DNA of 64,000 bases from Allomuricauda sp. NBRC 101325 (GTDB lineage: Bacteria > Bacteroidota > Bacteroidia > Flavobacteriales > Flavobacteriaceae), in the NCBI RefSeq assembly GCF_030268205.1, contig NZ_BSQF01000001.1, positions 1,036,649 through 1,100,648 on the forward strand, given 5' to 3'. The first letter of the stretch is position 1. Every line of letters starts with the position of its first letter. Of this stretch, positions 1-64,000 are shown piece by piece. The position numbers were made by a program, and so were the translations under genes. The notes beneath the pieces were generated by a model that was not told the DNA's origin, made no database searches, and worked only from the letters and a program-made list of their open reading frames with translations.

Positions 1-1
1 T

Positions 2-181
2 AGATATCACCAAGCAAAAAACCTTGGAGAATTTTTAAAAGCCTTAGGGGATAAAAAAGGAATGATGATAGATAAGAACTACATGCAATGGGCTCTGGCT
101 AAAGTAGATTGGGTAGACCCATTGAAAGATAATCATGACCCAATCCTTGGTAAACATGAAGATTATTTAGATACTTTATAA
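2..181 (+). CDS. C-terminal fragment of an unrecognised protein (cut by window edge)
   Basis: An open frame enters from the left edge and ends at TAA 179-181, giving the last 59 residues of a protein rich in Lys, Asp and aromatic residues and ending HEDYLDTL. No family is recognised. It converges on the recombinase gene, and the two stop codons share the palindrome TTATAA at 176-181. It lies inside the integrated element inferred from the att site near 1539, so it is probably cargo or an element backbone gene. The frame is open for all visible codons, but the start is outside the window. Confidence 0.5.
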   Translation, partial: RYHQAKNLGEFLKALGDKKGMMIDKNYMQWALAKVDWVDPLKDNHDPILGKHEDYLDTL

Positions 182-1387
182 TAGAACTTCTATTGCACTA
201 TCAATTTCAGATGTATCTAATTCTTTCAAATAAGCCTGAGTAATAGCCATGTTTTGATGGCCCAATGATTCGCTTATTACATCGGTTGCAACCCCTTTTT
301 GCTTAAGACAATTGGCAAAGCTATGACGTGCCACATAACTTGTCACAGATTTTTCGATTTCAGCCAAATCGGCGATGGCTCTCAAATCCTTGTTATATTT
401 TTTAAGCACTTTGGTCTTACGGTTTTCAATCTGGCTTGGGGTTAGCTTGTCATGGAGCAAAATCGGAAACACATATTTTGTTTCTAATGAATTTTTACGA
501 TAATAATCCAAGATTTCCTGAACCGGAGCCAAAATCTTAATAGTAAAGTTCCCCTTGGTCTTGGAGCGTGTGTAATATATGTTCCCCCCTTTGATGTCTT
601 TCCATTTTAATTTCATCATATCGGCAAAGTTCATCCCGCGGGTATAGAAGCTAAAAACAAAATAGTTTTTGCTGTTTAAAAGCTCTTGATTTTCAGAAAT
701 GTCAACATTGATTATTTGTTTTACTTCTTCAAAGGTAAGTGCCCTTTTGGCTCCCCTTCCTTTTAATCGCGATACTTTGTATGTTCGAAAAGGATATAAA
801 GATTCCTTTACAATGTTCCTTCTGATGGCTTGGTTGTATAGAGCCCTTATGGATCGCATCCTTACGCCAATTCCGCCATCTGTGCCACCACGTGAACGTA
901 GATATGCCTCATATTTTTCAAGAAATGCTGGGGTAATGTCGGTAAAGGAAAGATCTTTATCAAACTTTAAATATCTCTGGATAGATGTACTGGTATCATT
1001 ATGGAAACGGGCATTTCCCATTCTGCCTGCTAGTTTCAACTCCTCTATTATTTCATCCCAAAAGTCAAAAACGTTTCTTCTTATAGGATTGAATGACAAC
1101 CTAAAGTTATGTTCGAATTCCCTTAAAGAGAAATCGTTTTTCTCCATTTCCAAATCTGCTATCACCCTTAACGCCCTGTCCCGAAATTTCAGCAACAACC
1201 GATTGTCTTGAATAAAATTGCTGTGGTTCTTATTGAAGGAGCCAGTACGTTCATCCCATTCTTTTGGAAAGGCATTATAAATAGTTTTAAAGTATTTAGA
1301 TCGCCTATCTTTGGTCACACGAAGGCATACCGGATAACTTCCATCGGAAAGCTGTTTTTTTCTTAAAACAGTGCGTACATTAATCAT
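176..1387 (-). CDS. tyrosine recombinase / site-specific integrase, Bacteroidota type
   Basis: Integrates and excises mobile DNA by strand exchange through a covalent phosphotyrosine. The N-terminal ~90 residues match the Arm-binding/SAM-like domain of Bacteroidota phage-type integrases, and the C-terminal half is the catalytic domain. Visible catalytic residues are Arg in TRGMNFADMMKLKW, Arg-His in SYVARHSFAN (the usual first His of HxxR is Tyr, as is common in this group), His in ESLGHQN, and the nucleophile Tyr in ITQAYLKEL near the C-terminus. The frame opens at a TTG at 1432, but the ATG at 1387 (MINVRTVLRKKQ) fits the family start, giving 403 aa. It reads away from the tRNA-derived att site 150 bp upstream, as expected for an integrase at the end of its element. 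Confidence 0.9.
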   Translation of the reverse strand: MINVRTVLRKKQLSDGSYPVCLRVTKDRRSKYFKTIYNAFPKEWDERTGSFNKNHSNFIQDNRLLLKFRDRALRVIADLEMEKNDFSLREFEHNFRLSFNPIRRNVFDFWDEIIEELKLAGRMGNARFHNDTSTSIQRYLKFDKDLSFTDITPAFLEKYEAYLRSRGGTDGGIGVRMRSIRALYNQAIRRNIVKESLYPFRTYKVSRLKGRGAKRALTFEEVKQIINVDISENQELLNSKNYFVFSFYTRGMNFADMMKLKWKDIKGGNIYYTRSKTKGNFTIKILAPVQEILDYYRKNSLETKYVFPILLHDKLTPSQIENRKTKVLKKYNKDLRAIADLAEIEKSVTSYVARHSFANCLKQKGVATDVISESLGHQNMAITQAYLKELDTSEIDSAIEVLL

Positions 1388-1538
1388 TTTCAGCGGTGTT
1401 TTGGGTACAACATAGGTACAACAAATGGTCAATTAAAGGTAGTATTGATACTTCTAAATGAAAAGAAAAAATTTGTAAAACATTGAAAATCAATATACAA
1501 GAAACCAAATGAAAATTTATGATAGCTATAAAATGCTG

Positions 1539-1581
1539 CTCATAATCAGGTGGTCCCTGGTTCGAGCCCAGGTGGGACCAC
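1539..1581 (+). other. 3' half of a tRNA (anticodon CAT): probable attR/attL of an integrated element
   Basis: Reads as anticodon loop CTCATAA, anticodon-stem 3' strand TCAGG, a five-base variable loop, T-arm CCTGG-TTCGAGC-CCAGG, acceptor strand TGGGACC and discriminator A. The D-arm, 5' acceptor strand and 5' anticodon stem are absent; unrelated AT-rich sequence precedes it. A tRNA 3' end separated from its 5' half beside an integrase is the classic scar of tRNA-targeted integration. Orientation places the element to the left and the native downstream chromosome, starting with the tRNA's terminator, to the right. The intact tRNA (Met or Ile-CAT type) should lie beyond the left edge. Confidence 0.8.
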
Positions 1582-1583
1582 TT

Positions 1584-1626
1584 AAAACCCTTTCAAGTCA
1601 CTGATTTGAAAGGGTTTTTGTTTTTT
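1584..1626 (+). terminator. rho-independent terminator, originally of the tRNA
   Basis: Thirteen-bp perfect stem (AAAACCCTTTCAA at 1584-1596 with TTGAAAGGGTTTT at 1606-1618), 9-base loop, then a T-rich tail. It begins 3 bases after the tRNA 3' end, so it is the natural terminator of the interrupted tRNA transcript. The stem is identical to that of the terminator at 3072-3108. Confidence 0.85.
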
Positions 1627-1818
1627 ATGACAACTTCATAGCCTCGACGTACTCAAAACCACCATTTTATATTATCTCATTTTGAGACATTAGAAAAAAA
1701 CACCTTATCTTGGTAATTACATCCATTGTGATCAAGGCATGTTCTTCTGCAGTATTAAAAGCTTACTTTAAAAAAGGACTGCCGGCACCACATAAATAAA
1801 AACTAAACAGAATTAAAA

Positions 1819-3033
1819 ATGAAAAAACTATCAAACAAACTAGGTCTGTGCCGTTTGCAATTATTGCTAATGGTTTTATGCCTGCCCTTAATGGCAATCG
1901 GTCAGGAAGTGGGATCCATGGAGCGATTGGTCTCCCCCGAAATTGCCGATGACAATTCCGTAACATTTAGAATTAAGGCACCAAAAGCCGAAAAGGTTGT
2001 ACTATCTGGCAATTGGATGCCATCCGTACCAATTGAAGGAGGAATGGGCATGACCCGCCAGACCGTGGAGCTGACCAAAGATGATAACGGGGTTTGGTCC
2101 ACCACTGTAGGGCCATTGGAGCCCGAACTTTACGGGTACACCTTTTTAGTGGACGATGTGAACACTTTGGACACGGCAAATTTAATGGTAGCGCGCGATG
2201 GGACTTTCCGAACAGAAAATGTATTGTACATTCCCGGAGAAGCTTCAGACCTTTATTGGGCCAAAACCGGACCAAAGGGCACCGTTCACAAAATTTGGTA
2301 TGAGTCACCAACTTTGGATTTAACCCGAAGAATGTTCGTTTACACGCCTCCAGGATATGAGGATAGCAATGAAAACTACCCTGTATTGTATCTATTGCAT
2401 GGTGGAGGTGGAGACGAGGAGGCTTGGCCAACCCTTGGAGTTGCAAACCATATTTTGGACAACCTTATTAATTCAGGAAAAGCTGAACCAATGATTGTGG
2501 TAATGACCAACGGGAATCCAACCCAAGCCGCAGCAATTACGGTAAGTCCTAAAATTAAGCCAAGCAACCAACCCGCTGGCGGAATGGCCAATATGTTGTT
2601 CGAAAAGAGTTTGGTAAACGATGTAATCCCTTACGTTGAATCACATTTTCAAGTTAAAGCCAATAAAGAAAATCGTGCATTGACAGGTTTGAGCATGGGT
2701 GGTTTGCAGACCCTGAACACCTCATTTGAGAATCCGGATTTGTTCGATTACATCGGCGTAATGAGTATGGGCTTTGCGGATTTGAGTCGTTTTGGAATTG
2801 AGGTGGATCATTCCAAAAGAGGACAACAAATAGATGCATTAAAAGCTGCCGACCCTAAATTGTATTGGATTGCTTGTGGTACGGATGATTTCTTATTCCA
2901 AAGTGTTGTTGATATGCGCACGGAATTGGACAAACACGATTTTGAATACACCTATCGCGAAAGTACAGGCGGACACACTTGGTCTAACTGGAGAATCTAC
3001 CTGTCGGAATTCGCGCCTATGCTTTTTAAATAA
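1819..3033 (+). CDS. secreted alpha/beta-hydrolase esterase (CE1/esterase D-like) with N-terminal E-set domain
   Basis: 404-aa exported enzyme. A signal peptide (MKKLSNK..., hydrophobic to about residue 26, ending AIGQ) is followed by an immunoglobulin-like/CBM48-type domain (about 35-140) and an esterase D-type hydrolase domain (about 160-404). The oxyanion-region loop HGGGGDEEAW, the nucleophile elbow GLSMGG with Ser292, Asp in CGTDDF and the C-terminal His in GGHTWSNW form the expected triad. The same architecture occurs in Bacteroidota acetyl-xylan and feruloyl esterases acting on plant or algal polysaccharides; the substrate here is unknown. It is monocistronic, bracketed by two terminators with identical stems. 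Confidence 0.87.
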   Translation: MKKLSNKLGLCRLQLLLMVLCLPLMAIGQEVGSMERLVSPEIADDNSVTFRIKAPKAEKVVLSGNWMPSVPIEGGMGMTRQTVELTKDDNGVWSTTVGPLEPELYGYTFLVDDVNTLDTANLMVARDGTFRTENVLYIPGEASDLYWAKTGPKGTVHKIWYESPTLDLTRRMFVYTPPGYEDSNENYPVLYLLHGGGGDEEAWPTLGVANHILDNLINSGKAEPMIVVMTNGNPTQAAAITVSPKIKPSNQPAGGMANMLFEKSLVNDVIPYVESHFQVKANKENRALTGLSMGGLQTLNTSFENPDLFDYIGVMSMGFADLSRFGIEVDHSKRGQQIDALKAADPKLYWIACGTDDFLFQSVVDMRTELDKHDFEYTYRESTGGHTWSNWRIYLSEFAPMLFK

Positions 3034-3071
3034 AATATAGCTATTCACACAATGTGAATCTTGGATAATTT

Positions 3072-3108
3072 AAAACCCTTTCAAGTTGATGATTTGAAAG
3101 GGTTTTTT
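3072..3108 (+). terminator. rho-independent terminator after the esterase gene
   Basis: Thirteen-bp stem (3072-3084 with 3094-3106), 9-base loop, T tail. Stem sequence is identical to the terminator at 1584-1626; only five loop bases differ. Confidence 0.85.
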
Positions 3109-3158
3109 AATGCCAAAACTTCAAGTCAATTTAAATCCTAGAACACAACTTTTCCTTG

Positions 3159-3166
3159 TAAGTTTG
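3159..3166 (+). promoter_or_regulatory. -7 element TAAGTTTG of the hutG-hutF promoter
   Basis: Exact match to the Bacteroidota TAnnTTTG element, 30 bp before the hutG ATG and just after a terminator, so it is well placed to start the hutGF transcript. No correctly spaced upstream TTG is visible. Confidence 0.45.
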
Positions 3167-3196
3167 TAGGGTTTGAATTTCGAAATCAATTACCGC

Positions 3197-3991
3197 ATGA
3201 ACCTTTTCAACATCATAGAACCCACTTCAACTAAAGTTCCGATAATTATAAGTTCGCCACATTCGGGAACGTATTTTCCTGAACCGATTGCTGAAAAGTT
3301 TCGACCAGAAATGATTGAAAAGCCAGACGACACGGACTGGTTTATTGACAAATTGTACAATTTTGCACCCGATTTGGGCATTACCATGATCATGGCAAAT
3401 TACAGCCGTTGGGTCATCGATTTAAATCGTGATCCCGACAGTAAACCCTTATATGATGATGGCAGGGTGATTACAGGATTGTGTCCGACCACTAATTTTA
3501 ATGGAGACCCTTTGTACCGAAATGAAACTCCTGATGAAGCGGAAGTTGAATCCAGAATCAAAAATTATTATAGGCCTTACCACGATAAAATTGCAGAGCT
3601 TTTGGAAGAAACCAAACAGCAATTTGGAAAAGCATTGTTGTTCGATGCGCATTCCATTCGAAAAGTGGTGCCCGGCATTCAAAAAGACCCCTTTCCAGAT
3701 TTGATTTTAGGGGATAATGAGGGTAAAACGGCTTCCCAAGCACTCATAAATATAACTTTGGGCGTTCTAAATAAATCAGGAAAAACAGTTGAGCACAATC
3801 ATCCTTTTAAGGGTGGACACATCACAAGATCATTCGGAAATCCATCAGAAAACATTCATGCTTTACAGCTAGAAATGGCCAAAACCAATTATATGGACGA
3901 TACCGAAACCGAATACCACGGCGAACGTGCGGAGGAGACCAGAAAAAATTTAAAGCAGTTGTTTCAAGAGTTGATATGCATTCTAAAATGA
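3197..3991 (+). CDS. hutG: N-formylglutamate amidohydrolase
   Basis: Hydrolyses N-formyl-L-glutamate to glutamate and formate, the last step of the five-step histidine degradation route. 264 aa from the ATG at 3197; an in-frame TTG at 3173 is less likely and lies too close to the promoter element. Family hallmarks visible: SSPHSGTYFP near the N-terminus, DDTDWFIDKL, SRWVIDLNRDPDS and LFDAHSIR. The stop overlaps the hutF start as ATGA (3988-3991), so the two are translationally coupled. This coupling also settles which amidohydrolase subfamily both belong to. Confidence 0.88.
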   Translation: MNLFNIIEPTSTKVPIIISSPHSGTYFPEPIAEKFRPEMIEKPDDTDWFIDKLYNFAPDLGITMIMANYSRWVIDLNRDPDSKPLYDDGRVITGLCPTTNFNGDPLYRNETPDEAEVESRIKNYYRPYHDKIAELLEETKQQFGKALLFDAHSIRKVVPGIQKDPFPDLILGDNEGKTASQALINITLGVLNKSGKTVEHNHPFKGGHITRSFGNPSENIHALQLEMAKTNYMDDTETEYHGERAEETRKNLKQLFQELICILK

Positions 3992-5367
3992 ACAAGAAAT
4001 TAAAATTTAAGGGGCTTCTTACCATAAATGGTTGGTTAGAAAATGCCGTAGCAGAGATAGATGAAAATGGAAAATTGGTGTCCATTTCTGAAGATCAAAC
4101 TGCTGCTGTAGAATATACTGATGGGTATGCGCTACCAGGCTTTCAAAATGCCCATTCCCATGCGTTTCAATATGCCATGGCGGGTTTGGCGGAGCTGCAT
4201 GAAGGTACTGGAACCCCTGACGATTTTTGGAGTTGGCGAAATGCCATGTACAATTTGGCGTTGACCGTTTCTCCTGAACATTTGGAGGACATTGCCAGTA
4301 TGCTTTATGCAGAAATGGCACGACACGGGTACACCGCGGTTGCCGAATTCCATTATTTGCATCATGATGTAAACGGCAAACCGTATTCCAATTTGGCCGA
4401 GCATGGCGAACGATTGATTTCCGCGGCAACTAAGGCTGGAATCCATATCACTTTAGTGCCTATGTTCTACCAGCAAGGTGGATTTGGACTTCCTGCCGAA
4501 AGCAAACAAAGACGATTTATTTCCGCAACCGTAGAAGATTATTATCGTCTATTGGAAAGTACTGCCGAAGCAACAAAACAATACCAAAATGCGAATTACG
4601 GTATGGGACTTCATTCCTTGAGGGCAGTGCATGAAGAGGACATTCTTTCGGTCTGCAATAGTTTTAAAAATAATATTCCCTTTCACATTCACATCTCGGA
4701 ACAAAAAAAAGAGGTGGAAGATTGCTTGAAGTTTTATGGAAAAAGACCTGTGGAATGGTTGCTCGATAATTGTCAGGTCACCGAGAATTTTCATTTGGTA
4801 CATGCTACCCATTTAAATGAAGATGAGGTAAAAGGGATTGCCAAATCCAAGGCAAATGTGGTGCTCTGTCCATCCACCGAAGGAAATTTGGGAGATGGTC
4901 TTTTCGCGTTCGAACAATTTAAAAATCAGAATGGAAATTGGAGCATTGGTACCGATAGTCATGTTGGATTAAACCCTTTTGAGGAGCTTCGCATTTTGGA
5001 TTATGGCCAACGACTCACTTCACACAAGCGCAACACCTTTTACCAACCCTTAAAGGGCGATAGCGGGTTCAATGCGATAGAAATGGCGTGGAAAACGGGT
5101 AAAAAAGCAATGGGAGAAAACCGAAACGACTTTTTCGAAATAGGTCAATCTTTTGACGCTGCTGTGATGGATGCAAAAACCCCATTGTTGGCTAGCACCG
5201 CCACCAAAAATTTGTGTAACACCTTTGTCTACTCCAGTGATGCATCCAATATTTTGGGCACCATGGTTCAGGGCAAGTGGGTCTCTCAAAACGGCAGACA
5301 TGTGAACTATGACTCCATTTATGAAAACTTTCAAAAAACCATGAAAGAATTGGGTTGTAGGTTGTAA
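3988..5367 (+). CDS. hutF: formimidoylglutamate deiminase
   Basis: Converts N-formimino-L-glutamate to N-formylglutamate and ammonia, feeding HutG. 459-aa metal-dependent amidohydrolase. HutF traits: AHSHAFQYAMAG (metal-binding HxH), DDFWSWRNAMY, VAEFHYLHHD, HIHISEQ, LVHATHL and the metal Asp in GTDSH. The ATG at 3988 overlaps the hutG stop by four bases and is preferred over the ATG at 3976, which lies inside hutG. hutU, hutH and hutI are not in this window. A guanine deaminase or chlorohydrolase is the main alternative, but the HutG partner and the FWSWR motif favour HutF. Confidence 0.88.
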   Translation: MNKKLKFKGLLTINGWLENAVAEIDENGKLVSISEDQTAAVEYTDGYALPGFQNAHSHAFQYAMAGLAELHEGTGTPDDFWSWRNAMYNLALTVSPEHLEDIASMLYAEMARHGYTAVAEFHYLHHDVNGKPYSNLAEHGERLISAATKAGIHITLVPMFYQQGGFGLPAESKQRRFISATVEDYYRLLESTAEATKQYQNANYGMGLHSLRAVHEEDILSVCNSFKNNIPFHIHISEQKKEVEDCLKFYGKRPVEWLLDNCQVTENFHLVHATHLNEDEVKGIAKSKANVVLCPSTEGNLGDGLFAFEQFKNQNGNWSIGTDSHVGLNPFEELRILDYGQRLTSHKRNTFYQPLKGDSGFNAIEMAWKTGKKAMGENRNDFFEIGQSFDAAVMDAKTPLLASTATKNLCNTFVYSSDASNILGTMVQGKWVSQNGRHVNYDSIYENFQKTMKELGCRL

Positions 5368-5432
5368 GTGTAAAATAGACTATCTAATTGTCAGGTCATT
5401 TCATCAAAAAGGCAATTTTTTTGGAATGTTAA

Positions 5433-5449
5433 AGCAATTATAAATTGCT
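5433..5449. repeat. short inverted repeat in the M14 peptidase leader
   Basis: AGCAAT (5433-5438) and ATTGCT (5444-5449) pair around a 5-base loop. No T tract follows, so it is not a terminator; an operator or leader hairpin is possible. Nothing else is recognised in 5368-5587. Confidence 0.3.
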
Positions 5450-5587
5450 GACAATTTCTTGATTTTGGACAATCATCGCCATCAAACTAATAAAAATAGG
5501 TGTGCCTACAACAATTCAATGGACTACAATTTAATTAGCTCCCTACAATTGCTTAATTTTCAGTCCAATTATAACTAACTCAAAAAA

Positions 5588-8203
5588 ATGATTTCTAAAA
5601 TTGCAAACCTCAAAACATTGCTGTTTTCTACTGCGATGTCTTTGACATGCGCTTCTGCCTTGGTTGCGCAAAAAGTTCCCTCACCAAAAGATGTGTACGG
5701 ATTTGAAGTGGGTGCGGACTACAAATTAGCCGACTACTCACAAATTGAAGATTACCTTACCAAGTTGGACAATGCTTCCGACAGGGTTCAAAAAATTGAA
5801 ATTGGGGAAACCGTTCTTGGTCGTAAAATGTACGTGATGTTCATTTCAACCAAAGAGAACTTGGACCAATTGGACAAATGGAAAGACATCAGCACCAAAA
5901 TGGCCCGCGCCACGGTAACCGATGCCGAAGCCCAAAAATTATCTGAAGAAGGAAAAGCCATCGTTTGGATTGACGGCGGGATGCACTCCACAGAGTTGGC
6001 GCACGGACAAATGACCTCTGAGTTGGCCTACACTTTGGCAACTTCAGAAACCAAAGAAATGCAGGACATCAGGGAAAATGTAATTACCATCCTTATGCCT
6101 GTAATGAACCCAGATGGATTGGATATTGTAGTGGATTGGTACCGCCAAAACATGGGTACGGCCTACGAAACTTCCCGCCCTCCGGTTTTGTACCACTATT
6201 ACATGGGACACGATAACAACAGGGACTGGTTTATGAACACTCAGCCAGAAACCTACAACGTGACCAAGATTTTGTACAACGAGTGGTATCCTCAGATTGT
6301 GTACAACCACCACCAATCATCCCCAGCATGGACTAAAATTTCCATTCCTCCTTATGCGGATCCTGTAAACCCAAACATTAACCCAGCCATCACCGCTGCA
6401 GTAAGTGAAGTAGGTTCTGCCATGTCCAAAAGATTTTCATTGGAAAACATGCCTGGTGCCATTGCCGATAACAACTATACCATGTTCTGGAATGGTGGAG
6501 GTAGAACTGTGCCTTACTACCACAACATGATCGGTATTTTGACCGAAACAGGTCACACCACGCCAACCCCAAGATTTTACGACCCTAAAAAACTTCCAAA
6601 ATTGGTTGCGGGCACAACCCCAACCGATGGAACCGACATTATGTATGCCGACGTTTGGAAAGGCGGGGAATCCCACTTTAGAGATGCTGTGGATTATATG
6701 TTGACCGCTACTTGGGCCACTTTGGATTTGGCTGCTGATAGAAAAAGTGATTACCTGTACAATATCTACAGAATGGGTAAGGACGCCATTAAAAAAGGCG
6801 ATACCGAAGGATTGTTTGCTTACGTAATCGACAAAAACCAATGGGATTCCTTTGAAGCGGTAAACCTGATCAATGTATTGCTTCGTGGTGGAATTGAAGT
6901 GGAGCAAGCTACCAAGGATTTTACCGTTGGAGATAAAAAATACGAGAAAGGTTCTTACGTGATCTACACAGGTCAAGCTTTCAGACCTTACTTGATTGAT
7001 TTAATGGAGAAACAAAACTACCCAACCCGTTTCCAGTATCCAGGCGGACCTCCAGACACCCCTTACGATTTGGCAGGATGGACGTTGCCTTTGCAAATGG
7101 GCATCGATGTGGATAGAATCGCAGACTCTTTTAAAGCTCCAACCGAAAAAGTATCTGGTTTGGTGGATTATTATGAAGGAAGCGTAAACAAAAGTGGTTC
7201 TTTTGGGTATGCACTTAGTGTAAACACCAATGCATCTGTAGTGGCTACCAACAAAGTTTTGAAAGCTGGTGGTACAGCCTACAAAGCCATGACAGAATTT
7301 AAAGCTGGAAAAACCACCTTCCCAGCAGGATCTTATGTGGTTTCTGGCGATAAGGAATTGATGGAATCTTTGGCCGATGAGTACGGATTGGAGTTCGAAG
7401 GTTTGGCCGCGAAACCAGAAGTACAGTTGACCAAAATCCATTTGCCAAAAGTTGGATTGTACAAATCTTGGCAAGCCAACATGGATGAAGGATGGACTCG
7501 TTTTGTAATGGATGAGTACGAATTCGATATGGATACCCTTCACGATGCTGACATCAAAACCAAAGACTTGTCCAAGTACGATGCGATTATTATTCCATCA
7601 CAAAGACCAAGTTCCATTTTGCATGGAAACAATACTCTGGACATGCCTGAGCAATTTACAGGAGGTGTTGGTTTGGATGGTTCCTTGGCATTGAGCAACT
7701 ATGTGAAAGAAGGAGGGACATTAATCGCTTTTGATGAAGCAAGTAACTTTGTGATCGAGCAATTTGGACTTCCTTTAAGCGATGCCACAGAAAGAGCGGA
7801 CAGTAAGGATTTCTTTATTCCTGGTTCTTTGATCAAAACAGGAATCGACACCACCAACCCGATTGCGTTTGGTATGAAGGATACTGTTTCTGTTTCTTTC
7901 AACAGATCCAGAGCATTCGTGATTGATAAGCAACGTAAAAGTGGCGAAGGCGGAACAGAGGACATTAAAGATGCTCCCGCTCCAGAAGTTGAGGTAATTG
8001 CCAACTATGCCGCTAAAGGTTTGTTGATGAGTGGTTGGGCCATGGGCGAAGAGCGTTACATCGCTAAAAAGCCTGCTTTGGTTAAAGCAAAATACGGAAA
8101 AGGTTCTGCAGTTTTGTTTGCGTTCAGACCACAGTTCCGTGCGCAACCAAGAGGCACCTACAAATTGATCTTTAATGCCATTTACGAAGCTGCTTCGGAA
8201 TAG
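5588..8203 (+). CDS. secreted M14-family zinc metallocarboxypeptidase, 871 aa
   Basis: Exported peptidase with an N-terminal signal peptide (hydrophobic to about residue 27, ending LVAQ). The M14 domain spans roughly residues 40-350: zinc ligands His133 and Glu136 in GGMHSTELAHG, further His residues in YNHHQSS, and an acidic TETGHTTPT segment. The remaining ~500 residues include a flavodoxin/GATase-1-like fold around YDAIIIPSQRPSS. This long architecture is common in marine Bacteroidota and is far larger than classical carboxypeptidases. Likely role: periplasmic or extracellular peptide degradation. It is monocistronic and ends at a strong terminator. The 220-bp leader holds a small palindrome at 5433-5449. 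Confidence 0.85.
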   Translation: MISKIANLKTLLFSTAMSLTCASALVAQKVPSPKDVYGFEVGADYKLADYSQIEDYLTKLDNASDRVQKIEIGETVLGRKMYVMFISTKENLDQLDKWKDISTKMARATVTDAEAQKLSEEGKAIVWIDGGMHSTELAHGQMTSELAYTLATSETKEMQDIRENVITILMPVMNPDGLDIVVDWYRQNMGTAYETSRPPVLYHYYMGHDNNRDWFMNTQPETYNVTKILYNEWYPQIVYNHHQSSPAWTKISIPPYADPVNPNINPAITAAVSEVGSAMSKRFSLENMPGAIADNNYTMFWNGGGRTVPYYHNMIGILTETGHTTPTPRFYDPKKLPKLVAGTTPTDGTDIMYADVWKGGESHFRDAVDYMLTATWATLDLAADRKSDYLYNIYRMGKDAIKKGDTEGLFAYVIDKNQWDSFEAVNLINVLLRGGIEVEQATKDFTVGDKKYEKGSYVIYTGQAFRPYLIDLMEKQNYPTRFQYPGGPPDTPYDLAGWTLPLQMGIDVDRIADSFKAPTEKVSGLVDYYEGSVNKSGSFGYALSVNTNASVVATNKVLKAGGTAYKAMTEFKAGKTTFPAGSYVVSGDKELMESLADEYGLEFEGLAAKPEVQLTKIHLPKVGLYKSWQANMDEGWTRFVMDEYEFDMDTLHDADIKTKDLSKYDAIIIPSQRPSSILHGNNTLDMPEQFTGGVGLDGSLALSNYVKEGGTLIAFDEASNFVIEQFGLPLSDATERADSKDFFIPGSLIKTGIDTTNPIAFGMKDTVSVSFNRSRAFVIDKQRKSGEGGTEDIKDAPAPEVEVIANYAAKGLLMSGWAMGEERYIAKKPALVKAKYGKGSAVLFAFRPQFRAQPRGTYKLIFNAIYEAASE

Positions 8204-8227
8204 TGCTTAAAATATATTAGTGTAAAG

Positions 8228-8256
8228 AAAGGTCCGACAATTGTCGGACCTTTTTT
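8228..8256. terminator. bidirectional terminator between M14 peptidase and TauE permease
   Basis: Perfect 26-bp palindrome, arms 8228-8240 and 8241-8253 (stem GGTCCGAC/GTCGGACC), with an A tract before and a T tract after, so it can stop transcription from both convergent genes. Confidence 0.9.
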
Positions 8257-8258
8257 AT

Positions 8259-9014
8259 TTATCTAAAAAGAATCGCAACCGCTCCAATCGCTGTCACTAT
8301 CAAAATAAAGCGTTTGTAGTTTTTTTCATTGATTTTCTTTACCAAGAACACCCCCAAGGTCAGACCCAAAAAAATAGCAGGCAATAATTTTAAGTTGATG
8401 GCTAGGGTTTCAGGAGTAACCGTTTTCCATATCCAAATATGAAAGGGTAACTTAAAAAAGTTAGTGATCAAGAACAACCAAGCTGCAGTGCCTACAAATT
8501 CATTTTTGGGCAATCGCATCGCTAAAAAGAAAATATTGGTAAAGGCTCCCGCCAAGTTTCCGATCATGGTGCAAATTCCGGCTAAAATCCCCATCGAACC
8601 AGAAAACAACCAATGCGATGGCACACTTTCCGACTTTCTTCGGTCCCAAAACAACAAAAGCCCCAAGCTCAAAAATATCACGATCACCATACCCCATTTA
8701 AACTCGGTTTCGGGCAAATCTTTTCCAATTAAAACCCCGACCAGAATTCCCAGAATCATCCATGGCAGAAACTTTAAAATATACTTCCATTGGGTGTGGC
8801 GATTGTAATAGACTACGGCAAAAATATCGCCTACCAGCAATAAAGGAATAAAAAGTCCGGTACTTGCTCGCGAACCAAATGCAAGTGCCATCAGCGTCAC
8901 ATTAAATATGGACATACCTTTTAAGCCCGCTTTGGAGACTCCCATCAAGAATACTGCGGTGGCCGCCATGGTCCAAGCTGCAATCGAAATATCGGAGAGG
9001 GAAGAAAGAAACAT
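8259..9014 (-). CDS. TauE/SafE-family sulfite exporter-like permease
   Basis: 251-aa integral membrane protein with about eight hydrophobic segments, and glycine-rich repeats such as GVSKAGLKGMSIFNVTLM at the N-terminus and MGILAGICTMIGNLAGAF in the middle, which are the paired TauE/SafE half-repeats. The family exports sulfite, sulfoacetate and related organic anions; the substrate here is unknown. Divergent from the sodium symporter gene 68 bp away; converges on the M14 gene at a shared terminator. Confidence 0.85.
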   Translation of the reverse strand: MFLSSLSDISIAAWTMAATAVFLMGVSKAGLKGMSIFNVTLMALAFGSRASTGLFIPLLLVGDIFAVVYYNRHTQWKYILKFLPWMILGILVGVLIGKDLPETEFKWGMVIVIFLSLGLLLFWDRRKSESVPSHWLFSGSMGILAGICTMIGNLAGAFTNIFFLAMRLPKNEFVGTAAWLFLITNFFKLPFHIWIWKTVTPETLAINLKLLPAIFLGLTLGVFLVKKINEKNYKRFILIVTAIGAVAILFR

Positions 9015-9082
9015 GCAAAGTTTTTGATGGATAACAAAAGTAACCCAAAAAAGCTATCTTTAGCTCCAGCCAAACTAAACAA

Positions 9083-10891
9083 ATGGAACTACAACTTTTA
9101 GATTACCTTATCATTTTTGGGTTCTTTGCCCTCGTTCTTTTCATTGGAATTTACGTTTCCAAAAAATCAGGACAAAGCTCAACAGAATACTTTTTATCGG
9201 GCCGTAGCATGCCCTGGTGGCTCTTGGGTTTATCCATGGTAGCTACCACATTTTCTACCGACACGCCCAATTTAGTGACCGATTTGGTGCGTTCGAACGG
9301 GGTCTCAGGAAACTGGGGTTGGTGGTGCTTTTTGCTCACGGGAATGTTAACGGTTTTTGTGTATGCAAAGCTGTGGAGAAAGTCGAACGTAAAAACCGAT
9401 TTGGAGTTTTACGAATTAAGATATGGAGGAAAGGCAGCCAGCTTTTTAAGAAAGTTCAGGGCCGTTTATTTAGGGGTATTGTTCAATGTGATCACCATGG
9501 CTTCGGTAACCTTGGCAGCCATTAAAATTGGTGGCGTAATGTTGGGATTAGATCCTTGGGTAACCGTGGTAAGTGCGGGACTTATTACAGTAATTTTTAG
9601 TGCCCTTGGTGGATTTAAAGGAGTGGTGTACAGTGATTTCTTCCTCTTTTTTATGGCCATGGCAGGAGCCATTGGCGCGGCTGTTTATTTGGTAAATCTG
9701 CCCGAAGTTGGAGGATTACAGGCCGTTTTGGAAAATGAGCATGTGAAAGATAAGTTGAGCATTCTTCCCGATTTTAATGATAAAAAGGCCTTGATTACCG
9801 CATTGATCATTCCATTGGCGGTGCAATGGTGGAGTTCTTGGTATCCTGGTGGCGAACCAGGGGGTGGAGGTTATATTGCCCAGCGTATGTTGGCAGCTAA
9901 AAATGAAAACCATGCCATTGGTGCGACGTTCTTCTTTAATATTATGCACTATGCACTAAGACCTTGGCCCTGGATTTTGGTGGCTTTGGCTTCCTTAGTG
10001 GTGTATCCGGACATTGCCAGTATCCATGAAGCATTCCCGAATGTGACCGAAGATAAATTGGGTCACGATTTGGCCTATTCCGCCATGATGACCAAATTAC
10101 CCACAGGACTTTTAGGTGTTGTTTTGGCTTCCTTGGTGGCAGCGTACATGTCAACCATTTCTACGCAGTTGAACTGGGGTTCTTCCTATATAGTATATGA
10201 TTTCTACAAACAACAAATAAATCCACAGGCCACCGAAAAGCAAATGGTAAATGTGGGTAGGATTTCTACTGTACTATTAATGGTTTTGAGTGCATTTTTG
10301 GCTTTGGCCTTGCAAAATGCCATGGGTGTGTTCAATCTGTTACTGTCATTCGGTGCTGGAACAGGACTCATTTTTATATTACGATGGTTCTGGTGGCGCA
10401 TTAATGCATGGAGTGAAATCACGGCCATGTTCTCCTCTGGAATTTTGGCACTTCTTCTGGAAACAACATCCTTACGTGAATTTTTGTTTGCTCCAGAAAC
10501 AGGTATTTTCCCAGAATGGGCAGATCTACCTTTTATTATGGTAGTAACTTCCATTATATGGTTGACCGCAACTTTTGTGACCCAGCCAGAAAGTAAAGAA
10601 GTGCTTAGAAGCTTTTATTTAAAAATTCAGCCAGGAGGACCAGGATGGGCAAAGGTTGTGGATGAAGCGGCAGCAGATAATGTTGAAATCGTAAAGACCA
10701 ACGAAAAGTGGAGTGTTCCATCTGGCATCAAAGCCATGATTTCAGGGGTTGTATTGATCTATTCCATCATGTTCGCCACGGGATATTGGATCTATGGGGA
10801 ATATCAAACAGCCTCAATACTTACGGCCTTGGTCGTATTATCTGCGATTATATTATTAAAGGTATGGCGTGGAATGAAAAACGTGTTCTAG
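9083..10891 (+). CDS. sodium:solute symporter (SSS family)
   Basis: 602-aa inner-membrane transporter, about 13-14 predicted membrane segments. SSS traits: EYFLSGRSMPWWLLGLSMVATTFSTDTPN near the N-terminus, where the sodium site and first half-helix lie, and SALGGFKGVVYSDFFLF in the middle. Long SSS proteins with this N-terminus in Bacteroidota usually take up sugars, sialic acid or organic acids; no substrate can be assigned. A TATCTTTA sequence (one mismatch to TAnnTTTG) lies about 20 bp before the ATG. Its TAG shares the palindrome CTAG with the ribE stop on the other strand. Confidence 0.87.
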   Translation: MELQLLDYLIIFGFFALVLFIGIYVSKKSGQSSTEYFLSGRSMPWWLLGLSMVATTFSTDTPNLVTDLVRSNGVSGNWGWWCFLLTGMLTVFVYAKLWRKSNVKTDLEFYELRYGGKAASFLRKFRAVYLGVLFNVITMASVTLAAIKIGGVMLGLDPWVTVVSAGLITVIFSALGGFKGVVYSDFFLFFMAMAGAIGAAVYLVNLPEVGGLQAVLENEHVKDKLSILPDFNDKKALITALIIPLAVQWWSSWYPGGEPGGGGYIAQRMLAAKNENHAIGATFFFNIMHYALRPWPWILVALASLVVYPDIASIHEAFPNVTEDKLGHDLAYSAMMTKLPTGLLGVVLASLVAAYMSTISTQLNWGSSYIVYDFYKQQINPQATEKQMVNVGRISTVLLMVLSAFLALALQNAMGVFNLLLSFGAGTGLIFILRWFWWRINAWSEITAMFSSGILALLLETTSLREFLFAPETGIFPEWADLPFIMVVTSIIWLTATFVTQPESKEVLRSFYLKIQPGGPGWAKVVDEAAADNVEIVKTNEKWSVPSGIKAMISGVVLIYSIMFATGYWIYGEYQTASILTALVVLSAIILLKVWRGMKNVF

Positions 10892-11478
10892 TCGCGTAGT
10901 TCCAATAAACGGGCAACATATTTCCCGACCACATCAAATTCTAAGTTGACCACCGTACCTACTTTGTAGGTATGGAATCTGGTGTGCTCGTATGTGTAGG
11001 GAATTATGGCCACACTAAATTGGTCTTTTTTCGAATCGACTACGGTCAAGCTAACCCCATCAACAGTTATCGAACCTTTTTCAATGGTCACGTTGTTCAA
11101 TTTGGAGTCGTATTGAAAAGTATACGCCCAGCTTCCATCTTTTTCTTCAATGGAAATACATTGGGCAGTTTGGTCCACATGCCCTTGTACAATATGTCCG
11201 TCCAATCGGGCACCGAGCACCATGGCGCGTTCCAAATTCACTACATTACCAACCATAAGATCATCTAAATTGGTTTTGTTGAGGGTTTCTTCAATCGCCG
11301 TAACCGTATAACTTTTATCTGTTAAAGAGACAACGGTTAGGCATACCCCATTATGGGCCACACTTTGGTCAATTTTCAATTCGGAAGTGATGTCCGAAGC
11401 AACCGTAATATGAAGATTGCTCCCTTCTTTTTTAAGATTTTCAACTTTACCCAAAGTCTCGATGATACCAGTGAACAT
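10888..11478 (-). CDS. ribE: riboflavin synthase, alpha subunit
   Basis: Dismutates two 6,7-dimethyl-8-ribityllumazine molecules to riboflavin and a pyrimidinedione. 196 aa, the usual length, with two tandem lumazine-binding repeats: the first starts MFTGIIETLG, the second near residue 97 (MVLGARLDGHIVQGHVD). Active-site-type residues are visible in HNGVCLTV and DGVSLTV. Convergent with the symporter (4-bp overlap) and divergent from pdxA across a 57-bp gap with a promoter element in each direction. Confidence 0.95.
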   Translation of the reverse strand: MFTGIIETLGKVENLKKEGSNLHITVASDITSELKIDQSVAHNGVCLTVVSLTDKSYTVTAIEETLNKTNLDDLMVGNVVNLERAMVLGARLDGHIVQGHVDQTAQCISIEEKDGSWAYTFQYDSKLNNVTIEKGSITVDGVSLTVVDSKKDQFSVAIIPYTYEHTRFHTYKVGTVVNLEFDVVGKYVARLLELRD

Positions 11479-11495
11479 GTGTGTTATTATTTAAC

Positions 11496-11503
11496 TAGCT
11501 TTG
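11496..11503 (+). promoter_or_regulatory. -7 element TAGCTTTG for pdxA
   Basis: Exact TAnnTTTG match, 32 bp before the pdxA ATG, in the 57-bp gap shared with ribE. No well-spaced upstream TTG is visible. Confidence 0.45.
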
Positions 11504-11508
11504 TAATG

Positions 11509-11516
11509 CAAAAGTA
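11509..11516 (-). promoter_or_regulatory. -7 element TACTTTTG for ribE
   Basis: Exact TAnnTTTG match on the minus strand, about 30 bp before the ribE ATG. It lies 5 bp from the opposing pdxA element, so the two promoters are nearly back to back and may compete. Confidence 0.45.
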
Positions 11517-11535
11517 GCCATATCGGCTTTGATTT

Positions 11536-12588
11536 ATGGAGGAAACGCAAAAAATAAAGCTGGGGATTTCCATTGGGGATTTCAACGGCATTGGGTGTGA
11601 AGTGGCATTAAAAACCTTTGAGGATGCAAGAATGTTGGATTTTTGCACGCCTGTCATCTTTGCATCGAACAAGATAATTTCACAGGAGAAGAACGATTTG
11701 GATCTTGACATCAACTTTCATGGGGTGCGCGATGCCTCACAGGTGGTCGATGGTAAAATCAATATCGTAAATGTTTGGAAGGAAACCCCAAAAATTGAAT
11801 ATGGCCAAGCGACCAAAGAAGGGGGCGATTTTGCCATTCGTTCGTTGCGTGCCGCCGTTACTGCCTTAAAAGAAAACAAGATTGATGTTTTGGTCACAGC
11901 GCCCATCAACAAAAACAATATTCAGTCCGAAGATTTTAAATTCCCGGGGCATACTGATTTCCTCGCTCAAGAATTGCAGGGCGAAAGCTTGATGTTTATG
12001 GTAACCAACAATTTGCGCGTTGGACTGCTTACCGATCATATTGCGGTTAAGGATGTGGCGCAGGCCATTACTCCAAAACTGATTCGCAATAAGGTAGCAA
12101 CTATGGAAAAATCCCTGAAAATGGATTTCGGCATCCGCAAACCTAAAATTGCTTTGTTGGGCATCAACCCGCATAGTGGCGATAACGGAACCATTGGGGA
12201 AGAGGACGATAAAATATTGAAGCCCACCATCCAAGAGTTGTTCGCAAAAGGCACCTTGGTGTATGGCCCGTATTCGGCAGACAGCTTTTTTGGGTCGGGC
12301 ACCCATGAAAATTTTGATGCGGTTCTTGCGGCCTATCATGATCAAGGATTGATTCCATTTAAAACCCTTAGTTTTGGAAAAGGAGTGAATTACACTGCTG
12401 GATTGAACAGGGTTAGAACCTCTCCAGACCACGGAACTGCCTATGAAATTGCTGGAAAAGGCAAGGCGGACGAGGGGTCTTTTAAAGAAGCGGTATTTAT
12501 GGCGCTGCAGGTATTTAAGAACCGAATGGAGTACCTGGAATTGACCAAAAATCCACTGCAAAAGCAAAAAATACGGAAGGGCGCGTAA
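11536..12588 (+). CDS. pdxA: 4-hydroxythreonine-4-phosphate dehydrogenase
   Basis: Oxidises 4-phosphohydroxy-L-threonine with NAD(P)+ in the DXP-dependent pyridoxal-phosphate pathway. 350 aa, slightly longer than the E. coli enzyme. Family motifs: GDFNGIG at the N-terminus, INPHSGDNGTIGEED, AAYHDQGLIPFK (metal-binding His) and RTSPDHGTAYEIAGK near the C-terminus. It precedes the yceD-rpmF block; a separate strong promoter lies 39 bp after its stop, so it is probably its own transcription unit. Confidence 0.95.
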   Translation: MEETQKIKLGISIGDFNGIGCEVALKTFEDARMLDFCTPVIFASNKIISQEKNDLDLDINFHGVRDASQVVDGKINIVNVWKETPKIEYGQATKEGGDFAIRSLRAAVTALKENKIDVLVTAPINKNNIQSEDFKFPGHTDFLAQELQGESLMFMVTNNLRVGLLTDHIAVKDVAQAITPKLIRNKVATMEKSLKMDFGIRKPKIALLGINPHSGDNGTIGEEDDKILKPTIQELFAKGTLVYGPYSADSFFGSGTHENFDAVLAAYHDQGLIPFKTLSFGKGVNYTAGLNRVRTSPDHGTAYEIAGKGKADEGSFKEAVFMALQVFKNRMEYLELTKNPLQKQKIRKGA

Positions 12589-12626
12589 AAAGTTGACCCT
12601 TAATTCAATATTTATTGTTGATAAAA

Positions 12627-12656
12627 TTGCAGTTTTGTAGATAAGTAGTATCTTTG
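12627..12656 (+). promoter_or_regulatory. promoter of the yceD-rpmF-fabH-accBC block (TTG-N19-TATCTTTG)
   Basis: TTG at 12627-12629 and TATCTTTG at 12649-12656 match the Bacteroidota primary-sigma consensus with 19-bp spacing. It lies 43 bp before the yceD ATG at 12699 and also argues against the in-frame TTG at 12654 as the start. Confidence 0.7.
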
Positions 12657-12698
12657 CACCCGCCTTTAAAGGCTGGTACACAAACCTTAAGTGTAGAA

Positions 12699-13235
12699 AT
12701 GATGAAGCTGAAAGAGTTTTTTATCCCTTTTTCAGGTCTGAAGCTGGGAAAACATGATTTTGTGTACGAGATTGACAATGCGTTCTTTGAGTCTTTTGAA
12801 TACCAAGAGTTTAACGGAGCTTCGATCCGTGTAAAAGCCATTCTGGAAAAGATGAGCACCATGATGGAATTACAAATTGAAGCCGAGGGAACTGTTAATG
12901 TGGATTGCGACCTTACGGGGGAGCCTTTTGATCAACCCATCGAATCGGATTTGCGCCTAGTCATCAAGTTTGGCGAGGAGTACAACGACGAAGATGATGA
13001 GATTTTGATCATACCACACGGGGAACATCAAATTAATATTGCACAATATGTGTACGAAATGCTGGTGTTGGCCGTTCCACAAAAACGAATTCATCCTGGT
13101 GTTGAAGACGGAACGTTGAAATCGGAAATCTTGGATAAGTTGGAACAGCTCCAACCCAAGGAAACAAAAGAATCATCAGACGACAAAACAGATCCCAGAT
13201 GGGACGATTTAAAAAAGTTATTAACGGACAAATAG
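12699..13235 (+). CDS. DUF177/YceD-family protein, rRNA-processing-linked
   Basis: 178-aa acidic protein of the YceD/DUF177 family. The family is nearly always next to rpmF, is linked to 23S rRNA accumulation in bacteria and plants, and has no known enzyme activity. The duplicated-like segment [19 protein letters not shown] and the acidic [11 protein letters not shown] are typical. Start chosen at ATG 12699 (MMKLKEFF); the TTG at 12654 overlaps the promoter. rpmF follows after 7 bp. Confidence 0.8.
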
Positions 13236-13242
13236 GTTTATA

Positions 13243-13443
13243 ATGGCACATCCTAAAAGAAAAACATCGAAAACCAGAAGGGACAAAAGAAGAACCCATT
13301 ACAAAGCGGTAGCTCCTACTATTGCCAAAGATTCAGTTACAGGTGAAATGCACTTGTACCACAGAGCACACTGGCACGAAGGTAAATTGTACTACCGTGG
13401 TCAGGTTTTGATCGACAAAACTGAGGAAGAAACTGCAGCGTAA
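13243..13443 (+). CDS. rpmF: 50S ribosomal protein L32
   Basis: 66 aa, beginning [17 protein letters not shown], the canonical basic L32 N-terminus. It lacks the CxxC pairs of zinc-ribbon L32, so it is the cysteine-free (zinc-independent) form. Followed by a terminator, yet fabH downstream is in the same direction. Confidence 0.97.
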
Positions 13444-13466
13444 TTGCAAACTCCTTAAAATAAAGC

Positions 13467-13500
13467 AACTCCCGTTTTAAATGAAGCGGGAGTTTTTTTA
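13467..13500 (+). terminator. terminator after rpmF
   Basis: Eight-bp stem AACTCCCG (13467-13474) with CGGGAGTT (13487-13494), 12-base loop, then a T tract. It may separate yceD-rpmF from fabH or cause partial read-through. Confidence 0.85.
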
Positions 13501-13617
13501 TGGCCCATAGTTAATTTTAAAAACGAGGTGATTTAGAGGGAAAAGTCATATAAAATGACTAATTTTCATCGCTTTTGGGTCAAATTTGAATGTTTTTGAC
13601 AATAAAGAGAGGCTAAA

Positions 13618-14613
13618 ATGAAAAAAACAACGGCAGCAATTACGGCTGTAGGCGGTTACGTTCCTGAATTCGTACTTTCCAATAAAGTGTTGGAAACCAT
13701 GGTTGATACCAACGACGAATGGATTACCACCAGAACAGGAATCAAGGAGAGAAGAATCTTAAAAGAAGAGGGTGCAGGAACATCTTTTATGGCCATTAAG
13801 GCAGCAGAGGATTTATTGCAGAAAAGGGGTATTGATGCATCCGAAATAGATTTTGTTTTGGTTGCAACGGCAACTCCCGATCTTCCCGTAGCATCGACAG
13901 CGGCATATGTGGCATCGGAAATTGGTGCAGTAAATGCTTTTGCTTATGATCTTCAAGCAGCTTGTTCCAGTTTCTTATATGGAATGTCCACCGCAGCAAG
14001 CTATATCGAATCAGGTAGATATAAAAAGGTATTGGTTATCGGGGCAGATAAAATGTCTTCCATTTTGGATTATACCGATAGAACCACATGTATCATTTTT
14101 GGTGATGGTGCAGGAGCGGTTCTTTTTGAACCCAATGAAGAAGGCTTGGGACTTCAGGACGAATATTTACGTTCTGATGGTATTGGGCGTCAATTTTTAA
14201 AGATTGATGCAGGAGGTTCCATTTTACCAGCTTCGGAAGAAACGGTAAAAAACAAGCAACATTACGTTTATCAAGATGGGAAATCGGTATTTAAATTCGC
14301 CGTTTCCAATATGGCAGATGTTTCTGCATTGATCATGGAGCGCAATAACCTTACCAAGGATGACGTGCAATGGTTGGTGCCACACCAGGCCAATAAACGA
14401 ATCATAGATGCAACCGCAAACCGAATGGGAGTGGAACCAGAAAAGGTGTTGATCAACATCGACCGTTATGGCAATACCACCTCGGCAACGCTACCTTTAT
14501 TGCTTTGGGATTACGAAAAGCAATTGAAAAAAGGAGATAACTTGATCTTTGCCGCTTTTGGTGGAGGTTTCACTTGGGGATCTATTTATTTAAAATGGGC
14601 CTATAATTCTTAA
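13618..14613 (+). CDS. fabH: beta-ketoacyl-ACP synthase III
   Basis: Starts fatty-acid synthesis by condensing acetyl-CoA (or a branched acyl-CoA primer) with malonyl-ACP. 331 aa. The catalytic triad is visible: Cys116 in AACSSFLYG, His256 in VPHQANKRI and Asn286 in YGNTTSAT. GGGFTWGSIYLKW is the typical C-terminus. Followed by accB after 27 bp. Branched-chain primer preference is common in Bacteroidota but not shown by sequence. Confidence 0.96.
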   Translation: MKKTTAAITAVGGYVPEFVLSNKVLETMVDTNDEWITTRTGIKERRILKEEGAGTSFMAIKAAEDLLQKRGIDASEIDFVLVATATPDLPVASTAAYVASEIGAVNAFAYDLQAACSSFLYGMSTAASYIESGRYKKVLVIGADKMSSILDYTDRTTCIIFGDGAGAVLFEPNEEGLGLQDEYLRSDGIGRQFLKIDAGGSILPASEETVKNKQHYVYQDGKSVFKFAVSNMADVSALIMERNNLTKDDVQWLVPHQANKRIIDATANRMGVEPEKVLINIDRYGNTTSATLPLLLWDYEKQLKKGDNLIFAAFGGGFTWGSIYLKWAYNS

Positions 14614-14640
14614 ATCACACAACTAACAAATTCATATTTC

Positions 14641-15132
14641 ATGGACATTAAGGAAATTCAAAGTTTAATCAAGTTTGTAGCCAAGTCGGGTGCCAGCGAG
14701 GTGAAATTGGAGATGGAAGACATCAAAATTACCATCCGTACGGGTGCAGTGGGCTCAAGCTACCCAGAAACCGCAATTGTTCAGCAAATTCCAATGGCTC
14801 AAGCTCCAGCGGCACATCCCGCGGCGGCCGCGCCAGCTGCAACCGAAGCTGCAACTCCAGCAGTTGAATCTTCAAAAGCGGAAGATTCCAAATACATTAC
14901 CATTAAATCCCCCATCATCGGTACATTCTATAGAAAACCATCCCCGGACAAACCTGCATTTGTTGAGGTTGGAAGTACTATTGCCAAAGGAGATGTGCTT
15001 TGTGTGATCGAGGCAATGAAACTTTTCAACGATATCGAATCCGAAGTTTCAGGTAAGATTGTAAAGATTTTGGTGGACGACTCCTCACCTGTTGAGTTCG
15101 ACCAACCATTGTTCTTGGTAGACCCATCGTAG
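14641..15132 (+). CDS. accB: acetyl-CoA carboxylase biotin carboxyl carrier protein
   Basis: Carries carboxybiotin between AccC and the carboxyltransferase in malonyl-CoA synthesis. 163 aa: N-terminal segment (1-45), Ala/Pro-rich flexible linker (about 50-82), and C-terminal biotinyl domain with EAMKL, where Lys127 is biotinylated. The thumb-like segment IGTFYRKPSPDKPAF is present. An AT-rich imperfect inverted repeat separates it from accC. Confidence 0.96.
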   Translation: MDIKEIQSLIKFVAKSGASEVKLEMEDIKITIRTGAVGSSYPETAIVQQIPMAQAPAAHPAAAAPAATEAATPAVESSKAEDSKYITIKSPIIGTFYRKPSPDKPAFVEVGSTIAKGDVLCVIEAMKLFNDIESEVSGKIVKILVDDSSPVEFDQPLFLVDPS

Positions 15133-15133
15133 T

Positions 15134-15192
15134 GAATTTTAAATGCTAAATTTTAATCCCCTTTTTAAGGAAGATTAAAGCCATTTAAAATT
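15134..15192. repeat. imperfect AT-rich inverted repeat between accB and accC
   Basis: ATTTTAAATG-type arm at 15134-15145 pairs with CATTTAAAATT at 15182-15192 around about 36 bases. No T tract fits a terminator. It may be an mRNA-stability hairpin or chance in AT-rich sequence. Confidence 0.25.
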
Positions 15193-15220
15193 TAGAATTC
15201 AGAAATTAAGATTGTGTTCT

Positions 15221-16579
15221 ATGTTTAAAAAAATATTGATAGCAAATAGGGGAGAGATTGCCTTGAGGATAATCCGAACCTGTAAAGAAATGGGCATCAA
15301 AACAGTGGCGGTGTACTCCAAGGCAGACGAGGAAAGTTTGCACGTACGCTTTGCCGACGAAGCTGTTTGTATAGGCCCTGCTCCCAGTAGCGAATCGTAC
15401 CTAAAGATTCCAAATATTATTGCAGCGGCAGAAATTACCAATGCCGACGGTATTCACCCAGGTTACGGATTTTTGTCCGAAAACGCCAAATTTTCAAAGA
15501 TCTGTGCTGAGCACGATATCAAATTTATCGGCGCATCGGGGGATCAGATCGATCGTATGGGAGATAAGGCAACGGCCAAAGAAACCATGCGTAAGGCCGG
15601 TGTACCAACCGTTCCAGGATCTCAAGGTCTTTTAAAAGATGTGGCCCACGCCAAAGCGGAAGCCAAGAAAATGGGCTATCCTGTTATGATCAAAGCTACC
15701 GCTGGTGGTGGAGGTAAGGGTATGCGTGCCATTTGGGCTGAAGAAGATATGGAGAAAAGTTTCAACAGCGCCGTGAACGAAGCAACCGCTGCATTTGGCA
15801 ACGGGGGAATGTACATGGAAAAACTGATTGAGGAACCTCGCCACATCGAGATTCAGGTGGTAGGGGACCAATATGGAAAAGCATGTCACCTTTCCGAAAG
15901 GGATTGTTCCGTTCAGCGTAGACACCAAAAATTGACAGAAGAGACACCATCTCCATTTATGACGGATTCGCTTCGCGAAGAAATGGGTAAAGCGGCCGTT
16001 AAGGCAGCAGAGTACATTAAGTATGAAGGTGCGGGAACCATCGAGTTTTTGGTTGACAAACACAGAAACTTCTACTTTATGGAAATGAACACCCGTATTC
16101 AGGTTGAGCACCCAATTACGGAGCAAGTTGTGGATTACGATTTGATCCGTGAGCAAATCTTGGTTGCGGGTGGTGTTCCGATTTCTGGTAAAAACTATTA
16201 TCCGAAATTACACTCCATCGAGTGTAGAATCAATGCGGAGGATCCTTATAACGACTTTAGACCGTCTCCAGGGAAAATCACGACCTTGCACACCCCAGGA
16301 GGACACGGAGTGCGTTTGGACACGCATGTTTATAGCGGATACATGATTCCACCTAACTATGATTCCATGATTGCTAAGTTGATCACAACGGCGCAAACTA
16401 GGGAAGAGGCCATTAACAAAATGCGTAGGGCCTTGGACGAGTTCGTAATTGAAGGGATTAAAACGACAATTCCATTCCATCGTCAATTGATGGATCATCC
16501 AGATTATTTGGCAGGTAATTACACCACCAAGTTTATGGAGGATTTTAAAATGGATCCAAAATATTTAGATCATCATTAA
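15221..16579 (+). CDS. accC: acetyl-CoA carboxylase, biotin carboxylase subunit
   Basis: ATP-dependent carboxylation of the biotin on AccB. 452 aa from ATG 15221 ([17 protein letters not shown]); the upstream TTG at 15212 is not needed. ATP-grasp motifs: glycine-rich [10 protein letters not shown], catalytic [14 protein letters not shown], and the C-terminal biotin carboxylase domain ([12 protein letters not shown]). Length and motifs are typical. Ends at a terminator directly before the next gene. Confidence 0.97.
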
Positions 16580-16585
16580 AAAGAG

Positions 16586-16608
16586 CCCCGATTTTATCGG
16601 GGTTTTTG
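16586..16608 (+). terminator. terminator after accC
   Basis: Seven-bp stem CCCCGAT (16586-16592) with ATCGGGG (16596-16602), 3-base loop, five Ts. The T tract ends 5 bp before the next ATG, so the downstream oxidoreductase must use read-through or a start inside this hairpin. Confidence 0.88.
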
Positions 16609-16612
16609 TTTT

Positions 16613-17731
16613 ATGGAATTAAGTTATTGGGAGCATAAAAGTTGGTTCTCCAATGTGGATTTTACCATTATTGGAAGTGGCATTGTTGGGCTTAATTGTG
16701 CCCTTAACCTCAAAGAAAAATATCCCAAAAGCAACATTTTGGTATTGGAAAGAGGAAGCCTACCTCAAGGTGCAAGCACCAAAAACGCTGGTTTCGCCTG
16801 TTTTGGGAGCGTTTCTGAGCTATTAGCTGACCTAGAGAGTCATACTGAAGAAGAGGTGGTAGAACTCGTTCAAAAGCGATGGAACGGGATCCAACGATTA
16901 CGTAATCTGTTGGGAGATTCAGCCATTGGGTTTGAATTGCACGGTAGCCATGAACTTTTTCCTTTGGAAAAGCCTGATTTCTTTGACAATTGCATGGGTT
17001 CCATTTCCTATTTGAATGATTTGATGGAGCCTGTTTTTGGAGCGAAACCTTTTTTGCCCAATAGAAATCTATTTGGGTTTGAGAACATTCAGGAGCAATA
17101 CATTACCCATGTTTTTGAGGGGCAATTGGACACGGGTAAGATGATGAAATCACTGATTCAAAAATGTCTTTCCAATGGAATCCCCATTTTATATGGCGTT
17201 GAAGTGCGTGCATTATTGGAAGCGGAAACCAAATCTGTTCTACAAACTAAAAACTTTGAATTTGATTCCAAAAAAGTATTTGTAGCCACCAACGGATTTG
17301 CCACCAAACTTTTAAAATCAGAAGCCATTAAGCCAGCAAGGGCCCAAGTTTTGATTACGGAGCCCATTAAAAATCTTCATATCAAAGGCACTTTCCATTT
17401 TGATGAAGGCTATTATTATTTCCGAAATATTGATAATCGAATTCTTTTCGGTGGAGGTCGAAATCTAGATTTTGAAACCGAAGAAACCACTGAGTTTGGT
17501 CAAACAGAGATTATCCAAAGCAAATTGGAAGCATTGCTGAACCAGATGATTTTACCACATCAAAACGTAAAAATCGAGCGCAGATGGAGCGGCATCATGG
17601 GCGTTGGCACTCAAAAATCACCAATAGTAAAACCTGTTTCCAATTCCATATATTGTGGGGTTCGCTTAGGCGGAATGGGGGTTGCACTGGGCAGTTTGGT
17701 CGGTAAGGAATTGGCCGATTTAGCAGATTAA
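16613..17731 (+). CDS. FAD-dependent oxidoreductase, DAO (glycine/D-amino-acid oxidase) family
   Basis: 372 aa. The ADP-binding Rossmann motif IIGSGIVGLNCALNL sits at about residues 20-34, VLERGSLPQGASTKNAG follows, and the C-terminal RWSGIMG...GVRLGGMGVALG binds the flavin. These are DAO-superfamily hallmarks, as in glycine oxidase or MnmC-like proteins. The amine substrate is not identifiable. No signal peptide, so cytoplasmic. The ATG lies immediately after the accC terminator. Confidence 0.8.
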   Translation: MELSYWEHKSWFSNVDFTIIGSGIVGLNCALNLKEKYPKSNILVLERGSLPQGASTKNAGFACFGSVSELLADLESHTEEEVVELVQKRWNGIQRLRNLLGDSAIGFELHGSHELFPLEKPDFFDNCMGSISYLNDLMEPVFGAKPFLPNRNLFGFENIQEQYITHVFEGQLDTGKMMKSLIQKCLSNGIPILYGVEVRALLEAETKSVLQTKNFEFDSKKVFVATNGFATKLLKSEAIKPARAQVLITEPIKNLHIKGTFHFDEGYYYFRNIDNRILFGGGRNLDFETEETTEFGQTEIIQSKLEALLNQMILPHQNVKIERRWSGIMGVGTQKSPIVKPVSNSIYCGVRLGGMGVALGSLVGKELADLAD

Positions 17732-17736
17732 AAGCT

Positions 17737-17795
17737 TCAAGCACAAGTTTAAAAATCAATAATTTCCTTCGCGATGAGTTTGAACTTGAACTTGA
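17737..17795. repeat. imperfect inverted repeat at the 3' end of the exporter operon
   Basis: Thirteen-base arms 17737-17749 and 17783-17795 pair with two mismatches between the oxidoreductase and the last exporter gene. Could act as a weak terminator or mRNA end for either convergent transcript. No long T tract. Confidence 0.3.
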
Positions 17796-17807
17796 TTCTT
17801 GAACTTT

Positions 17808-18470
17808 TTAAATCATTCTTCCATCCAACAAATTGATGATCCTAGAGCCGTATTCCGCATTTTTTTCTGAATGTGTTACTTGAATAATGGTTACCCCCTC
17901 ATCATTTAATTGTTTGAATAAATCCATGATTTCCTCGCCTTGTTTGGAGTTGAGGTTCCCTGTGGGCTCATCGGCCAAAATCAATTTAGGGTTGGAAATC
18001 AAGGCACGGGCAATACCCACCAATTGCTGTTGACCCCCGCTCAATTGGGAAGGAAACAGGTCTTTTTTGCCCACAATATTGAATCTGTCCAACATATCGG
18101 CCACCATGGCTTTGCGTTCTGAGCCTTTAAATTTTTTGTAGATCAAGGGCATTTCCAGATTTTCCTGCACGGTTAGATCGTCCAACAAATGGTACTGTTG
18201 AAATACAAATCCGATGTATTCTTTGTACAAATTGGAGCGGTGCTTTTCTTTTAGATCATGAACGGAATCCTCCAAAAAGTGGTATTCGCCTTCATCAAAA
18301 GCGTCTAACATTCCAATTACATTGAGCAAGGTGGATTTTCCAGACCCCGAAGGACCCATAATGGAAATGAACTCCCCTTCTTGAACTTCCAGATTTATAT
18401 CTTTCAATAAAAAAATTCGTTGTCCACCGGATTGGACCCATTTGAATATGTTGTTGAGTTGTAGTAGCAT
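17808..18470 (-). CDS. ABC transporter ATP-binding protein, MacB/LolD type, with divergent motifs
   Basis: Last gene of the exporter operon, 220 aa. Walker A GPSGSGKST, Q-loop FVFQQYHLLDDL, Walker B LILADEPTG and H-switch VTHSE are intact. Two normally invariant positions differ: the signature reads LSGGQQQL (usual QR) and the D-loop reads NLN (usual NLD). It therefore probably still binds ATP, but its catalytic cycle may be altered, for example as the degenerate half of a heterodimer with the canonical ATPase at 35591-36286. It starts 10 bp after the last permease. Confidence 0.88.
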   Translation of the reverse strand: MLLQLNNIFKWVQSGGQRIFLLKDINLEVQEGEFISIMGPSGSGKSTLLNVIGMLDAFDEGEYHFLEDSVHDLKEKHRSNLYKEYIGFVFQQYHLLDDLTVQENLEMPLIYKKFKGSERKAMVADMLDRFNIVGKKDLFPSQLSGGQQQLVGIARALISNPKLILADEPTGNLNSKQGEEIMDLFKQLNDEGVTIIQVTHSEKNAEYGSRIINLLDGRMI

Positions 18471-18480
18471 GATTTATAAA

Positions 18481-20931
18481 TTATTCTGTTCGTAAACTTT
18501 TAACGGGGTCGGCAATGGCAGCTTTAATAGCTTGTGAGCTTACTGTTAGCAAGGCAATAGCCAAAGCTATACAGCCAGCAACGGCAAAAATCCACCACTC
18601 GATTTCTATCTTATATGCAAATTTTTGAAGCCATTGGTCCATAAAATACCAAGCAATGGGAGAGGCAAAAATCAAGGCAAGCACAATTAAAACAATGTAT
18701 TCTTTGGAAAGCAATCCCACAATGCCATTTACGGAAGAGCCCAGAACTTTTCGGATGCCGATTTCCTTGGTTCGTTGGAAAGCCGTGAGTACTGCCAGGC
18801 CAAATAGCCCCATACAACTTATTAATATGGCAATAATAGTGGTCAAGTTGATCAGTGTGGCCAATTGCTGTTCCTGTTCATAAAGTTGAGCAATGGATTC
18901 ATCATAAAAGCTATGCTCAAAGCTATCTGCAGGATAAAATTGAGACCATTTTTCCTCAATTTCCTTTAAAGTGGTTGCCCATTCGGAACTGTTCTTACTC
19001 AATTTGATATTAAAATTGCGAAGGTTCCTATTTTCCATTTGAAAGGCCATTGGATCTATAGAGGAATAGAAATCCAACATATGAAAATCGTTTACCACAC
19101 CAACAATAGGGAGCTTTTCATCCTTTTGGCCAATAAATTTACCTAAGGCATCATGAGGGGAATCAAAACCAAATGCCTTTACAGCGGTTTCATTGATTAC
19201 ATATTCCTTTGGTGTATCCGAAACATGAAGATTTCTTCCCGCCAACAATTTTAGATCATATAGGTGGATATAGGATGTGTCCACCCATTTTTTAACAACC
19301 TGTCTGGAAATAGGGGATTTTCCATCTTCAGCATATTCATATTGACCCGAAGAATACCCATCTTCCATAGGAGCAATTCCCAATGAAACTTCTTGAATTC
19401 CAGAAAGGGATTTGAGTTCATCGTACAATGAAAATTGCTTTCCGTTATACTTGTCATTCAACCAAATTTTAAAAGGGATTCCCACCAAAACAACGGCATC
19501 TTTGTTAAAACCCATATCGGATTTAAGTGAGTAATGTAACTGTTTTCCAATAATGATGGAGGACGTTATAAAAACCAAGGCTATGGTAAACTGAAAGACG
19601 ATAAGCACCTTTTGTAGATTGAACCCATGGCTGCGTTTTGTTCTTAGGGAAGAGTTTCTAAAAACATTTATGGCGTTTACACGGGTAATCAACCAACTTG
19701 GGTACAAGCCGGCCAAAAGTGCAATGAAAATGCTGATGGCTAAAATGAAAACCACAAATTCCAAAATTTTGGAAAAAGGGGATATTTCTTTTGGGATAAT
19801 GTCATTTAAAAGCCAAAATCCCATTTTAATCAATAATACCGATAGAATGGCGGCCAAAAAGGAAACTATAAAAGTCTCCAGTAAAAAATGAAAAATGAGT
19901 TGGGTTTTGTTGCCACCCAAAGTTTTCCGAACCCCAATTTCTTTGGCACGTTTGGGAATACTGGCAATCGACATGTTGATATAATTGATACAAGCCAATA
20001 ACAAAATAAATAAAGCAATCCCCAATAGGCCAAAAAGCACTGGTTTACTGGCTTTTCTGATATTTCCTTCACCAACATGTGTCGAAAAATGGGCTTCCTT
20101 TAAAGGCATTAGCTCAATCCAATGTCGGAATTTGAAGGTGCTTTTTGATTGATCTCGCCATTCTTTGGTCTTTTGTTGGAGTACCGTATTGATTTGAGCG
20201 GTTGCGGCATCAGGATTTGATTCCTTTTTGAGTTGTAGATAGAGTCTATCAGAGGCGTTTGTATTGGTCCAAGTATTCAAATCATAAACAGTGTATTCCA
20301 AGGAAAAAAAGGCCGTAGATCCAAAATCACTCGGTTTTTCCAAATCTGCAACCACACCAACCACAATTTTCGGAATGGTATCCCGATACCCGTAATAGAT
20401 AATTTCTTTGTCCAAAACCTCCTCCAGTTTTGAATCTGGGAAATATTGTTTTGCACTTGTTTCGGTTAAAACCACACTATTGGGATTGTCAAAAAAGGAG
20501 TTTTCTGAACCCACCAACCAACGATAGGGCAACATTTTAAAATAGGCCGAATCCACAGAAGCAATATGTTCTTGTTCGCCAAAACTTGTTTTGGCTCCAG
20601 ATTTGGACACAACTTCTACATTTTGAAAGGAGCTTTCAAAAACTGGCACAACATGCTCAAATCCATCCAATTGCTCACGAATTCCTTGATAAATTGGTTT
20701 GGAAGCTCCTCCATTATAATCTTCTTTTTCATCGAAGACATACCCAGTGATTACCCTATAAATTTCTTCTCTGTTCGTTAAGGTGTTATCATAACTGTAT
20801 TCGTAAGACACAATCCTGTAAATGCTCCAGCAAACACTGATTCCAATAGCCAAACCAAAAATGTTCAAAAAGGTGAACAACTTATTTTGCTGTAAGTGTC
20901 GAAATGTTGAAATCAGATATTTTTTTAGCAT
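18481..20931 (-). CDS. ABC exporter permease 7 of 7 (duplicated MacB/FtsX type), 816 aa
   Basis: Two MacB-periplasmic-domain + FtsX modules fused in one chain: an N-terminal membrane helix (about 20-45), a periplasmic domain to about 290, a helix bundle, then a second helix, domain and bundle. Each bundle carries the ATPase-contacting FtsX motif: AKEIGVRKTLG (about 329-339) and TKEIGIRKVLG (721-731). Ends in PVKSLRTE, a tail shared across the array. Gaps of only 10 bp on both sides; it lacks the CATCAATCAA linker present before most paralogues. MacB relatives do not pump across the inner membrane but drive periplasmic substrates or lipids outward. Confidence 0.88.
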   Translation of the reverse strand: MLKKYLISTFRHLQQNKLFTFLNIFGLAIGISVCWSIYRIVSYEYSYDNTLTNREEIYRVITGYVFDEKEDYNGGASKPIYQGIREQLDGFEHVVPVFESSFQNVEVVSKSGAKTSFGEQEHIASVDSAYFKMLPYRWLVGSENSFFDNPNSVVLTETSAKQYFPDSKLEEVLDKEIIYYGYRDTIPKIVVGVVADLEKPSDFGSTAFFSLEYTVYDLNTWTNTNASDRLYLQLKKESNPDAATAQINTVLQQKTKEWRDQSKSTFKFRHWIELMPLKEAHFSTHVGEGNIRKASKPVLFGLLGIALFILLLACINYINMSIASIPKRAKEIGVRKTLGGNKTQLIFHFLLETFIVSFLAAILSVLLIKMGFWLLNDIIPKEISPFSKILEFVVFILAISIFIALLAGLYPSWLITRVNAINVFRNSSLRTKRSHGFNLQKVLIVFQFTIALVFITSSIIIGKQLHYSLKSDMGFNKDAVVLVGIPFKIWLNDKYNGKQFSLYDELKSLSGIQEVSLGIAPMEDGYSSGQYEYAEDGKSPISRQVVKKWVDTSYIHLYDLKLLAGRNLHVSDTPKEYVINETAVKAFGFDSPHDALGKFIGQKDEKLPIVGVVNDFHMLDFYSSIDPMAFQMENRNLRNFNIKLSKNSSEWATTLKEIEEKWSQFYPADSFEHSFYDESIAQLYEQEQQLATLINLTTIIAILISCMGLFGLAVLTAFQRTKEIGIRKVLGSSVNGIVGLLSKEYIVLIVLALIFASPIAWYFMDQWLQKFAYKIEIEWWIFAVAGCIALAIALLTVSSQAIKAAIADPVKSLRTE

Positions 20932-20941
20932 GGTGGAAGTG

Positions 20942-23359
20942 TTATTCGGTTCGTAAACTTTTTACGGGATTGGCCGAAGCAGCTTTTACGGTACGTGTTC
21001 CCACAGTGATAAAGGCAATCAAGGTGGCCAAAAGTCCTGCCGCAATAAAAAACAAAGGACTTAGGGTAACACGAAACGCATAGTTTTGCAGCCATTCATT
21101 TAAAAAATACCAGGCGATTGGCGTGGCTAAGATAAAGGCAATCCCCACCAACTTTAAAAAATCCTTGGTCAGTAACAGTGCAACCGAAGAAACACTTGCA
21201 CCAATCACTTTTCGAACTCCTATTTCTTTGGTGCGTTGTGCCACGACCAACATGGAAATGGCGAACAATCCGATGCAGCTCAATAAGATGCCCAAAATGC
21301 TGCCGCTGGTAACGATGGTGGCCATAGTTTTTTCTCTTCTGAATGTGCGATCTACGTTTTCATCCAAAAAGGAACCCAAAAACTCCGCCTGTGGTTCAAT
21401 GCTGCCCCAAGCTTTTTCAACCGCATCAAATGAAGAGGAAATGTTCTGTGGCGCAATTTTCACATAGGCATAATATAAATCCCAATCGTTGTTCAAGAAC
21501 AAGGTTAGTGGGTTTACTTGTCTACTGATATCCTGAAAATTAAAATCCTTGACCACACCGATGACCGAATATGTGGTAGCGCCATCGTCAATTGGAATAC
21601 GAACGGAAAGAGGGTCTTCTTCGCCCAATTGTTTGGCCATGGTTTCGTTGATTACCAAGCTTAAGCTATCTGCTGCAAAATCCCTACTAAAAGTTCTTCC
21701 AGCGACCACCTCAAGATCCAATGTTTTTGCGTAATCGTAATCGACCGTCAAGGCATTGGTAACCACGCCGCGCCCCTTGTAATCAAACCCCATCATGCTG
21801 CTCATGGAGCTTCCGTCACGGCCCATTCCCAAATTGTTATCAGCTCCAGAAATGTTGAGGATATTGGGATTTCCCTTTAGTTCATCCCGAAGCAATGCAA
21901 CAACTTGATAACTGTCCTTTTTCCCATTTAAAGGGATGGAAATGACCTGTTCTTTGTTATAGCCCAAATCTTTATTGCGCATAAACTCGATCTGACCATG
22001 CAAGACCAAAGTACCGCTGATGAGCAATATGGCGATGGCAAATTGTAGTACGATCAAACTGTTTCGCAAACGATTTTTGCCCAAGTCCATCTTTCCTTTT
22101 AAAGCGCGGAGCGTACCCAATCTGCTCATTAAAAGAGCGGGATATCCCCCTGCTATAAGCGTGATGCAAAAAATAGAAAGTCCGAAAATGAGCAAAATCT
22201 TAGGTTGGGTCACATGCTCCAAAGTAGCTCGAGTATTGAACAAGGATTTGAAAGGTTCCAACAAAAGATTGCCCAAAACCAACCCTAAAATGGTAGATGC
22301 GGTAAACACTAATAAGCTTTCCAACCAAAACTGAAAGAACAATTGCTTTTTTACAGCCCCAAGTGTTTTGCGCATGCCAATTTCCTTTAGACGCTTTTCG
22401 CTCAAGGCAATGTTCATATTTATAAAGTTGGCGCACACAATAAAAATGATCACAAAGGCAATCCCCAAAATCATGTAGGGAAAAGTACGTTTCACTACTG
22501 CAGCTCCACTGGCAAAGGAGGTAAAGTGCATATCGGTTATGGGCAATAAATGGAACTGCATGAACAATCCATCTTCATTGGCAACGGCCCCGTCCCTTTT
22601 GGCATTTTCGATGCTTCCTTGATAATGCAGGCTCGTGAATTCCTGAGTGTTCTTTTCAAATTGATCCGGGGTTACCCCTTCTTCCAATTGTACATAGACC
22701 AAATGGAACTGTGAATCCCAACGGTCGATGTTGGAAGCATATTCAGGATGGTTTTCAAAAGGAATTATAATATCAAAATCGTTGCTGCTATTAGAAGGAG
22801 GGTCTTGCACAATGGCAGAAACGGAGAACAATTGTTCCTCTTTTCCCAACTTTAAAGCGATTGTCTTTCCCACAATGTTTTCAACTGTACCGAATACTTT
22901 TTGAGCACTTTTTTCGGAAAGAACAACACTACTTTTTTCAGACAAAGGGTTTTTAGCTTTACCTGTTATTACGGGAAATGTAAAGAGGTCAAAAAATGCA
23001 GGATCCACGAATTCTGCATCCAAGTTGATTTCTTTGTCATTATAAGTGGCAAAAGTATCATCACTCAAAGTTCGAACGGCATGTTTTATGCCAGGGACAT
23101 CTGCTTTTAAGGCAGGTGCCAAAGGTACAGGTTGTGAAGTGCCCGATTCCAATCCTCTTGGAGTTTGACTTGAAAGATATACCTGATAAACAGAATCTTT
23201 GTTTTTGTGGAATTGATCATAGGATAGTTCAAAAAGGGCGGTCATTACCAACAAAAGGGCAACGGCAAGGGCAGAGGTAAGCCCAATGATGTTTGCCAAA
23301 GTAAAAACCTTGTTCTTGATCAAGTTTCGCCAAGCAATCTTAAAATAGTTCTTAAGCAT
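20942..23359 (-). CDS. ABC exporter permease 6 of 7 (duplicated MacB/FtsX type), 805 aa
   Basis: Begins MLKNYFKIAWRNLIKNKVFT with the first membrane helix at about 20-42. Coupling motifs are LKEIGMRKTLG in the first half and TKEIGVRKVIG about 95 residues from the end; the tail is PVKSLRTE. The 27-bp gap before it contains a CATCAATCAA linker (near 23377-23384). Its two periplasmic domains are diverged from the neighbours while the cytoplasmic contact motifs are conserved, as expected if the paralogues handle different ligands but use a common ATPase. Confidence 0.88.
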   Translation of the reverse strand: MLKNYFKIAWRNLIKNKVFTLANIIGLTSALAVALLLVMTALFELSYDQFHKNKDSVYQVYLSSQTPRGLESGTSQPVPLAPALKADVPGIKHAVRTLSDDTFATYNDKEINLDAEFVDPAFFDLFTFPVITGKAKNPLSEKSSVVLSEKSAQKVFGTVENIVGKTIALKLGKEEQLFSVSAIVQDPPSNSSNDFDIIIPFENHPEYASNIDRWDSQFHLVYVQLEEGVTPDQFEKNTQEFTSLHYQGSIENAKRDGAVANEDGLFMQFHLLPITDMHFTSFASGAAVVKRTFPYMILGIAFVIIFIVCANFINMNIALSEKRLKEIGMRKTLGAVKKQLFFQFWLESLLVFTASTILGLVLGNLLLEPFKSLFNTRATLEHVTQPKILLIFGLSIFCITLIAGGYPALLMSRLGTLRALKGKMDLGKNRLRNSLIVLQFAIAILLISGTLVLHGQIEFMRNKDLGYNKEQVISIPLNGKKDSYQVVALLRDELKGNPNILNISGADNNLGMGRDGSSMSSMMGFDYKGRGVVTNALTVDYDYAKTLDLEVVAGRTFSRDFAADSLSLVINETMAKQLGEEDPLSVRIPIDDGATTYSVIGVVKDFNFQDISRQVNPLTLFLNNDWDLYYAYVKIAPQNISSSFDAVEKAWGSIEPQAEFLGSFLDENVDRTFRREKTMATIVTSGSILGILLSCIGLFAISMLVVAQRTKEIGVRKVIGASVSSVALLLTKDFLKLVGIAFILATPIAWYFLNEWLQNYAFRVTLSPLFFIAAGLLATLIAFITVGTRTVKAASANPVKSLRTE

Positions 23360-23386
23360 GTTTTTCGTTTTTTGGTTGATTGATGT

Positions 23387-25837
23387 TTATTCTGTCCGTA
23401 AAGACTCCACGGGATTAACATTGGCGGCACGATAGGTTCTTGTTCCAATCACGGCCAAGGCAACCAATACCATCCCAAATCCACTTGTCAGGAATACCCA
23501 CCAACTTAAGTTGGTTTTAAAGGCAAAGCTTTGGATCCATTCTTGAATCAAATACCAAGAAATAGGCACAGAAATCACAAACGCAATTCCGATAAGAATC
23601 AAGAATTCTTTGGAAAGTTCCATATTGAGTTGGGCCAAATTCGCCCCCAAAACTTTACGAACGCCAATTTCCTTAACTCTTCTTTCCGTGGTGTACACAA
23701 CCAATCCCAAAAGCCCCATACAACTGATTAAAATGGAAAGTCCGGTAGCCCATGTCAATAATTGAACGGTGCTACGTTCAGATCGGTAAAAGCCTTCTAC
23801 GATTTCATCCATAAACTGCACTTGTACTTCCTCATCGGGATAAATGGAGGCCCAAGCCTGCTCAATTTGTTTTACCGAACTCGTCCAATTTTCTGAATTT
23901 TTCCCGAGATCAAAATGAATGCTGTTGAACATGGAATAATCGTCATCTCCCCAATCACCGGTAATGGCCATGGGTGCAATGTCTGTGTGCAAAGAATGTT
24001 GATGGAAATCGCGCATCAATCCCACCACTGGAATTTTTAACGTATCCAATTTTACGAAGGTGCCAATTACATTAGCTGGATCCTGAAATCCGACTTCCCG
24101 TGCAAAGGCTTCGTTTACGATGTATTCCTTAACACTATCGTTCAACATTTGTCTACCAGACAAAAGCGGGATATTATAAGTGTTGAGGTAGTTGACATCG
24201 CCCCACAACAATTGGGTTTCTTGGTGCATTTCTGCATCCTCCTTAAAATAGGTAAGAATAGTTGTGGAATAATTATTGGAAGCTGGAGGATTACCGCCCC
24301 AACTTACATTGGAAAGCTCTTGAATGTCTTTGACCGCATTATACAATCGTTCCTTTTTCACATCGGATTTATCGTTCCAAGGCGTGTTGATGTATGCCGT
24401 TGCATTGGTTTTGAGCCCCATGTCCTTGTTCATTACATAATGGAGTTGTTTGGTTACCAACAAGGTGGCAATCACAAATACTTGAGCCACCACAAACTGA
24501 AAAACGGTCAAAGTCTTGCGAAGTCGAACTCCTTTATCCCCTTTGGAGAATTGCCCCTTTAAAACCAATACAGGTTTAAATCCAGAAAGCACAAAGGCGG
24601 GATAAAATCCGGACAAAAAGCTCACGAGTACAATCAAAACCAATATGCCAAATGCACCTTTTAGGCTATACAATATGGATAGGTTGATATCTGTTGGCAA
24701 AAAATCTGTAAACTGGCGCAGCAATAAGGGAGCAAGCACCAAGGACAAAACAGCCGCGATACAGGTAAGAATCAAGGTTTCGAACAAAAATTGACGCACT
24801 ACCTGTTTTTTGGAACTTCCCAAGGTTTTTCGAATGCCGATTTCCTTGGCTCGTGTTAATGCTTGGGCCGAATTTAAATTGATAAAGTTGGCGCAACCCA
24901 ATAATAATAGGAACAATGCCACAAACCCCAAACTTTTTAAAACTTTTATGCTGGCAACATGATTGGAATTATTAAATGGATATTCGCCATATTCTCCACC
25001 AAAATGTAGACTGGTCAAGGGTTGAAGCATAAATGTGCGCTCATCATTTATAGCCCATTCTGCCATGTTTTTATGTTCCTTGGCCAATTCCTTGAGACGA
25101 GCTTCAACCAATGCAACACCAGCCTCATCTTTGACTTTAAAAAACAGTTGGTCCCCAGAGCTTGTACCATTCCAATGATCATTGGTAACGATATCCTTTG
25201 CCCCAAACATTTTGGCCGAGGACAATGACATAAAATCAGTAAACTTGAAGTCGCTGTTTTGTTTGAAATCTGCCACTACACCACTAACCTTTACCGAAAC
25301 GGAATCGTTAAACATTAGGGTTTTGCCCACCACATCCGAAACAGGGGTATGCGGAAAATATCTTTGGGCTTTTTTTTCCGAAAGAACCACTTGCGCAGGA
25401 TTGGAAAGTGCCGATTTGCGATCTCCGGCCAACCAATCGTATTCCAAAAGTTCAAAGTAAGCGTTATCCGCAAATATGGCGTCTTCAATATTTTTAAAGG
25501 TAAGATCTTGTGGTTTGTTTTCAACCTTAAAAAAATTGGCGCTCATAAAGGGGGCGGCCAGTTCAACACCGGGCATTCCTTCTTGAAAAGTTCGCATTAA
25601 AGGTACCGCAACGCCTCTGTTGGAAAAGTGGTTTCCGTTTGATTCAAAAACTGTGGTAACCCTATAAATTTTGTCTTTTTCCTTATGGAAAGTATCAAAG
25701 GAAAAATCAAAATAAACAATGGCACCGATGACCATGGCGGAGCAAATTCCAATGGACAAACCCAATACATTGATAAAAGAGAAAAGTTTGTTTTTTAGGA
25801 TGCTTCGCCAAGCAATTTTTAAATGGTTGAAAAACAT
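23387..25837 (-). CDS. ABC exporter permease 5 of 7 (duplicated MacB/FtsX type), 816 aa
   Basis: Begins MFFNHLKIAWRSILKNKLFS. First coupling motif AKEIGIRKTLG (in the QALTRAKEIG segment), second VKEIGVRKVLG; tail NPVESLRTE, with Glu replacing the usual Lys. Separated from permease 4 by 21 bp whose linker is a degenerate form (TAATCAAAT). Fully intact, no frameshift, comparable length to its paralogues. Confidence 0.88.
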   Translation of the reverse strand: MFFNHLKIAWRSILKNKLFSFINVLGLSIGICSAMVIGAIVYFDFSFDTFHKEKDKIYRVTTVFESNGNHFSNRGVAVPLMRTFQEGMPGVELAAPFMSANFFKVENKPQDLTFKNIEDAIFADNAYFELLEYDWLAGDRKSALSNPAQVVLSEKKAQRYFPHTPVSDVVGKTLMFNDSVSVKVSGVVADFKQNSDFKFTDFMSLSSAKMFGAKDIVTNDHWNGTSSGDQLFFKVKDEAGVALVEARLKELAKEHKNMAEWAINDERTFMLQPLTSLHFGGEYGEYPFNNSNHVASIKVLKSLGFVALFLLLLGCANFINLNSAQALTRAKEIGIRKTLGSSKKQVVRQFLFETLILTCIAAVLSLVLAPLLLRQFTDFLPTDINLSILYSLKGAFGILVLIVLVSFLSGFYPAFVLSGFKPVLVLKGQFSKGDKGVRLRKTLTVFQFVVAQVFVIATLLVTKQLHYVMNKDMGLKTNATAYINTPWNDKSDVKKERLYNAVKDIQELSNVSWGGNPPASNNYSTTILTYFKEDAEMHQETQLLWGDVNYLNTYNIPLLSGRQMLNDSVKEYIVNEAFAREVGFQDPANVIGTFVKLDTLKIPVVGLMRDFHQHSLHTDIAPMAITGDWGDDDYSMFNSIHFDLGKNSENWTSSVKQIEQAWASIYPDEEVQVQFMDEIVEGFYRSERSTVQLLTWATGLSILISCMGLLGLVVYTTERRVKEIGVRKVLGANLAQLNMELSKEFLILIGIAFVISVPISWYLIQEWIQSFAFKTNLSWWVFLTSGFGMVLVALAVIGTRTYRAANVNPVESLRTE

Positions 25838-25858
25838 GGTTAGTGTTTATTTGATTAA

Positions 25859-28291
25859 TTATTCAGTTCGTAAACTTTTCACTGGATTTACTATGGCCGC
25901 TTTGATACTTTGGTAACTGACTGTCAACAATGCGACACCTACCGCCAATAGTGCGGAGAGGACAAAAATCCACCAAGGAATATCAATTCGATAGGAAAAA
26001 TCCTCTAGCCATCTGTCCATGGCGTACCATCCCAACGGCAGGGCAATGATAACAGAGAGCCCAACGAGCTTTAAAAAGTCCATGGACAATCGGAATACAA
26101 TCTGTCCCACTCCTGCTCCCAAAACTTTGCGCACCCCAATTTCCTTGACCCTTTTTTGAGCGTTGAACGCTGCAAGTCCAAATAATCCTAAACAGGCAAT
26201 AAAAATGGATAGGATGGTAAAGATCATAAAGATTTGACCTAAACGTTGTTCCGCCTCGTAGCTAGTATTAAAAGAGTCATCCATAAAGTAGTATTCGAAA
26301 GGTTGGGTAGGTGCAATATCCATCCAAATATTTTCGATATCGGCAATGGTGCGGGTAACATCACCCTCGTTGAGTTTAACGGATAGGTTGCTTGCGAATT
26401 CCCCACCATAAAACAGGGCCAACGACTCCACTTGATCGCGTAAGGATTCAAAATGAAAATCTTTGATAACGCCGATTACTTTTACAAAAGTTTCTCCTTC
26501 TAGATCATTGTAAAACTCTTGCCCCAAAACCGTTTCTGGGGTTTTTCCTAAAATGGCAACCGCTCTTTCATTTAAGATAATGCCCGTTGAATCACTTGCG
26601 TATTGGGCTGGGTCAAAATTTCTACCAGATACCAAGGATAGTCCCATTGTTGAGATATAATCCTCGTCCACGCGCCATTGTTGCATGTTGATGGCTTTTT
26701 CTTGACTTCTATCTTCCTTTCTCATAAAAGAACTGTCACTTCGGGAAGATGGGGTGGGCAAAAAGCTACTTAAAGTTGCTGTGGTGGTTTGGCTCAATTG
26801 TTCCACTTCATTCTTGAATGCTTGTCGGTTTCCTTCCAAAGCATTCACTCCCCGGATGACCAAAACTTGATCTTTCGCATAACCCAGATCTTTTCCTTGA
26901 ATGTAGCGCAATTGTTGGGAAACCACTAAAGTGCCCATAATAAGAATCACCGAAATGGAAAATTGGAGAATTACCAATATGTTTCTTACACGTCCCCCAC
27001 CAATGGAGTTGTCCCCTTGCCCTTTCAACACTTTTGCAGCTACAAATTTCGACATAAAAAATGCTGGGTAACTTCCAGACAGCACTCCCAGTGCCAAGGA
27101 AGCAATCAACAAAACCATCCAAAAAACAGGATTGCCGAACGGTATGGAGAGCTCTTTGCCGCTAATTTCGTTATAAAGCGGCATAACAATTATCGCAATT
27201 AGTACCGCGAAGATCAAGGCACCAAAAGTGATCAATCCAGATTCTGTCAAAAATTGACTGATCAAACTGCTGCGTTGTGATCCCAATGTTTTTCGGATAC
27301 CCACCTCTTTGGATCTTTTTAGCGAGTGGGCTGTGGTAAGATTCATAAAGTTGACACTGGCCAATACAAGTAAAATAATGGCGATGGCACTTAGGATGTA
27401 GACATTTTTGATATCGCTTACAGGGCTGAATTCTGGACTTCTACCCGAATGAAGATGAATATCGGTAAGGGCAATAGTGGAGTATTTCATGTAGTTGCCC
27501 GATTCTATAAACTGTTGTTCCGTGATGCCCGGAAAATAGCGTTGTACAAAAGGAATCAAATATTTCCCCACCATTCCCTGTAATTCATCTTGAATATCTT
27601 CGGGTTTTGCACCTGGAATCAATTTTACGAGGGTATAATAATTGTGGCTTCCCCATTCACCTGCTCGGGAATCTTCGTAACCCGACATGGATAAAAACAA
27701 GCCTCGATCTTGTAGAAAAGAATTGTGTGGTAAATCATCAACGACACCAGAAACAGTATAAACATCTTGATCGTTCAGCAAAACTGTTTTCCCAACGGCC
27801 TGATCAATTGGAAAGTGTTTTTCAGCAGCGGTTTTGGTCATCACCACAGTGTTGGGTTCCTTCAAAGCGGTGTTTACATCTCCATAAAGCAACTCAACGC
27901 CCAACATTTTAAAAAAGGTGGAATCTGCGTAGGTAACCCCTGGCTCACGAACATTACTACGCGCTCCCTCTTCCTTAATAAACACACTGCCAATGCCCCT
28001 AAAGCGCGTAGAAAGTTCCACTTCTGGAAAATCGTTCAGCATAGTTTCACCCATCGGCGCAGATACTTCTGCCATTTGTTCTTCTTTGCCACCAAATTTC
28101 ATATCCGCATTTACACGGTAAATACGGTCGGCATCCGCAAACATTTTATCATAACTCAGTTCGTCGTAGATATAGAGACTGAGCAAAAGCCCGCCAGCCA
28201 TTCCAATGGCTAATCCAAATATGTTCAGGAAGGTAAAGAATGGCTGCTTTTTAAGGCTTCTCCAGGCGATTTTTAAATTGTTTTTAAACAT
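25859..28291 (-). CDS. ABC exporter permease 4 of 7 (duplicated MacB/FtsX type), 810 aa
   Basis: Begins MFKNNLKIAWRSLKKQPFFT. Coupling motifs SKEVGIRKTLG and VKEIGVRKVLG; tail NPVKSLRTE. The second periplasmic domain is followed by DIAPTQPFEYYFMDDSF, a segment recognisable in all seven paralogues (PFEYYF, QVQF or DYAFLDD variants), which marks the end of the second MacB domain. 23-bp gap upstream, 21-bp gap downstream. Confidence 0.88.
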   Translation of the reverse strand: MFKNNLKIAWRSLKKQPFFTFLNIFGLAIGMAGGLLLSLYIYDELSYDKMFADADRIYRVNADMKFGGKEEQMAEVSAPMGETMLNDFPEVELSTRFRGIGSVFIKEEGARSNVREPGVTYADSTFFKMLGVELLYGDVNTALKEPNTVVMTKTAAEKHFPIDQAVGKTVLLNDQDVYTVSGVVDDLPHNSFLQDRGLFLSMSGYEDSRAGEWGSHNYYTLVKLIPGAKPEDIQDELQGMVGKYLIPFVQRYFPGITEQQFIESGNYMKYSTIALTDIHLHSGRSPEFSPVSDIKNVYILSAIAIILLVLASVNFMNLTTAHSLKRSKEVGIRKTLGSQRSSLISQFLTESGLITFGALIFAVLIAIIVMPLYNEISGKELSIPFGNPVFWMVLLIASLALGVLSGSYPAFFMSKFVAAKVLKGQGDNSIGGGRVRNILVILQFSISVILIMGTLVVSQQLRYIQGKDLGYAKDQVLVIRGVNALEGNRQAFKNEVEQLSQTTTATLSSFLPTPSSRSDSSFMRKEDRSQEKAINMQQWRVDEDYISTMGLSLVSGRNFDPAQYASDSTGIILNERAVAILGKTPETVLGQEFYNDLEGETFVKVIGVIKDFHFESLRDQVESLALFYGGEFASNLSVKLNEGDVTRTIADIENIWMDIAPTQPFEYYFMDDSFNTSYEAEQRLGQIFMIFTILSIFIACLGLFGLAAFNAQKRVKEIGVRKVLGAGVGQIVFRLSMDFLKLVGLSVIIALPLGWYAMDRWLEDFSYRIDIPWWIFVLSALLAVGVALLTVSYQSIKAAIVNPVKSLRTE

Positions 28292-28314
28292 GATCTGTGT
28301 TTTTTGAAGATGAT

Positions 28315-30714
28315 TTATTCAGTCCGTAAGCTTTTGGTAGGGTTGGATTTTGCCGCTTTAATGGCTTGAAAGCTTACGGTAATAATGGTAAGTAGGAATG
28401 CCCCGAGCATTGCTAAGGCAAAAATCCACCATTTAAGGATCACACGATAGGGGTATTCTTGCAACCACCCATTCATAATATAATAAGCAATGGGCACAGC
28501 TATAAAGCAGGAGATGACCACTAGCTTTAAAAAGTCTTTGGAAAGCATGTTCCATACATTGAAAACAGACGCGCCCAAAACTTTGCGCACCCCGATTTCT
28601 TTGGTTCGTTGTTCGGCAACAAAGGAAGTGAGTCCAAACAGCCCCAAACAACTGATCAGAATGGCCAATGCCGTGAAAATTCCTGATAATCGCCCTACAC
28701 GAACTTCCGAGGCGAATTTTTTGCCGTATTCCTCATCCACAAAATCATATTGGAACGGAATATTTGGAAAATGCTCTTTAAATACACGCTCAATTATGGC
28801 AATGTTTTCCGAAGCACTTTTCTTGGGATTCAAACGCATATTATAAAAAGAACCATTATCGTGCCTATCAAACACATACCATCCTTGTTTTACAGGTTCG
28901 TAGGGAGATTGTGCAATCATATCTTCCACCACACCAATGATCTTCATGGGTTCAAAAGGGTCTTCGGTATCAGAATCGGTAATAAACTTGCCTATAGGGT
29001 CCTGGAGGCCCATATATTTCACAGCGGTTTCATTGATTAAAATTGCCAATGAATCGGATGCAAAATCTCTTGAAAAATCCCTTCCTGCAACAATTTTTAG
29101 ACCCAAGCTTTTGGCATATTCCGGGGAGACTTCTGTCCAGGCTAAATCCTCTTGGAACCCTTCAGGTTTGCCCTCCCATTCAAATCCGCTTCGGTTCGAC
29201 CAGATACGGGTAGTCGGGGCACTTGAAGTCGACATTTCGGTAATAGCACCCGATTTGATGAACTCATCACGCATCAGTTGAAACTTACCAGAAAAATCTT
29301 GACTCATGGTTGGAATCTGCACCAATCCTTCCTTGTCATAACCAATGGGTCGATTTTTCGCATGGTTGATTTGTTGCATCACGATGACAGTTCCAATGAT
29401 AAAGGCCACGGAAACAGTAAACTGTACCACCACCAATATTTTTCGTGGCAATCCAGAGTGTTTTCCTGTTTTAAATGTTCCTTTTAAAACATCCACGGGT
29501 CTGAAAGAAGAGAGGTACAATGCGGGATAACTTCCAGCCAATAAGGCGGTAATTAAAATGAAAACCAACGAAACACCCCAAAATAAAAGAGATGTCCATG
29601 GGAATTCCATTTCTTTTCTAGCCAATTCGTTGAATCCATTTAACGAAAGTACCACAATACCTACGGCGATAACGAATGCCAAAAGAACCACTAAAAACGA
29701 TTCACCCAAGAATTGGTTGATCAGTTGACCGCGTTGAGAGCCAATGGATTTTCTGATGCCCACTTCCTTGGCTCGTTTTTCGGAACGTGCCGTGCTGAGG
29801 TTCATAAAGTTAATACAGGCCAAGAGCAGCACGAAAATGCCAATAATGCCAAAAAGCCAAACATATTTGATTCGGCCACCTACTTGTTTCCCATTTTGAA
29901 AATTGGAACGCAAATACCAATCTTCCATGGGCAACAAGAACATTTCTGGATTGAATTCCACCAAATCAGGATCCTTAATTTTCTTTACGGCCCTAATTTT
30001 TTCAGAGACTGCCTCCATGGTAGTGTTGTCGGCAATCTGCACAAACATCTGGAACGAGTTGTTGTCCCAGTAATCCTCAGAACGTTTTACCCAATCCCAA
30101 AGAGTAACGTATTTTGCCCAGGGCATTAGATAATCGGCATCTGAAAAAGAGGTGTTGAAAGGGACATCTTCGTAAACAGCCGTTACCATCGTGTCATGCT
30201 CGCTGTTCACCTTTAAGGTTTTTCCAATGGGATTTTCATTGCCAAAAAGGGCATTTGCAGAGGATTCTGAAAGCATGATGGTATTGATTTCTCGTAAACC
30301 ATCTTTTTCACCTTTCAAAATCTTAAGGTCGAGCATTTCTGGTGCGTCCCTTTGGATGAAATAACCGTTTCTGGAAAGACTGGTTTCTCCGTTTTTCAAA
30401 TACTGAGGCATATTCCATGAAGACATTACCACATACTTAAAATTGTCCATGTAGTCTTCCCGCATGGCCATTTCCAACGGTCGTGGAATAGCTGGCCCTG
30501 TACCTGTTTGCCCATTCATGGTCTGGGATTGGTACACTTGGGCAATCTTATCCTTTTGGGGAAAGTGGCTGTTGTGGTTCAATTCATCATTGATCCAAAG
30601 ACCAATGATTAAGGTAACGGCCATACCCAAGGCAAGCCCCCCCACGTTGATGATGGTGTAGGCCTTGTGCTTGGTTAGGTTTCTCCAGGCGATTTTTAAA
30701 TAGTTCTTAAGCAT
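28315..30714 (-). CDS. ABC exporter permease 3 of 7 (duplicated MacB/FtsX type), 799 aa
   Basis: Begins MLKNYLKIAWRNLTKHKAYT. Coupling motifs AKEVGIRKSIG and TKEIGVRKVLG; tail NPTKSLRTE. The first periplasmic domain contains an unusual Trp- and Asp-rich patch (LWDWVKRSEDYWDNNSF) absent from its neighbours. The linker upstream (TAAATCAATCAAAAACGAA on the coding strand) fits the recurring motif. Intact and of family-typical length. Confidence 0.88.
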   Translation of the reverse strand: MLKNYLKIAWRNLTKHKAYTIINVGGLALGMAVTLIIGLWINDELNHNSHFPQKDKIAQVYQSQTMNGQTGTGPAIPRPLEMAMREDYMDNFKYVVMSSWNMPQYLKNGETSLSRNGYFIQRDAPEMLDLKILKGEKDGLREINTIMLSESSANALFGNENPIGKTLKVNSEHDTMVTAVYEDVPFNTSFSDADYLMPWAKYVTLWDWVKRSEDYWDNNSFQMFVQIADNTTMEAVSEKIRAVKKIKDPDLVEFNPEMFLLPMEDWYLRSNFQNGKQVGGRIKYVWLFGIIGIFVLLLACINFMNLSTARSEKRAKEVGIRKSIGSQRGQLINQFLGESFLVVLLAFVIAVGIVVLSLNGFNELARKEMEFPWTSLLFWGVSLVFILITALLAGSYPALYLSSFRPVDVLKGTFKTGKHSGLPRKILVVVQFTVSVAFIIGTVIVMQQINHAKNRPIGYDKEGLVQIPTMSQDFSGKFQLMRDEFIKSGAITEMSTSSAPTTRIWSNRSGFEWEGKPEGFQEDLAWTEVSPEYAKSLGLKIVAGRDFSRDFASDSLAILINETAVKYMGLQDPIGKFITDSDTEDPFEPMKIIGVVEDMIAQSPYEPVKQGWYVFDRHDNGSFYNMRLNPKKSASENIAIIERVFKEHFPNIPFQYDFVDEEYGKKFASEVRVGRLSGIFTALAILISCLGLFGLTSFVAEQRTKEIGVRKVLGASVFNVWNMLSKDFLKLVVISCFIAVPIAYYIMNGWLQEYPYRVILKWWIFALAMLGAFLLTIITVSFQAIKAAKSNPTKSLRTE

Positions 30715-30735
30715 GACGATTCGTTTTTGATTGAT

Positions 30736-33150
30736 TTATTCCGTTCTCAAGCCTTTGGTGGGTTTCACCAAAGCAGCTCCGATTGATTGATAACTAATGG
30801 TTAGTATGGCCACACCGAGGGCGATGATGCCTGCGGATATAAAAATTCCCAGTCCAATGTTAATGTGATAGGCAAAACCTTCCAGCCAGCGGTTCATCAA
30901 GTACCAGCCAATGGGAATGGCGATGCAGATGGAAACCAAGATCAACTTTAAAAAGTCGAGGGTCAAGAGTTGATAAATGCTTTTGAAAGGTGCACCCAAA
31001 ACCAATCGGATGCTGATTTCCTTTTTGCGCTGTTCCACCATAAATGCGGATAGTGCAAACAGTCCCAAGCAGGCCACAAGAATGGCAAATAGCGCAAAAC
31101 TGTTGAAGATTTTACCCATTCGTTGCACATCGTCGTGCATTTGGGCGAATTCCTGTTCCATAAAATTATAGCTCAAAGTTTGGTTCGGAATATTGCTGTC
31201 CCAAATGGCTTCAATAGCCGCCAAAGCTTCGGACGGATTTCCTTTTTCCAATTTCACGGAAACGGCCCCAATGTTTTCTCCAATAACTAAAGACAAGGCA
31301 GAAATATCTTCCTTGAGTGATTTAAAATGAAAATCTTCGATTACACCAATTACATTAAAGGTTTGTCCATTGCTCACTTTTTTTCCGATGGGGTCTTTCA
31401 AACCTAAATCGGAGGCCATCTTGGAATTGATAATAATTGCGTTTTCGGAGTCGGTAGCGAATTCTTTGGAAAAATCCCTTCCTTTTTTTAATTCTATGCC
31501 CAAGGTTTTAATGTAATCGTAATCTACCCTCCAAATTTGTGCAGGAACGCCTCGACCGCCATCATCTTTGTTTTCTAGCCTAAAGGTGTTCCCATTTCTA
31601 CTTCCGCCATCAAGTGGCAAATAACTGGTCGCTGTCACACTTTTTACTTGCGCTAATCCCAAAAGTTGATTCTTGAAAGATTCCATTTTGTCACCCAAAA
31701 TATTGGTGCCTTCCAATACGACCACCTGTTCTTTTTGGTAGCCCAATTTTTTGTTGATGATGTAATCCATTTGTTGGTAAATGATCAGCGTACCAATAAT
31801 CAAAACCACCGAAGTTGTAAATTGAAAAACCACCAGTCCACTTCTTAATTTGCCACTTTTGCTGCCGATGCTTAAGCTGCCCTTTAGTACATTGGCAGGT
31901 CTAAAAGCTGATAAATAAAATGCGGGATAGAGTCCTGCCAACACTCCCACGATCAAAGAAGAAACGAACAAAACAGGCAAGAACCACCATGCCGTCCAAG
32001 GCATAACGATTTTTTTGGCTGCGATTTCGTTGAACATGGGTAAAAGTGTCCAGGCCATTACTGTACCCAAAACAAATGAAATGATACTGAACAAAACTGA
32101 TTCCGTTAAGAACTGGTTTACCAAGTTGTTTCTAAACGCTCCAATGGTTTTTCGAAGTCCAACCTCTTTGGCTCGGTTAGCAGATTTGGCCGTGGAAAGA
32201 TTGATAAAATTGATGATGGCCAATAACAAAACAAAAAGGGCAATGGCAGCAAACAACCAAACAAATTTGATGTCACCATGTTTAAGCCCGTCCTGCATTT
32301 TTAAGTCGGATTTTAAATAAATGTCCGAAATGGGTTGAAGTTTGTATTCAATGGTTCGTAAAACATTGATGAAGTCGGCAGAACGACCCCGTTCAATTTG
32401 AGCGGGGATAATATATTTTTCTACAACTGAAGCCATTTTTTGCTCCAATCCGGCAATGTTGGTATTGGGATTTACCAAAACATAGGTAAAGTAATTTTGG
32501 TTGGTCCACCCTCCATATTGATCGTCTACGGGCAATAGAAAATCAAAGTTGAGATGTGAGTTTTTGGGCACATCTTGCATAATGCCTGTGATGGTGTAGG
32601 GCTTGGTCGCATCATTGTCCAAAAACACCGTTTGGCCAACTGCATTTCCATTGGGGAAATATTTTGCGGCCTTGGATTCAGATAAAACAATGCTTTGGGG
32701 GTTCGTCAAAGCTGTTTTTGCATTTCCTTGCTCCAATTCGATTTCCAAAATGTTGAAAGCCTCTTGGTCGGCCAACAGGAAATTTTCTTCAAAGGTGTTT
32801 TCTTGCTTGCCTTCCAATCGGAACCCTCTTTTTCCTGCACCAAAAATCTCGATGGAATTTACTTTTCCTGCTTTTTCAATTTCGGCAAAATCGGTTTGAA
32901 GCGCTTCAGCAAATGGCAATGGAAAATGGGTGCTTTTCATCACCTCCCCCTCAAAAACACCTTGCATTACCACCCTGTAAATTTGGTCGTTCTTTGCGTA
33001 GTGCTTGTCGTAGCTCACTTCATTTTTAATGAAAAGGGAAATCAAAATACAGGCACAGATACCCACTGCAAACCCTCCAATTTTGATGATAGTGAAGAGT
33101 TTGTCTTTTTTGATGGATCGCCAGGCGACATTTAAATGGGTTCTGAACAT
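30736..33150 (-). CDS. ABC exporter permease 2 of 7 (duplicated MacB/FtsX type), 804 aa
   Basis: Begins MFRTHLNVAWRSIKKDKLFT. First coupling motif AKEVGLRKTIG is standard; the second reads KKEISIRLVLG, with Ser for Gly and Leu for Lys, the most divergent contact motif of the array. Tail KPTKGLRTE also deviates. This paralogue may engage the ATPases differently, perhaps pairing with the divergent ATPase. The CATCAATCAA linker lies at 33163-33171. Confidence 0.88.
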   Translation of the reverse strand: MFRTHLNVAWRSIKKDKLFTIIKIGGFAVGICACILISLFIKNEVSYDKHYAKNDQIYRVVMQGVFEGEVMKSTHFPLPFAEALQTDFAEIEKAGKVNSIEIFGAGKRGFRLEGKQENTFEENFLLADQEAFNILEIELEQGNAKTALTNPQSIVLSESKAAKYFPNGNAVGQTVFLDNDATKPYTITGIMQDVPKNSHLNFDFLLPVDDQYGGWTNQNYFTYVLVNPNTNIAGLEQKMASVVEKYIIPAQIERGRSADFINVLRTIEYKLQPISDIYLKSDLKMQDGLKHGDIKFVWLFAAIALFVLLLAIINFINLSTAKSANRAKEVGLRKTIGAFRNNLVNQFLTESVLFSIISFVLGTVMAWTLLPMFNEIAAKKIVMPWTAWWFLPVLFVSSLIVGVLAGLYPAFYLSAFRPANVLKGSLSIGSKSGKLRSGLVVFQFTTSVVLIIGTLIIYQQMDYIINKKLGYQKEQVVVLEGTNILGDKMESFKNQLLGLAQVKSVTATSYLPLDGGSRNGNTFRLENKDDGGRGVPAQIWRVDYDYIKTLGIELKKGRDFSKEFATDSENAIIINSKMASDLGLKDPIGKKVSNGQTFNVIGVIEDFHFKSLKEDISALSLVIGENIGAVSVKLEKGNPSEALAAIEAIWDSNIPNQTLSYNFMEQEFAQMHDDVQRMGKIFNSFALFAILVACLGLFALSAFMVEQRKKEISIRLVLGAPFKSIYQLLTLDFLKLILVSICIAIPIGWYLMNRWLEGFAYHINIGLGIFISAGIIALGVAILTISYQSIGAALVKPTKGLRTE

Positions 33151-33172
33151 GTTTTTTGATTTTGATTGATGA

Positions 33173-35560
33173 TTATTCGGTTCGGAGGCTTTTTACAGGG
33201 TTGGTCAATGCTGCTTTTATGGCTTGATAACTTATGGTGGCCAGTGTAATGGTCATAATTATGGCGACGGCCAAAACAAATATCCACCAGTTGATAGCTG
33301 TTCGATACTCAAAGTTTTCCAGCCAGCGGTGCATAAAATACCAGGCGATGGGAGTTGCAATAATACCTGCGATGACGATGAGTTTTAAGAAATCCTGCAT
33401 CACTAGTGCCACCAAATGTTGTACACTTCCTCCCAATACTTTTCGGATGCCAATTTCCTTTGTTTTTTGCACCACAAAGAAGAGGATAAGGCCATAAATT
33501 CCTAAACAACCGATAAAAATGGCAATTCCAGAGAACACCCCGATCAATGAAAGGAATCGTTGTTCGGTTTCATAAAGTTCGGCGACATTGTCATCTAAAA
33601 AGGCATAATCGAACAAGTAATCGGGGAATAATGCGGACCATTCTTTTTCGATATGGTTCAATGCTTCATCCGCAGAGGCCAGATTGATCTTCACGGCCAA
33701 TTCCGAGTATATTTGGGGTGCGGGAGCTATAAATATGGGGTTGATGCTACTATGAAAATCACGATCATGAAAATCGGCAACTACTCCAACAATTTTAGCA
33801 TTTAGGGTGCCACCGTTAATGGATAATGGTTTGCCCAAGATTTCCTGTGCATTGGTAGCCCCAATTTTGCGAACGAAAGTTTCATTTACCACTAATTCGT
33901 CAACCGAATCCTTTTCATAAAAGTTTCGACCAGCGACCAATTCCAAATCAAAAGCATCCAAATAGTTTTTATCCCCAGCCTTCACTTGAAGACTGAATTC
34001 TTCTGGTTCTGGACGGTTGTTGTAGACTACTCCAGTTCCCCAATTGTTGTTGCTTGCCCCTGGTGACCCAAAGCAGGCGGTTACATTTGCTACGCTGGAG
34101 TTTTGTGCAATTCTTTCTTTTAGGCCATTTAATTGGGTTAATTCGATGTATTCCGGAATTTCAACCATGACCATTCCATCTTTGGTAAAGCCCAAGTCTG
34201 AATCAATAGCATATTTTAATTGTTTGGTAATAACGATGGAACCAATGATCAATACGATAGAAATGGCGAATTGAACCACAACCAAAGCTTTTCGGGTAAC
34301 ATAACCTCCAGCATCGTTTTGTGAAACTTTTCGTTTTAAGGCCAAAACGGGAGCTATTCTTGCCAATAAAAGACCTGGATAACTTCCTGCCAATAAGGTT
34401 ACCAATCCCAATAGGAGAATAACAAAACCAGCAAATTTTAATTGAAACAGCGTGGTAATGGAAAGGTCAAGATCAAAAAGAGTATTGAAAGAGGGCAAAA
34501 TGGAAACACAGAGGCCAATGCCGATAACCAATGCTAAAACACTCACGATAAATGTCTCAGCCATAAACTGCCAGAACAGTTGGTTTTTAAAACTGCCCAA
34601 CACTTTTCGAACACCAACCTCTTTAGATCTATAGGTAGACTGTGCCGTGGAAATATTGATAAAATTGATACAGGCGACAATGAGTATAAAAAGCCCTACC
34701 AAAGAAAATATCCATAAGGTTTTGGTATCTACACCACCCTCATACCTAGAGTCCAAATGTACTTGAGCGAGCGGTTGAACCTTGTAATGATGCACATTTT
34801 TGGTGTTTGGCCTATATTTCTGTACGTATCCTTGAAGCTGATTTTCGATTTGTGCGATGTCTTGATTCGGACGCATTAAAGCAAAACAATGCAGCGAAGA
34901 GTTGATGCCTCCCCAAGCTTCTGACGACATAAACTCATCATAACTTTTCAAGGTTTCGAACGATACAAAGATTTGTTCCCCCACAAAAGTATTGTTGGGC
35001 AAATCTTGGAGCACCGCTGTGATAGTTATGGTCTGATTGTTTTCTATCTCAAAAGTTTGGTTGATAGGATTGGTATCCCCAAACATGAGTTTAGCCATTT
35101 CCTCGGTGATCATGGCGGTATTTGGCTCTGCAATAGGAGCACCATTGGAACCATCCACCAATGGAAAATTGAAAATGTCGAAAAACTCAGGTTCCACAAA
35201 TGCAACTTCAGATGTAAATTGCTTCCGACCCATGTAGCCTTCCAAAGTGATTAGGTAGTTTCGCCGATCTACATATTTGGCCACTTTTTCGGCATAGTCG
35301 TAATCTTGCCTAAAGGCATTGGCAAAGCCAGGGGGCACTGCAGCCTCATACTCAATAAAATCGCGATGTTCTTCGGTTGCAAATCGGTAGATACGGTCAC
35401 TATTGTTATGGAAATTATCGAACCGCAAATGGTGTTGTACAAACAGAAATACCAGAATACTGCAGCCAAAACCAAGCGATAGCCCCAAAATATTGATCAG
35501 GGTAAAGCCTTTTCGTTTCCGAAGACTTCTCCAAGCGATTTTAAATTGATTTTTGAGCAT
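33173..35560 (-). CDS. ABC exporter permease 1 of 7 (duplicated MacB/FtsX type), 795 aa
   Basis: First and shortest permease. Begins MLKNQFKIAWRSLRKRKGFT, membrane helix about 20-42. Coupling motifs SKEVGVRKVLG (about 312-322) and TKEIGIRKVLG (about 700-710); tail NPVKSLRTE. Lies 30 bp after the canonical ATPase gene, with the linker at 35571-35580. Probably the best-expressed permease given its operon position. Confidence 0.88.
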   Translation of the reverse strand: MLKNQFKIAWRSLRKRKGFTLINILGLSLGFGCSILVFLFVQHHLRFDNFHNNSDRIYRFATEEHRDFIEYEAAVPPGFANAFRQDYDYAEKVAKYVDRRNYLITLEGYMGRKQFTSEVAFVEPEFFDIFNFPLVDGSNGAPIAEPNTAMITEEMAKLMFGDTNPINQTFEIENNQTITITAVLQDLPNNTFVGEQIFVSFETLKSYDEFMSSEAWGGINSSLHCFALMRPNQDIAQIENQLQGYVQKYRPNTKNVHHYKVQPLAQVHLDSRYEGGVDTKTLWIFSLVGLFILIVACINFINISTAQSTYRSKEVGVRKVLGSFKNQLFWQFMAETFIVSVLALVIGIGLCVSILPSFNTLFDLDLSITTLFQLKFAGFVILLLGLVTLLAGSYPGLLLARIAPVLALKRKVSQNDAGGYVTRKALVVVQFAISIVLIIGSIVITKQLKYAIDSDLGFTKDGMVMVEIPEYIELTQLNGLKERIAQNSSVANVTACFGSPGASNNNWGTGVVYNNRPEPEEFSLQVKAGDKNYLDAFDLELVAGRNFYEKDSVDELVVNETFVRKIGATNAQEILGKPLSINGGTLNAKIVGVVADFHDRDFHSSINPIFIAPAPQIYSELAVKINLASADEALNHIEKEWSALFPDYLFDYAFLDDNVAELYETEQRFLSLIGVFSGIAIFIGCLGIYGLILFFVVQKTKEIGIRKVLGGSVQHLVALVMQDFLKLIVIAGIIATPIAWYFMHRWLENFEYRTAINWWIFVLAVAIIMTITLATISYQAIKAALTNPVKSLRTE

Positions 35561-35590
35561 GATTTGTTTTTTGATTGATGAATAGACCCC

Positions 35591-36286
35591 TTATACCATG
35601 GCACCCATGGGCTTGTTCTGACTTTCGGTTACAATTTGTCCGTCGAACAAGTTGATGACCCTGTGTGCATAATGTGAATCGCGATCGGAGTGCGTTACCA
35701 TAACAATGGTTGTGCCCTCTTGGTTGAGTTCTGTTAACAGGTTCATCACCTCGATTCCGTTTTTGGAATCCAGGTTACCAGTTGGCTCATCCGCTAAGAT
35801 CAATTTTGGATTTGTGACAACGGCTCTTGCAATGGCTACCCTTTGCTGCTGCCCCCCTGATAATTGCTGTGGAAAGTGTTTTTCGCGGTGTGCAATTTTC
35901 ATGCGCTCCAATACTTTCTGCACTTTTTCCCTTCTTTCCGCCTTGTTCATTTTAAGATAGATCAAAGGAAGTTCCACGTTTTCAAAAACGGTAAGCTCAT
36001 CAATAAGGTTAAAGCTCTGGAATACAAAACCTAGGTTTCCTTTACGCAATTGGGTACGTTGGCTTTCTTTAAGTCCCCCTACTTTGTGTCCTGCGAAATT
36101 GTAGCCACCTTCGCTTGGGTTGTCCAACATGCCGATGATGTTCAACAAAGTTGATTTTCCACATCCAGAAGGGCCCATAATGGCAACGAATTCCCCTTTT
36201 TCCACTTTTAGATTAACCCCGTTCAATGCCAAGGTCTCTACTTCTTCGGTTCGAAAGCTTTTCTTAAGATTTGTTATCTGTATCAT
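35591..36286 (-). CDS. ABC transporter ATP-binding protein, MacB/LolD type (canonical)
   Basis: 231 aa cytoplasmic ATPase that energises the FtsX-type permeases downstream. All motifs are intact: Walker A GPSGCGKST, Q-loop FVFQSFNLIDEL, signature LSGGQQQRVAIARAV, Walker B LILADEPTG, D-loop NLD, H-switch VTHSD. It follows the adaptor gene by 65 bp that contain the CATCAATCAA linker. Contrast with the operon's other ATPase at 17808-18470, which has an altered signature and D-loop. Confidence 0.93.
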   Translation of the reverse strand: MIQITNLKKSFRTEEVETLALNGVNLKVEKGEFVAIMGPSGCGKSTLLNIIGMLDNPSEGGYNFAGHKVGGLKESQRTQLRKGNLGFVFQSFNLIDELTVFENVELPLIYLKMNKAERREKVQKVLERMKIAHREKHFPQQLSGGQQQRVAIARAVVTNPKLILADEPTGNLDSKNGIEVMNLLTELNQEGTTIVMVTHSDRDSHYAHRVINLFDGQIVTESQNKPMGAMV

Positions 36287-36351
36287 TTTTTGATGGTTGT
36301 TTTTATGTTTTAAAGACTTTGTTCGTTTGATTGATGTTACACTTCTCGGAT

Positions 36352-37602
36352 TTATTTTAAGACAATCCGTTCTGCATCACCAAAACTATCATAGTTGCTG
36401 GTAATGACTTGATCTCCAGGTTCTAGTCCCTCAAGGACTTCATAATATCTTGAATTTTGTTTTCCTAGGCGCACATTGCGTCGAATGGCTTCGTTTCCAT
36501 TGGCATCCACCACGAATACCCATTGACCTCCCGTGCTTTGGAAAAAGCCTCCTTTTGGCAACAACAATGCGTCGTTCGATTCTCCCAATTGCAGTCTAAT
36601 GTTGTAGCTCTGTCCAGCTCGGATGGTTTCTGGTTTATCGTCATTGAACACCAAATCCACCTGAAACCTTCCGTTGCGAACCTCGGGGTATACTTTACGG
36701 ACACGCAACGGATATTCATTCCCATTACGTTCCAATGTGGCAGAAAGGTCACGCTTTACACGATCAATATAATGCTCGTCGATGTTGGCTTCGATTTTGA
36801 AGTCTGTCAACACATTAATTTGTCCAATACGTTGTCCTTGAGCAATACTTTGGCCAATTTCTGCATCTAAAAACCCTAATTGCCCGTCCGCGGGAGCTCG
36901 TACGTTGAGGTGATCTAACCGTTCGTAAACCATGGACAGGGTTTTGGTCATACGATCCATATCGGCATCCAATCCCTTTAGGGATGTTTCCCGTAACTCA
37001 TCGTCTTGCTCGGTTTGAATTTTTACAATTTCGTATTGTTTTTGGGCAAGTTCATAATCCTCTTGAGCCTGGAGATAAATCTCTTTGGAAACCAGTTCGT
37101 CTTCATATAGGGCTTTGTTCTGCTCATAGTTTCTTTTGGAGCGTTGCAGGTCGAACTGCGCATCGGCCAAAGAGCGTTTTCCTTGAACTTGTCTGGAATC
37201 GAAAGTAAGTTTGGTGGAACGCAGATCGTTTTGTTTCAACGCCAAGTTACTTTCACTGGCCAAAATCTGCTCGTAAAGGTTCATGTTTTCCAATTTAAGG
37301 ATAATGTCCCCCTTTTTAACCATGGAACCTTCCTCGATCAATTTTTCTGAAACCCTTCCGCCTTCGTAGGCATCCATAAAAATGGTGGCAATAGGCGCAA
37401 CGCTTCCGTTGATGGTAATGTAATCGTCAAATTTTCCAGGGGTTACCGATGCAATGGAAAGTCGTTCCTTTTCGGTTCTGAAGGTGGACATGGATGTAGC
37501 AAACAATAGTTTGTACCCCACAAACAGAAGGAGTACGCCCAAGGCAATGTATCCGAAGTGTTTTGGTTTAAGTCCTTTCTTTTTTTCTAATTGTATATCC
37601 AT
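36352..37602 (-). CDS. periplasmic adaptor (membrane fusion protein, HlyD/MacA family)
   Basis: 416 aa. One membrane anchor (about residues 17-36), then a lipoyl half-motif (VAPIATIFMDAYEGGRVSEK, about 70-90), an alpha-helical hairpin of coiled-coil character (about 105-225), the returning lipoyl half (LNVRAPADGQLGFLDAEIGQ), and beta-barrel and membrane-proximal domains. It bridges the MacB-type permeases to the TolC-type channel encoded just upstream. Starts 8 bp after the channel stop codon, so the two are co-translated. Confidence 0.93.
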   Translation of the reverse strand: MDIQLEKKKGLKPKHFGYIALGVLLLFVGYKLLFATSMSTFRTEKERLSIASVTPGKFDDYITINGSVAPIATIFMDAYEGGRVSEKLIEEGSMVKKGDIILKLENMNLYEQILASESNLALKQNDLRSTKLTFDSRQVQGKRSLADAQFDLQRSKRNYEQNKALYEDELVSKEIYLQAQEDYELAQKQYEIVKIQTEQDDELRETSLKGLDADMDRMTKTLSMVYERLDHLNVRAPADGQLGFLDAEIGQSIAQGQRIGQINVLTDFKIEANIDEHYIDRVKRDLSATLERNGNEYPLRVRKVYPEVRNGRFQVDLVFNDDKPETIRAGQSYNIRLQLGESNDALLLPKGGFFQSTGGQWVFVVDANGNEAIRRNVRLGKQNSRYYEVLEGLEPGDQVITSNYDSFGDAERIVLK

Positions 37603-37610
37603 GGTTCGTT

Positions 37611-38951
37611 TTAGTTGATGTTAAAAATGGGTAGCCCGTTATAAAAATCTATGGTACTCTGGTTCACCTTCAGTCTTAGGGCCACCTGTAAGTTTTCATT
37701 TTGTGCAACGCCATACAAGTTTTTGGCTTGAAAAAGTTCCAATGCGTTGATCAATCCTTTATCATATCGTTTTTGAGCGATGGTAAAGGCCAATTCTTGC
37801 GATTCCATCTTCTTTTTACTTTGTTCAAATTCTGAAACCAAGGCATGATTGCTTTGCACCAATTGTTGAAGCACTTTGAACAATTCCTGCTCTTGGATCT
37901 CCAGATTGTTTTTAGCCTGTTCGAAGGCAATTTTTCGTTGTTTTACGGCTGAGTGGTTGGCCCACCCATAACTTAAGGGAATGTTGAGCGAAGCACCAAC
38001 ATATTTAGAGGAGTTGTCCTTGAATTGCGTTCTGAACGGAATTAGATTGCCATCGTCATCCACATTGGTCTCAAAATAGCTTGTTCCAATACCTGCGACA
38101 AGTGAAAGTGAGGGATACAGCGAGCCGCGCGTAGCTTGCAATTGCTTTTTGGCTGCGGTTACTCGATATTCCTGGGATTTGACCAATGGAATAAAACCTC
38201 GTGCCGTTTCATAAAGTGAATCCAACTCTACGCCCTTCTCTTCTGTTTCGGGGGCGTAGTTTAAATTTTTTTGTAATTCAATATCATTTTGGCCGGTCAA
38301 ATTCATTTCTTGTAGCAAAATCAATTTGGCATCCGCCAACAAATTGCGGTTTTGTGTTACCAAAAATTTATCACCCAATAAGTTGGATTCTGCCTCATAC
38401 AAATCTGACCCTGCTTTTAGCCCCAATTCCACTTGGCGTTGCACCAAATCGTAATTGGCTTGGGACAGTTCTTGTTGTTCCAAAGAGTTTGCCAATAGCC
38501 CTTCGTAATATTTTATATCGTAAAAGGCGGACATCACCCTAAAGGCCAGCATGTATTTTTCTTGATCAATATCTTCCTCTGAAGCTTTATAGATAAACTT
38601 GGTGGCTTTGATCAGGTTCATTTTTTGAAATCCTCTAAAAATGTCCAGATTGGCACCTACTGAATAATTGTTGCTAAAGAAATCGGTGTTTACATAGGTA
38701 TTCGTGTTAGGGTCGGGAGAACGACCATATCGAATGGTGTAATCTGTGGATCCGTCAACCGAGGGCAATAAATTCCGTACCGATTGCCTGTAGCTTTCCT
38801 TGCTGGAATCCATATTGAAATTGGTATTCTTAACCTGAAGGTTGTGTTCTATGGCGTAGGCCACACAATCATCCAATGTCCAAGTTTGTTGGGCATTTCC
38901 AGTCCAGGCCAGGAATACGAAAAGGGTTGTGATGTAAATTCTAAGGTTCAT
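37611..38951 (-). CDS. TolC-family outer-membrane efflux channel
   Basis: 446 aa from ATG 38951 (MNLRIYITTLFVFLAWTGNA), which gives a clean signal peptide cleaved near NAQ-Q; the ATG at 38975 adds a non-signal prefix and lies within putative promoter sequence. Mature protein starts TWTLDDCVAYAIEHNLQV, the OEP-family hallmark; the two OEP repeats each form a barrel strand pair plus long periplasmic helices. First gene of the exporter operon, divergent from the sigma-54 activator. TolC-like proteins are trimers spanning the outer membrane and periplasm. Confidence 0.92.
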   Translation of the reverse strand: MNLRIYITTLFVFLAWTGNAQQTWTLDDCVAYAIEHNLQVKNTNFNMDSSKESYRQSVRNLLPSVDGSTDYTIRYGRSPDPNTNTYVNTDFFSNNYSVGANLDIFRGFQKMNLIKATKFIYKASEEDIDQEKYMLAFRVMSAFYDIKYYEGLLANSLEQQELSQANYDLVQRQVELGLKAGSDLYEAESNLLGDKFLVTQNRNLLADAKLILLQEMNLTGQNDIELQKNLNYAPETEEKGVELDSLYETARGFIPLVKSQEYRVTAAKKQLQATRGSLYPSLSLVAGIGTSYFETNVDDDGNLIPFRTQFKDNSSKYVGASLNIPLSYGWANHSAVKQRKIAFEQAKNNLEIQEQELFKVLQQLVQSNHALVSEFEQSKKKMESQELAFTIAQKRYDKGLINALELFQAKNLYGVAQNENLQVALRLKVNQSTIDFYNGLPIFNIN

Positions 38952-38963
38952 TTTTTCTATGCT

Positions 38964-38996
38964 GTGCCAAAACATAGTCTATTCTTGTGCCAAAAA
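38964..38996 (-). promoter_or_regulatory. two sigma-54 -24-like elements (TTTTGGCAC) before the TolC-type gene
   Basis: On the minus strand TTTTGGCAC occurs at 38972-38964 and 38995-38987, inside an 18-base direct repeat. The distal copy is spaced so that a start site near 38966 would give a leader of about 15 bases. The -12 half is poor (TAGA instead of TTGC), so this is only suggestive. Confidence 0.35.
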
Positions 38997-39167
38997 CATA
39001 AAATACTGATAATCAACCATTAAATAATAATTCTTTTTAACTTTTATATTATTATTGTTAAAAATTTATACACCTTTGTGTAAAAAAAATGGACATTATG
39101 TAAATCGCGTGTAATTAGTGCAACAGTAATGTAGCATCACAAGCAAACAAATTAAAATTTAATAGTT

Positions 39168-39221
39168 ATGCGCCTTTCTAGGGTTTTTGTGGGCTGGATA
39201 CCAATAGAATGTGTAGGCTAG
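39168..39221 (+). CDS. possible 17-codon leader peptide ORF
   Basis: ATG to TAG reading MRLSRVFVGWIPIECVG, preceded by an A/T-rich stretch like a flavobacterial leader. The 9-bp inverted repeat overlaps its start region and its stop codon. Could be a chance frame; no homologue is recognised. Confidence 0.15.
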   Translation: MRLSRVFVGWIPIECVG

Positions 39222-39259
39222 AAAGGATTTTAAAAAACACTATCTTGGTTTTTCAATAT

Positions 39260-39275
39260 TGGAACGAAGGTTGGT
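39260..39275 (+). promoter_or_regulatory. sigma-54-like promoter of the activator gene (TGGAAC-N5-TTGGT)
   Basis: Resembles TGGCAC-N5-TTGCW with correct spacing, but GC at -12 is GG. A start about 20 bp before the ATG at 39305 would follow, suggesting autoregulation. Weak evidence. Confidence 0.3.
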
Positions 39276-39304
39276 GTTGATTTTATACCAAACCACATAT
39301 TAGA

Positions 39305-40666
39305 ATGGTCAACTGCAAAATCTTATTGGTAGATGATAATAAAAGTATCTTGAGTGCGCTCGAGATTCTACTTCAATTTGAATATAAGGAGGTGGTCTCC
39401 ATTTCCAATCCAAACCAAATTTCATCCTATCCCCAGTTGGACAGTTTCGACATTGTTTTGTTGGACATGAATTTCTCCGCAGGGGTAAATACGGGTAATG
39501 AAGGCTTGTTCTGGCTACGTGAGATTCAGAAAAGGGCACCCCATACATCAGTAATTATGATGACCGCCTATGGCGCAATAGATCTGGCGGTAAAGGCATT
39601 GAAAGAAGGAGCTGCGGATTTCATTTTAAAACCTTGGAACAATGAACGCCTCATGGCCACGGTTAGGTCTGCTTTTGAGTTGCGAAGATCCAAACAAGAG
39701 ATTTACGACCTAAAGAAGAAGGAAAGCAACTTGAAACAGGTGATCAATGAGGATAAAAGCCTTATCGTAGGGAATTCAAAACCCCTTACCTCTGTTTTGG
39801 AATTGGTAAACAAGGTCGCCAAAACCGATGTGAACGTTTTGATCACGGGAGAAAATGGTACTGGAAAAGAACTGATAGCCCGGGAGCTCCACCGCTTATC
39901 ATCCAGAAAAAATGAGGTGTTTATCGGAGTGGATATGGGCTCCATTGCCGAAAATCTGTTCGAAAGTGAGTTGTTTGGTCACACCAAAGGTTCTTTTACC
40001 GATGCCAAAGAAGATCGCGCCGGGAAGTTTGAAGCCGCCCATCAAGGCACCTTGTTTTTGGATGAAATTGGAAATCTTTCCCTACAAATGCAGGCCAAGT
40101 TATTGTCTGCCATTCAAAATAGGTCTGTGGTTCGGGTAGGCTCCAATAAACCCATAAAAGTGGATATCCGTTTGATCTGTGCTACCAATTGCAATTTGGA
40201 ACAGATGGTGGCTGATGGACTTTTCCGGGAAGATTTGCTTTATCGCATCAACACCATCCATATAGAAGTTCCCCCATTAAGGGAACGCGAAGATGATATT
40301 TTGGTGTTGGCCGAGTTCTTTTTGAAAAAGTTCGCCCAAAAATATGATAAGCCCAGGCTGCGGATCAACAATTTGGCCCAAGAGCGCTTATTGGAATACC
40401 CTTGGCCGGGAAATATCCGGGAACTGCAACACACCATGGAACGTTCCGTCATTTTATCGGATGGCAATGTGCTCAAACCTGCCGATTTTTTACTTCATGC
40501 CAAAACCATGCAGTCTTTTGAAAATGACCCCACCACCTTGGATGAAATGGAACAGATCATGATCTCCAAAGCCTTGGATCAGCACGGAGGCAATTACAGT
40601 GCTGCTGCGGAACAATTGGGAATTTCCAGACAAACCCTATATAACAAGTTGAAAAAGAAGAAATAG
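39305..40666 (+). CDS. NtrC-family sigma-54-dependent response regulator
   Basis: 453 aa: receiver domain (about 1-120, phospho-acceptor Asp54 in VLLDMNF, Lys in FILKPW), AAA+ domain (about 150-380, Walker A GENGTGKE, Walker B TLFLDEIGN, arginine-finger region), and a C-terminal Fis-type helix-turn-helix (NYSAAAEQLGISRQTLYNKL). The sigma-54 contact loop reads GSFTDA rather than GAFTGA, a variant often seen in Bacteroidota. Activates sigma-54 promoters once phosphorylated by the kinase encoded next. Divergent from the exporter operon, its likely target. Confidence 0.95.
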   Translation: MVNCKILLVDDNKSILSALEILLQFEYKEVVSISNPNQISSYPQLDSFDIVLLDMNFSAGVNTGNEGLFWLREIQKRAPHTSVIMMTAYGAIDLAVKALKEGAADFILKPWNNERLMATVRSAFELRRSKQEIYDLKKKESNLKQVINEDKSLIVGNSKPLTSVLELVNKVAKTDVNVLITGENGTGKELIARELHRLSSRKNEVFIGVDMGSIAENLFESELFGHTKGSFTDAKEDRAGKFEAAHQGTLFLDEIGNLSLQMQAKLLSAIQNRSVVRVGSNKPIKVDIRLICATNCNLEQMVADGLFREDLLYRINTIHIEVPPLREREDDILVLAEFFLKKFAQKYDKPRLRINNLAQERLLEYPWPGNIRELQHTMERSVILSDGNVLKPADFLLHAKTMQSFENDPTTLDEMEQIMISKALDQHGGNYSAAAEQLGISRQTLYNKLKKKK

Positions 40667-42015
40667 TGGCCAGCAGAAATTTCTATTTACAGTTGATTGT
40701 TCGGGTTTTGATATTGACCTTGACCATTTTGGGCTTGGCGTTTTCAGTGTTGCAAGGATGGTATTTTTCATTTGCTTTTTTAACGCTGATCGCGGCTTCG
40801 CAAGTGTATTCCTTAATAGTTTTCATTAATAGGACAAACCGAAAAATCGCCTATTTTTTTGACGCGATAAAAAATGAGGATTTTACCCTTCATTTTCCCG
40901 AACGTGTCGCTATAGAGTCTTTTCAAGACCTCAACAAAAGTTTGAATCGGGTAAATGATTTGATTCATGAGGTGCATTTACAACTTCAGATTCGGGAACA
41001 GTATTACCAAGAAATCTTAAAGCAGGCGAGTATCGGGATCATGACCTATAATGAAAAAGGGCATATCCTTTTTGCCAATCCCACCGCGGAAAAAATATTG
41101 GATTATACCCCATTGAACCACATTAAGCAATTGATGCAGGTGGATGAAAATCTTTACCGAATTTTCAAATCCTTTAAACCTTTTGATCGTAAACTGTTCC
41201 AACTTTCCAATGAAAGAGAACAAATTCAATTGGCCCTAAAGTCAACACCATTGACATTGGATGGGCAATCTTTATTGCTGGTTGTAATTCAAGATATCCA
41301 AAGAGAATTGGACGAAAAGGAAACAGAATCATGGGTACGCCTTATTCGCGTTTTGACCCACGAAATCATGAATACCATTACGCCTATTGTGTCCATCTCG
41401 GATTCCATCATGAAATATTACAGCGATAACGGACGAGTAATTGCACCTGAAAGTATAGATGAAAGCCAAGTAAAAAACACGGTAAAAGGGTTGGAGGTCA
41501 TCAAAGATCAGGGTGGTGATTTAATGGAATTTGTACAGTCCTACCGTAGTTTGCTGCATGTGCCAGACCCAACTAAGACCCTTGTAAATGGACAAGGACT
41601 TTTTGATAAAATCAATGTGTTGATGTCAGCCAGATTACGAGATAAAATTGACCTAAAGGTTAGCTGTGACCCCGAAAACCTTGATTATTATATTGATGAA
41701 AAACAGATATCCCAAGTCCTCATCAATTTAACCAAAAATGCATTGCAGTCCGTGGAGCAAACCGAAAATGGAAAAGTAAGATTGGTTGGAGGCATTGATA
41801 AAAATGGGGCAAAATATATTGATGTCATGGACAATGGCCCAGGAATTCCTCCCGAAGTGATGGATGAGATATTTGTGCCGTTTTTCACTACCAAAAATGA
41901 GGGCACAGGTATTGGATTGAGTCTATCCAAAAGAGTGATGCAATTGCACGGCGGAAGCATCCAAGTAAGGTCTATTCCCCACCAAGAGACGGTATTTAGA
42001 TTGACATTTGCGTAA
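40666..42015 (+). CDS. membrane histidine kinase partner of the NtrC-type regulator
   Basis: 449 aa. Two membrane helices close together (about 8-30 and 33-52), so almost no periplasmic sensor; a HAMP-like stretch; a PAS domain (about 115-215, GIMTYNEKGHILFANPTAEKIL); HisKA with phospho-acceptor His232 in LTHEIMNT; and HATPase_c with LINLTKNALQSV, DNGPGIP and GTGIGLSLSKRVM. Starts at GTG sharing one base with the regulator's TAG, so translation is coupled. The lack of a periplasmic domain suggests intramembrane or cytoplasmic sensing. Confidence 0.93.
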   Translation: MASRNFYLQLIVRVLILTLTILGLAFSVLQGWYFSFAFLTLIAASQVYSLIVFINRTNRKIAYFFDAIKNEDFTLHFPERVAIESFQDLNKSLNRVNDLIHEVHLQLQIREQYYQEILKQASIGIMTYNEKGHILFANPTAEKILDYTPLNHIKQLMQVDENLYRIFKSFKPFDRKLFQLSNEREQIQLALKSTPLTLDGQSLLLVVIQDIQRELDEKETESWVRLIRVLTHEIMNTITPIVSISDSIMKYYSDNGRVIAPESIDESQVKNTVKGLEVIKDQGGDLMEFVQSYRSLLHVPDPTKTLVNGQGLFDKINVLMSARLRDKIDLKVSCDPENLDYYIDEKQISQVLINLTKNALQSVEQTENGKVRLVGGIDKNGAKYIDVMDNGPGIPPEVMDEIFVPFFTTKNEGTGIGLSLSKRVMQLHGGSIQVRSIPHQETVFRLTFA

Positions 42016-42024
42016 TTGGAAGCC

Positions 42025-42471
42025 ATGAAGAAAGAGGATATTTTGAAGTTTTGTTGGGATTACGTCAATGCGAAAGCTGAACGATTGAAGAGAACAAGCG
42101 ATGAGTTGCAAGAATCCCTTACTTCAGAAACCAAAAGTACTGCTGGCGATAAACACGAAACGGGAAGAGCCATGGTGCAATTGGAGCAAGAGAAATTAGC
42201 CCAACAAATTCAGGAATTGGAGAAAGACCGAGCCGTCCTAAAAAAAATTGATATTCTAAAACCACCTCAAAAAATCAGTTTGGGGTGTTGGGTAAAAACT
42301 ACGGCCGCCAACTATTTTATTTCCATTTCTGCAGGTGCTTTTAAAAGTGAAACCGATGTTGTGTACTGCATTTCGGCAAGTGCTCCGATTGCGCAACTCC
42401 TTTTGGGTAAGGAAAAAGGGGATAATTTTGTTTTTAATGGGAATTCACAAACCATTTTAGAGGTCCTTTAA
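42025..42471 (+). CDS. GreA/GreB-like C-terminal domain protein (unknown role)
   Basis: 148 aa from ATG 42025 (MKKEDILKFCWDYV); the TTG at 42016 is unlikely. Residues 10-85 form a coiled coil with TAGDKHETGRAMVQLEQEKLAQQ, resembling the GreA N-terminal hairpin, then an FKBP-like domain (about 90-148). Bacteroidota orthologues are often mislabelled 3-oxoacyl-ACP synthase; no such catalytic residues exist here. Possibly an RNA-polymerase-binding factor. Follows the kinase by 9 bp. Confidence 0.65.
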   Translation: MKKEDILKFCWDYVNAKAERLKRTSDELQESLTSETKSTAGDKHETGRAMVQLEQEKLAQQIQELEKDRAVLKKIDILKPPQKISLGCWVKTTAANYFISISAGAFKSETDVVYCISASAPIAQLLLGKEKGDNFVFNGNSQTILEVL

Positions 42472-42474
42472 GGC

Positions 42475-42879
42475 CTAATCCCAATTTGGCTTTTTGCGGG
42501 TAGCTTTTCGTTCAGCAGACATTTTTTTCAATTTGAGTCTTTTCTCAACCGATGATTTTGTGGGATTTGTAGGCTTTCGCTTTTTAGGAATTTCCAATGC
42601 TTTCATAAGTACATCAAAAAGTCGCTTTACTACCAAATCTTTGTTTCGGTGTTGACTTCTAGCTTCATCACATTGCAAAAGTAACACTCCATCATTGGTC
42701 AGTCGGGATTGTAGTTTGAGCAAAATTCGTTGCTTTTCGGTTTCGGACAAACCTTGAGATAAAGGAACAGCAAAAGCGACCTCAACTTTGGAAGAAACCT
42801 TATTTACATGTTGCCCTCCAGCGCCACTGCTTCGAACAGCCTTAAATTGTAATTCGTTATGTACTTGCTTTTTGTCCAA
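42475..42879 (-). CDS. arfB: alternative ribosome-rescue factor ArfB / peptidyl-tRNA hydrolase
   Basis: 134 aa. Contains the class-I release-factor motif GGQ at residues 21-23 in SSGAGGQHVNKVSSKVE and a highly basic C-terminal tail (about 95-134) that in ArfB enters the empty mRNA channel of stalled ribosomes. It lacks codon-recognition domains, so it is not RF1 or RF2. Its start overlaps the end of the upstream ABC ATPase gene by 23 bp. Converges with the Gre-like gene 3 bp away. Confidence 0.9.
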   Translation of the reverse strand: MDKKQVHNELQFKAVRSSGAGGQHVNKVSSKVEVAFAVPLSQGLSETEKQRILLKLQSRLTNDGVLLLQCDEARSQHRNKDLVVKRLFDVLMKALEIPKKRKPTNPTKSSVEKRLKLKKMSAERKATRKKPNWD

Positions 42880-43852
42880 CTTGAAGCCTCTTGTTGATGG
42901 TCTTCAAAGATACATTAAGAAAAATTGTGTCTCCTTTTTCTTGTTCGGTGTCGGTTTTGAAGAGAATTTGGGTGCCGTCCTCGGCAACACTTTCATTCAG
43001 GTAAAAACTGCCCATAAAAAGGCTTTTGGTTACTTCTACCCGTAAACCTGAAGCGTCGGAAAATTTGAATTCATGAGGATAAACCAATATCGACCTATCA
43101 ATTTCAGCATAGGATTTAAGCAGTTTCATTGGTACTTGGTTTACGTGTCCGAATAAAGAAGCGGTATAATGATTCGGTGGATTTTTATAAAGGTTTTGAG
43201 TTGTATTGTGGGCCACAATTTCTCCTTTGTCCAAAATTATTGTGCGCTCGGCAAATGGCAACACATCACTTGGATCATGACTGGCCGTAAGCACTGTAAT
43301 TCCTTTTTTCTTAAGGTAGGGAAACAAGTTTCTTCGTAACGTATTTCTTTTAAAGTTGTCGATATGCCCAAAGGGCTCGTCCAACAATAAAATTTCTGGC
43401 TCTTGGGCCAAAACGCGGGCCAACGCAACTCTTTGTTGCTGTCCTCCACTCAAATTTTTGACTTTGGTCCTAGCGAAATCTTCCAATTCAATTAGCTCCA
43501 ACAATTCTTGTATACGATCTTCATGGGTTTCCCGCTCAAACACCGAAAGGTACTGACCTATGTTTTCCTCAACCGTGATAAAGGGCATCAAATCGAAATC
43601 CTGGGCCAAATATTTCATGTAGGGTTCGCCGGGCACCAAATTAAAATTAGGACCTAGCGCTTCTTGTTTACCCCAAAATATGGAACCTTCCTCTACTTGA
43701 AGTAGGCCATAAATAATTTTGAGCAAGGTACTCTTGCCCGACCCACTTTCACCCATTAAGGCCAAATGTTCCCCGGGGAGCACTTCAAAAGAAATGCCCT
43801 TGAGAATCGGCTTTTTGTGGTAGCCAAAGGAATCAATCTGTACTTTAAGCAT
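42857..43852 (-). CDS. orphan ABC transporter ATPase with C-terminal regulatory domain
   Basis: 331 aa. ATPase domain 1-235: Walker A GESGSGKST, signature LSGGQQQRVALARVLA, Walker B ILLLDEPFGHID, H-switch ASHDPSD. The LDEPFGHID form and the ~95-residue TOBE-like C-terminal domain match importers of the spermidine/iron/molybdate class. No permease or binding protein lies nearby, so the partner is elsewhere or the protein is soluble. The gene ends inside arfB (23-bp overlap). A REP-like palindrome pair lies just upstream. Confidence 0.85.
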   Translation of the reverse strand: MLKVQIDSFGYHKKPILKGISFEVLPGEHLALMGESGSGKSTLLKIIYGLLQVEEGSIFWGKQEALGPNFNLVPGEPYMKYLAQDFDLMPFITVEENIGQYLSVFERETHEDRIQELLELIELEDFARTKVKNLSGGQQQRVALARVLAQEPEILLLDEPFGHIDNFKRNTLRRNLFPYLKKKGITVLTASHDPSDVLPFAERTIILDKGEIVAHNTTQNLYKNPPNHYTASLFGHVNQVPMKLLKSYAEIDRSILVYPHEFKFSDASGLRVEVTKSLFMGSFYLNESVAEDGTQILFKTDTEQEKGDTIFLNVSLKTINKRLQVGQKAST

Positions 43853-43885
43853 TAACGCGAACCAAAGGTCAGTTTAAGGTTTTTT

Positions 43886-43956
43886 GTCAAGTTGAGCGAA
43901 GCCGAGATTTGTTGATTAGCCCAAATAAAATGGTTCTCGACTCCGCTCGAATTGAC
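43886..43956. repeat. REP-like inverted repeat pair
   Basis: 22-base arms 43886-43907 and 43935-43956 are inverted copies with 18 of 22 identical. Both contain the core GTCA..TTGAG/TTCGAG...CGAGA shared with the hairpins at 53613-53661 and 53957-54004. They lie between the oligopeptidase stop and the ABC ATPase start. Confidence 0.6.
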
Positions 43957-43978
43957 TCTTTATATCTTAGAATTAAAG

Positions 43979-46132
43979 TTAATCTTTAAATTCTTTTAGT
44001 ACGGCCTGGTTAGGCAGCTCATCATACCCCATATTAAAGAGTGTAAACCCAAAAATATCGGCATATTGTTCAATGGTCTTGCTCACAGGAGTTCCCGCTC
44101 CGTGTCCTGCGTTGGTCTCAATTCGGATCAATGTAGGTTGGTCTCCAGCTTGTTTTTCCTGCAATTCTGCAGCAAATTTAAAACTGTGTGCTGGCACTAC
44201 ACGATCATCATGGTCTCCGGTGGTCACTAAAGTGGCCGGATACGACGTGCCTTCTTTTACATTGTGCACGGGGGAATATCCTTTCAAATATTCGAACATT
44301 TCCTTGTCATCTTCAGATGTGCCGTAATCGTAAGCCCATCCCGCACCAGCAGTAAAAGTGTGGTAGCGCAACATATCCATTACGCCAACAGCGGGCAATG
44401 CCACTTGCATTAAATCTGGACGTTGGGTCATGGTAGCACCCACCAAAAGACCTCCATTTGAACCACCTCGGATGGCCAAATATTTTTTGGAGGTATAATT
44501 TTCAGCGATCAAATACTCGGCAGCAGCGATAAAATCATCAAAAACATTCTGCTTTTGAAGCTTGGTGCCTGAAATGTGCCATTTTTTACCATATTCTCCA
44601 CCACCTCGTAGGTTAGGAACGGCATACACACCACCTTGCTCCATCCAAACAGCATTTACAATACTAAAAGACGGGGTCAAACTAATATTGAAACCTCCGT
44701 AACCATAAAGAATGGTTGGGTTTTTCCCGTTCAACTCCAAACCTTTTTTATAGGTGATGATCATCGGAACTTTAGTACCATCCTTAGAATTGTAGAATAC
44801 TTGCTTTGATTCGTAATCTTCAGGATTAAAATCAATTTGAGGTTTCCAGTACAGTTCGTATTCGCCAGATTCTACATTGAATTTGTATGATGAACCAGGA
44901 GTATTGTAGTTCGTGAAAGAGAAATAAAATTCCTTGTCCTCTTTCTTGCCACCAAATCCACCTGCACTTCCTACACCAGGTAATTGCACTTCGCGAATCA
45001 ATTTCCCATCATAATCGTATTGAAGCACTTTGGAAATAGCATCCACCATATACTCAGTAAAGAAATAACCTCCACCAGTACCTGCGGTCAGTACATTTTC
45101 GGTTTCGGGAATCAAATCCGTCCAATTTTCAGGAGTTGGGTTTGAAGCATCAACCACCACCACTTTTTTGTTGGGAGCATCTCGGTCTGTCACTAAAAAT
45201 AATTTAGAACCTTCGTTGTCGATAACATAAGTGTCCGAATCTGTATCGCCTAAAATGGTAATCAATTCAGGGTTTGGAGCGGTAAGGTCCATCAAAAACA
45301 ATTTGTTTCCAGAAGTGGAGATAGATGCCGAAATGAATAAATATTTCCCATCCTCGGATACATAACCGCCTACGTAACGGTGTTTTTCTTCCAGTGTGCC
45401 GCCAAAGATGATTTTATCTTCAGATTGTGGCGTACCCAATTTGTGATAGTACAATTTATGTTGGTCGGTCTTGGCCGAAAGCTCACTACCTTCAGGCTTG
45501 TCGTAACTGGAGTAGTAGAAGCCTTCATTGCCTTTCCAAGAAATTCCACTGAATTTAATATCCACTAAAGTGTCCTCCACAATTTCCATGGATTCGGTAT
45601 CGATTGTGATGGCTTTTCTCCAATCGCTTCCGCCTTCAGAAATAAGATATGCAGCTTTGGAACCATCCTTGGTAAAATTAAGACCCATCAAGGAAGTCGT
45701 GCCATCTTCTGAAAAAGTATTTGGATCCAAAAACACTTCTTCTTCGCCATCTCCTTTTTTGCGGTACACCACATATTGATTTTGTAGCCCGTTGTTTTTG
45801 TAATAGTAGGTATAATCACCTTCCTTAAATGGGGAGCCTACTTTTTCGTAGTTCCAGAGTTTTTCCAAACGGTTTTTAAGGTCTTCGCGGAATGGAATCT
45901 TATCCAAATAACCAAAGGTGGTGGCATTTTGTTGTTTTACCCAAGCTTCGGTTTCTTCGCTGCGGTCGTCTTCCAACCAACGGTAAGGGTCTTTTACTTT
46001 TGTGCCGAAATAGTCTGTTATGGTATCGACTTTTTTTGTTGTGGGATAGGTCACTGCTATAGGTTCTCTTTTGGTAGTTTTTTGACAGGCCGTCAATAAA
46101 ACGATGGTAGCCAATAGACTAATGTTTTTCAT
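43979..46132 (-). CDS. prolyl oligopeptidase family lipoprotein (S9A)
   Basis: 717 aa from ATG 46132 ([18 protein letters not shown]), which gives a lipobox LTAC; the ATG at 46177 would destroy the lipoprotein signal. N-terminal beta-propeller (about 30-430) and C-terminal alpha/beta hydrolase. Catalytic residues visible: Ser in RGGSNGGLL, Asp in GDHDDRVVP, His in [23 protein letters not shown] and the [11 protein letters not shown] start are S9A marks. Cleaves short proline-containing peptides at the cell envelope. Confidence 0.93.
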
Positions 46133-46262
46133 ATAATTTGTTAGAATTGATTCTGATAAAAATACCAATAAACACAATAACTATATGAACCATAATCGGC
46201 TTTAACTTAATTTAAGAATTTATGATTATTGAGGCTTTTTGAAAGTTAGATAATCACCAAAG

Positions 46263-46290
46263 CAAAAAGGGCCCAATTGGGCCCCTTTTA
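46263..46290 (-). terminator. terminator after asd
   Basis: Palindrome GGGCCCAATTGGGCCC within A/T tracts; on the minus strand a TTTTT run follows the stem. Lies 25 bp after the asd stop codon. Confidence 0.85.
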
Positions 46291-46314
46291 TATGCATTGG
46301 GTTTTTCTAAAAAC

Positions 46315-47328
46315 CTATGAAACAGCCTCAGAAGTGTTCGAAACCAAATTGTTTTCCACCAAATACTCTGCAATTTGAACGGCATTGGTTGCAGCTCCTT
46401 TTCGTAGGTTATCGGCCACAATCCACATGTTCAAGGTATTTGGTTGAGTTTCATCCCTGCGGATTCTACCCACAAATACCTCATCCTTACCATTGGCATA
46501 AATTGGCATAGGATAGGAGTTGTTTGCAGTATCATCCTGAACAATGATTCCCGGGGTTTCACTTAGAATGCTGCGTACTTCTGCCAAATCAAAATCGTTG
46601 TGGAACTCTACGTTTACGGATTCAGAATGTCCTCCAGCAGTTGGGATTCGTACTGCGGTTGCGGTAACCGAAAACGTACGGTCGTCCAATATTTTTTGAG
46701 GCTCACGGGCCAATTTCATTTCTTCTTTGGTGTAGCCATTGTCCAAGAACACGTCGCAATGTGGTAAAGCATTTCGGTTGATTGGGTAAGGATATGCCAT
46801 TTCTCCTTCGATGCCAGCAGCTTCGTTTTCCATTTGTTGCACCGCTTTTACACCAGTTCCTGAAACGGATTGGTATGTTGAAACAATCACACGACGCATT
46901 TGGTATTTTTTGTGCAACGGATCTAACGCCATTACCAACTGAATAGTAGAACAGTTTGGATTGGCTATAATTTTATCTTCCACGGTCAATTCAGAAGCAT
47001 TGATTTCGGGCACTACCAATTTTTTGGTCGGGTCCATTCGCCAAGCAGATGAGTTATCGATTACCGTGGTGCCAACTTCTGCAAATTTAGGTGCCCATTC
47101 CAAGGAAGTATCTCCACCCGCTGAGAAAATGGCAATGTCTGGTTGCGCGGCAACAGCATCGGCCAACCCGATTACGGTGTATTCTTCGTTTTTATAGGTA
47201 AGTTTTTTGCCCACAGAACGTTCCGAGGCAACCAACAACAATTCTGAAATCGGGAAGTTTCTTTCTTCCAACACTTTCAACATTACTTCGCCTACCATTC
47301 CGGTGGCTCCTACAACTGCTACTTTCAT
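46315..47328 (-). CDS. asd: aspartate-semialdehyde dehydrogenase
   Basis: Reduces aspartyl-4-phosphate to aspartate-4-semialdehyde with NADPH for lysine, threonine, methionine and diaminopimelate. 337 aa. N-terminal Rossmann VGATGMVGEVMLKVLEERN, catalytic Cys in NPNCSTIQL, substrate-binding RIPTAGGHSESVNV containing the active-site His. A clean promoter lies 21 bp upstream and a terminator follows, so it is monocistronic. Confidence 0.97.
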   Translation of the reverse strand: MKVAVVGATGMVGEVMLKVLEERNFPISELLLVASERSVGKKLTYKNEEYTVIGLADAVAAQPDIAIFSAGGDTSLEWAPKFAEVGTTVIDNSSAWRMDPTKKLVVPEINASELTVEDKIIANPNCSTIQLVMALDPLHKKYQMRRVIVSTYQSVSGTGVKAVQQMENEAAGIEGEMAYPYPINRNALPHCDVFLDNGYTKEEMKLAREPQKILDDRTFSVTATAVRIPTAGGHSESVNVEFHNDFDLAEVRSILSETPGIIVQDDTANNSYPMPIYANGKDEVFVGRIRRDETQPNTLNMWIVADNLRKGAATNAVQIAEYLVENNLVSNTSEAVS

Positions 47329-47348
47329 CGTAATTTAATTTCTTGCCA

Positions 47349-47378
47349 CAAAGGTAATTCAGTCAGCGAGTTAAACAA
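47349..47378 (-). promoter_or_regulatory. asd promoter (TTG-N19-TACCTTTG)
   Basis: On the minus strand TTG (47378-47376), 19 bp, then TACCTTTG (47356-47349), an exact match to the Bacteroidota consensus, giving a leader of about 15 bases before the asd ATG. Same spacing as the rpmF promoter. Confidence 0.72.
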
Positions 47379-47428
47379 GTATTTTAATAATGAAAAATCA
47401 AAAAATAACAAAATGTTATAAATAAAAC

Positions 47429-47468
47429 AACCATCAATGTGTTTCGCAGACACATTGATGGTTTTTAA
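47429..47468. terminator. terminator after mscL
   Basis: Fourteen-bp perfect stem AACCATCAATGTGT (47429-47442) with its complement at 47450-47463, 7-base loop. On the minus strand it is followed by a T-rich TTGTTTTATTT; on the plus strand by TTTTT, so it can work in both directions. Confidence 0.8.
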
Positions 47469-47519
47469 TTGGTTATTGTGATGTAGCGGGGATGCTGAAA
47501 TAAATCAGCACCAACGATT

Positions 47520-47927
47520 TTATTTCTTCAACAAATCGCGAATCTCGGCCAACAACTCTTCCTGGGTTGGACCCTTTGGAGCTTCTGGAGCCGGTTCTTC
47601 TTTTTTCTTCATCTTGTTCACGCCTTTTACGATCATGAACATTACGAAGGCAACAATCGTAAAGTCGATTACATTGGTCAAGAATGCACCGTACAAAACA
47701 GCAATTTCACCCACTGTTTCTCCTGCATCGTTTACAGTTCCCTCGGTAATCACATACTTTAAATCGTTAAAATCTGATTTGAACAACAAACCTACCAATG
47801 GCGAAACAATTCCACCGGTAAAAGAAGACACCACTTTGTTGAAAGCAGCACCCATAACGAAACCTACGGCGATATCCACCAGGTTTCCTTTCATTGCAAA
47901 ATCTTTAAACTCTTTTAAAAATCCCAT
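47520..47927 (-). CDS. mscL: large-conductance mechanosensitive channel
   Basis: 135 aa. Opens under membrane tension to release osmolytes on hypo-osmotic shock. N-terminal amphipathic GFLKEFKDFAMKGNLVDIAVGFVMGAAF is the MscL signature; TM1 about 15-40, a periplasmic loop, TM2 about 75-98, and a C-terminal bundle helix (EELLAEIRDLLKK) after a Pro-rich linker. Homopentamer. Lies between alr and asd on the same strand but with its own terminator. Confidence 0.97.
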   Translation of the reverse strand: MGFLKEFKDFAMKGNLVDIAVGFVMGAAFNKVVSSFTGGIVSPLVGLLFKSDFNDLKYVITEGTVNDAGETVGEIAVLYGAFLTNVIDFTIVAFVMFMIVKGVNKMKKKEEPAPEAPKGPTQEELLAEIRDLLKK

Positions 47928-48000
47928 TTTATAGTCAAGTTTTGGTTAACAGGAACAAATTAAGTAAAAAAGCATGTGATTTTACCAAATTCTAGGGAAA

Positions 48001-49110
48001 TCAATCTTCGACCACAACTCTTTTTACCCGTTGGGAAATGGCAGTCAAGATTTCATAGGAAATGGTGTTTGCACCAGAAGCAAAACTTTCTGCGGATTTG
48101 TCAGGACCAAAAACTAAAACTTCATCTCCCTCTATGCAGTCAATTCCTGTAACATCAACCATAATCATATCCATGCAGACATTGCCTATAATGGGAGCTT
48201 TTTTACCATTGATGGTTACAGATCCTTTCCCTTTTCCGTATTGTCTGCCAATGCCATCGGCGTGGCCAATGGGCAGTGTGACTGTTTTTTTAGGTTCTTG
48301 GGATGAAAAGGCTCGGTTATACCCTACTGATTCGTTGGGTCCGATATGATGGATTTGTGAAATGATGGTTTTTAAAGTGGCCACAGGTTGAAGTGATGCA
48401 TCTATAGCAGCTTCATTGCCGTAACCGTACATTCCGATGCCGCTGCGCACCATTTCAAATTGAGCTTCGGGATAATTAATGATTCCCGAAGTGTTCAACA
48501 TATGTCGTATAGGAGCATATCCCAACTTTTGATTGAGGGCATCACTCAACTTTTTAAAAGCCGCAATTTGATTAAGGCTAAATTCCCTTTCATTTGCATC
48601 TTCCGAAGCTGCCAAATGGGAAAAGGTTGAAACTACCTTTACCCCTCCATTTTCTTTGATTTCTTCTGAGATAAAGTTCAAATCTGCTTCAGAAAAGCCC
48701 AAACGGTTCAACCCCGTGTTGAATTTTATATGGATGGGATAATTTTCCAGCTTTTTAGAAGCTGCTTCAGCAAGGAATTGCGTCAGTATATTTTTGGAAT
48801 AGATACTCGGTTCCAATTTATACGCAATCAAATCATCAAAATTGGAAGCCAATGGATGCAGTACCAAAATAGGAAGTTTGATCCCTACATTTCGAAGAAG
48901 CACTCCTTCGTTTACGTATGCTACAGCCAAATAATTCGCTCCAAGTTGCTCCAGTTTTTTGGCAATCACTGCCATATCGCTTCCATAGGCAAATGCCTTT
49001 ACCACACCCAAAAATTTGGTTTCTGGTCTTATTTTGGAACGTAAATAATGGTAATTGTGCCCCAAGGCGGATAGGTCGAGGACCAATGTGGTTTCTCCGA
49101 CCTTACTCAT
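48001..49110 (-). CDS. alr: alanine racemase
   Basis: Interconverts L- and D-alanine for peptidoglycan. 369 aa. PLP-lysine segment reads [13 protein letters not shown] (usual KANAYGHG), typical of some Bacteroidota. Catalytic Tyr region YNRAFSS and PLP-barrel [12 protein letters not shown] are present. Stand-alone, not the MurF-Alr fusion seen in some Bacteroidetes. Its ATG lies inside the end of tdk (8-bp overlap), so the two are probably translationally coupled. Confidence 0.94.
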
Positions 49111-49747
49111 TGGGGGTATTGTTTTTGGATTTCACTTCTTCGGAATCAACATCCATTTGACGAACCCGTTCCCTAAGCATAGCTTTATAAAAAGCGGCAC
49201 GGCTCAAAGGTTCATATTCTTCGGTTTCTCCCAATAACACCAAATTATCGTTGTGGGATTTTCGAAAACTGTAATTGGCCAAATTTCCAGTGCGGGTACA
49301 AACTGCATGTACCTTGGTCACATATTCGGCAGTGGCCATCAAAGCTGGCATAGGACCAAAAGGATTGCCTTTAAAGTCCATATCCAGTCCAGCTACAACA
49401 ACTCGGACCCCACGGTTAGCAAGGTCGTTGCAGACCGTCACGATTTCATCATCAAAAAATTGGGCTTCGTCTATTCCCACCACATCGCAATCATCGGCTA
49501 ACAATCGAATATTCGCTGCGGCAGGTACAGGGGTTGACCTTATTTCATTGGAATCGTGGGATACCACCATTTCTTCATGGTAGCGAGTATCCACAATGGG
49601 TTTAAAAATTTCTACCTTTTGTTTGGCGAACTGGGCTCTTTTTAATCTACGGATGAGTTCTTCGGTTTTTCCGGAAAACATGGAGCCGCAGATAACCTCA
49701 ATCCATCCAAACTGTTCTTTATGGTTGACCGTGTTTTCGAGAAACAT
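49103..49747 (-). CDS. tdk: thymidine kinase, type II
   Basis: Phosphorylates thymidine for salvage. 214 aa. P-loop [14 protein letters not shown], Walker B-like DEAQFFDD, and lasso-region residues ([15 protein letters not shown]). The usual four zinc-binding cysteines are largely lost: only CTRT remains at the first pair and EPLSRAAF replaces the second, so the lasso is probably zinc-free. Overlaps alr by 8 bp. The leader carries a TAGCTTTG element. Confidence 0.94.
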
Positions 49748-49799
49748 ACCGTATTTTTGAACGAAATTGTGTGTTTTCCCGTTATATTGGGACTAAGCA

Positions 49800-49807
49800 C
49801 AAAGCTA
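49800..49807 (-). promoter_or_regulatory. -7 element TAGCTTTG for tdk-alr
   Basis: Exact TAnnTTTG on the minus strand, 53 bp before the tdk ATG. The nearest upstream TTG has 27-bp spacing, longer than ideal. Confidence 0.4.
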
Positions 49808-49851
49808 CTAAAAAAATATACCCCTAGTTTAGTACAAAATTTAACCTTTCG

Positions 49852-49863
49852 TTCTTATAAGAA
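49852..49863. repeat. perfect 12-bp palindrome TTCTTATAAGAA
   Basis: Lies in the tdk / unknown-protein divergent gap, 41 bp before the ATG at 49905; candidate operator for either gene. Confidence 0.25.
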
Positions 49864-49904
49864 TCGAGAAATTGATTATATTTTTAAAGTAAAGAAAATT
49901 AGTT

Positions 49905-50600
49905 ATGATTAAGAAGTTGCGGGAAGAGTTGATCAAGCTATCCACCGAAATTATTACGGCTAGGGAGGATTCCGATTTGATTGCGATGTACGAAAAATCC
50001 AAAGAGATTTATGAAAAGTTGGCCGTACTAAAGTTTATCGATGAAAAATTGAGTGATGTTGAGGTAGACACTTCCAAAAACGTCATTGCCACTCGATTTG
50101 AAAAATTGGCCAATGCAGTTTTAAGCGGAAATATTTCTGTGCCTGAAAGCAATCCCCATGAAGAGGATATTATCACGAGACCTTCTATGGCCACTATCAA
50201 GGATATTGTTTCCGAAATGCCTTCGCAGGCGGATTTGGAAAGGGTGTTCGCTGAATTTGTGGCCAAACCTGAGGTTATCAAAAACGATAAGGAGCTTGTC
50301 GGCGGACAACCCGATACGCAAGTGGTAGTCGAGAAAAGCACAAAAGTAAAGTCAATCAATGACAGGCATGCTAAAGATTTGCAAGTGGGCCTAAATGACA
50401 AATTGGCCTTTGTGAAGCATCTTTTTAATGATAGCATGGAAGATTACACCCGCGTGCTGTCCCAACTCAACACTATCGATACGGAGGAACGTTCTGTTTC
50501 TTTCATCCAAAACATGGTAAAGCCCGAATATGATGGCTGGAAAGGAAAAGAAGAATACGAGGCCCGTTTTATTGCTTTGATCCAAAGACGATTTTCTTAG
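49905..50600 (+). CDS. conserved Bacteroidota protein of unknown function, 231 aa
   Basis: Not recognised. Soluble and acidic, with an N-terminal helical region (MIKKLREELIKLSTEIITAR) suggestive of a coiled coil, a Pro/Gln-rich middle (about 75-145) and a compact C-terminal domain (about 150-231) with INDRHAKDLQVGLNDK, FVKHLFN and WKGKEEYEARF. The ordered end and disordered middle suggest a protein-interaction role. Divergent from tdk; rsmI follows after 33 bp. No signal peptide or membrane segment. Confidence 0.8.
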   Translation: MIKKLREELIKLSTEIITAREDSDLIAMYEKSKEIYEKLAVLKFIDEKLSDVEVDTSKNVIATRFEKLANAVLSGNISVPESNPHEEDIITRPSMATIKDIVSEMPSQADLERVFAEFVAKPEVIKNDKELVGGQPDTQVVVEKSTKVKSINDRHAKDLQVGLNDKLAFVKHLFNDSMEDYTRVLSQLNTIDTEERSVSFIQNMVKPEYDGWKGKEEYEARFIALIQRRFS

Positions 50601-50633
50601 ACCAAATTCCCAATAAGACCGTAACTTTGGTTT

Positions 50634-51305
50634 ATGGGAAAATTATACCTTGTTCCAACCCCAATAGGTAATCTTGAGGACATTACCCTTCGCGCCATTA
50701 AGGTGTTGAAGGAAGTGGATGTAGTTTTGGCCGAAGATACCCGTACTAGTGGCAAACTGCTGAAACATTTTGACATCGATACACCTTTACAGAGCCACCA
50801 CATGCACAACGAGCATAAACAGGTGGAATCCTTGATTCAAAAATTAAAAGGAGAGGTTGTCTATGCCTTGATTTCCGATGCGGGGACTCCTGCAATTTCC
50901 GATCCTGGATTTTTATTGACTCGCGCTTGCGTAGAAAATGGTATTGAGGTAGAATGTTTGCCCGGCGCTACGGCCTTTGTTCCTGCCTTGGTAAACAGTG
51001 GACTGCCCAACGATAGATTTGTGTTTGAAGGATTTTTACCCGTAAAAAAAGGAAGGCAAACCCGTTTGCAGCAATTGGCTGAAGAAAACCGAACCATGGT
51101 TTTTTACGAATCTCCACACAAACTTTTAAAAACCTTGGCAAACTTCGCTGAATATTTTGGGGAGGACAGGCCTGTTTCCGTTTCCCGCGAATTGACCAAA
51201 CTGTACGAAGAAACCGTTCGAGGAACACTATCAGAAGTTTTGGAACACTTCACTGAAAAAGCCCCAAAAGGAGAATTTGTAATTGTGGTTGGCGGGAAGA
51301 AATAA
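50634..51305 (+). CDS. rsmI: 16S rRNA (cytidine(1402)-2'-O)-methyltransferase
   Basis: SAM-dependent methylation of 16S rRNA C1402. 223 aa, shorter than E. coli RsmI (lacks the extended C-terminus), as in other Bacteroidota. Tetrapyrrole-methylase fold with YLVPTPIGNLEDITLRA, VVLAEDTRTSGKLL, SDAGTPAISDPGF and LPGATAFVPAL, all RsmI hallmarks. Possibly co-transcribed with the preceding unknown gene. Confidence 0.95.
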   Translation: MGKLYLVPTPIGNLEDITLRAIKVLKEVDVVLAEDTRTSGKLLKHFDIDTPLQSHHMHNEHKQVESLIQKLKGEVVYALISDAGTPAISDPGFLLTRACVENGIEVECLPGATAFVPALVNSGLPNDRFVFEGFLPVKKGRQTRLQQLAEENRTMVFYESPHKLLKTLANFAEYFGEDRPVSVSRELTKLYEETVRGTLSEVLEHFTEKAPKGEFVIVVGGKK

Positions 51306-51400
51306 AGTTTATATTTATTTCTAGAATCAACTCAATGAAAATCAAAGCATTTGTTTTACCATGATGCTTGGTTTCCTTTTTTGAAAATTTGGAGTAAATA

Positions 51401-52531
51401 ATGGAATGGTTGCCTTGGGGTATTACTTGTTTCACCGTGGTCTGTGTTTATTTTTTGGACCGTTGGGAACACAAATGGATCAAATCGCTTTTCGATTGGG
51501 TACCGGCCATTTTACTTTCCTACATTATCCCTGCTATAATTAGTTATGTTTTTGGGTTCGATTTTTCCCAATCCGACATTCATGGGTTAAGCCGTGATTT
51601 TTTTATTCCGTTGACCATTGTTGCCGTTATGGCGAGCTTATCCCTTCATCAACTTAAATCCATTGGGTACAAACCCATTGTGGTCTTTTTGGCAGGATCA
51701 TTTTTTATTGCTCTTTTTCCAGTGTTGTTTGTCATCCTTTTTGAAGAAACTGAATTGGTGGCAACTACCTTATCAACAAATGGATTTTGGAAAGGGGTGC
51801 CGCCCATTGTTGGAAGTTGGATTGGAGGTAGCACCAGTCAGTTGGTGTTGAAAGAACTCGTCAATTGTCCAGAGAATATCTTTCTTTCCGTATTGATCAT
51901 GGACAATATTTTGGTCAATGTATGGACCATTCTTATGTTTCAAACCATTAAAAAGAGCAATGCCCTAAACAAATCCTTTAGGATATCCGATCAAGAAATT
52001 CCAGAACGGATTCAAACTCAAAACGGAAGACTACTTTCTCCTTGGTTGACCTTAATTGCTATGCTCTTCGTAGTTTTTATAATTGATATTGTATTGAATG
52101 TCTTTGTGGCCAAAGTAGTGGTGCTGTCATTTATTGGATTGGCGTTGGGTAATTTTATCCCTAAATGGAACTTCCGATTTACCTTAAAATTGGGTGGCAT
52201 TTTAATTCTGGTAGTGATGTCCATTCTAGGACTAAAGCTCCGATTTGATATGTTTGGATTTGATATGGCCTTTTTCGGATTTTTGCTGATTTGGCTTAGT
52301 GGGCATTTCATATTTATGATCATCGTTGCCAAACTATTGAACGTGAACATGGCTTGGGTGCCTATTGCCAGTATGGCCAATGTGGGAGGAATCGCCACGG
52401 CACCGGCAGTTACATCTGCCTATCGCGGAAGTTGGATGCCCCACGCCATAATTTTGGCCATTTTGAGCATGGCCACAGGCACATTTTGGGGTATGTTGAC
52501 GATTTATTTGTTGGAGAACCTGATGTTGTGA
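51401..52531 (+). CDS. DUF819-family integral membrane protein
   Basis: 376 aa, about ten membrane segments. GSWIGGSTSQLVLKE and the C-terminal MANVGGIATAPAVTSAYR are DUF819 (YjcL-like) signatures with paired broken helices like CPA/sodium-coupled transporters. Substrate unknown. Its TGA sits in the palindrome TGATCA (52529-52534), with the opposing gene's TGA on the other strand, so the two genes end back to back. Confidence 0.85.
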   Translation: MEWLPWGITCFTVVCVYFLDRWEHKWIKSLFDWVPAILLSYIIPAIISYVFGFDFSQSDIHGLSRDFFIPLTIVAVMASLSLHQLKSIGYKPIVVFLAGSFFIALFPVLFVILFEETELVATTLSTNGFWKGVPPIVGSWIGGSTSQLVLKELVNCPENIFLSVLIMDNILVNVWTILMFQTIKKSNALNKSFRISDQEIPERIQTQNGRLLSPWLTLIAMLFVVFIIDIVLNVFVAKVVVLSFIGLALGNFIPKWNFRFTLKLGGILILVVMSILGLKLRFDMFGFDMAFFGFLLIWLSGHFIFMIIVAKLLNVNMAWVPIASMANVGGIATAPAVTSAYRGSWMPHAIILAILSMATGTFWGMLTIYLLENLML

Positions 52532-53134
52532 TCAATATCGAGTGCCATCGTGTTTCCCTTTTTCCCAGCCAATTCCCCCTAAATATTTGTTGGCACTTTC
52601 CACGGCATCATCTTCAATGGTTGTTCCCATACTATCGTTCCAGCGGTTCAGGTAACCAAATAAGGAAATAACGCCAAGAATTTCCACTATTTCTCCATCA
52701 TCCCAGTATTTATGCAAGCGTTTTTTTAATTTTCCGTTGACGGTATTGGGCACTTGGGAGGCAGCAATGGAAAAGTCTAATGCGGCCCGTTCAGCCTCCG
52801 AAAAGGCAGGGTGTGTTCGGTACTCCCAAATGTTGTCCAATTGCACTTGTTCGGCTCCATATCGTTCTGCAGCTCTAATGGCATGAGCTTGGCAATAACG
52901 GCATCCTGTGGCATTACTGCTCACCCAGGCGATCATTCGTTTTAAGGCAGAGGTAACACTCCCCTCATTGGCCATAACGGCCATGTTTAGATTAATAAAA
53001 GCTTTTGAAATAGCTGGTCTGTGCTGCATCGTAAGCACGGAGTTCGGACAAAACCCAAGGGTTTCGTTAAAGAACGCTGCAAGTTCTTTGGTTTCGGGGT
53101 CGTGGTCGGGGTTTAGAGGGGAAACTAAGGCCAT
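52532..53134 (-). CDS. carboxymuconolactone decarboxylase/AhpD-family peroxidase-related protein
   Basis: 200 aa from ATG 53134 (MALVSPLNPDHD); the longer frame to 53200 runs into the OsmC gene. The AhpD-like redox motif CRYCQAH with nearby acidic residues is present. The second half has ERAALDFSIAASQVPN and DDGEIVEILGVISLFGYLNRWND. AhpD-like proteins pass reducing power to peroxiredoxins or act as hydroperoxidases. Divergent from an OsmC-type peroxidase gene, consistent with an oxidative-stress pair. Confidence 0.88.
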   Translation of the reverse strand: MALVSPLNPDHDPETKELAAFFNETLGFCPNSVLTMQHRPAISKAFINLNMAVMANEGSVTSALKRMIAWVSSNATGCRYCQAHAIRAAERYGAEQVQLDNIWEYRTHPAFSEAERAALDFSIAASQVPNTVNGKLKKRLHKYWDDGEIVEILGVISLFGYLNRWNDSMGTTIEDDAVESANKYLGGIGWEKGKHDGTRY

Positions 53135-53152
53135 GGTTGAGATTTTAAATCG

Positions 53153-53160
53153 TATTTTTG
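53153..53160 (+). promoter_or_regulatory. -7 element TATTTTTG for the OsmC-family gene
   Basis: Exact TAnnTTTG, 28 bp before the ATG at 53189; no ideal upstream TTG. Confidence 0.35.
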
Positions 53161-53188
53161 ACTCTACAAGAAACAAAAATTTAACTTC

Positions 53189-53611
53189 ATGACAAATCAT
53201 ATCACAACTACTTGGTTGGGTGGGATGAAATTCGAAAGTAACAACCCATCGGGAAAGACTTTAACTATAGATGCAAGTCCAGATGACGGAGGATTGGGAG
53301 AAGGACTTCGTCCAAAAGCATTGATGCTTTCCGCCTTGGCAGGTTGTTCCGGTTTGGATGTGGCCTCTTTGATCAAGAAAATGAAGTTGGAAGTAGATGA
53401 ATTTAAAATTGATACCATTGCCAACCTTACCGAAGAGCACCCCAAATATTACGATTCTGTGGTCGTGGAATACCATTTTTATGGAGCTGACTTAAAGGAA
53501 GACAAGCTTAAAAAAGCCGTTGACTTATCTGTAGAAAAGTATTGTGGTGTTATGGAAATGTTCCGAAAGTTTGCAAAGTTGGATATTCAGATTTTCTATC
53601 ATAAGAAGTAA
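53189..53611 (+). CDS. OsmC/Ohr-family peroxidase
   Basis: 140 aa. Two catalytic-type cysteines in LSALAGCSGLDVASL and VEKYCGVMEM, the OsmC/Ohr arrangement for reducing organic hydroperoxides. GGLGEGLRPKALMLSALAGCS is a typical OsmC segment. Probably reduced by an AhpD/lipoyl system, which fits its divergent neighbour. A REP-like hairpin starts 2 bp after its stop. Confidence 0.9.
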   Translation: MTNHITTTWLGGMKFESNNPSGKTLTIDASPDDGGLGEGLRPKALMLSALAGCSGLDVASLIKKMKLEVDEFKIDTIANLTEEHPKYYDSVVVEYHFYGADLKEDKLKKAVDLSVEKYCGVMEMFRKFAKLDIQIFYHKK

Positions 53612-53612
53612 T

Positions 53613-53661
53613 CGTCACTTCGAGTGATTCTATTACAAATAGAATTGTATCGAGAAGTGAA
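53613..53661 (+). repeat. REP-like hairpin, left of the GIY-YIG gene
   Basis: Outer arm TCACTTC (53615-53621) pairs with GAAGTGA (53654-53660); inner arm ATTCTATT (53627-53634) pairs with AATAGAAT (53638-53645) around ACA. Conserved flanks CGTCA, TTCGAGTG and TGTATCGAGAA match the reverse complement of the hairpin at 53957-54004. Confidence 0.8.
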
Positions 53662-53667
53662 TGTAAT

Positions 53668-53958
53668 ATGAAAGAGTCCTATGTTTACATTTTAAAATGT
53701 TCTGATGGGACATACTATACTGGTGTTACATCCAATATAAATAAAAGAATTGAAGAACATTTAAAAGGCTTTCATTCTAAAAGTTATACCTTTTCAAGAA
53801 GACCAGTTGAATTGGTATATTACGCTGAGTTTACGGATATCACTATTGCGATCTCGATGGAGAAGCAAATAAAGAAATGGTCTAAAGCCAAAAAGGAAGC
53901 CCTCATAAATGGTGATTTTAATGAATTGCCCAATCTTGCTAAAAAGAATTTTAAGTAA
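53668..53958 (+). CDS. GIY-YIG nuclease family protein (UPF0213/YhbQ-like)
   Basis: 96 aa, the single-domain form. GIY motif reads YVYILKC, YIG reads YYTGVTSN, followed by the catalytic Arg in NKRIEEHLKG and the metal-binding Glu in ISMEKQIKKWSKAKKEALI. The reaction is expected to be single-strand or branched-DNA cleavage, but these small proteins lack a DNA-targeting domain. It is the only gene between two homologous inverted hairpins, an organisation like REP/RAYT systems. Codon use is unremarkable. Confidence 0.92.
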   Translation: MKESYVYILKCSDGTYYTGVTSNINKRIEEHLKGFHSKSYTFSRRPVELVYYAEFTDITIAISMEKQIKKWSKAKKEALINGDFNELPNLAKKNFK

Positions 53959-54004
53959 ATAGTTCTCGATACATTTCGAATCATATTCGAAACACTCGAA
54001 CTGA
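53957..54004 (-). repeat. REP-like hairpin, right of the GIY-YIG gene (inverted copy)
   Basis: Inner stem TTTCGAAT (53973-53980) with ATTCGAAA (53984-53991) around CAT; outer GTTC/GAAC (53961-53964, 53997-54000). Read in reverse complement it aligns to the left copy base for base at CGTCA, TTCGAGTG and TGTATCGAGAA. Confidence 0.8.
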
Positions 54005-54023
54005 CGCATTCTAATTTTTGCCT

Positions 54024-55712
54024 ATGAGATGGACCATTAAACCAAAACCTACACAAGAATCCATTGATGAATTGTCCCAAGTTTTGGGTGTGGATAATTT
54101 GGTAGTGCAATTGCTCTTGCAACGTGGAATTACCAATTACGAAGAAGCTAAAGCATTTTTTCGACCCGAGTTGACCAATTTGCACGATCCATTTTTAATG
54201 AAGGACATGGATAAAGCCGTGCAACGGATTGAAGCCGCGATCACCAATCAAGAGAACATTCTGGTTTTTGGAGATTATGATGTCGATGGTACTACGGCGG
54301 TGGCTTTAATGTCCTCATTTCTTTTGGAAACCTATGCCAACGTGGCCACGTATATTCCGGACCGTTATGAAGAAGGGTATGGGGTTTCCTTCCAAGGGAT
54401 TGATTTTGCCGAGGACAATGATATTTCACTGATCATAGCACTGGATTGTGGCATCAAAGCCACCGACAAGGTTGAATATGCCAAGGAAAAAGGAATAGAT
54501 TTTATCATTTGTGACCACCACCGACCAGGAGATAAAGTACCAGATGCTGTTGCCATTTTAGATCCTAAACAAGAAGATTGTAACTATCCTTATAAAGAAT
54601 TGTGTGGTTGTGGCGTAGGTTTTAAATTGATTCAAGCTTTAGCAGCAAGACAAGGAATGTCCATGGAGGATTTATTCCCTTATTTAGATTTGGTTGCCAC
54701 GGCCATCGCCGCCGATATTGTGCCCATCACAGGGGAAAATAGGGTATTGTGCCATTTCGGATTGAAGGTGATCAATTCCAATCCAAGAACGGGTTTTCAA
54801 GCCATTATTGATCAAACCCATAAGAGTGAACTGACCATAACCGATGTGGTTTTCATGATTGCACCTCGAATCAATGCAGCGGGGCGAATGAAACATGGTC
54901 AACATGCAGTTGCATTGCTTACTGAAACTGATTTTGCAACTGCACAAAAGTATGCGCAAGAAATTGAAGCATTCAACACGGAGCGCAGAAGTCTGGACAA
55001 AGAAATTACGGAAGAAGCCATACTTCAAATCCGAGAAAATGATGAGGAAAAAAGATTCACTTCTGTGGTTTACAAAGAAGAGTGGCACAAAGGAGTGATT
55101 GGAATCGTAGCATCTAGGCTTACCGAAACCTATTACCGCCCTACATTGGTTTTCACTAAAAGTGGAGATAAATTGGCGGCGTCCGCTCGGTCCGTAAAAG
55201 GGTTTGATATTTACAATGCCCTCGAAGGTTGTTCGGATCATTTGGAGCAATTTGGAGGACATATGTATGCTGCAGGATTGACTTTGTTGGAGGAACAATA
55301 TGAAGCATTCAAAAATCAATTTGAGAAAGTGGTCTCAGAGACTATCGACCCAAAATTACTGCAACCCGAAATCACCATCGATGCCCAGATTGACATGCAT
55401 CAGATTACCCCAAAATTCATGCGCATTTTAAAACAATTCGCACCCTTTGGTCCCGGAAATATGACCCCGGTTTTTATGGTTGAGGGTTTAAAGGATTCGG
55501 GTTATGCCAGAGGAGTAGGCGAAGACGAGAAACATTTAAAAGCTAGCGTGTATCAAAATGGAACGACTCCCATTGGGGCCATCGGTTTTAATTTGGGAAA
55601 TAAATTGGATGTGGTAAAGCGAATAAAACCTTTCGATGCCGTATTTTCGTTGGACGAGAATGAATGGAACGGAACGGTGAGCCTGCAACTAAAACTCAGA
55701 GATATTCGCTAG
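54024..55712 (+). CDS. recJ: single-stranded-DNA-specific 5'-3' exonuclease
   Basis: 562 aa from ATG 54024 (MRWTIKPKPTQES). Degrades ssDNA in recombination and mismatch repair. DHH motifs: FGDYDVDGTTAVAL, ALDCGIKATDK, FIICDHHRPGD, and the DHHA1 segment around GGHMYAAGLTL; RINAAGRMKHGQHAV is conserved RecJ. Length is typical. Starts 20 bp after the REP-like hairpin; followed by an MFS gene after 6 bp. Confidence 0.96.
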   Translation: MRWTIKPKPTQESIDELSQVLGVDNLVVQLLLQRGITNYEEAKAFFRPELTNLHDPFLMKDMDKAVQRIEAAITNQENILVFGDYDVDGTTAVALMSSFLLETYANVATYIPDRYEEGYGVSFQGIDFAEDNDISLIIALDCGIKATDKVEYAKEKGIDFIICDHHRPGDKVPDAVAILDPKQEDCNYPYKELCGCGVGFKLIQALAARQGMSMEDLFPYLDLVATAIAADIVPITGENRVLCHFGLKVINSNPRTGFQAIIDQTHKSELTITDVVFMIAPRINAAGRMKHGQHAVALLTETDFATAQKYAQEIEAFNTERRSLDKEITEEAILQIRENDEEKRFTSVVYKEEWHKGVIGIVASRLTETYYRPTLVFTKSGDKLAASARSVKGFDIYNALEGCSDHLEQFGGHMYAAGLTLLEEQYEAFKNQFEKVVSETIDPKLLQPEITIDAQIDMHQITPKFMRILKQFAPFGPGNMTPVFMVEGLKDSGYARGVGEDEKHLKASVYQNGTTPIGAIGFNLGNKLDVVKRIKPFDAVFSLDENEWNGTVSLQLKLRDIR

Positions 55713-55718
55713 CTATTT

Positions 55719-56978
55719 ATGGACCCCTACGCTGCACTCCGATACAAGGAATTCAACATATTTTTAGTGGTTCGCTTTGCCATGGTTTTTGCTTGGTCCA
55801 TGCAGTTTATTGTGATTGAATGGCAAGTATATTCTTTGACCAAAGATCCACTTTCATTGGGAATTATTGGATTGATGGAGGTGATTCCAGCGGTCAGCAT
55901 GGCCCTATTTGCTGGACATATTGTAGATCAACGTGAAAAAAGAAACCTTTTGGTAACCTGTATTGCTGGGTTTTCAGTGATAAGTTTGGGATTGTTTTTA
56001 TTGAGTTGGCCAGGTCTTGAGGATTCCTGGGCACCTAAATCTATTTTGTATTCCATTTATGCCTTGGTGTTTCTGGGTGGATTTGTCCGTTCATTTTTGG
56101 GACCGACCATTTTCTCCTTGATTGCCTTGATTGTTCCCAAAAAAATATATCCCAATGCCGCTACTTGGAGTAGTTCCACTTGGCAATTGGCCTCCGTTTT
56201 GGGTCCAGCTTTAGCTGGATTTTCCATCAGTTGGATAGGGGTACACTGGAGCATGTGCCTCATTTTTGCTTTTTCTTTGATGGCGCTTTTATTTTTGTTT
56301 CAAATACCTAAAAAGCCCATTCTCAACCCTAAAATTGGAGAGCCGGTTTTTCAAAGTTTGAAAGATGGACTCAAGTTTGTTTTTGGAAGCAAAGCCATAT
56401 TTGGCGCGCTTACTTTGGATATGATTGCCGTATTGTTCGGGGGAGCGGTGGCACTTTTACCTGTTTATGCCCAAGATATTTTGCATGTAGGTTCAGAAGG
56501 GTTTGGAATTTTAAGAGCCGCACCTGCAATTGGAGCTTCCATTACCATGTTGGGATCAACCCGATTTCCATTGCATAAAAATGCGGGTAAAAAATTGTTG
56601 CTGGCCGTTTTCGGTTTCGGGGTTTGTATTATCGTATTTGGACTTTCAGAACTTTTTTGGTTATCGGTTATTGCCTTGTTCTTGAGTGGAGCTGTGGATG
56701 GAATTTCCATGATCATTCGTCAAACCATTTTACAATTAAAAACTCCTGACAACATGAGGGGAAGGGTTGCATCGGTAAATTCGATGTTCGTGGGGTCTTC
56801 CAATGAGCTAGGTGCTTTTGAAAGTGGATTGGCGGCCAAATTATTGGGAACTGTCACGGCTGTGGTATTCGGTGGATGCATGACCTTGCTTACGGCTGGT
56901 GCCACAGCAGTAATTTCACCAACCTTTAGAAAATTGGATCTACAAAAGGATATTGACGAACACGAAAAGGAAGATTAA
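55719..56978 (+). CDS. MFS transporter, enterobactin-exporter-like (EntS) subfamily
   Basis: 419 aa with about twelve membrane segments. Features of the EntS/multidrug group: WQVYSLTKDPLSLGIIGLMEVIP, GHIVDQREKRNLL (loop 2-3 motif) and QTILQLKTPDNMRGRVASVNSMF in the C-terminal half. Substrate unknown. Its TAA overlaps lpxH's on the other strand through TTAA (56975-56978). Likely co-transcribed with recJ. Confidence 0.88.
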   Translation: MDPYAALRYKEFNIFLVVRFAMVFAWSMQFIVIEWQVYSLTKDPLSLGIIGLMEVIPAVSMALFAGHIVDQREKRNLLVTCIAGFSVISLGLFLLSWPGLEDSWAPKSILYSIYALVFLGGFVRSFLGPTIFSLIALIVPKKIYPNAATWSSSTWQLASVLGPALAGFSISWIGVHWSMCLIFAFSLMALLFLFQIPKKPILNPKIGEPVFQSLKDGLKFVFGSKAIFGALTLDMIAVLFGGAVALLPVYAQDILHVGSEGFGILRAAPAIGASITMLGSTRFPLHKNAGKKLLLAVFGFGVCIIVFGLSELFWLSVIALFLSGAVDGISMIIRQTILQLKTPDNMRGRVASVNSMFVGSSNELGAFESGLAAKLLGTVTAVVFGGCMTLLTAGATAVISPTFRKLDLQKDIDEHEKED

Positions 56979-57742
56979 GCTTCGAATTTTTCCAATCTCA
57001 GGTTTTCTCCATCAAAAATAGCAAACGTAAAATAGGAAATCCAATCGCCTAAATTGGTATAGGTAGACTTTTCATTCAGTTTGATTTCCATCGGTAAATG
57101 GCGGTGCCCAAAAATAAAATGGTCGTAATGCTGGGTTTCCAATTTGCGTTTGGCATACAGGATCAACCACTCTTTGTCCTCCCCTAAAAATTTAGCATCG
57201 GCTTCCCCTGAAATAATTTTATTGTTCACGGATAAATGTTGACCCAATCGAACCCCAAGGTCTGGGTGCAACCATTTGAACAACCATTTGGAAAGAGGAT
57301 TGGTAAACACTTTTTTCATCCGTTTAAAACCCTTGTCGTGTGGACCCAATCCATCACCATGCCCAATAAAAAAGGAAGTGTTGTTGATGTTAAACTGTTG
57401 TGGATTGTGATAAACAGGGATGTTGAGCTCTTCTTCAAAATACCCGTTCATCCAAAGATCGTGATTGCCAACAAAATAGGTAATTTGGATGCCCATGTCC
57501 GAAAGCTCGGCCAATTTGCCTAAGGTTCGGGTAAACCCTTTAGGGATTACAGTTTTATACTCAAACCAAAAGTCAAAAAGGTCACCCATTAAAAAAATGG
57601 CAGCAGCATCGTGCTTAATGGAATCCAACCACGCTACAAACTTTTTTTCACGGGGCAAACTATCCTTTGAAGTGGGGGCACCGAGATGGTTGTCGCTGGC
57701 GAAATAGACTTTTTTGCCTTCGGTAAGGGTAATATCCTTCAT
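56975..57742 (-). CDS. lpxH: UDP-2,3-diacylglucosamine diphosphatase
   Basis: Hydrolyses UDP-2,3-diacylglucosamine to lipid X in lipid A synthesis. 255 aa calcineurin-like phosphoesterase: metal sites in SDNHLG, GDLFDFWFEY, GNHDLW, GHGDGLG and FGHRHLP. Peripheral membrane enzyme. Its ATG follows the stop of a 30-codon membrane-protein ORF without a gap (TAA-ATG), implying coupling. Confidence 0.92.
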   Translation of the reverse strand: MKDITLTEGKKVYFASDNHLGAPTSKDSLPREKKFVAWLDSIKHDAAAIFLMGDLFDFWFEYKTVIPKGFTRTLGKLAELSDMGIQITYFVGNHDLWMNGYFEEELNIPVYHNPQQFNINNTSFFIGHGDGLGPHDKGFKRMKKVFTNPLSKWLFKWLHPDLGVRLGQHLSVNNKIISGEADAKFLGEDKEWLILYAKRKLETQHYDHFIFGHRHLPMEIKLNEKSTYTNLGDWISYFTFAIFDGENLRLEKFEA

Positions 57743-57835
57743 TTATCTTTTAAAGCGTCGGTTACTTCTAATCCTATTGACCACGTAGACTACAACTACA
57801 AAAAGGGCCAAAATGGGGAACATTAAATTCGTCAT
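57743..57835 (-). CDS. 30-aa single-span membrane protein, directly upstream of lpxH
   Basis: ATG (57835-57833) to TAA (57745-57743) encodes 30 residues: polar MTN, a hydrophobic span of about 16 residues (FPILALFVVVVYVV), then a strongly basic tail NRIRSNRRFKR, positive-inside topology. Stop abuts the lpxH start, and codon use resembles a real gene (Leu, Val and Arg codons mixed). No family is recognised. It could be a small LpxH-associated membrane anchor or regulator; alternatively a chance ORF. Confidence 0.5.
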   Translation of the reverse strand: MTNLMFPILALFVVVVYVVNRIRSNRRFKR

Positions 57836-57841
57836 AATATT

Positions 57842-58609
57842 TTATTTTTTAAATTTTTCCAATGCTTGTTTTGTATTGGGCGAAAGCGCAAGTTTACCGG
57901 AAGCTTCGGCACGTTCCAACAAAAGGGAGTCCCAATGTTCGGTGCCTTCCCACAATACTTTTTTCATTTCAGAGAGCGCTTCAGGATTGTAAGTGGCCAA
58001 TTTTTGAAGGTGAATTTCAAGCTCCTTGTCCATTTCAGAAATGGAATCATAAACTTTGGCATACAAACCTTTTTCTTTGGCCCAATAGGCATTTTTCCAT
58101 TCAGTGGGATATAGGGTTAACTCTGCGAGGGCTGCTTTTCCCATTTTGCGCTCTACGGCCGGAGCAATCACAAAGGGACCAATTCCAATTGAGATTTCAG
58201 AAAGTTTGATGGCCGCTTCAACGGTGGCGTGCACATAATCGCAGGCCGAGGCCAATCCGACCCCACCACCAACGGTTTTGCCCTGAACACGCCCAATTAT
58301 GGGTTTGGGACATTTGCGCATGGCATTGATCACATTAGCAAACCCACTAAAAAACTGTTTGCCTTCCTCCAAATTGGAAATGGCAACCAATTCATCAAAA
58401 GAAGCACCTGCACAAAAAGCCCTATCGCCTTCGGATTTTAAAACGATGATGGAAACCTCATCATTCTGTGACAACTGGTCAAATTCATTGGCAAGTCTTG
58501 CCAATAGTTCAGAAACAAAAGAATTACTGGCAGGATGCCCGAACTCAATTGTCGCGATCCTGTTTTCAATTTTGGTGTATAAACTTCCGTTGGTTCTATC
58601 TGTTGTCAT
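57842..58609 (-). CDS. enoyl-CoA hydratase/isomerase family protein
   Basis: 255 aa crotonase fold. Oxyanion-hole motif SEGDRAFCAGASFDEL and VQGKTVGGGVGLASACDYVHAT. A Glu is present in the usual region (SIGIGPFVIAPAVERKMG), so activity is plausible. Substrate undetermined; fatty-acid or branched-chain catabolism are typical roles. Six bp downstream is the start of the small membrane ORF; MATE gene ends 33 bp upstream. Confidence 0.88.
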   Translation of the reverse strand: MTTDRTNGSLYTKIENRIATIEFGHPASNSFVSELLARLANEFDQLSQNDEVSIIVLKSEGDRAFCAGASFDELVAISNLEEGKQFFSGFANVINAMRKCPKPIIGRVQGKTVGGGVGLASACDYVHATVEAAIKLSEISIGIGPFVIAPAVERKMGKAALAELTLYPTEWKNAYWAKEKGLYAKVYDSISEMDKELEIHLQKLATYNPEALSEMKKVLWEGTEHWDSLLLERAEASGKLALSPNTKQALEKFKK

Positions 58610-58642
58610 TAATTCGAATATCAGATGTCCGTGAGCGCTAAA

Positions 58643-59977
58643 TTAGTGGTTTTGAACCAAGGGGTGGAACTTTTGTCTAAATTTCCAGACCAAGGTGAAG
58701 CCGCGAATCATCATCCAAACAACAAAAGCGATCCAAATGGCATAGAATCCCCAACCTAAAAACTTTCCGAGGTAAAGGGTAGGAATGAAGCCCAAAAAGG
58801 TAGCGGCCAAAAGTACATTCCTCAAGTATTTCATCTCGCCCATTCCCTTGAACAACCCATCAAAAACAAAGGCTAGGGTATTCATGGGCAATCCAAGAAT
58901 TACAATATAAAAGATGCCATAAAAAGTGGAGAGTACGATACTTTCATTGGAAAAAAGGCGACCGATGGGCTGGTAGAAAATAAAGCCAATGAGCATTAAT
59001 CCAACACTTACCACCATGCCATAAAGCACTGTTTTTTTCGCTAGTTCCCAAAGTCCAGCATAGTCCTTCGCACCTAAAAGCTTGCCACCCATACTATTTC
59101 CGGCAGCTGAAAATCCGTCGATAAAAAATGCGGAAAACAACCAGAGGTTGATGGCGATGGTGTGTGCCCCGATATACTCGTCGCCCAAAGTGGTGGCCTC
59201 TCGAACAGCCAACATTAAAGCAGCATTCAAGGCAATGGTACGTACAAAAAGGTTGAGGCTCATTGCAATTACCCGATTCATTTCTTTGTTGAGGGGAAAA
59301 ACCAGCTTCATGCTGATTTCTGTTTTTTTCAACAACAAAACCAAAGCAATAATTGCCATGATGGCCTGGGAGATTAAACTAGCCCATGCAGCTCCTTCAA
59401 GGTACATAGCGGGTAAAATGCCGTCTATTCCGTAAACGAAGGCAAAATCCAAAACAATGTTCAAGCCCGCTCCCAGCATTGCAATGACCATGGGATAGAA
59501 AGTGTTTTGAAGTCCTCGGAAGATTCCAAAAACAGCAAAGGTGAACAACGTTAACGGGAATCCCCAAACACGAATGGAATAATAGGAAATGCAATACTCC
59601 AATATCTTTCCTGAGGCATTGAAGAGAGAAAATATTTCTTCGATAACAAAAATGGTCGTCAACAAAACGAAAATACTGAGGAGAATATTAAAGAATATGG
59701 CCTGTGCGGGAAGGTTTTTTACTTTGTCCAATTTACCTGCTCCGAGGTATTGGGATATGATGGCCGAAATAGAGCTACGGGTTTGTCCAAGTACCCAAAT
59801 CAACATGGATAAAAACGACCCAACGATGCCCGCAGCGGCCAAGGATTCCAATCCATCGACTGGAATATTCCCCACAATAGCCGTGTCGGTGATGGAGAGA
59901 ATTGGTTCTGCAATTCCTGAAATGGTTGCAGGAATGGCCAATCGACCGATGCTCTTAAAATTAACAGGTGTACTCAA
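58643..59977 (-). CDS. MATE-family multidrug/sodium antiporter
   Basis: 444 aa, twelve membrane segments in two homologous halves. The first half opens FKSIGRLAIPATISGIAEPILSITDTAIVGN, the second VRTIALNAALMLAVREATTLGDEYIGAHTIAIN, both typical of DinF-like MATE proteins. Exports cationic compounds in exchange for Na+ or H+. Separated from the GNAT gene by 12 bp, same strand. Confidence 0.92.
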   Translation of the reverse strand: MSTPVNFKSIGRLAIPATISGIAEPILSITDTAIVGNIPVDGLESLAAAGIVGSFLSMLIWVLGQTRSSISAIISQYLGAGKLDKVKNLPAQAIFFNILLSIFVLLTTIFVIEEIFSLFNASGKILEYCISYYSIRVWGFPLTLFTFAVFGIFRGLQNTFYPMVIAMLGAGLNIVLDFAFVYGIDGILPAMYLEGAAWASLISQAIMAIIALVLLLKKTEISMKLVFPLNKEMNRVIAMSLNLFVRTIALNAALMLAVREATTLGDEYIGAHTIAINLWLFSAFFIDGFSAAGNSMGGKLLGAKDYAGLWELAKKTVLYGMVVSVGLMLIGFIFYQPIGRLFSNESIVLSTFYGIFYIVILGLPMNTLAFVFDGLFKGMGEMKYLRNVLLAATFLGFIPTLYLGKFLGWGFYAIWIAFVVWMMIRGFTLVWKFRQKFHPLVQNH

Positions 59978-59989
59978 ATCGGCCGCAAG

Positions 59990-60490
59990 TTAAAGCACTA
60001 ATTCATAACAATGAAAGGGATGCTCACTTTGTTTGGGGAAGAAGATATCACCCAATTTTTGGTAGCCTCGTTGTTCGTAAAACCGCTGGTTTCTCTGGTT
60101 TTGGGAAAAGGTATCCAAGCGCACTGATACAAATCCCTTTTTTTTGGAGTGATCTTCAGCAAAATCCATGAGTTGCTGAGCGAATCCTTTACCTTGATGG
60201 TTGGGGTGTATGCTCAGTCGGTGGATGTAGGTACTATTTCCATTTGGTGTGAGCCATGCAATAGGTTTGTATTCTTCATCCATGAATGTGGAAATTACAA
60301 TCGTACCCACAACAATTTCACTTTCGGTTATTACAAAAAGTTCGCCTCGTTCCAAGTCTTTCAGAAATGCACTTTCGGAAGGATAGTGTTCGTTCCACTG
60401 AAAAATACCGTTCGACTCCATTTTTTGGGCGCATGCCTTGGTTATGGTCAAGATATGTTCCAATTCAGATATCTTTGCGGGTCTTATCAT
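59990..60490 (-). CDS. GNAT-family N-acetyltransferase
   Basis: 166 aa. Acetyl-CoA-binding motif A LSIHPNHQGKGFAQQLMDFAED (Q/RxxGxG/A form) and a motif B segment VRLDTFSQNQRNQRFYEQRGYQK. N-terminus IRPAKISELEHILTITKAC is typical. Acyl acceptor unknown. Divergent from the USP gene, 53 bp apart. Confidence 0.9.
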   Translation of the reverse strand: MIRPAKISELEHILTITKACAQKMESNGIFQWNEHYPSESAFLKDLERGELFVITESEIVVGTIVISTFMDEEYKPIAWLTPNGNSTYIHRLSIHPNHQGKGFAQQLMDFAEDHSKKKGFVSVRLDTFSQNQRNQRFYEQRGYQKLGDIFFPKQSEHPFHCYELVL

Positions 60491-60543
60491 TGATTGATTT
60501 CAATTTAATTGTAAATTTAAGGTTTAAACGTAATCACCAAACC

Positions 60544-61341
60544 ATGAACAACATTCTTGTACCCATTGGGACATCTCCTGATTCTTCTAAAACGCTTCAA
60601 TATGCCATAGATTTTGCTTCCCAATTTGGGGCACATGTCTATATGATGGACGTATTTTCAGTGGCAGCGGCCGTTGGAACTTTGGCCAATGTTGAGGAAA
60701 AAGTGGCCAAAAGCGCCAAAGAACATTTAAGAGATGTTTTGGAACAGGTAGACACTAAAGGTGTTGATGTGAAAATGGCCACCTATAATGGGGATATTGT
60801 TGACGGCTTAAAGGAAATCGACAAGGAATTGGGCATTGATTTGATCATTATTGCACCAAAAAGTAATGATATTCAAGAAGAATTATACTTAGGAAACACT
60901 TCTGGAAGAATTATCAAACAAACCGAAATACCAACCTTGATCGTACCAAAAGGAACCGAATTTAAGCCTGCGAAAAAGATATTGACCGCCTTTGGTTCTG
61001 GTATCCTTAAGCGAAATAGTATCCTGAATCCTTTGATCATCATCAAAAATAAATTTAGGTCCGAGGTTAGCCTATTGTTGGTAAAAAGGCCAGGATATAC
61101 CCAAGACGATCTTAAGATCAATACCGCTTTAATGGACTTGAGCACCCAATTGTCCATCACCGAAAATGCAACCACTTATTTAGGGGTAACGGAGTATTTT
61201 CAGAAGGAGCACCCAGATATGTTGTGCGTGTTCCGCAGAAAGCGTGGATTCTTTAAAATATTATGGGAAAAGAACACGATTTTAAAGTCTGAGTTCTTTG
61301 TGCCGATTCCAGTTTTGGTACTCAGCGTTAAAAAAGACTAA
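60544..61341 (+). CDS. universal stress protein, tandem-domain (UspA type)
   Basis: 265 aa from ATG 60544 (MNNILVPIGTSPDSSKTLQYAID), with two USP domains: 1-140, containing the ATP-loop-like LGNTSGRIIKQTEIPTLIVP, and a degenerate second copy 150-265. An upstream in-frame extension to 60286 runs antisense through the GNAT gene and is not used. Cytoplasmic stress survival factor; ligand unknown. tRNA-Ala follows 56 bp downstream. Confidence 0.9.
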   Translation: MNNILVPIGTSPDSSKTLQYAIDFASQFGAHVYMMDVFSVAAAVGTLANVEEKVAKSAKEHLRDVLEQVDTKGVDVKMATYNGDIVDGLKEIDKELGIDLIIIAPKSNDIQEELYLGNTSGRIIKQTEIPTLIVPKGTEFKPAKKILTAFGSGILKRNSILNPLIIIKNKFRSEVSLLLVKRPGYTQDDLKINTALMDLSTQLSITENATTYLGVTEYFQKEHPDMLCVFRRKRGFFKILWEKNTILKSEFFVPIPVLVLSVKKD

Positions 61342-61397
61342 GGAAGCGCGCAATTTTTGATACTTTCAGAAAAAAGTATTTCCTTTGCGCACGCTTT

Positions 61398-61474
61398 GGG
61401 GGATTAGCTCAGTTGGCTAGAGCGCTTGCCTGGCAGGCAAGAGGCCACCGGTTCGAATCCGGTATTCTCCACCA
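61398..61474 (+). tRNA. tRNA-Ala (anticodon GGC)
   Basis: 77 bases with CCA encoded. Acceptor GGGGGAT pairs with ATTCTCC; D-loop AGCTCAGTTGGCTAGAGC; anticodon arm CTTGC-CTGGCAG-GCAAG with GGC; T-arm ACCGG-TTCGAAT-CCGGT. Confidence 0.96.
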
Positions 61475-61481
61475 AAATTGT

Positions 61482-61512
61482 AAAAGCACCTCAAATGGGG
61501 TGCTTTTTTTAT
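61482..61512 (+). terminator. terminator after tRNA-Ala
   Basis: GC-rich stem AAAAGCACC (61482-61490) with GGTGCTTTT (61499-61507), 8-base loop, T tract. The same palindrome could serve the opposing pseudouridine synthase gene. Confidence 0.85.
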
Positions 61513-61521
61513 AGATTTTGA

Positions 61522-62544
61522 TTAAGTAAATATCTTCCCAAACTTTTTAGGAAGCTCATCCACAATACAAATTTTTTCCTTGTTCAAAGGATGTACAAAT
61601 TCCAGTGCATAAGCGTGTAAATACAACCCTTTTCCTTTTAATAATAAGCCTTCCAAGAAATAATCCCTATCACCCAATATTGGATTTCCTAAAGCAAATA
61701 GGTGCTTTCGCAACTGATGTCTACGACCCGTTTTGGGAGTTAGTTTTACCAAATTGAGTTGTCCAAAACGATCTGAGGTTACAGATTGAACCACTTTAAA
61801 GTAAGATTGTGAGGGTTTGCCATCAATTTCAGATGTTATGGCTCCACTCGCTTCCATGTTGCCAATAGTAACTGCATAATATGTTTTAGCAATAACTTTT
61901 TCCTCAAACATTTGGTTCAGCAAACGGATACTGTTCTTTGTTTTACCTACTAAAATTATTCCTGTTGTGGCATAGTCCAAACGGTGTACGGGTTGTGGTG
62001 TGGTAGCATCCTTTAGGGAGCTCGGTCTTAGATTTTGTGACAGGGCATTGACAATGGTCTTGAACTTGTTGCCACTCACTTCAATGCCTGCTGGTTTATG
62101 AATGGCAGCCAAATATTCATCTTCAAACAAGACTTTGAGAGGGAAAATGAGTTGCTTTTTGGGTTTAGACTCTTCAGGTATTGACAACACAATGTGTTCT
62201 CCACCAGTGATGATAGTGGCAGTAGTAGACAAAGAACCATTTACGGTTATATAGTTTTTCTTTAAGGCTTTTTTTAATGCAGATTTGCTAGTAATTGTCT
62301 CGAAAATACCAACTCCATATTCTTGTAATCGTTGAGGAGATATATGATTAGGGACTATATGGGTTTCAGATTGTTGGATTGTTGGATTGTTGGATTGTTG
62401 GATTGTTGGATTGTTGGATTGTTGGATTGTTGGATTGTTGGATTGTTGGGGTACGATTAGTAAAAGTACGGTTTTTGAAAATTCATTTTTGAACCAATAA
62501 ATACTTAGAAACATTAACCATCCTTTAGGATGGATTACTTGCAT
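61522..62544 (-). CDS. RluA-family pseudouridine synthase with 8-bp-repeat N-terminus
   Basis: Isomerises uridine in 23S or tRNA substrates. The enzyme core starts at about residue 66 (QSETHIVPNHISPQRLQEYGVG) with an S4-like RNA-binding domain, then catalytic HRLDYATTGIILVGKTK (Asp) and GRRHQLRKHLFALGNPILGD. The first 65 residues are unusual: starts at ATG 62544 or 62514, followed by repeated NNPTIQQS encoded by ten perfect GATTGTTG units (plus strand). No ATG occurs after the repeat in this frame, so translation must begin before it, or at a non-standard codon. Confidence 0.88.
   Translation of the reverse strand: MQVIHPKGWLMFLSIYWFKNEFSKTVLLLIVPQQSNNPTIQQSNNPTIQQSNNPTIQQSETHIVPNHISPQRLQEYGVGIFETITSKSALKKALKKNYITVNGSLSTTATIITGGEHIVLSIPEESKPKKQLIFPLKVLFEDEYLAAIHKPAGIEVSGNKFKTIVNALSQNLRPSSLKDATTPQPVHRLDYATTGIILVGKTKNSIRLLNQMFEEKVIAKTYYAVTIGNMEASGAITSEIDGKPSQSYFKVVQSVTSDRFGQLNLVKLTPKTGRRHQLRKHLFALGNPILGDRDYFLEGLLLKGKGLYLHAYALEFVHPLNKEKICIVDELPKKFGKIFT
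62369..62448. repeat. ten perfect tandem copies of an 8-bp unit (GATTGTTG)
   Basis: 80 bp of exact 8-bp repeats, reading NNPTIQQS on the minus strand over each 24 bp. Since 8 is not divisible by 3, gain or loss of one unit shifts the frame of the pseudouridine synthase. Confidence 0.95.
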
Positions 62545-62586
62545 TTGGCATATGCTTTTTTGAACTTTACTTCAAAACAAATTAAT

Positions 62587-63297
62587 ATGAGTCTAGAAGG
62601 AAAAGTTGCATATATCACAGGTGGAACCAAGGGTATTGGTTTTGGAATCGCTGAATGTTTATTGGAACAGGGAATGAAAGTTGCCATTAGTGGTCGTAGC
62701 CAAGAAGGCGTAGATTGGGCCGTACAAAATCTTGGTGATGGAGAACGGGTTTTGGGTTTGGGTTCCGATGTTGCCAAATTGGAAGATGAAAAAAATGCGG
62801 TGGATAAAATTTTAGCTACTTGGGGTAGATTGGATGTTGTGATGGCCAATGCAGGGGTCGGTAAATTTGCACCCATAGATGAGATGTCGGATAAAGACTG
62901 GCATCAAATGATCGATACCAATTTGAATGGGGTGTTCCATACCTTAAAAGCTACAGTTGAAGCTTTGAAAGAATCCGAAGGTTACTACATGACCTTGGCC
63001 AGTTTGGCGGGCACCAACTTTTTTGCCACAGCAGCAGGATACAATGCCACTAAATTTGGTGTAGTTGGATTTACCCAAGCTGCTATGCTTGATCTACGGA
63101 AATACAACATTAAAGTGACCACGATTATGCCAGGATCCGTAGCGAGTCATTTTAACGACCACGAACCTTCGGAACAAGATGCATGGAAAATACAACCAGA
63201 GGACATAGGAAAGCTTGTGGTGGATTTGCTTACCATGCACCCACGTACATTGCCAAGTAAAATTGAAGTGCGGCCTACGCGTCCCGATCTAAAGTAA
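62587..63297 (+). CDS. SDR-family oxidoreductase
   Basis: 236 aa from ATG 62587 (MSLEGKVAYITGG). TGGTKGIG cofactor motif, VMANAGVG, catalytic Ser region TLASLAG and YNATK (Tyr-x-x-x-Lys). R at ISGRSQEG suggests NADP(H). Substrate unknown. Short for the family, ending shortly after the lid region. The 42-bp gap to the divergent pseudouridine synthase contains the shared promoter region. Confidence 0.9.
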   Translation: MSLEGKVAYITGGTKGIGFGIAECLLEQGMKVAISGRSQEGVDWAVQNLGDGERVLGLGSDVAKLEDEKNAVDKILATWGRLDVVMANAGVGKFAPIDEMSDKDWHQMIDTNLNGVFHTLKATVEALKESEGYYMTLASLAGTNFFATAAGYNATKFGVVGFTQAAMLDLRKYNIKVTTIMPGSVASHFNDHEPSEQDAWKIQPEDIGKLVVDLLTMHPRTLPSKIEVRPTRPDLK

Positions 63298-64000
63298 TCA
63301 ATCTACCTTTTCGGTTAGGGGAATTGCAGCGTTGCAGATTTCCTGAATCAATTGGAAGAGATAATTTTCAAAAGTGGCAAGAGTATCCGAATGTATTCGG
63401 GTATTCTTGTCTTCTGAAAAGGGGAACAATCCTTGCCCCAGATTTTTAAAAGAGATGATTCCAGCCTGTAAATCACTAGTACCATGTTTTTTGGAATACA
63501 GATAGGCATAGCAAAGTAATTGAAATGCCTTGCTCTTGTCGTAATCCGTAATCAACGTTTCCCAATCCGTGATTTTTACATTTTTGGCCTCTACTTTGCC
63601 TGTTTTATAATCAATTATCCGAATGGAGCCATCAAATTGATCTACACGGTCCAATGTTCCTTTTAATTTGATGGGGAAATCCAAACCGGGAATTTTTATA
63701 AATTCCTCATAACGTTCTTCCAACGCTAAAATCTTGATATCATGACTTTTTACCTGCTTGATTTCGTCATCCAAGAAATTGTTGAGGTATTTTTTGATGA
63801 CATTGTAGACCAACAGAAATTTACCTTTGGTAAAGTCAATTCCGGATAAGTTCAGTTGAAAATGATGTTCTACGACCTCAGGAACTAATTTTTGTAGTCC
63901 CTTGAGTAGCTCTTCGGTCAAAACTTGATTGATAAGTGGGGTATAGAGTTGCTCCAGGCTATCGTGAATTATAGTTCCAAACGTATTGGCAGCAATATTT
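63298..64000 (-). CDS. PD-(D/E)XK nuclease-family protein, RecB/AddB-like C-terminus (partial, 5' end outside window)
   Basis: The frame continues without a stop to the right window edge (residues ...NIAANTFGTIIHDSLEQLY), so the TTG at 63921 is internal. RecB-family nuclease motifs: GTIIHDSLE (first His), LDRVDQFDGSIRIIDYKTGK (metal Asp and Lys) and QLLCYAYLY. Likely the C-terminal nuclease domain of an AddB/RexB-like repair subunit or related PDDEXK_1 protein. Its TGA abuts the SDR stop. Confidence 0.85.
   Translation of the reverse strand, partial: NIAANTFGTIIHDSLEQLYTPLINQVLTEELLKGLQKLVPEVVEHHFQLNLSGIDFTKGKFLLVYNVIKKYLNNFLDDEIKQVKSHDIKILALEERYEEFIKIPGLDFPIKLKGTLDRVDQFDGSIRIIDYKTGKVEAKNVKITDWETLITDYDKSKAFQLLCYAYLYSKKHGTSDLQAGIISFKNLGQGLFPFSEDKNTRIHSDTLATFENYLFQLIQEICNAAIPLTEKVD

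Follow-up and report, generated by a model that had tools for sequence, protein, structure and literature searches.

We analysed a window of 64,000 nucleotides from Allomuricauda sp. NBRC 101325 (the whole stretch of DNA considered here). On its minus strand we identified genes that are transcribed in the order outer-membrane channel, adaptor, ATPase1, seven permeases (p1 to p7) and ATPase2. The first gene encodes a TolC/OEP-type outer-membrane channel (37611..38975; PF02321 OEP, 9.1e-42), for which 38951 (MNLRIY) is a likelier start than 38975. It is followed by genes for a periplasmic adaptor (36352..37602; profile matches to HlyD_3 and RND_mfp, DarC-like) and for ATPase1, a LolD/MacB-class ABC ATPase with canonical motifs (35591..36286; PF00005, motif and tree comparison). 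The permeases are p1 (33173..35560, 795 aa, family A), p2 (30736..33150, 804 aa, family B), p3 (28315..30714, 799 aa, family C), p4 (25859..28291, 810 aa, family D), p5 (23387..25837, 816 aa, family E), p6 (20942..23359, 805 aa, family F) and p7 (18481..20931, 816 aa, family G). The spacers from p1 to p7 are 22, 21, 23, 21, 27 and 10 bp, and p7 lies 10 bp from ATPase2, a second ABC ATPase at the far end of the array (17808..18470; PF00005, own clade, altered motifs). Open reading frames were measured from the earliest possible start codon, and some lengths may therefore be overestimates.

The initial annotation had placed here an operon of seven consecutive permeases of 795-816 aa, spaced by 10-27 bp, with a single adaptor and a single outer-membrane channel. 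This description holds: all seven are full length, and the operon has one HlyD_3/RND_mfp gene and one OEP gene. However, it omitted the regulators, and ATPase2 as well, although that gene lies within the interval it covered. The overlooked second ATPase alters the overall picture.

Divergent from the operon, on the plus strand, are genes for a response regulator with a sigma-54 activator domain and a Fis-type HTH (39305..40666; PF00158, PF00072, PF02954) and for a sensor histidine kinase (40666..42015; PF02518). Both adjoin the array, and the channel is the leading gene, in all clusters of the genus whose front end is present in the data. Directly upstream of the operon is a putative sigma-54-like promoter element (TTTTGGCAC-N5-TnG; 38979..38995, minus strand). 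GGCA occurs between 80 bases upstream and 20 bases inside the first gene in 23/30 clusters, compared to 3.0 expected from shuffles; since the clusters are related, these 23 cases are not independent sightings. When sequences were anchored on GGCA alone, the tenth base after its first G was T in 23/23 and the twelfth was G in 17/23. This is the spacing of a -24/-12 element, although the -12 half is weak. The genome encodes rpoN. A second GGCA is located exactly 23 bases downstream in 11 of the 30 clusters, eight of them from the genus (the stretch concerned corresponds to 38950-38995, minus strand, of the window).

The element does not qualify as a strict sigma-54 promoter. A good match is confined to the -24 half, and the best score of the full consensus in the window was attained by 39/300 shuffles. 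Sigma-54 activators usually carry a GAFTGA loop, and the contact loop of the window regulator is GSFTDA, not GAFTGA. Given the weak -12 half, the shuffle result and this loop, we term the element sigma-54-like.

Permease sequence, fold and inheritance

A profile search identified MacB_PCD matches in 7/7 permeases, and the three that were scanned singly (p7, p6 and p1) each have two MacB_PCD and two FtsX stretches. All seven were also placed by alignment and in the permease tree. They can be aligned over their full length, are 29-33% identical to p1, and end in LRTE. Mean pairwise identity is 0.36-0.47 in the membrane and cytosolic parts versus 0.22-0.27 in the periplasmic parts, in agreement with the earlier view that the periplasmic parts have diverged. 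That both ATPase-contact motifs are retained in all seven needs qualification: the second coupling motif of p2 is KKEISIRLVLGA rather than KEIGVRKVLGA, but the coupling motifs are otherwise conserved.

The common LRTE tail is present as noted before, but it is not peculiar to this operon. Among 257 permeases (those outside 760-900 aa and open-ended ORFs were excluded), 104 end in LRTE, 32 in LRSE and 15 in LKSE, and we therefore discarded the tail as a hallmark of this operon. A publication on MacB describes a C-terminal 'minor coupling helix' (PMC5985334), of which the LRTE tail may be the positional counterpart.

We modelled p3, as the sole permease, with AlphaFold (51-row alignment; pLDDT 83.9, pTM 0.79). 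In the model, eight long helices of membrane type accompany two periplasmic domains. Its fold matches include YbbP, MacB, LolE and BceAB, and the top Foldseek match is E. coli YbbP (1.5e-21, TM 0.49). VIA-align gave Z 25.1 against YbbP (661 aligned residues, rmsd 9.2), Z 18.4 for residues 1-413 against MacB, and Z 16.0 for residues 414-798 against LolE. According to the YbbAP-TesA study, two ATPases bind one permease chain (2 ATPase : 1 permease), the halves of the YbbP chain mimic a MacB dimer, and two extra linker helices bring YbbP to 10 TM (PMC12646458). In each permease chain, two MacB-type halves are fused, as judged from the domain matches and the p3 model. Taken with the YbbAP stoichiometry, the fold suggests that a single permease may constitute the whole transmembrane unit, so that heteromers are not implied by the presence of an array.

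The description of the permeases as duplicated is correct in that they are paralogues, but they are not recent copies. Recent tandem duplication was ruled out by paralogue identities of ~30-36% and by synonymous sites that are near saturation in the three pairs tested. Measured against close orthologues, dN/dS is 0.027-0.053 for p1-p6; p7 could be compared only with a distant orthologue, at saturated dS. The permeases are old paralogues under purifying selection, in keeping with the earlier impression that all look functional. It is very improbable that they are mostly redundant or decaying, with one or two in use. The array of genome G003 does include two stop-containing permeases among its seven (in-frame stops, in a draft assembly), but the low dN/dS of p1-p6, the seven full-length genes and the retention of orthologues across species count against decay.

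In a FastTree phylogeny of 78 permeases from the genus (ORFs <600 aa excluded), p1-p7 fall in separate families, each with orthologues in other genomes. This was the outcome of an orthology check proposed with the initial annotation, which held that random copy numbers with no orthology would speak against its interpretation. Copy number does vary widely, but orthology and gene order are strong. Relative order is kept in 158/167 pairs of single-copy families shared between genomes, whereas 1,000 label shuffles gave a mean of 0.499 and a maximum of 0.749 (family labels were read from the tree; unplaced permeases and families doubled in a genome were excluded). The tree families and the conserved order rule out random copies without orthology, and the variation in copy number is thus not random.

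In the genome G008, p6 and p7 are absent. Its match to the window operon runs as far as the end of p5 and resumes at the last bases of p7; the two matching segments overlap by 17 bases in the stretch encoding the LRTE end. In the window, the last 18 bases of p1-p7 have a mean identity of 0.79, and the preceding 18 bases 0.56. This single event suggests that alike gene ends could serve as seams for the gain and loss of whole cassettes. In a comparison of the window with G008 (23387-35560), dS is 0.36, 0.47 and 0.52 for p1-p3, and 1.00 and 1.06 for p4 and p5. Synonymous divergence thus increases along the array, as if parts had recombined.

Arrays in the genus and in other Bacteroidota

The recurring unit consists of regulators, then TolC, adaptor, ATPase1, n permeases and ATPase2. 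We examined the window genome and 12 other genomes of the genus, and identified nine complete arrays with n = 4-14 (window 7, G001 4, G002 7, G003 7, G004 8, G005 5, G008 5, G009 10 and G011 14). The arrays of G006, G010 and G012 are interrupted by contig ends, and no array match was found in G007, an 83%-complete genome. A 400-base probe links G011 and G009 to the named loci of Allomuricauda sediminis and Flagellimonas hymeniacidonis. All eight complete arrays from other genus genomes have the same flanks as in the window (FabH-BCCP-AccC-DAO on one side and a GreA-like gene on the other), and we conclude that the array expands and contracts in place.

Adaptor relatives of 81-91% identity led to 80 named loci that were retained; matches at 89-91% are from Flagellimonas and Allomuricauda (Muricauda). 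An adaptor-ATPase1-(at least two permeases) arrangement is present in 77/80 and regulator-channel-adaptor in 79/80. ATPase2 was reached in only two of the 80, and the complete arrays have n = 2 (L075, Allomuricauda ochracea) and n = 3 (L085, Muricauda sp. CP2A).

We screened 60 genomes of the family and drew clusters from 30 (all ten further ATPase2-positive genomes, and mainly larger ones among the others). The ATPase1-permeases-ATPase2 arrangement was found in 10/16 clusters from other Flavobacteriaceae genera, with n = 27, 10, 7, 6, 5, 4, 4, 4, 3 and 3. The other 6/16 clusters lack ATPase2, which is also absent genome-wide (E <= 1e-80), and have 1, 1, 2, 2, 2 and 3 permeases; in one of them (G041) a permease is located between the adaptor and ATPase1. 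ATPase2 is thus dispensable for some such permeases. In 6/10 of the ATPase2-bearing clusters (G037, G039, G044, G050, G064 and G079), a channel-like gene is found past ATPase2 and not at the front. Loci of other flavobacterial genera with a channel-like gene on the far side of ATPase2 are L127, L129, L132, L133, L134, L138 and L163.

The phylum sample yielded ten regions, of which G181 belongs to the family of the window. Six have ATPase1-permeases-ATPase2 (G139, G143, G154, G167, G081 and G181), in some cases with other genes inserted, and the part of the G186 region that was retrieved is consistent with this layout. In G194 both ATPases are close together, ahead of the permeases. The retrieved arrays of G127 and G177 contain no ATPase, and in G127 the permease array is on a separate contig from the ATPase1 and ATPase2 matches, which are on two other contigs. 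These three departures argue against a strict layout rule, yet they fit sharing in trans.

Across these samples, n varies (4-14 in the genus, 2-3 in named loci, 3-27 in ten other genera) while ATPase1, ATPase2 and the adaptor stay single. The initial annotation left it open whether the permeases are interchangeable or heteromeric. Several permeases might assemble into a joint exporter, perhaps around a single adaptor hexamer, as the presence of many permeases with one adaptor and one channel might suggest; the conserved order can likewise reflect ordered assembly. However, n ranges from 2 to 27 with partners unchanged, several genus arrays lack families such as A and E-G, and every chain amounts to a fused dimer in its own right, with two coupling helices. 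A heteromeric machine is therefore a poor fit and decidedly improbable, and interchangeable permeases fit much better.

Unrelated genes lie between permeases in some arrays; none does in the array of the window. Those with signal-peptide-like starts (judged by eye) encode esterases, an alpha/beta-hydrolase, a beta-lactamase-family protein and DUF2807 (L105:11570-12307, L107:4039-4878, L127:8762-9589, L131:17916-18779, L008:9885-11381, L135:17681-18418, L155:16287-17015). The genome of the window also has, at G000:C1:335581-341960, four half-size MacB-type permeases (~420 aa) that surround a single ATPase match (C1:337588-338256), possibly a second multi-permease locus.

Some permeases might use the adaptor and channel while others handle lipids or proteins in the manner of LolCDE or YbbAP-TesA, sharing only the ATPases. 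Among solved structures, YbbP is nearest in fold over the full length, its proposed role being the extraction of hydrophobic molecules on behalf of a hydrolase in the periplasm (PMC12646458), and genes for esterases, an alpha/beta-hydrolase and a beta-lactamase-family protein occur in the arrays of several relatives. But the other inserts are of mixed kinds and inserts are few in number, and the adaptor gene is at the ATPase1 end in 10/12 genus clusters (the remaining two are cut by contig ends) and in 16/16 clusters of other Flavobacteriaceae genera. We regard such a division of functions as unlikely.

The two ATPases and permeases outside arrays

Both ATPase1 (34 sequences) and ATPase2 (28) retain the lysine of Walker A and the glutamate of Walker B. 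The D-loop Asp is present in 34/34 ATPase1 and replaced in 28/28 ATPase2, by Asn (22, as in the window) or His (6). The signature motif of ATPase2 is LSGGQQQ[LVI]VG (LSGGQQQLVG in the window) as opposed to LSGGQQQRVA in ATPase1. Directly after the Q-loop, a region that presumably faces the permease, Tyr-His is found in 28/28 ATPase2 and Phe-Asn in 34/34 ATPase1. Because many of the aligned sequences are related, the shared changes are not independent events (the alignment was limited to complete ORFs of 200-300 aa scoring >290 bits, and ATPase1 or ATPase2 was assigned by better score). In a quick tree that included six other ATPases of the genome, and in which some long branches were flagged, ATPase2 forms a separate clade (SH-aLRT 100, stem 1.12) and ATPase1 is not a closed clade.

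Among 118 phylum genomes (best 25 candidates per genome), ATPase2 was identified once per genome in 24, all with permeases, and in no genome without them; its matches score 366.9 bits and up, and the next match 310.9. Seven of the 118 have permeases without ATPase2. At least three permeases were counted (best 8 candidates per genome) in 22/24 ATPase2 genomes versus 1/7 other permease-bearing genomes (Fisher p = 2.5e-4). This link between ATPase2 and array size is correlative.

Published accounts of heterodimeric ABC proteins indicate that D-loop aspartate changes can alter coupling and are tolerated in a degenerate site, and that a D-loop Asp change in ABCG5/8 had no effect (PMC4242082, PMC7756269). 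As in heterodimeric pairs, two distinct ATPases with asymmetric motifs are encoded together here. That ATPase1 and ATPase2 form an asymmetric heterodimer is, in our estimate, slightly less likely than not. The coupling motifs of permeases from array clusters (229, including a few regions with no ATPase seen or with the array cut), from clusters without ATPase2 (11) and from outside arrays (17) do not differ visibly. Thus, these motifs predict no split between ATPase1 and ATPase2, and we dropped the idea that coupling motifs are adapted to ATPase2. The genomes also encode further LolD-class ATPases, which could drive some of the permeases.

Permeases are also scattered outside arrays. The genome G038, from another genus, encodes 46 permeases, 27 in the array and 19 outside, and eight ATPases similar to ATPase1 (E <= 1e-40), including two ATPase1 and one ATPase2. 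We retrieved the neighbourhoods of 17/19 outside permeases (L109-L122, L177). For 16 of these orphans (14 stretches), a search of the surrounding ~3-5 kb for relatives of ATPase1, ATPase2, the adaptor and the channel gave no match (E <= 1e-20); the 17th is ~1.1 kb from the second ATPase1 copy. An overlapping PadR-type regulator gene accompanies 879-911 aa ORFs in three scanned cases (two in G038 and one in G009; L143 is among the loci). The orphans retain the coupling and tail motifs, and a shared engine may thus extend to permeases outside the array. In two reports, 28 and 33 duplicated orphan permeases 'of unknown function' are described in two Dyadobacter genomes (PMC11573002), and 102, of which 80 are transcriptionally active, in an acidobacterial genome (PMC10564751).

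A candidate shared export engine

We consider it more likely than not that the operon encodes a tripartite Type VII ABC exporter in which an engine and exit are shared by a library of interchangeable permeases. ATPase1, ATPase2, the adaptor and the TolC-type channel would form the one common engine and exit. Each fused-dimer permease would dock singly onto the ATPase dimer, and its divergent periplasmic domains would select the substrate. ATP-driven closing of the ATPase dimer would be relayed via the coupling helices to the periplasmic domains (mechanotransmission, as in MacB), and substrate from the periplasm or from the outer leaflet of the inner membrane would be pushed into the duct formed by adaptor and TolC. 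The two-component system would govern the whole set via the sigma-54-like promoter. The analysis itself establishes the gene layout, the orthology and conserved order of the permeases, purifying selection, a predicted fold, and the two ATPase clades with their association with arrays. We infer that the ATPases are shared, that the permeases act singly, that transport runs in this direction and that the two-component system is in control.

An FtsX-type fold, coupling helices and a MacB-type periplasmic domain place the system among Type VII ABC transporters, and the predicted HlyD_3/RND_mfp adaptor and OEP channel in the operon are those of tripartite efflux at the gene level. By the tests made, it is a variant of Type VII ABC tripartite exporters, and not MacB proper, DarBCD or ADOP. 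It resembles MacAB-TolC in the MacB-type periplasmic core, FtsX membrane fold, adaptor, TolC-type channel and LolD/MacB-class ATPase. However, in MacB proper the ATPase is fused to a four-helix permease, whereas here separate ATPase genes of two kinds accompany seven duplicated 8-helix permeases of ~800 aa.

The darobactin exporter DarBCD has the same kinds of genes (a ~780-aa permease model, an adaptor and a separate ATPase), and its NCBIfam models (NF038007, NF038008, NF038010) rank first for ATPase1, ATPase2 and the adaptor. Equivalog cut-offs are not reached (ATPase1 303.1 and ATPase2 246 of 375, adaptor 206 of 450, and the three scanned permeases 108-171 of 700). DarBCD has one permease and one ATPase, unlike the seven permeases and two ATPases here. 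For this comparison, biosynthesis genes were sought among the immediate neighbours.

YbbAP-TesA also combines a fused two-half permease with an ATPase pair, and is the best full-length fold match, but it has a single permease, one kind of ATPase, and the hydrolase TesA in place of adaptor and channel. ADOP (TIGR03434, 'duplicated permease') has the same double-permease build, and is the top NCBIfam model for the three scanned permeases (p7 301.5, p6 288.2, p1 330.5; cut-off 622.3 not reached). ADOPs are not known to have a neighbouring ATPase gene, whereas this array is bounded by ATPase genes at both ends. We found no published description of such arrays in the titles and abstract starts of open-access papers, a set that mostly leaves aside subscription journals.

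ECF transporters are importers with unrelated membrane subunits. The likeness to them is in how the system would work (one energising module, exchangeable membrane parts), and the only homology we propose is that of the ABC ATPases. In ECF group II, the EcfAA'T module has two ATPases and different S-components are proposed to compete. An export counterpart, in which a dedicated asymmetric ATPase pair with adaptor and channel powers a growing set of swappable fused permeases, scattered ones included, is a tentative idea to which we give somewhat less than even chances.

Tripartite exporters are usually described as one permease and one engine. In the kind of locus described here, the number of permeases varies from 2 to 27 around a constant engine, which includes a consistently altered second ATPase associated with the arrays. 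If the permeases share this engine, specificity can evolve through addition of cassettes to an existing pump. A shared engine would also be a candidate power source for duplicated orphan permeases, and if it is ECF-like it would explain how those of Bacteroidota, at least, are powered.
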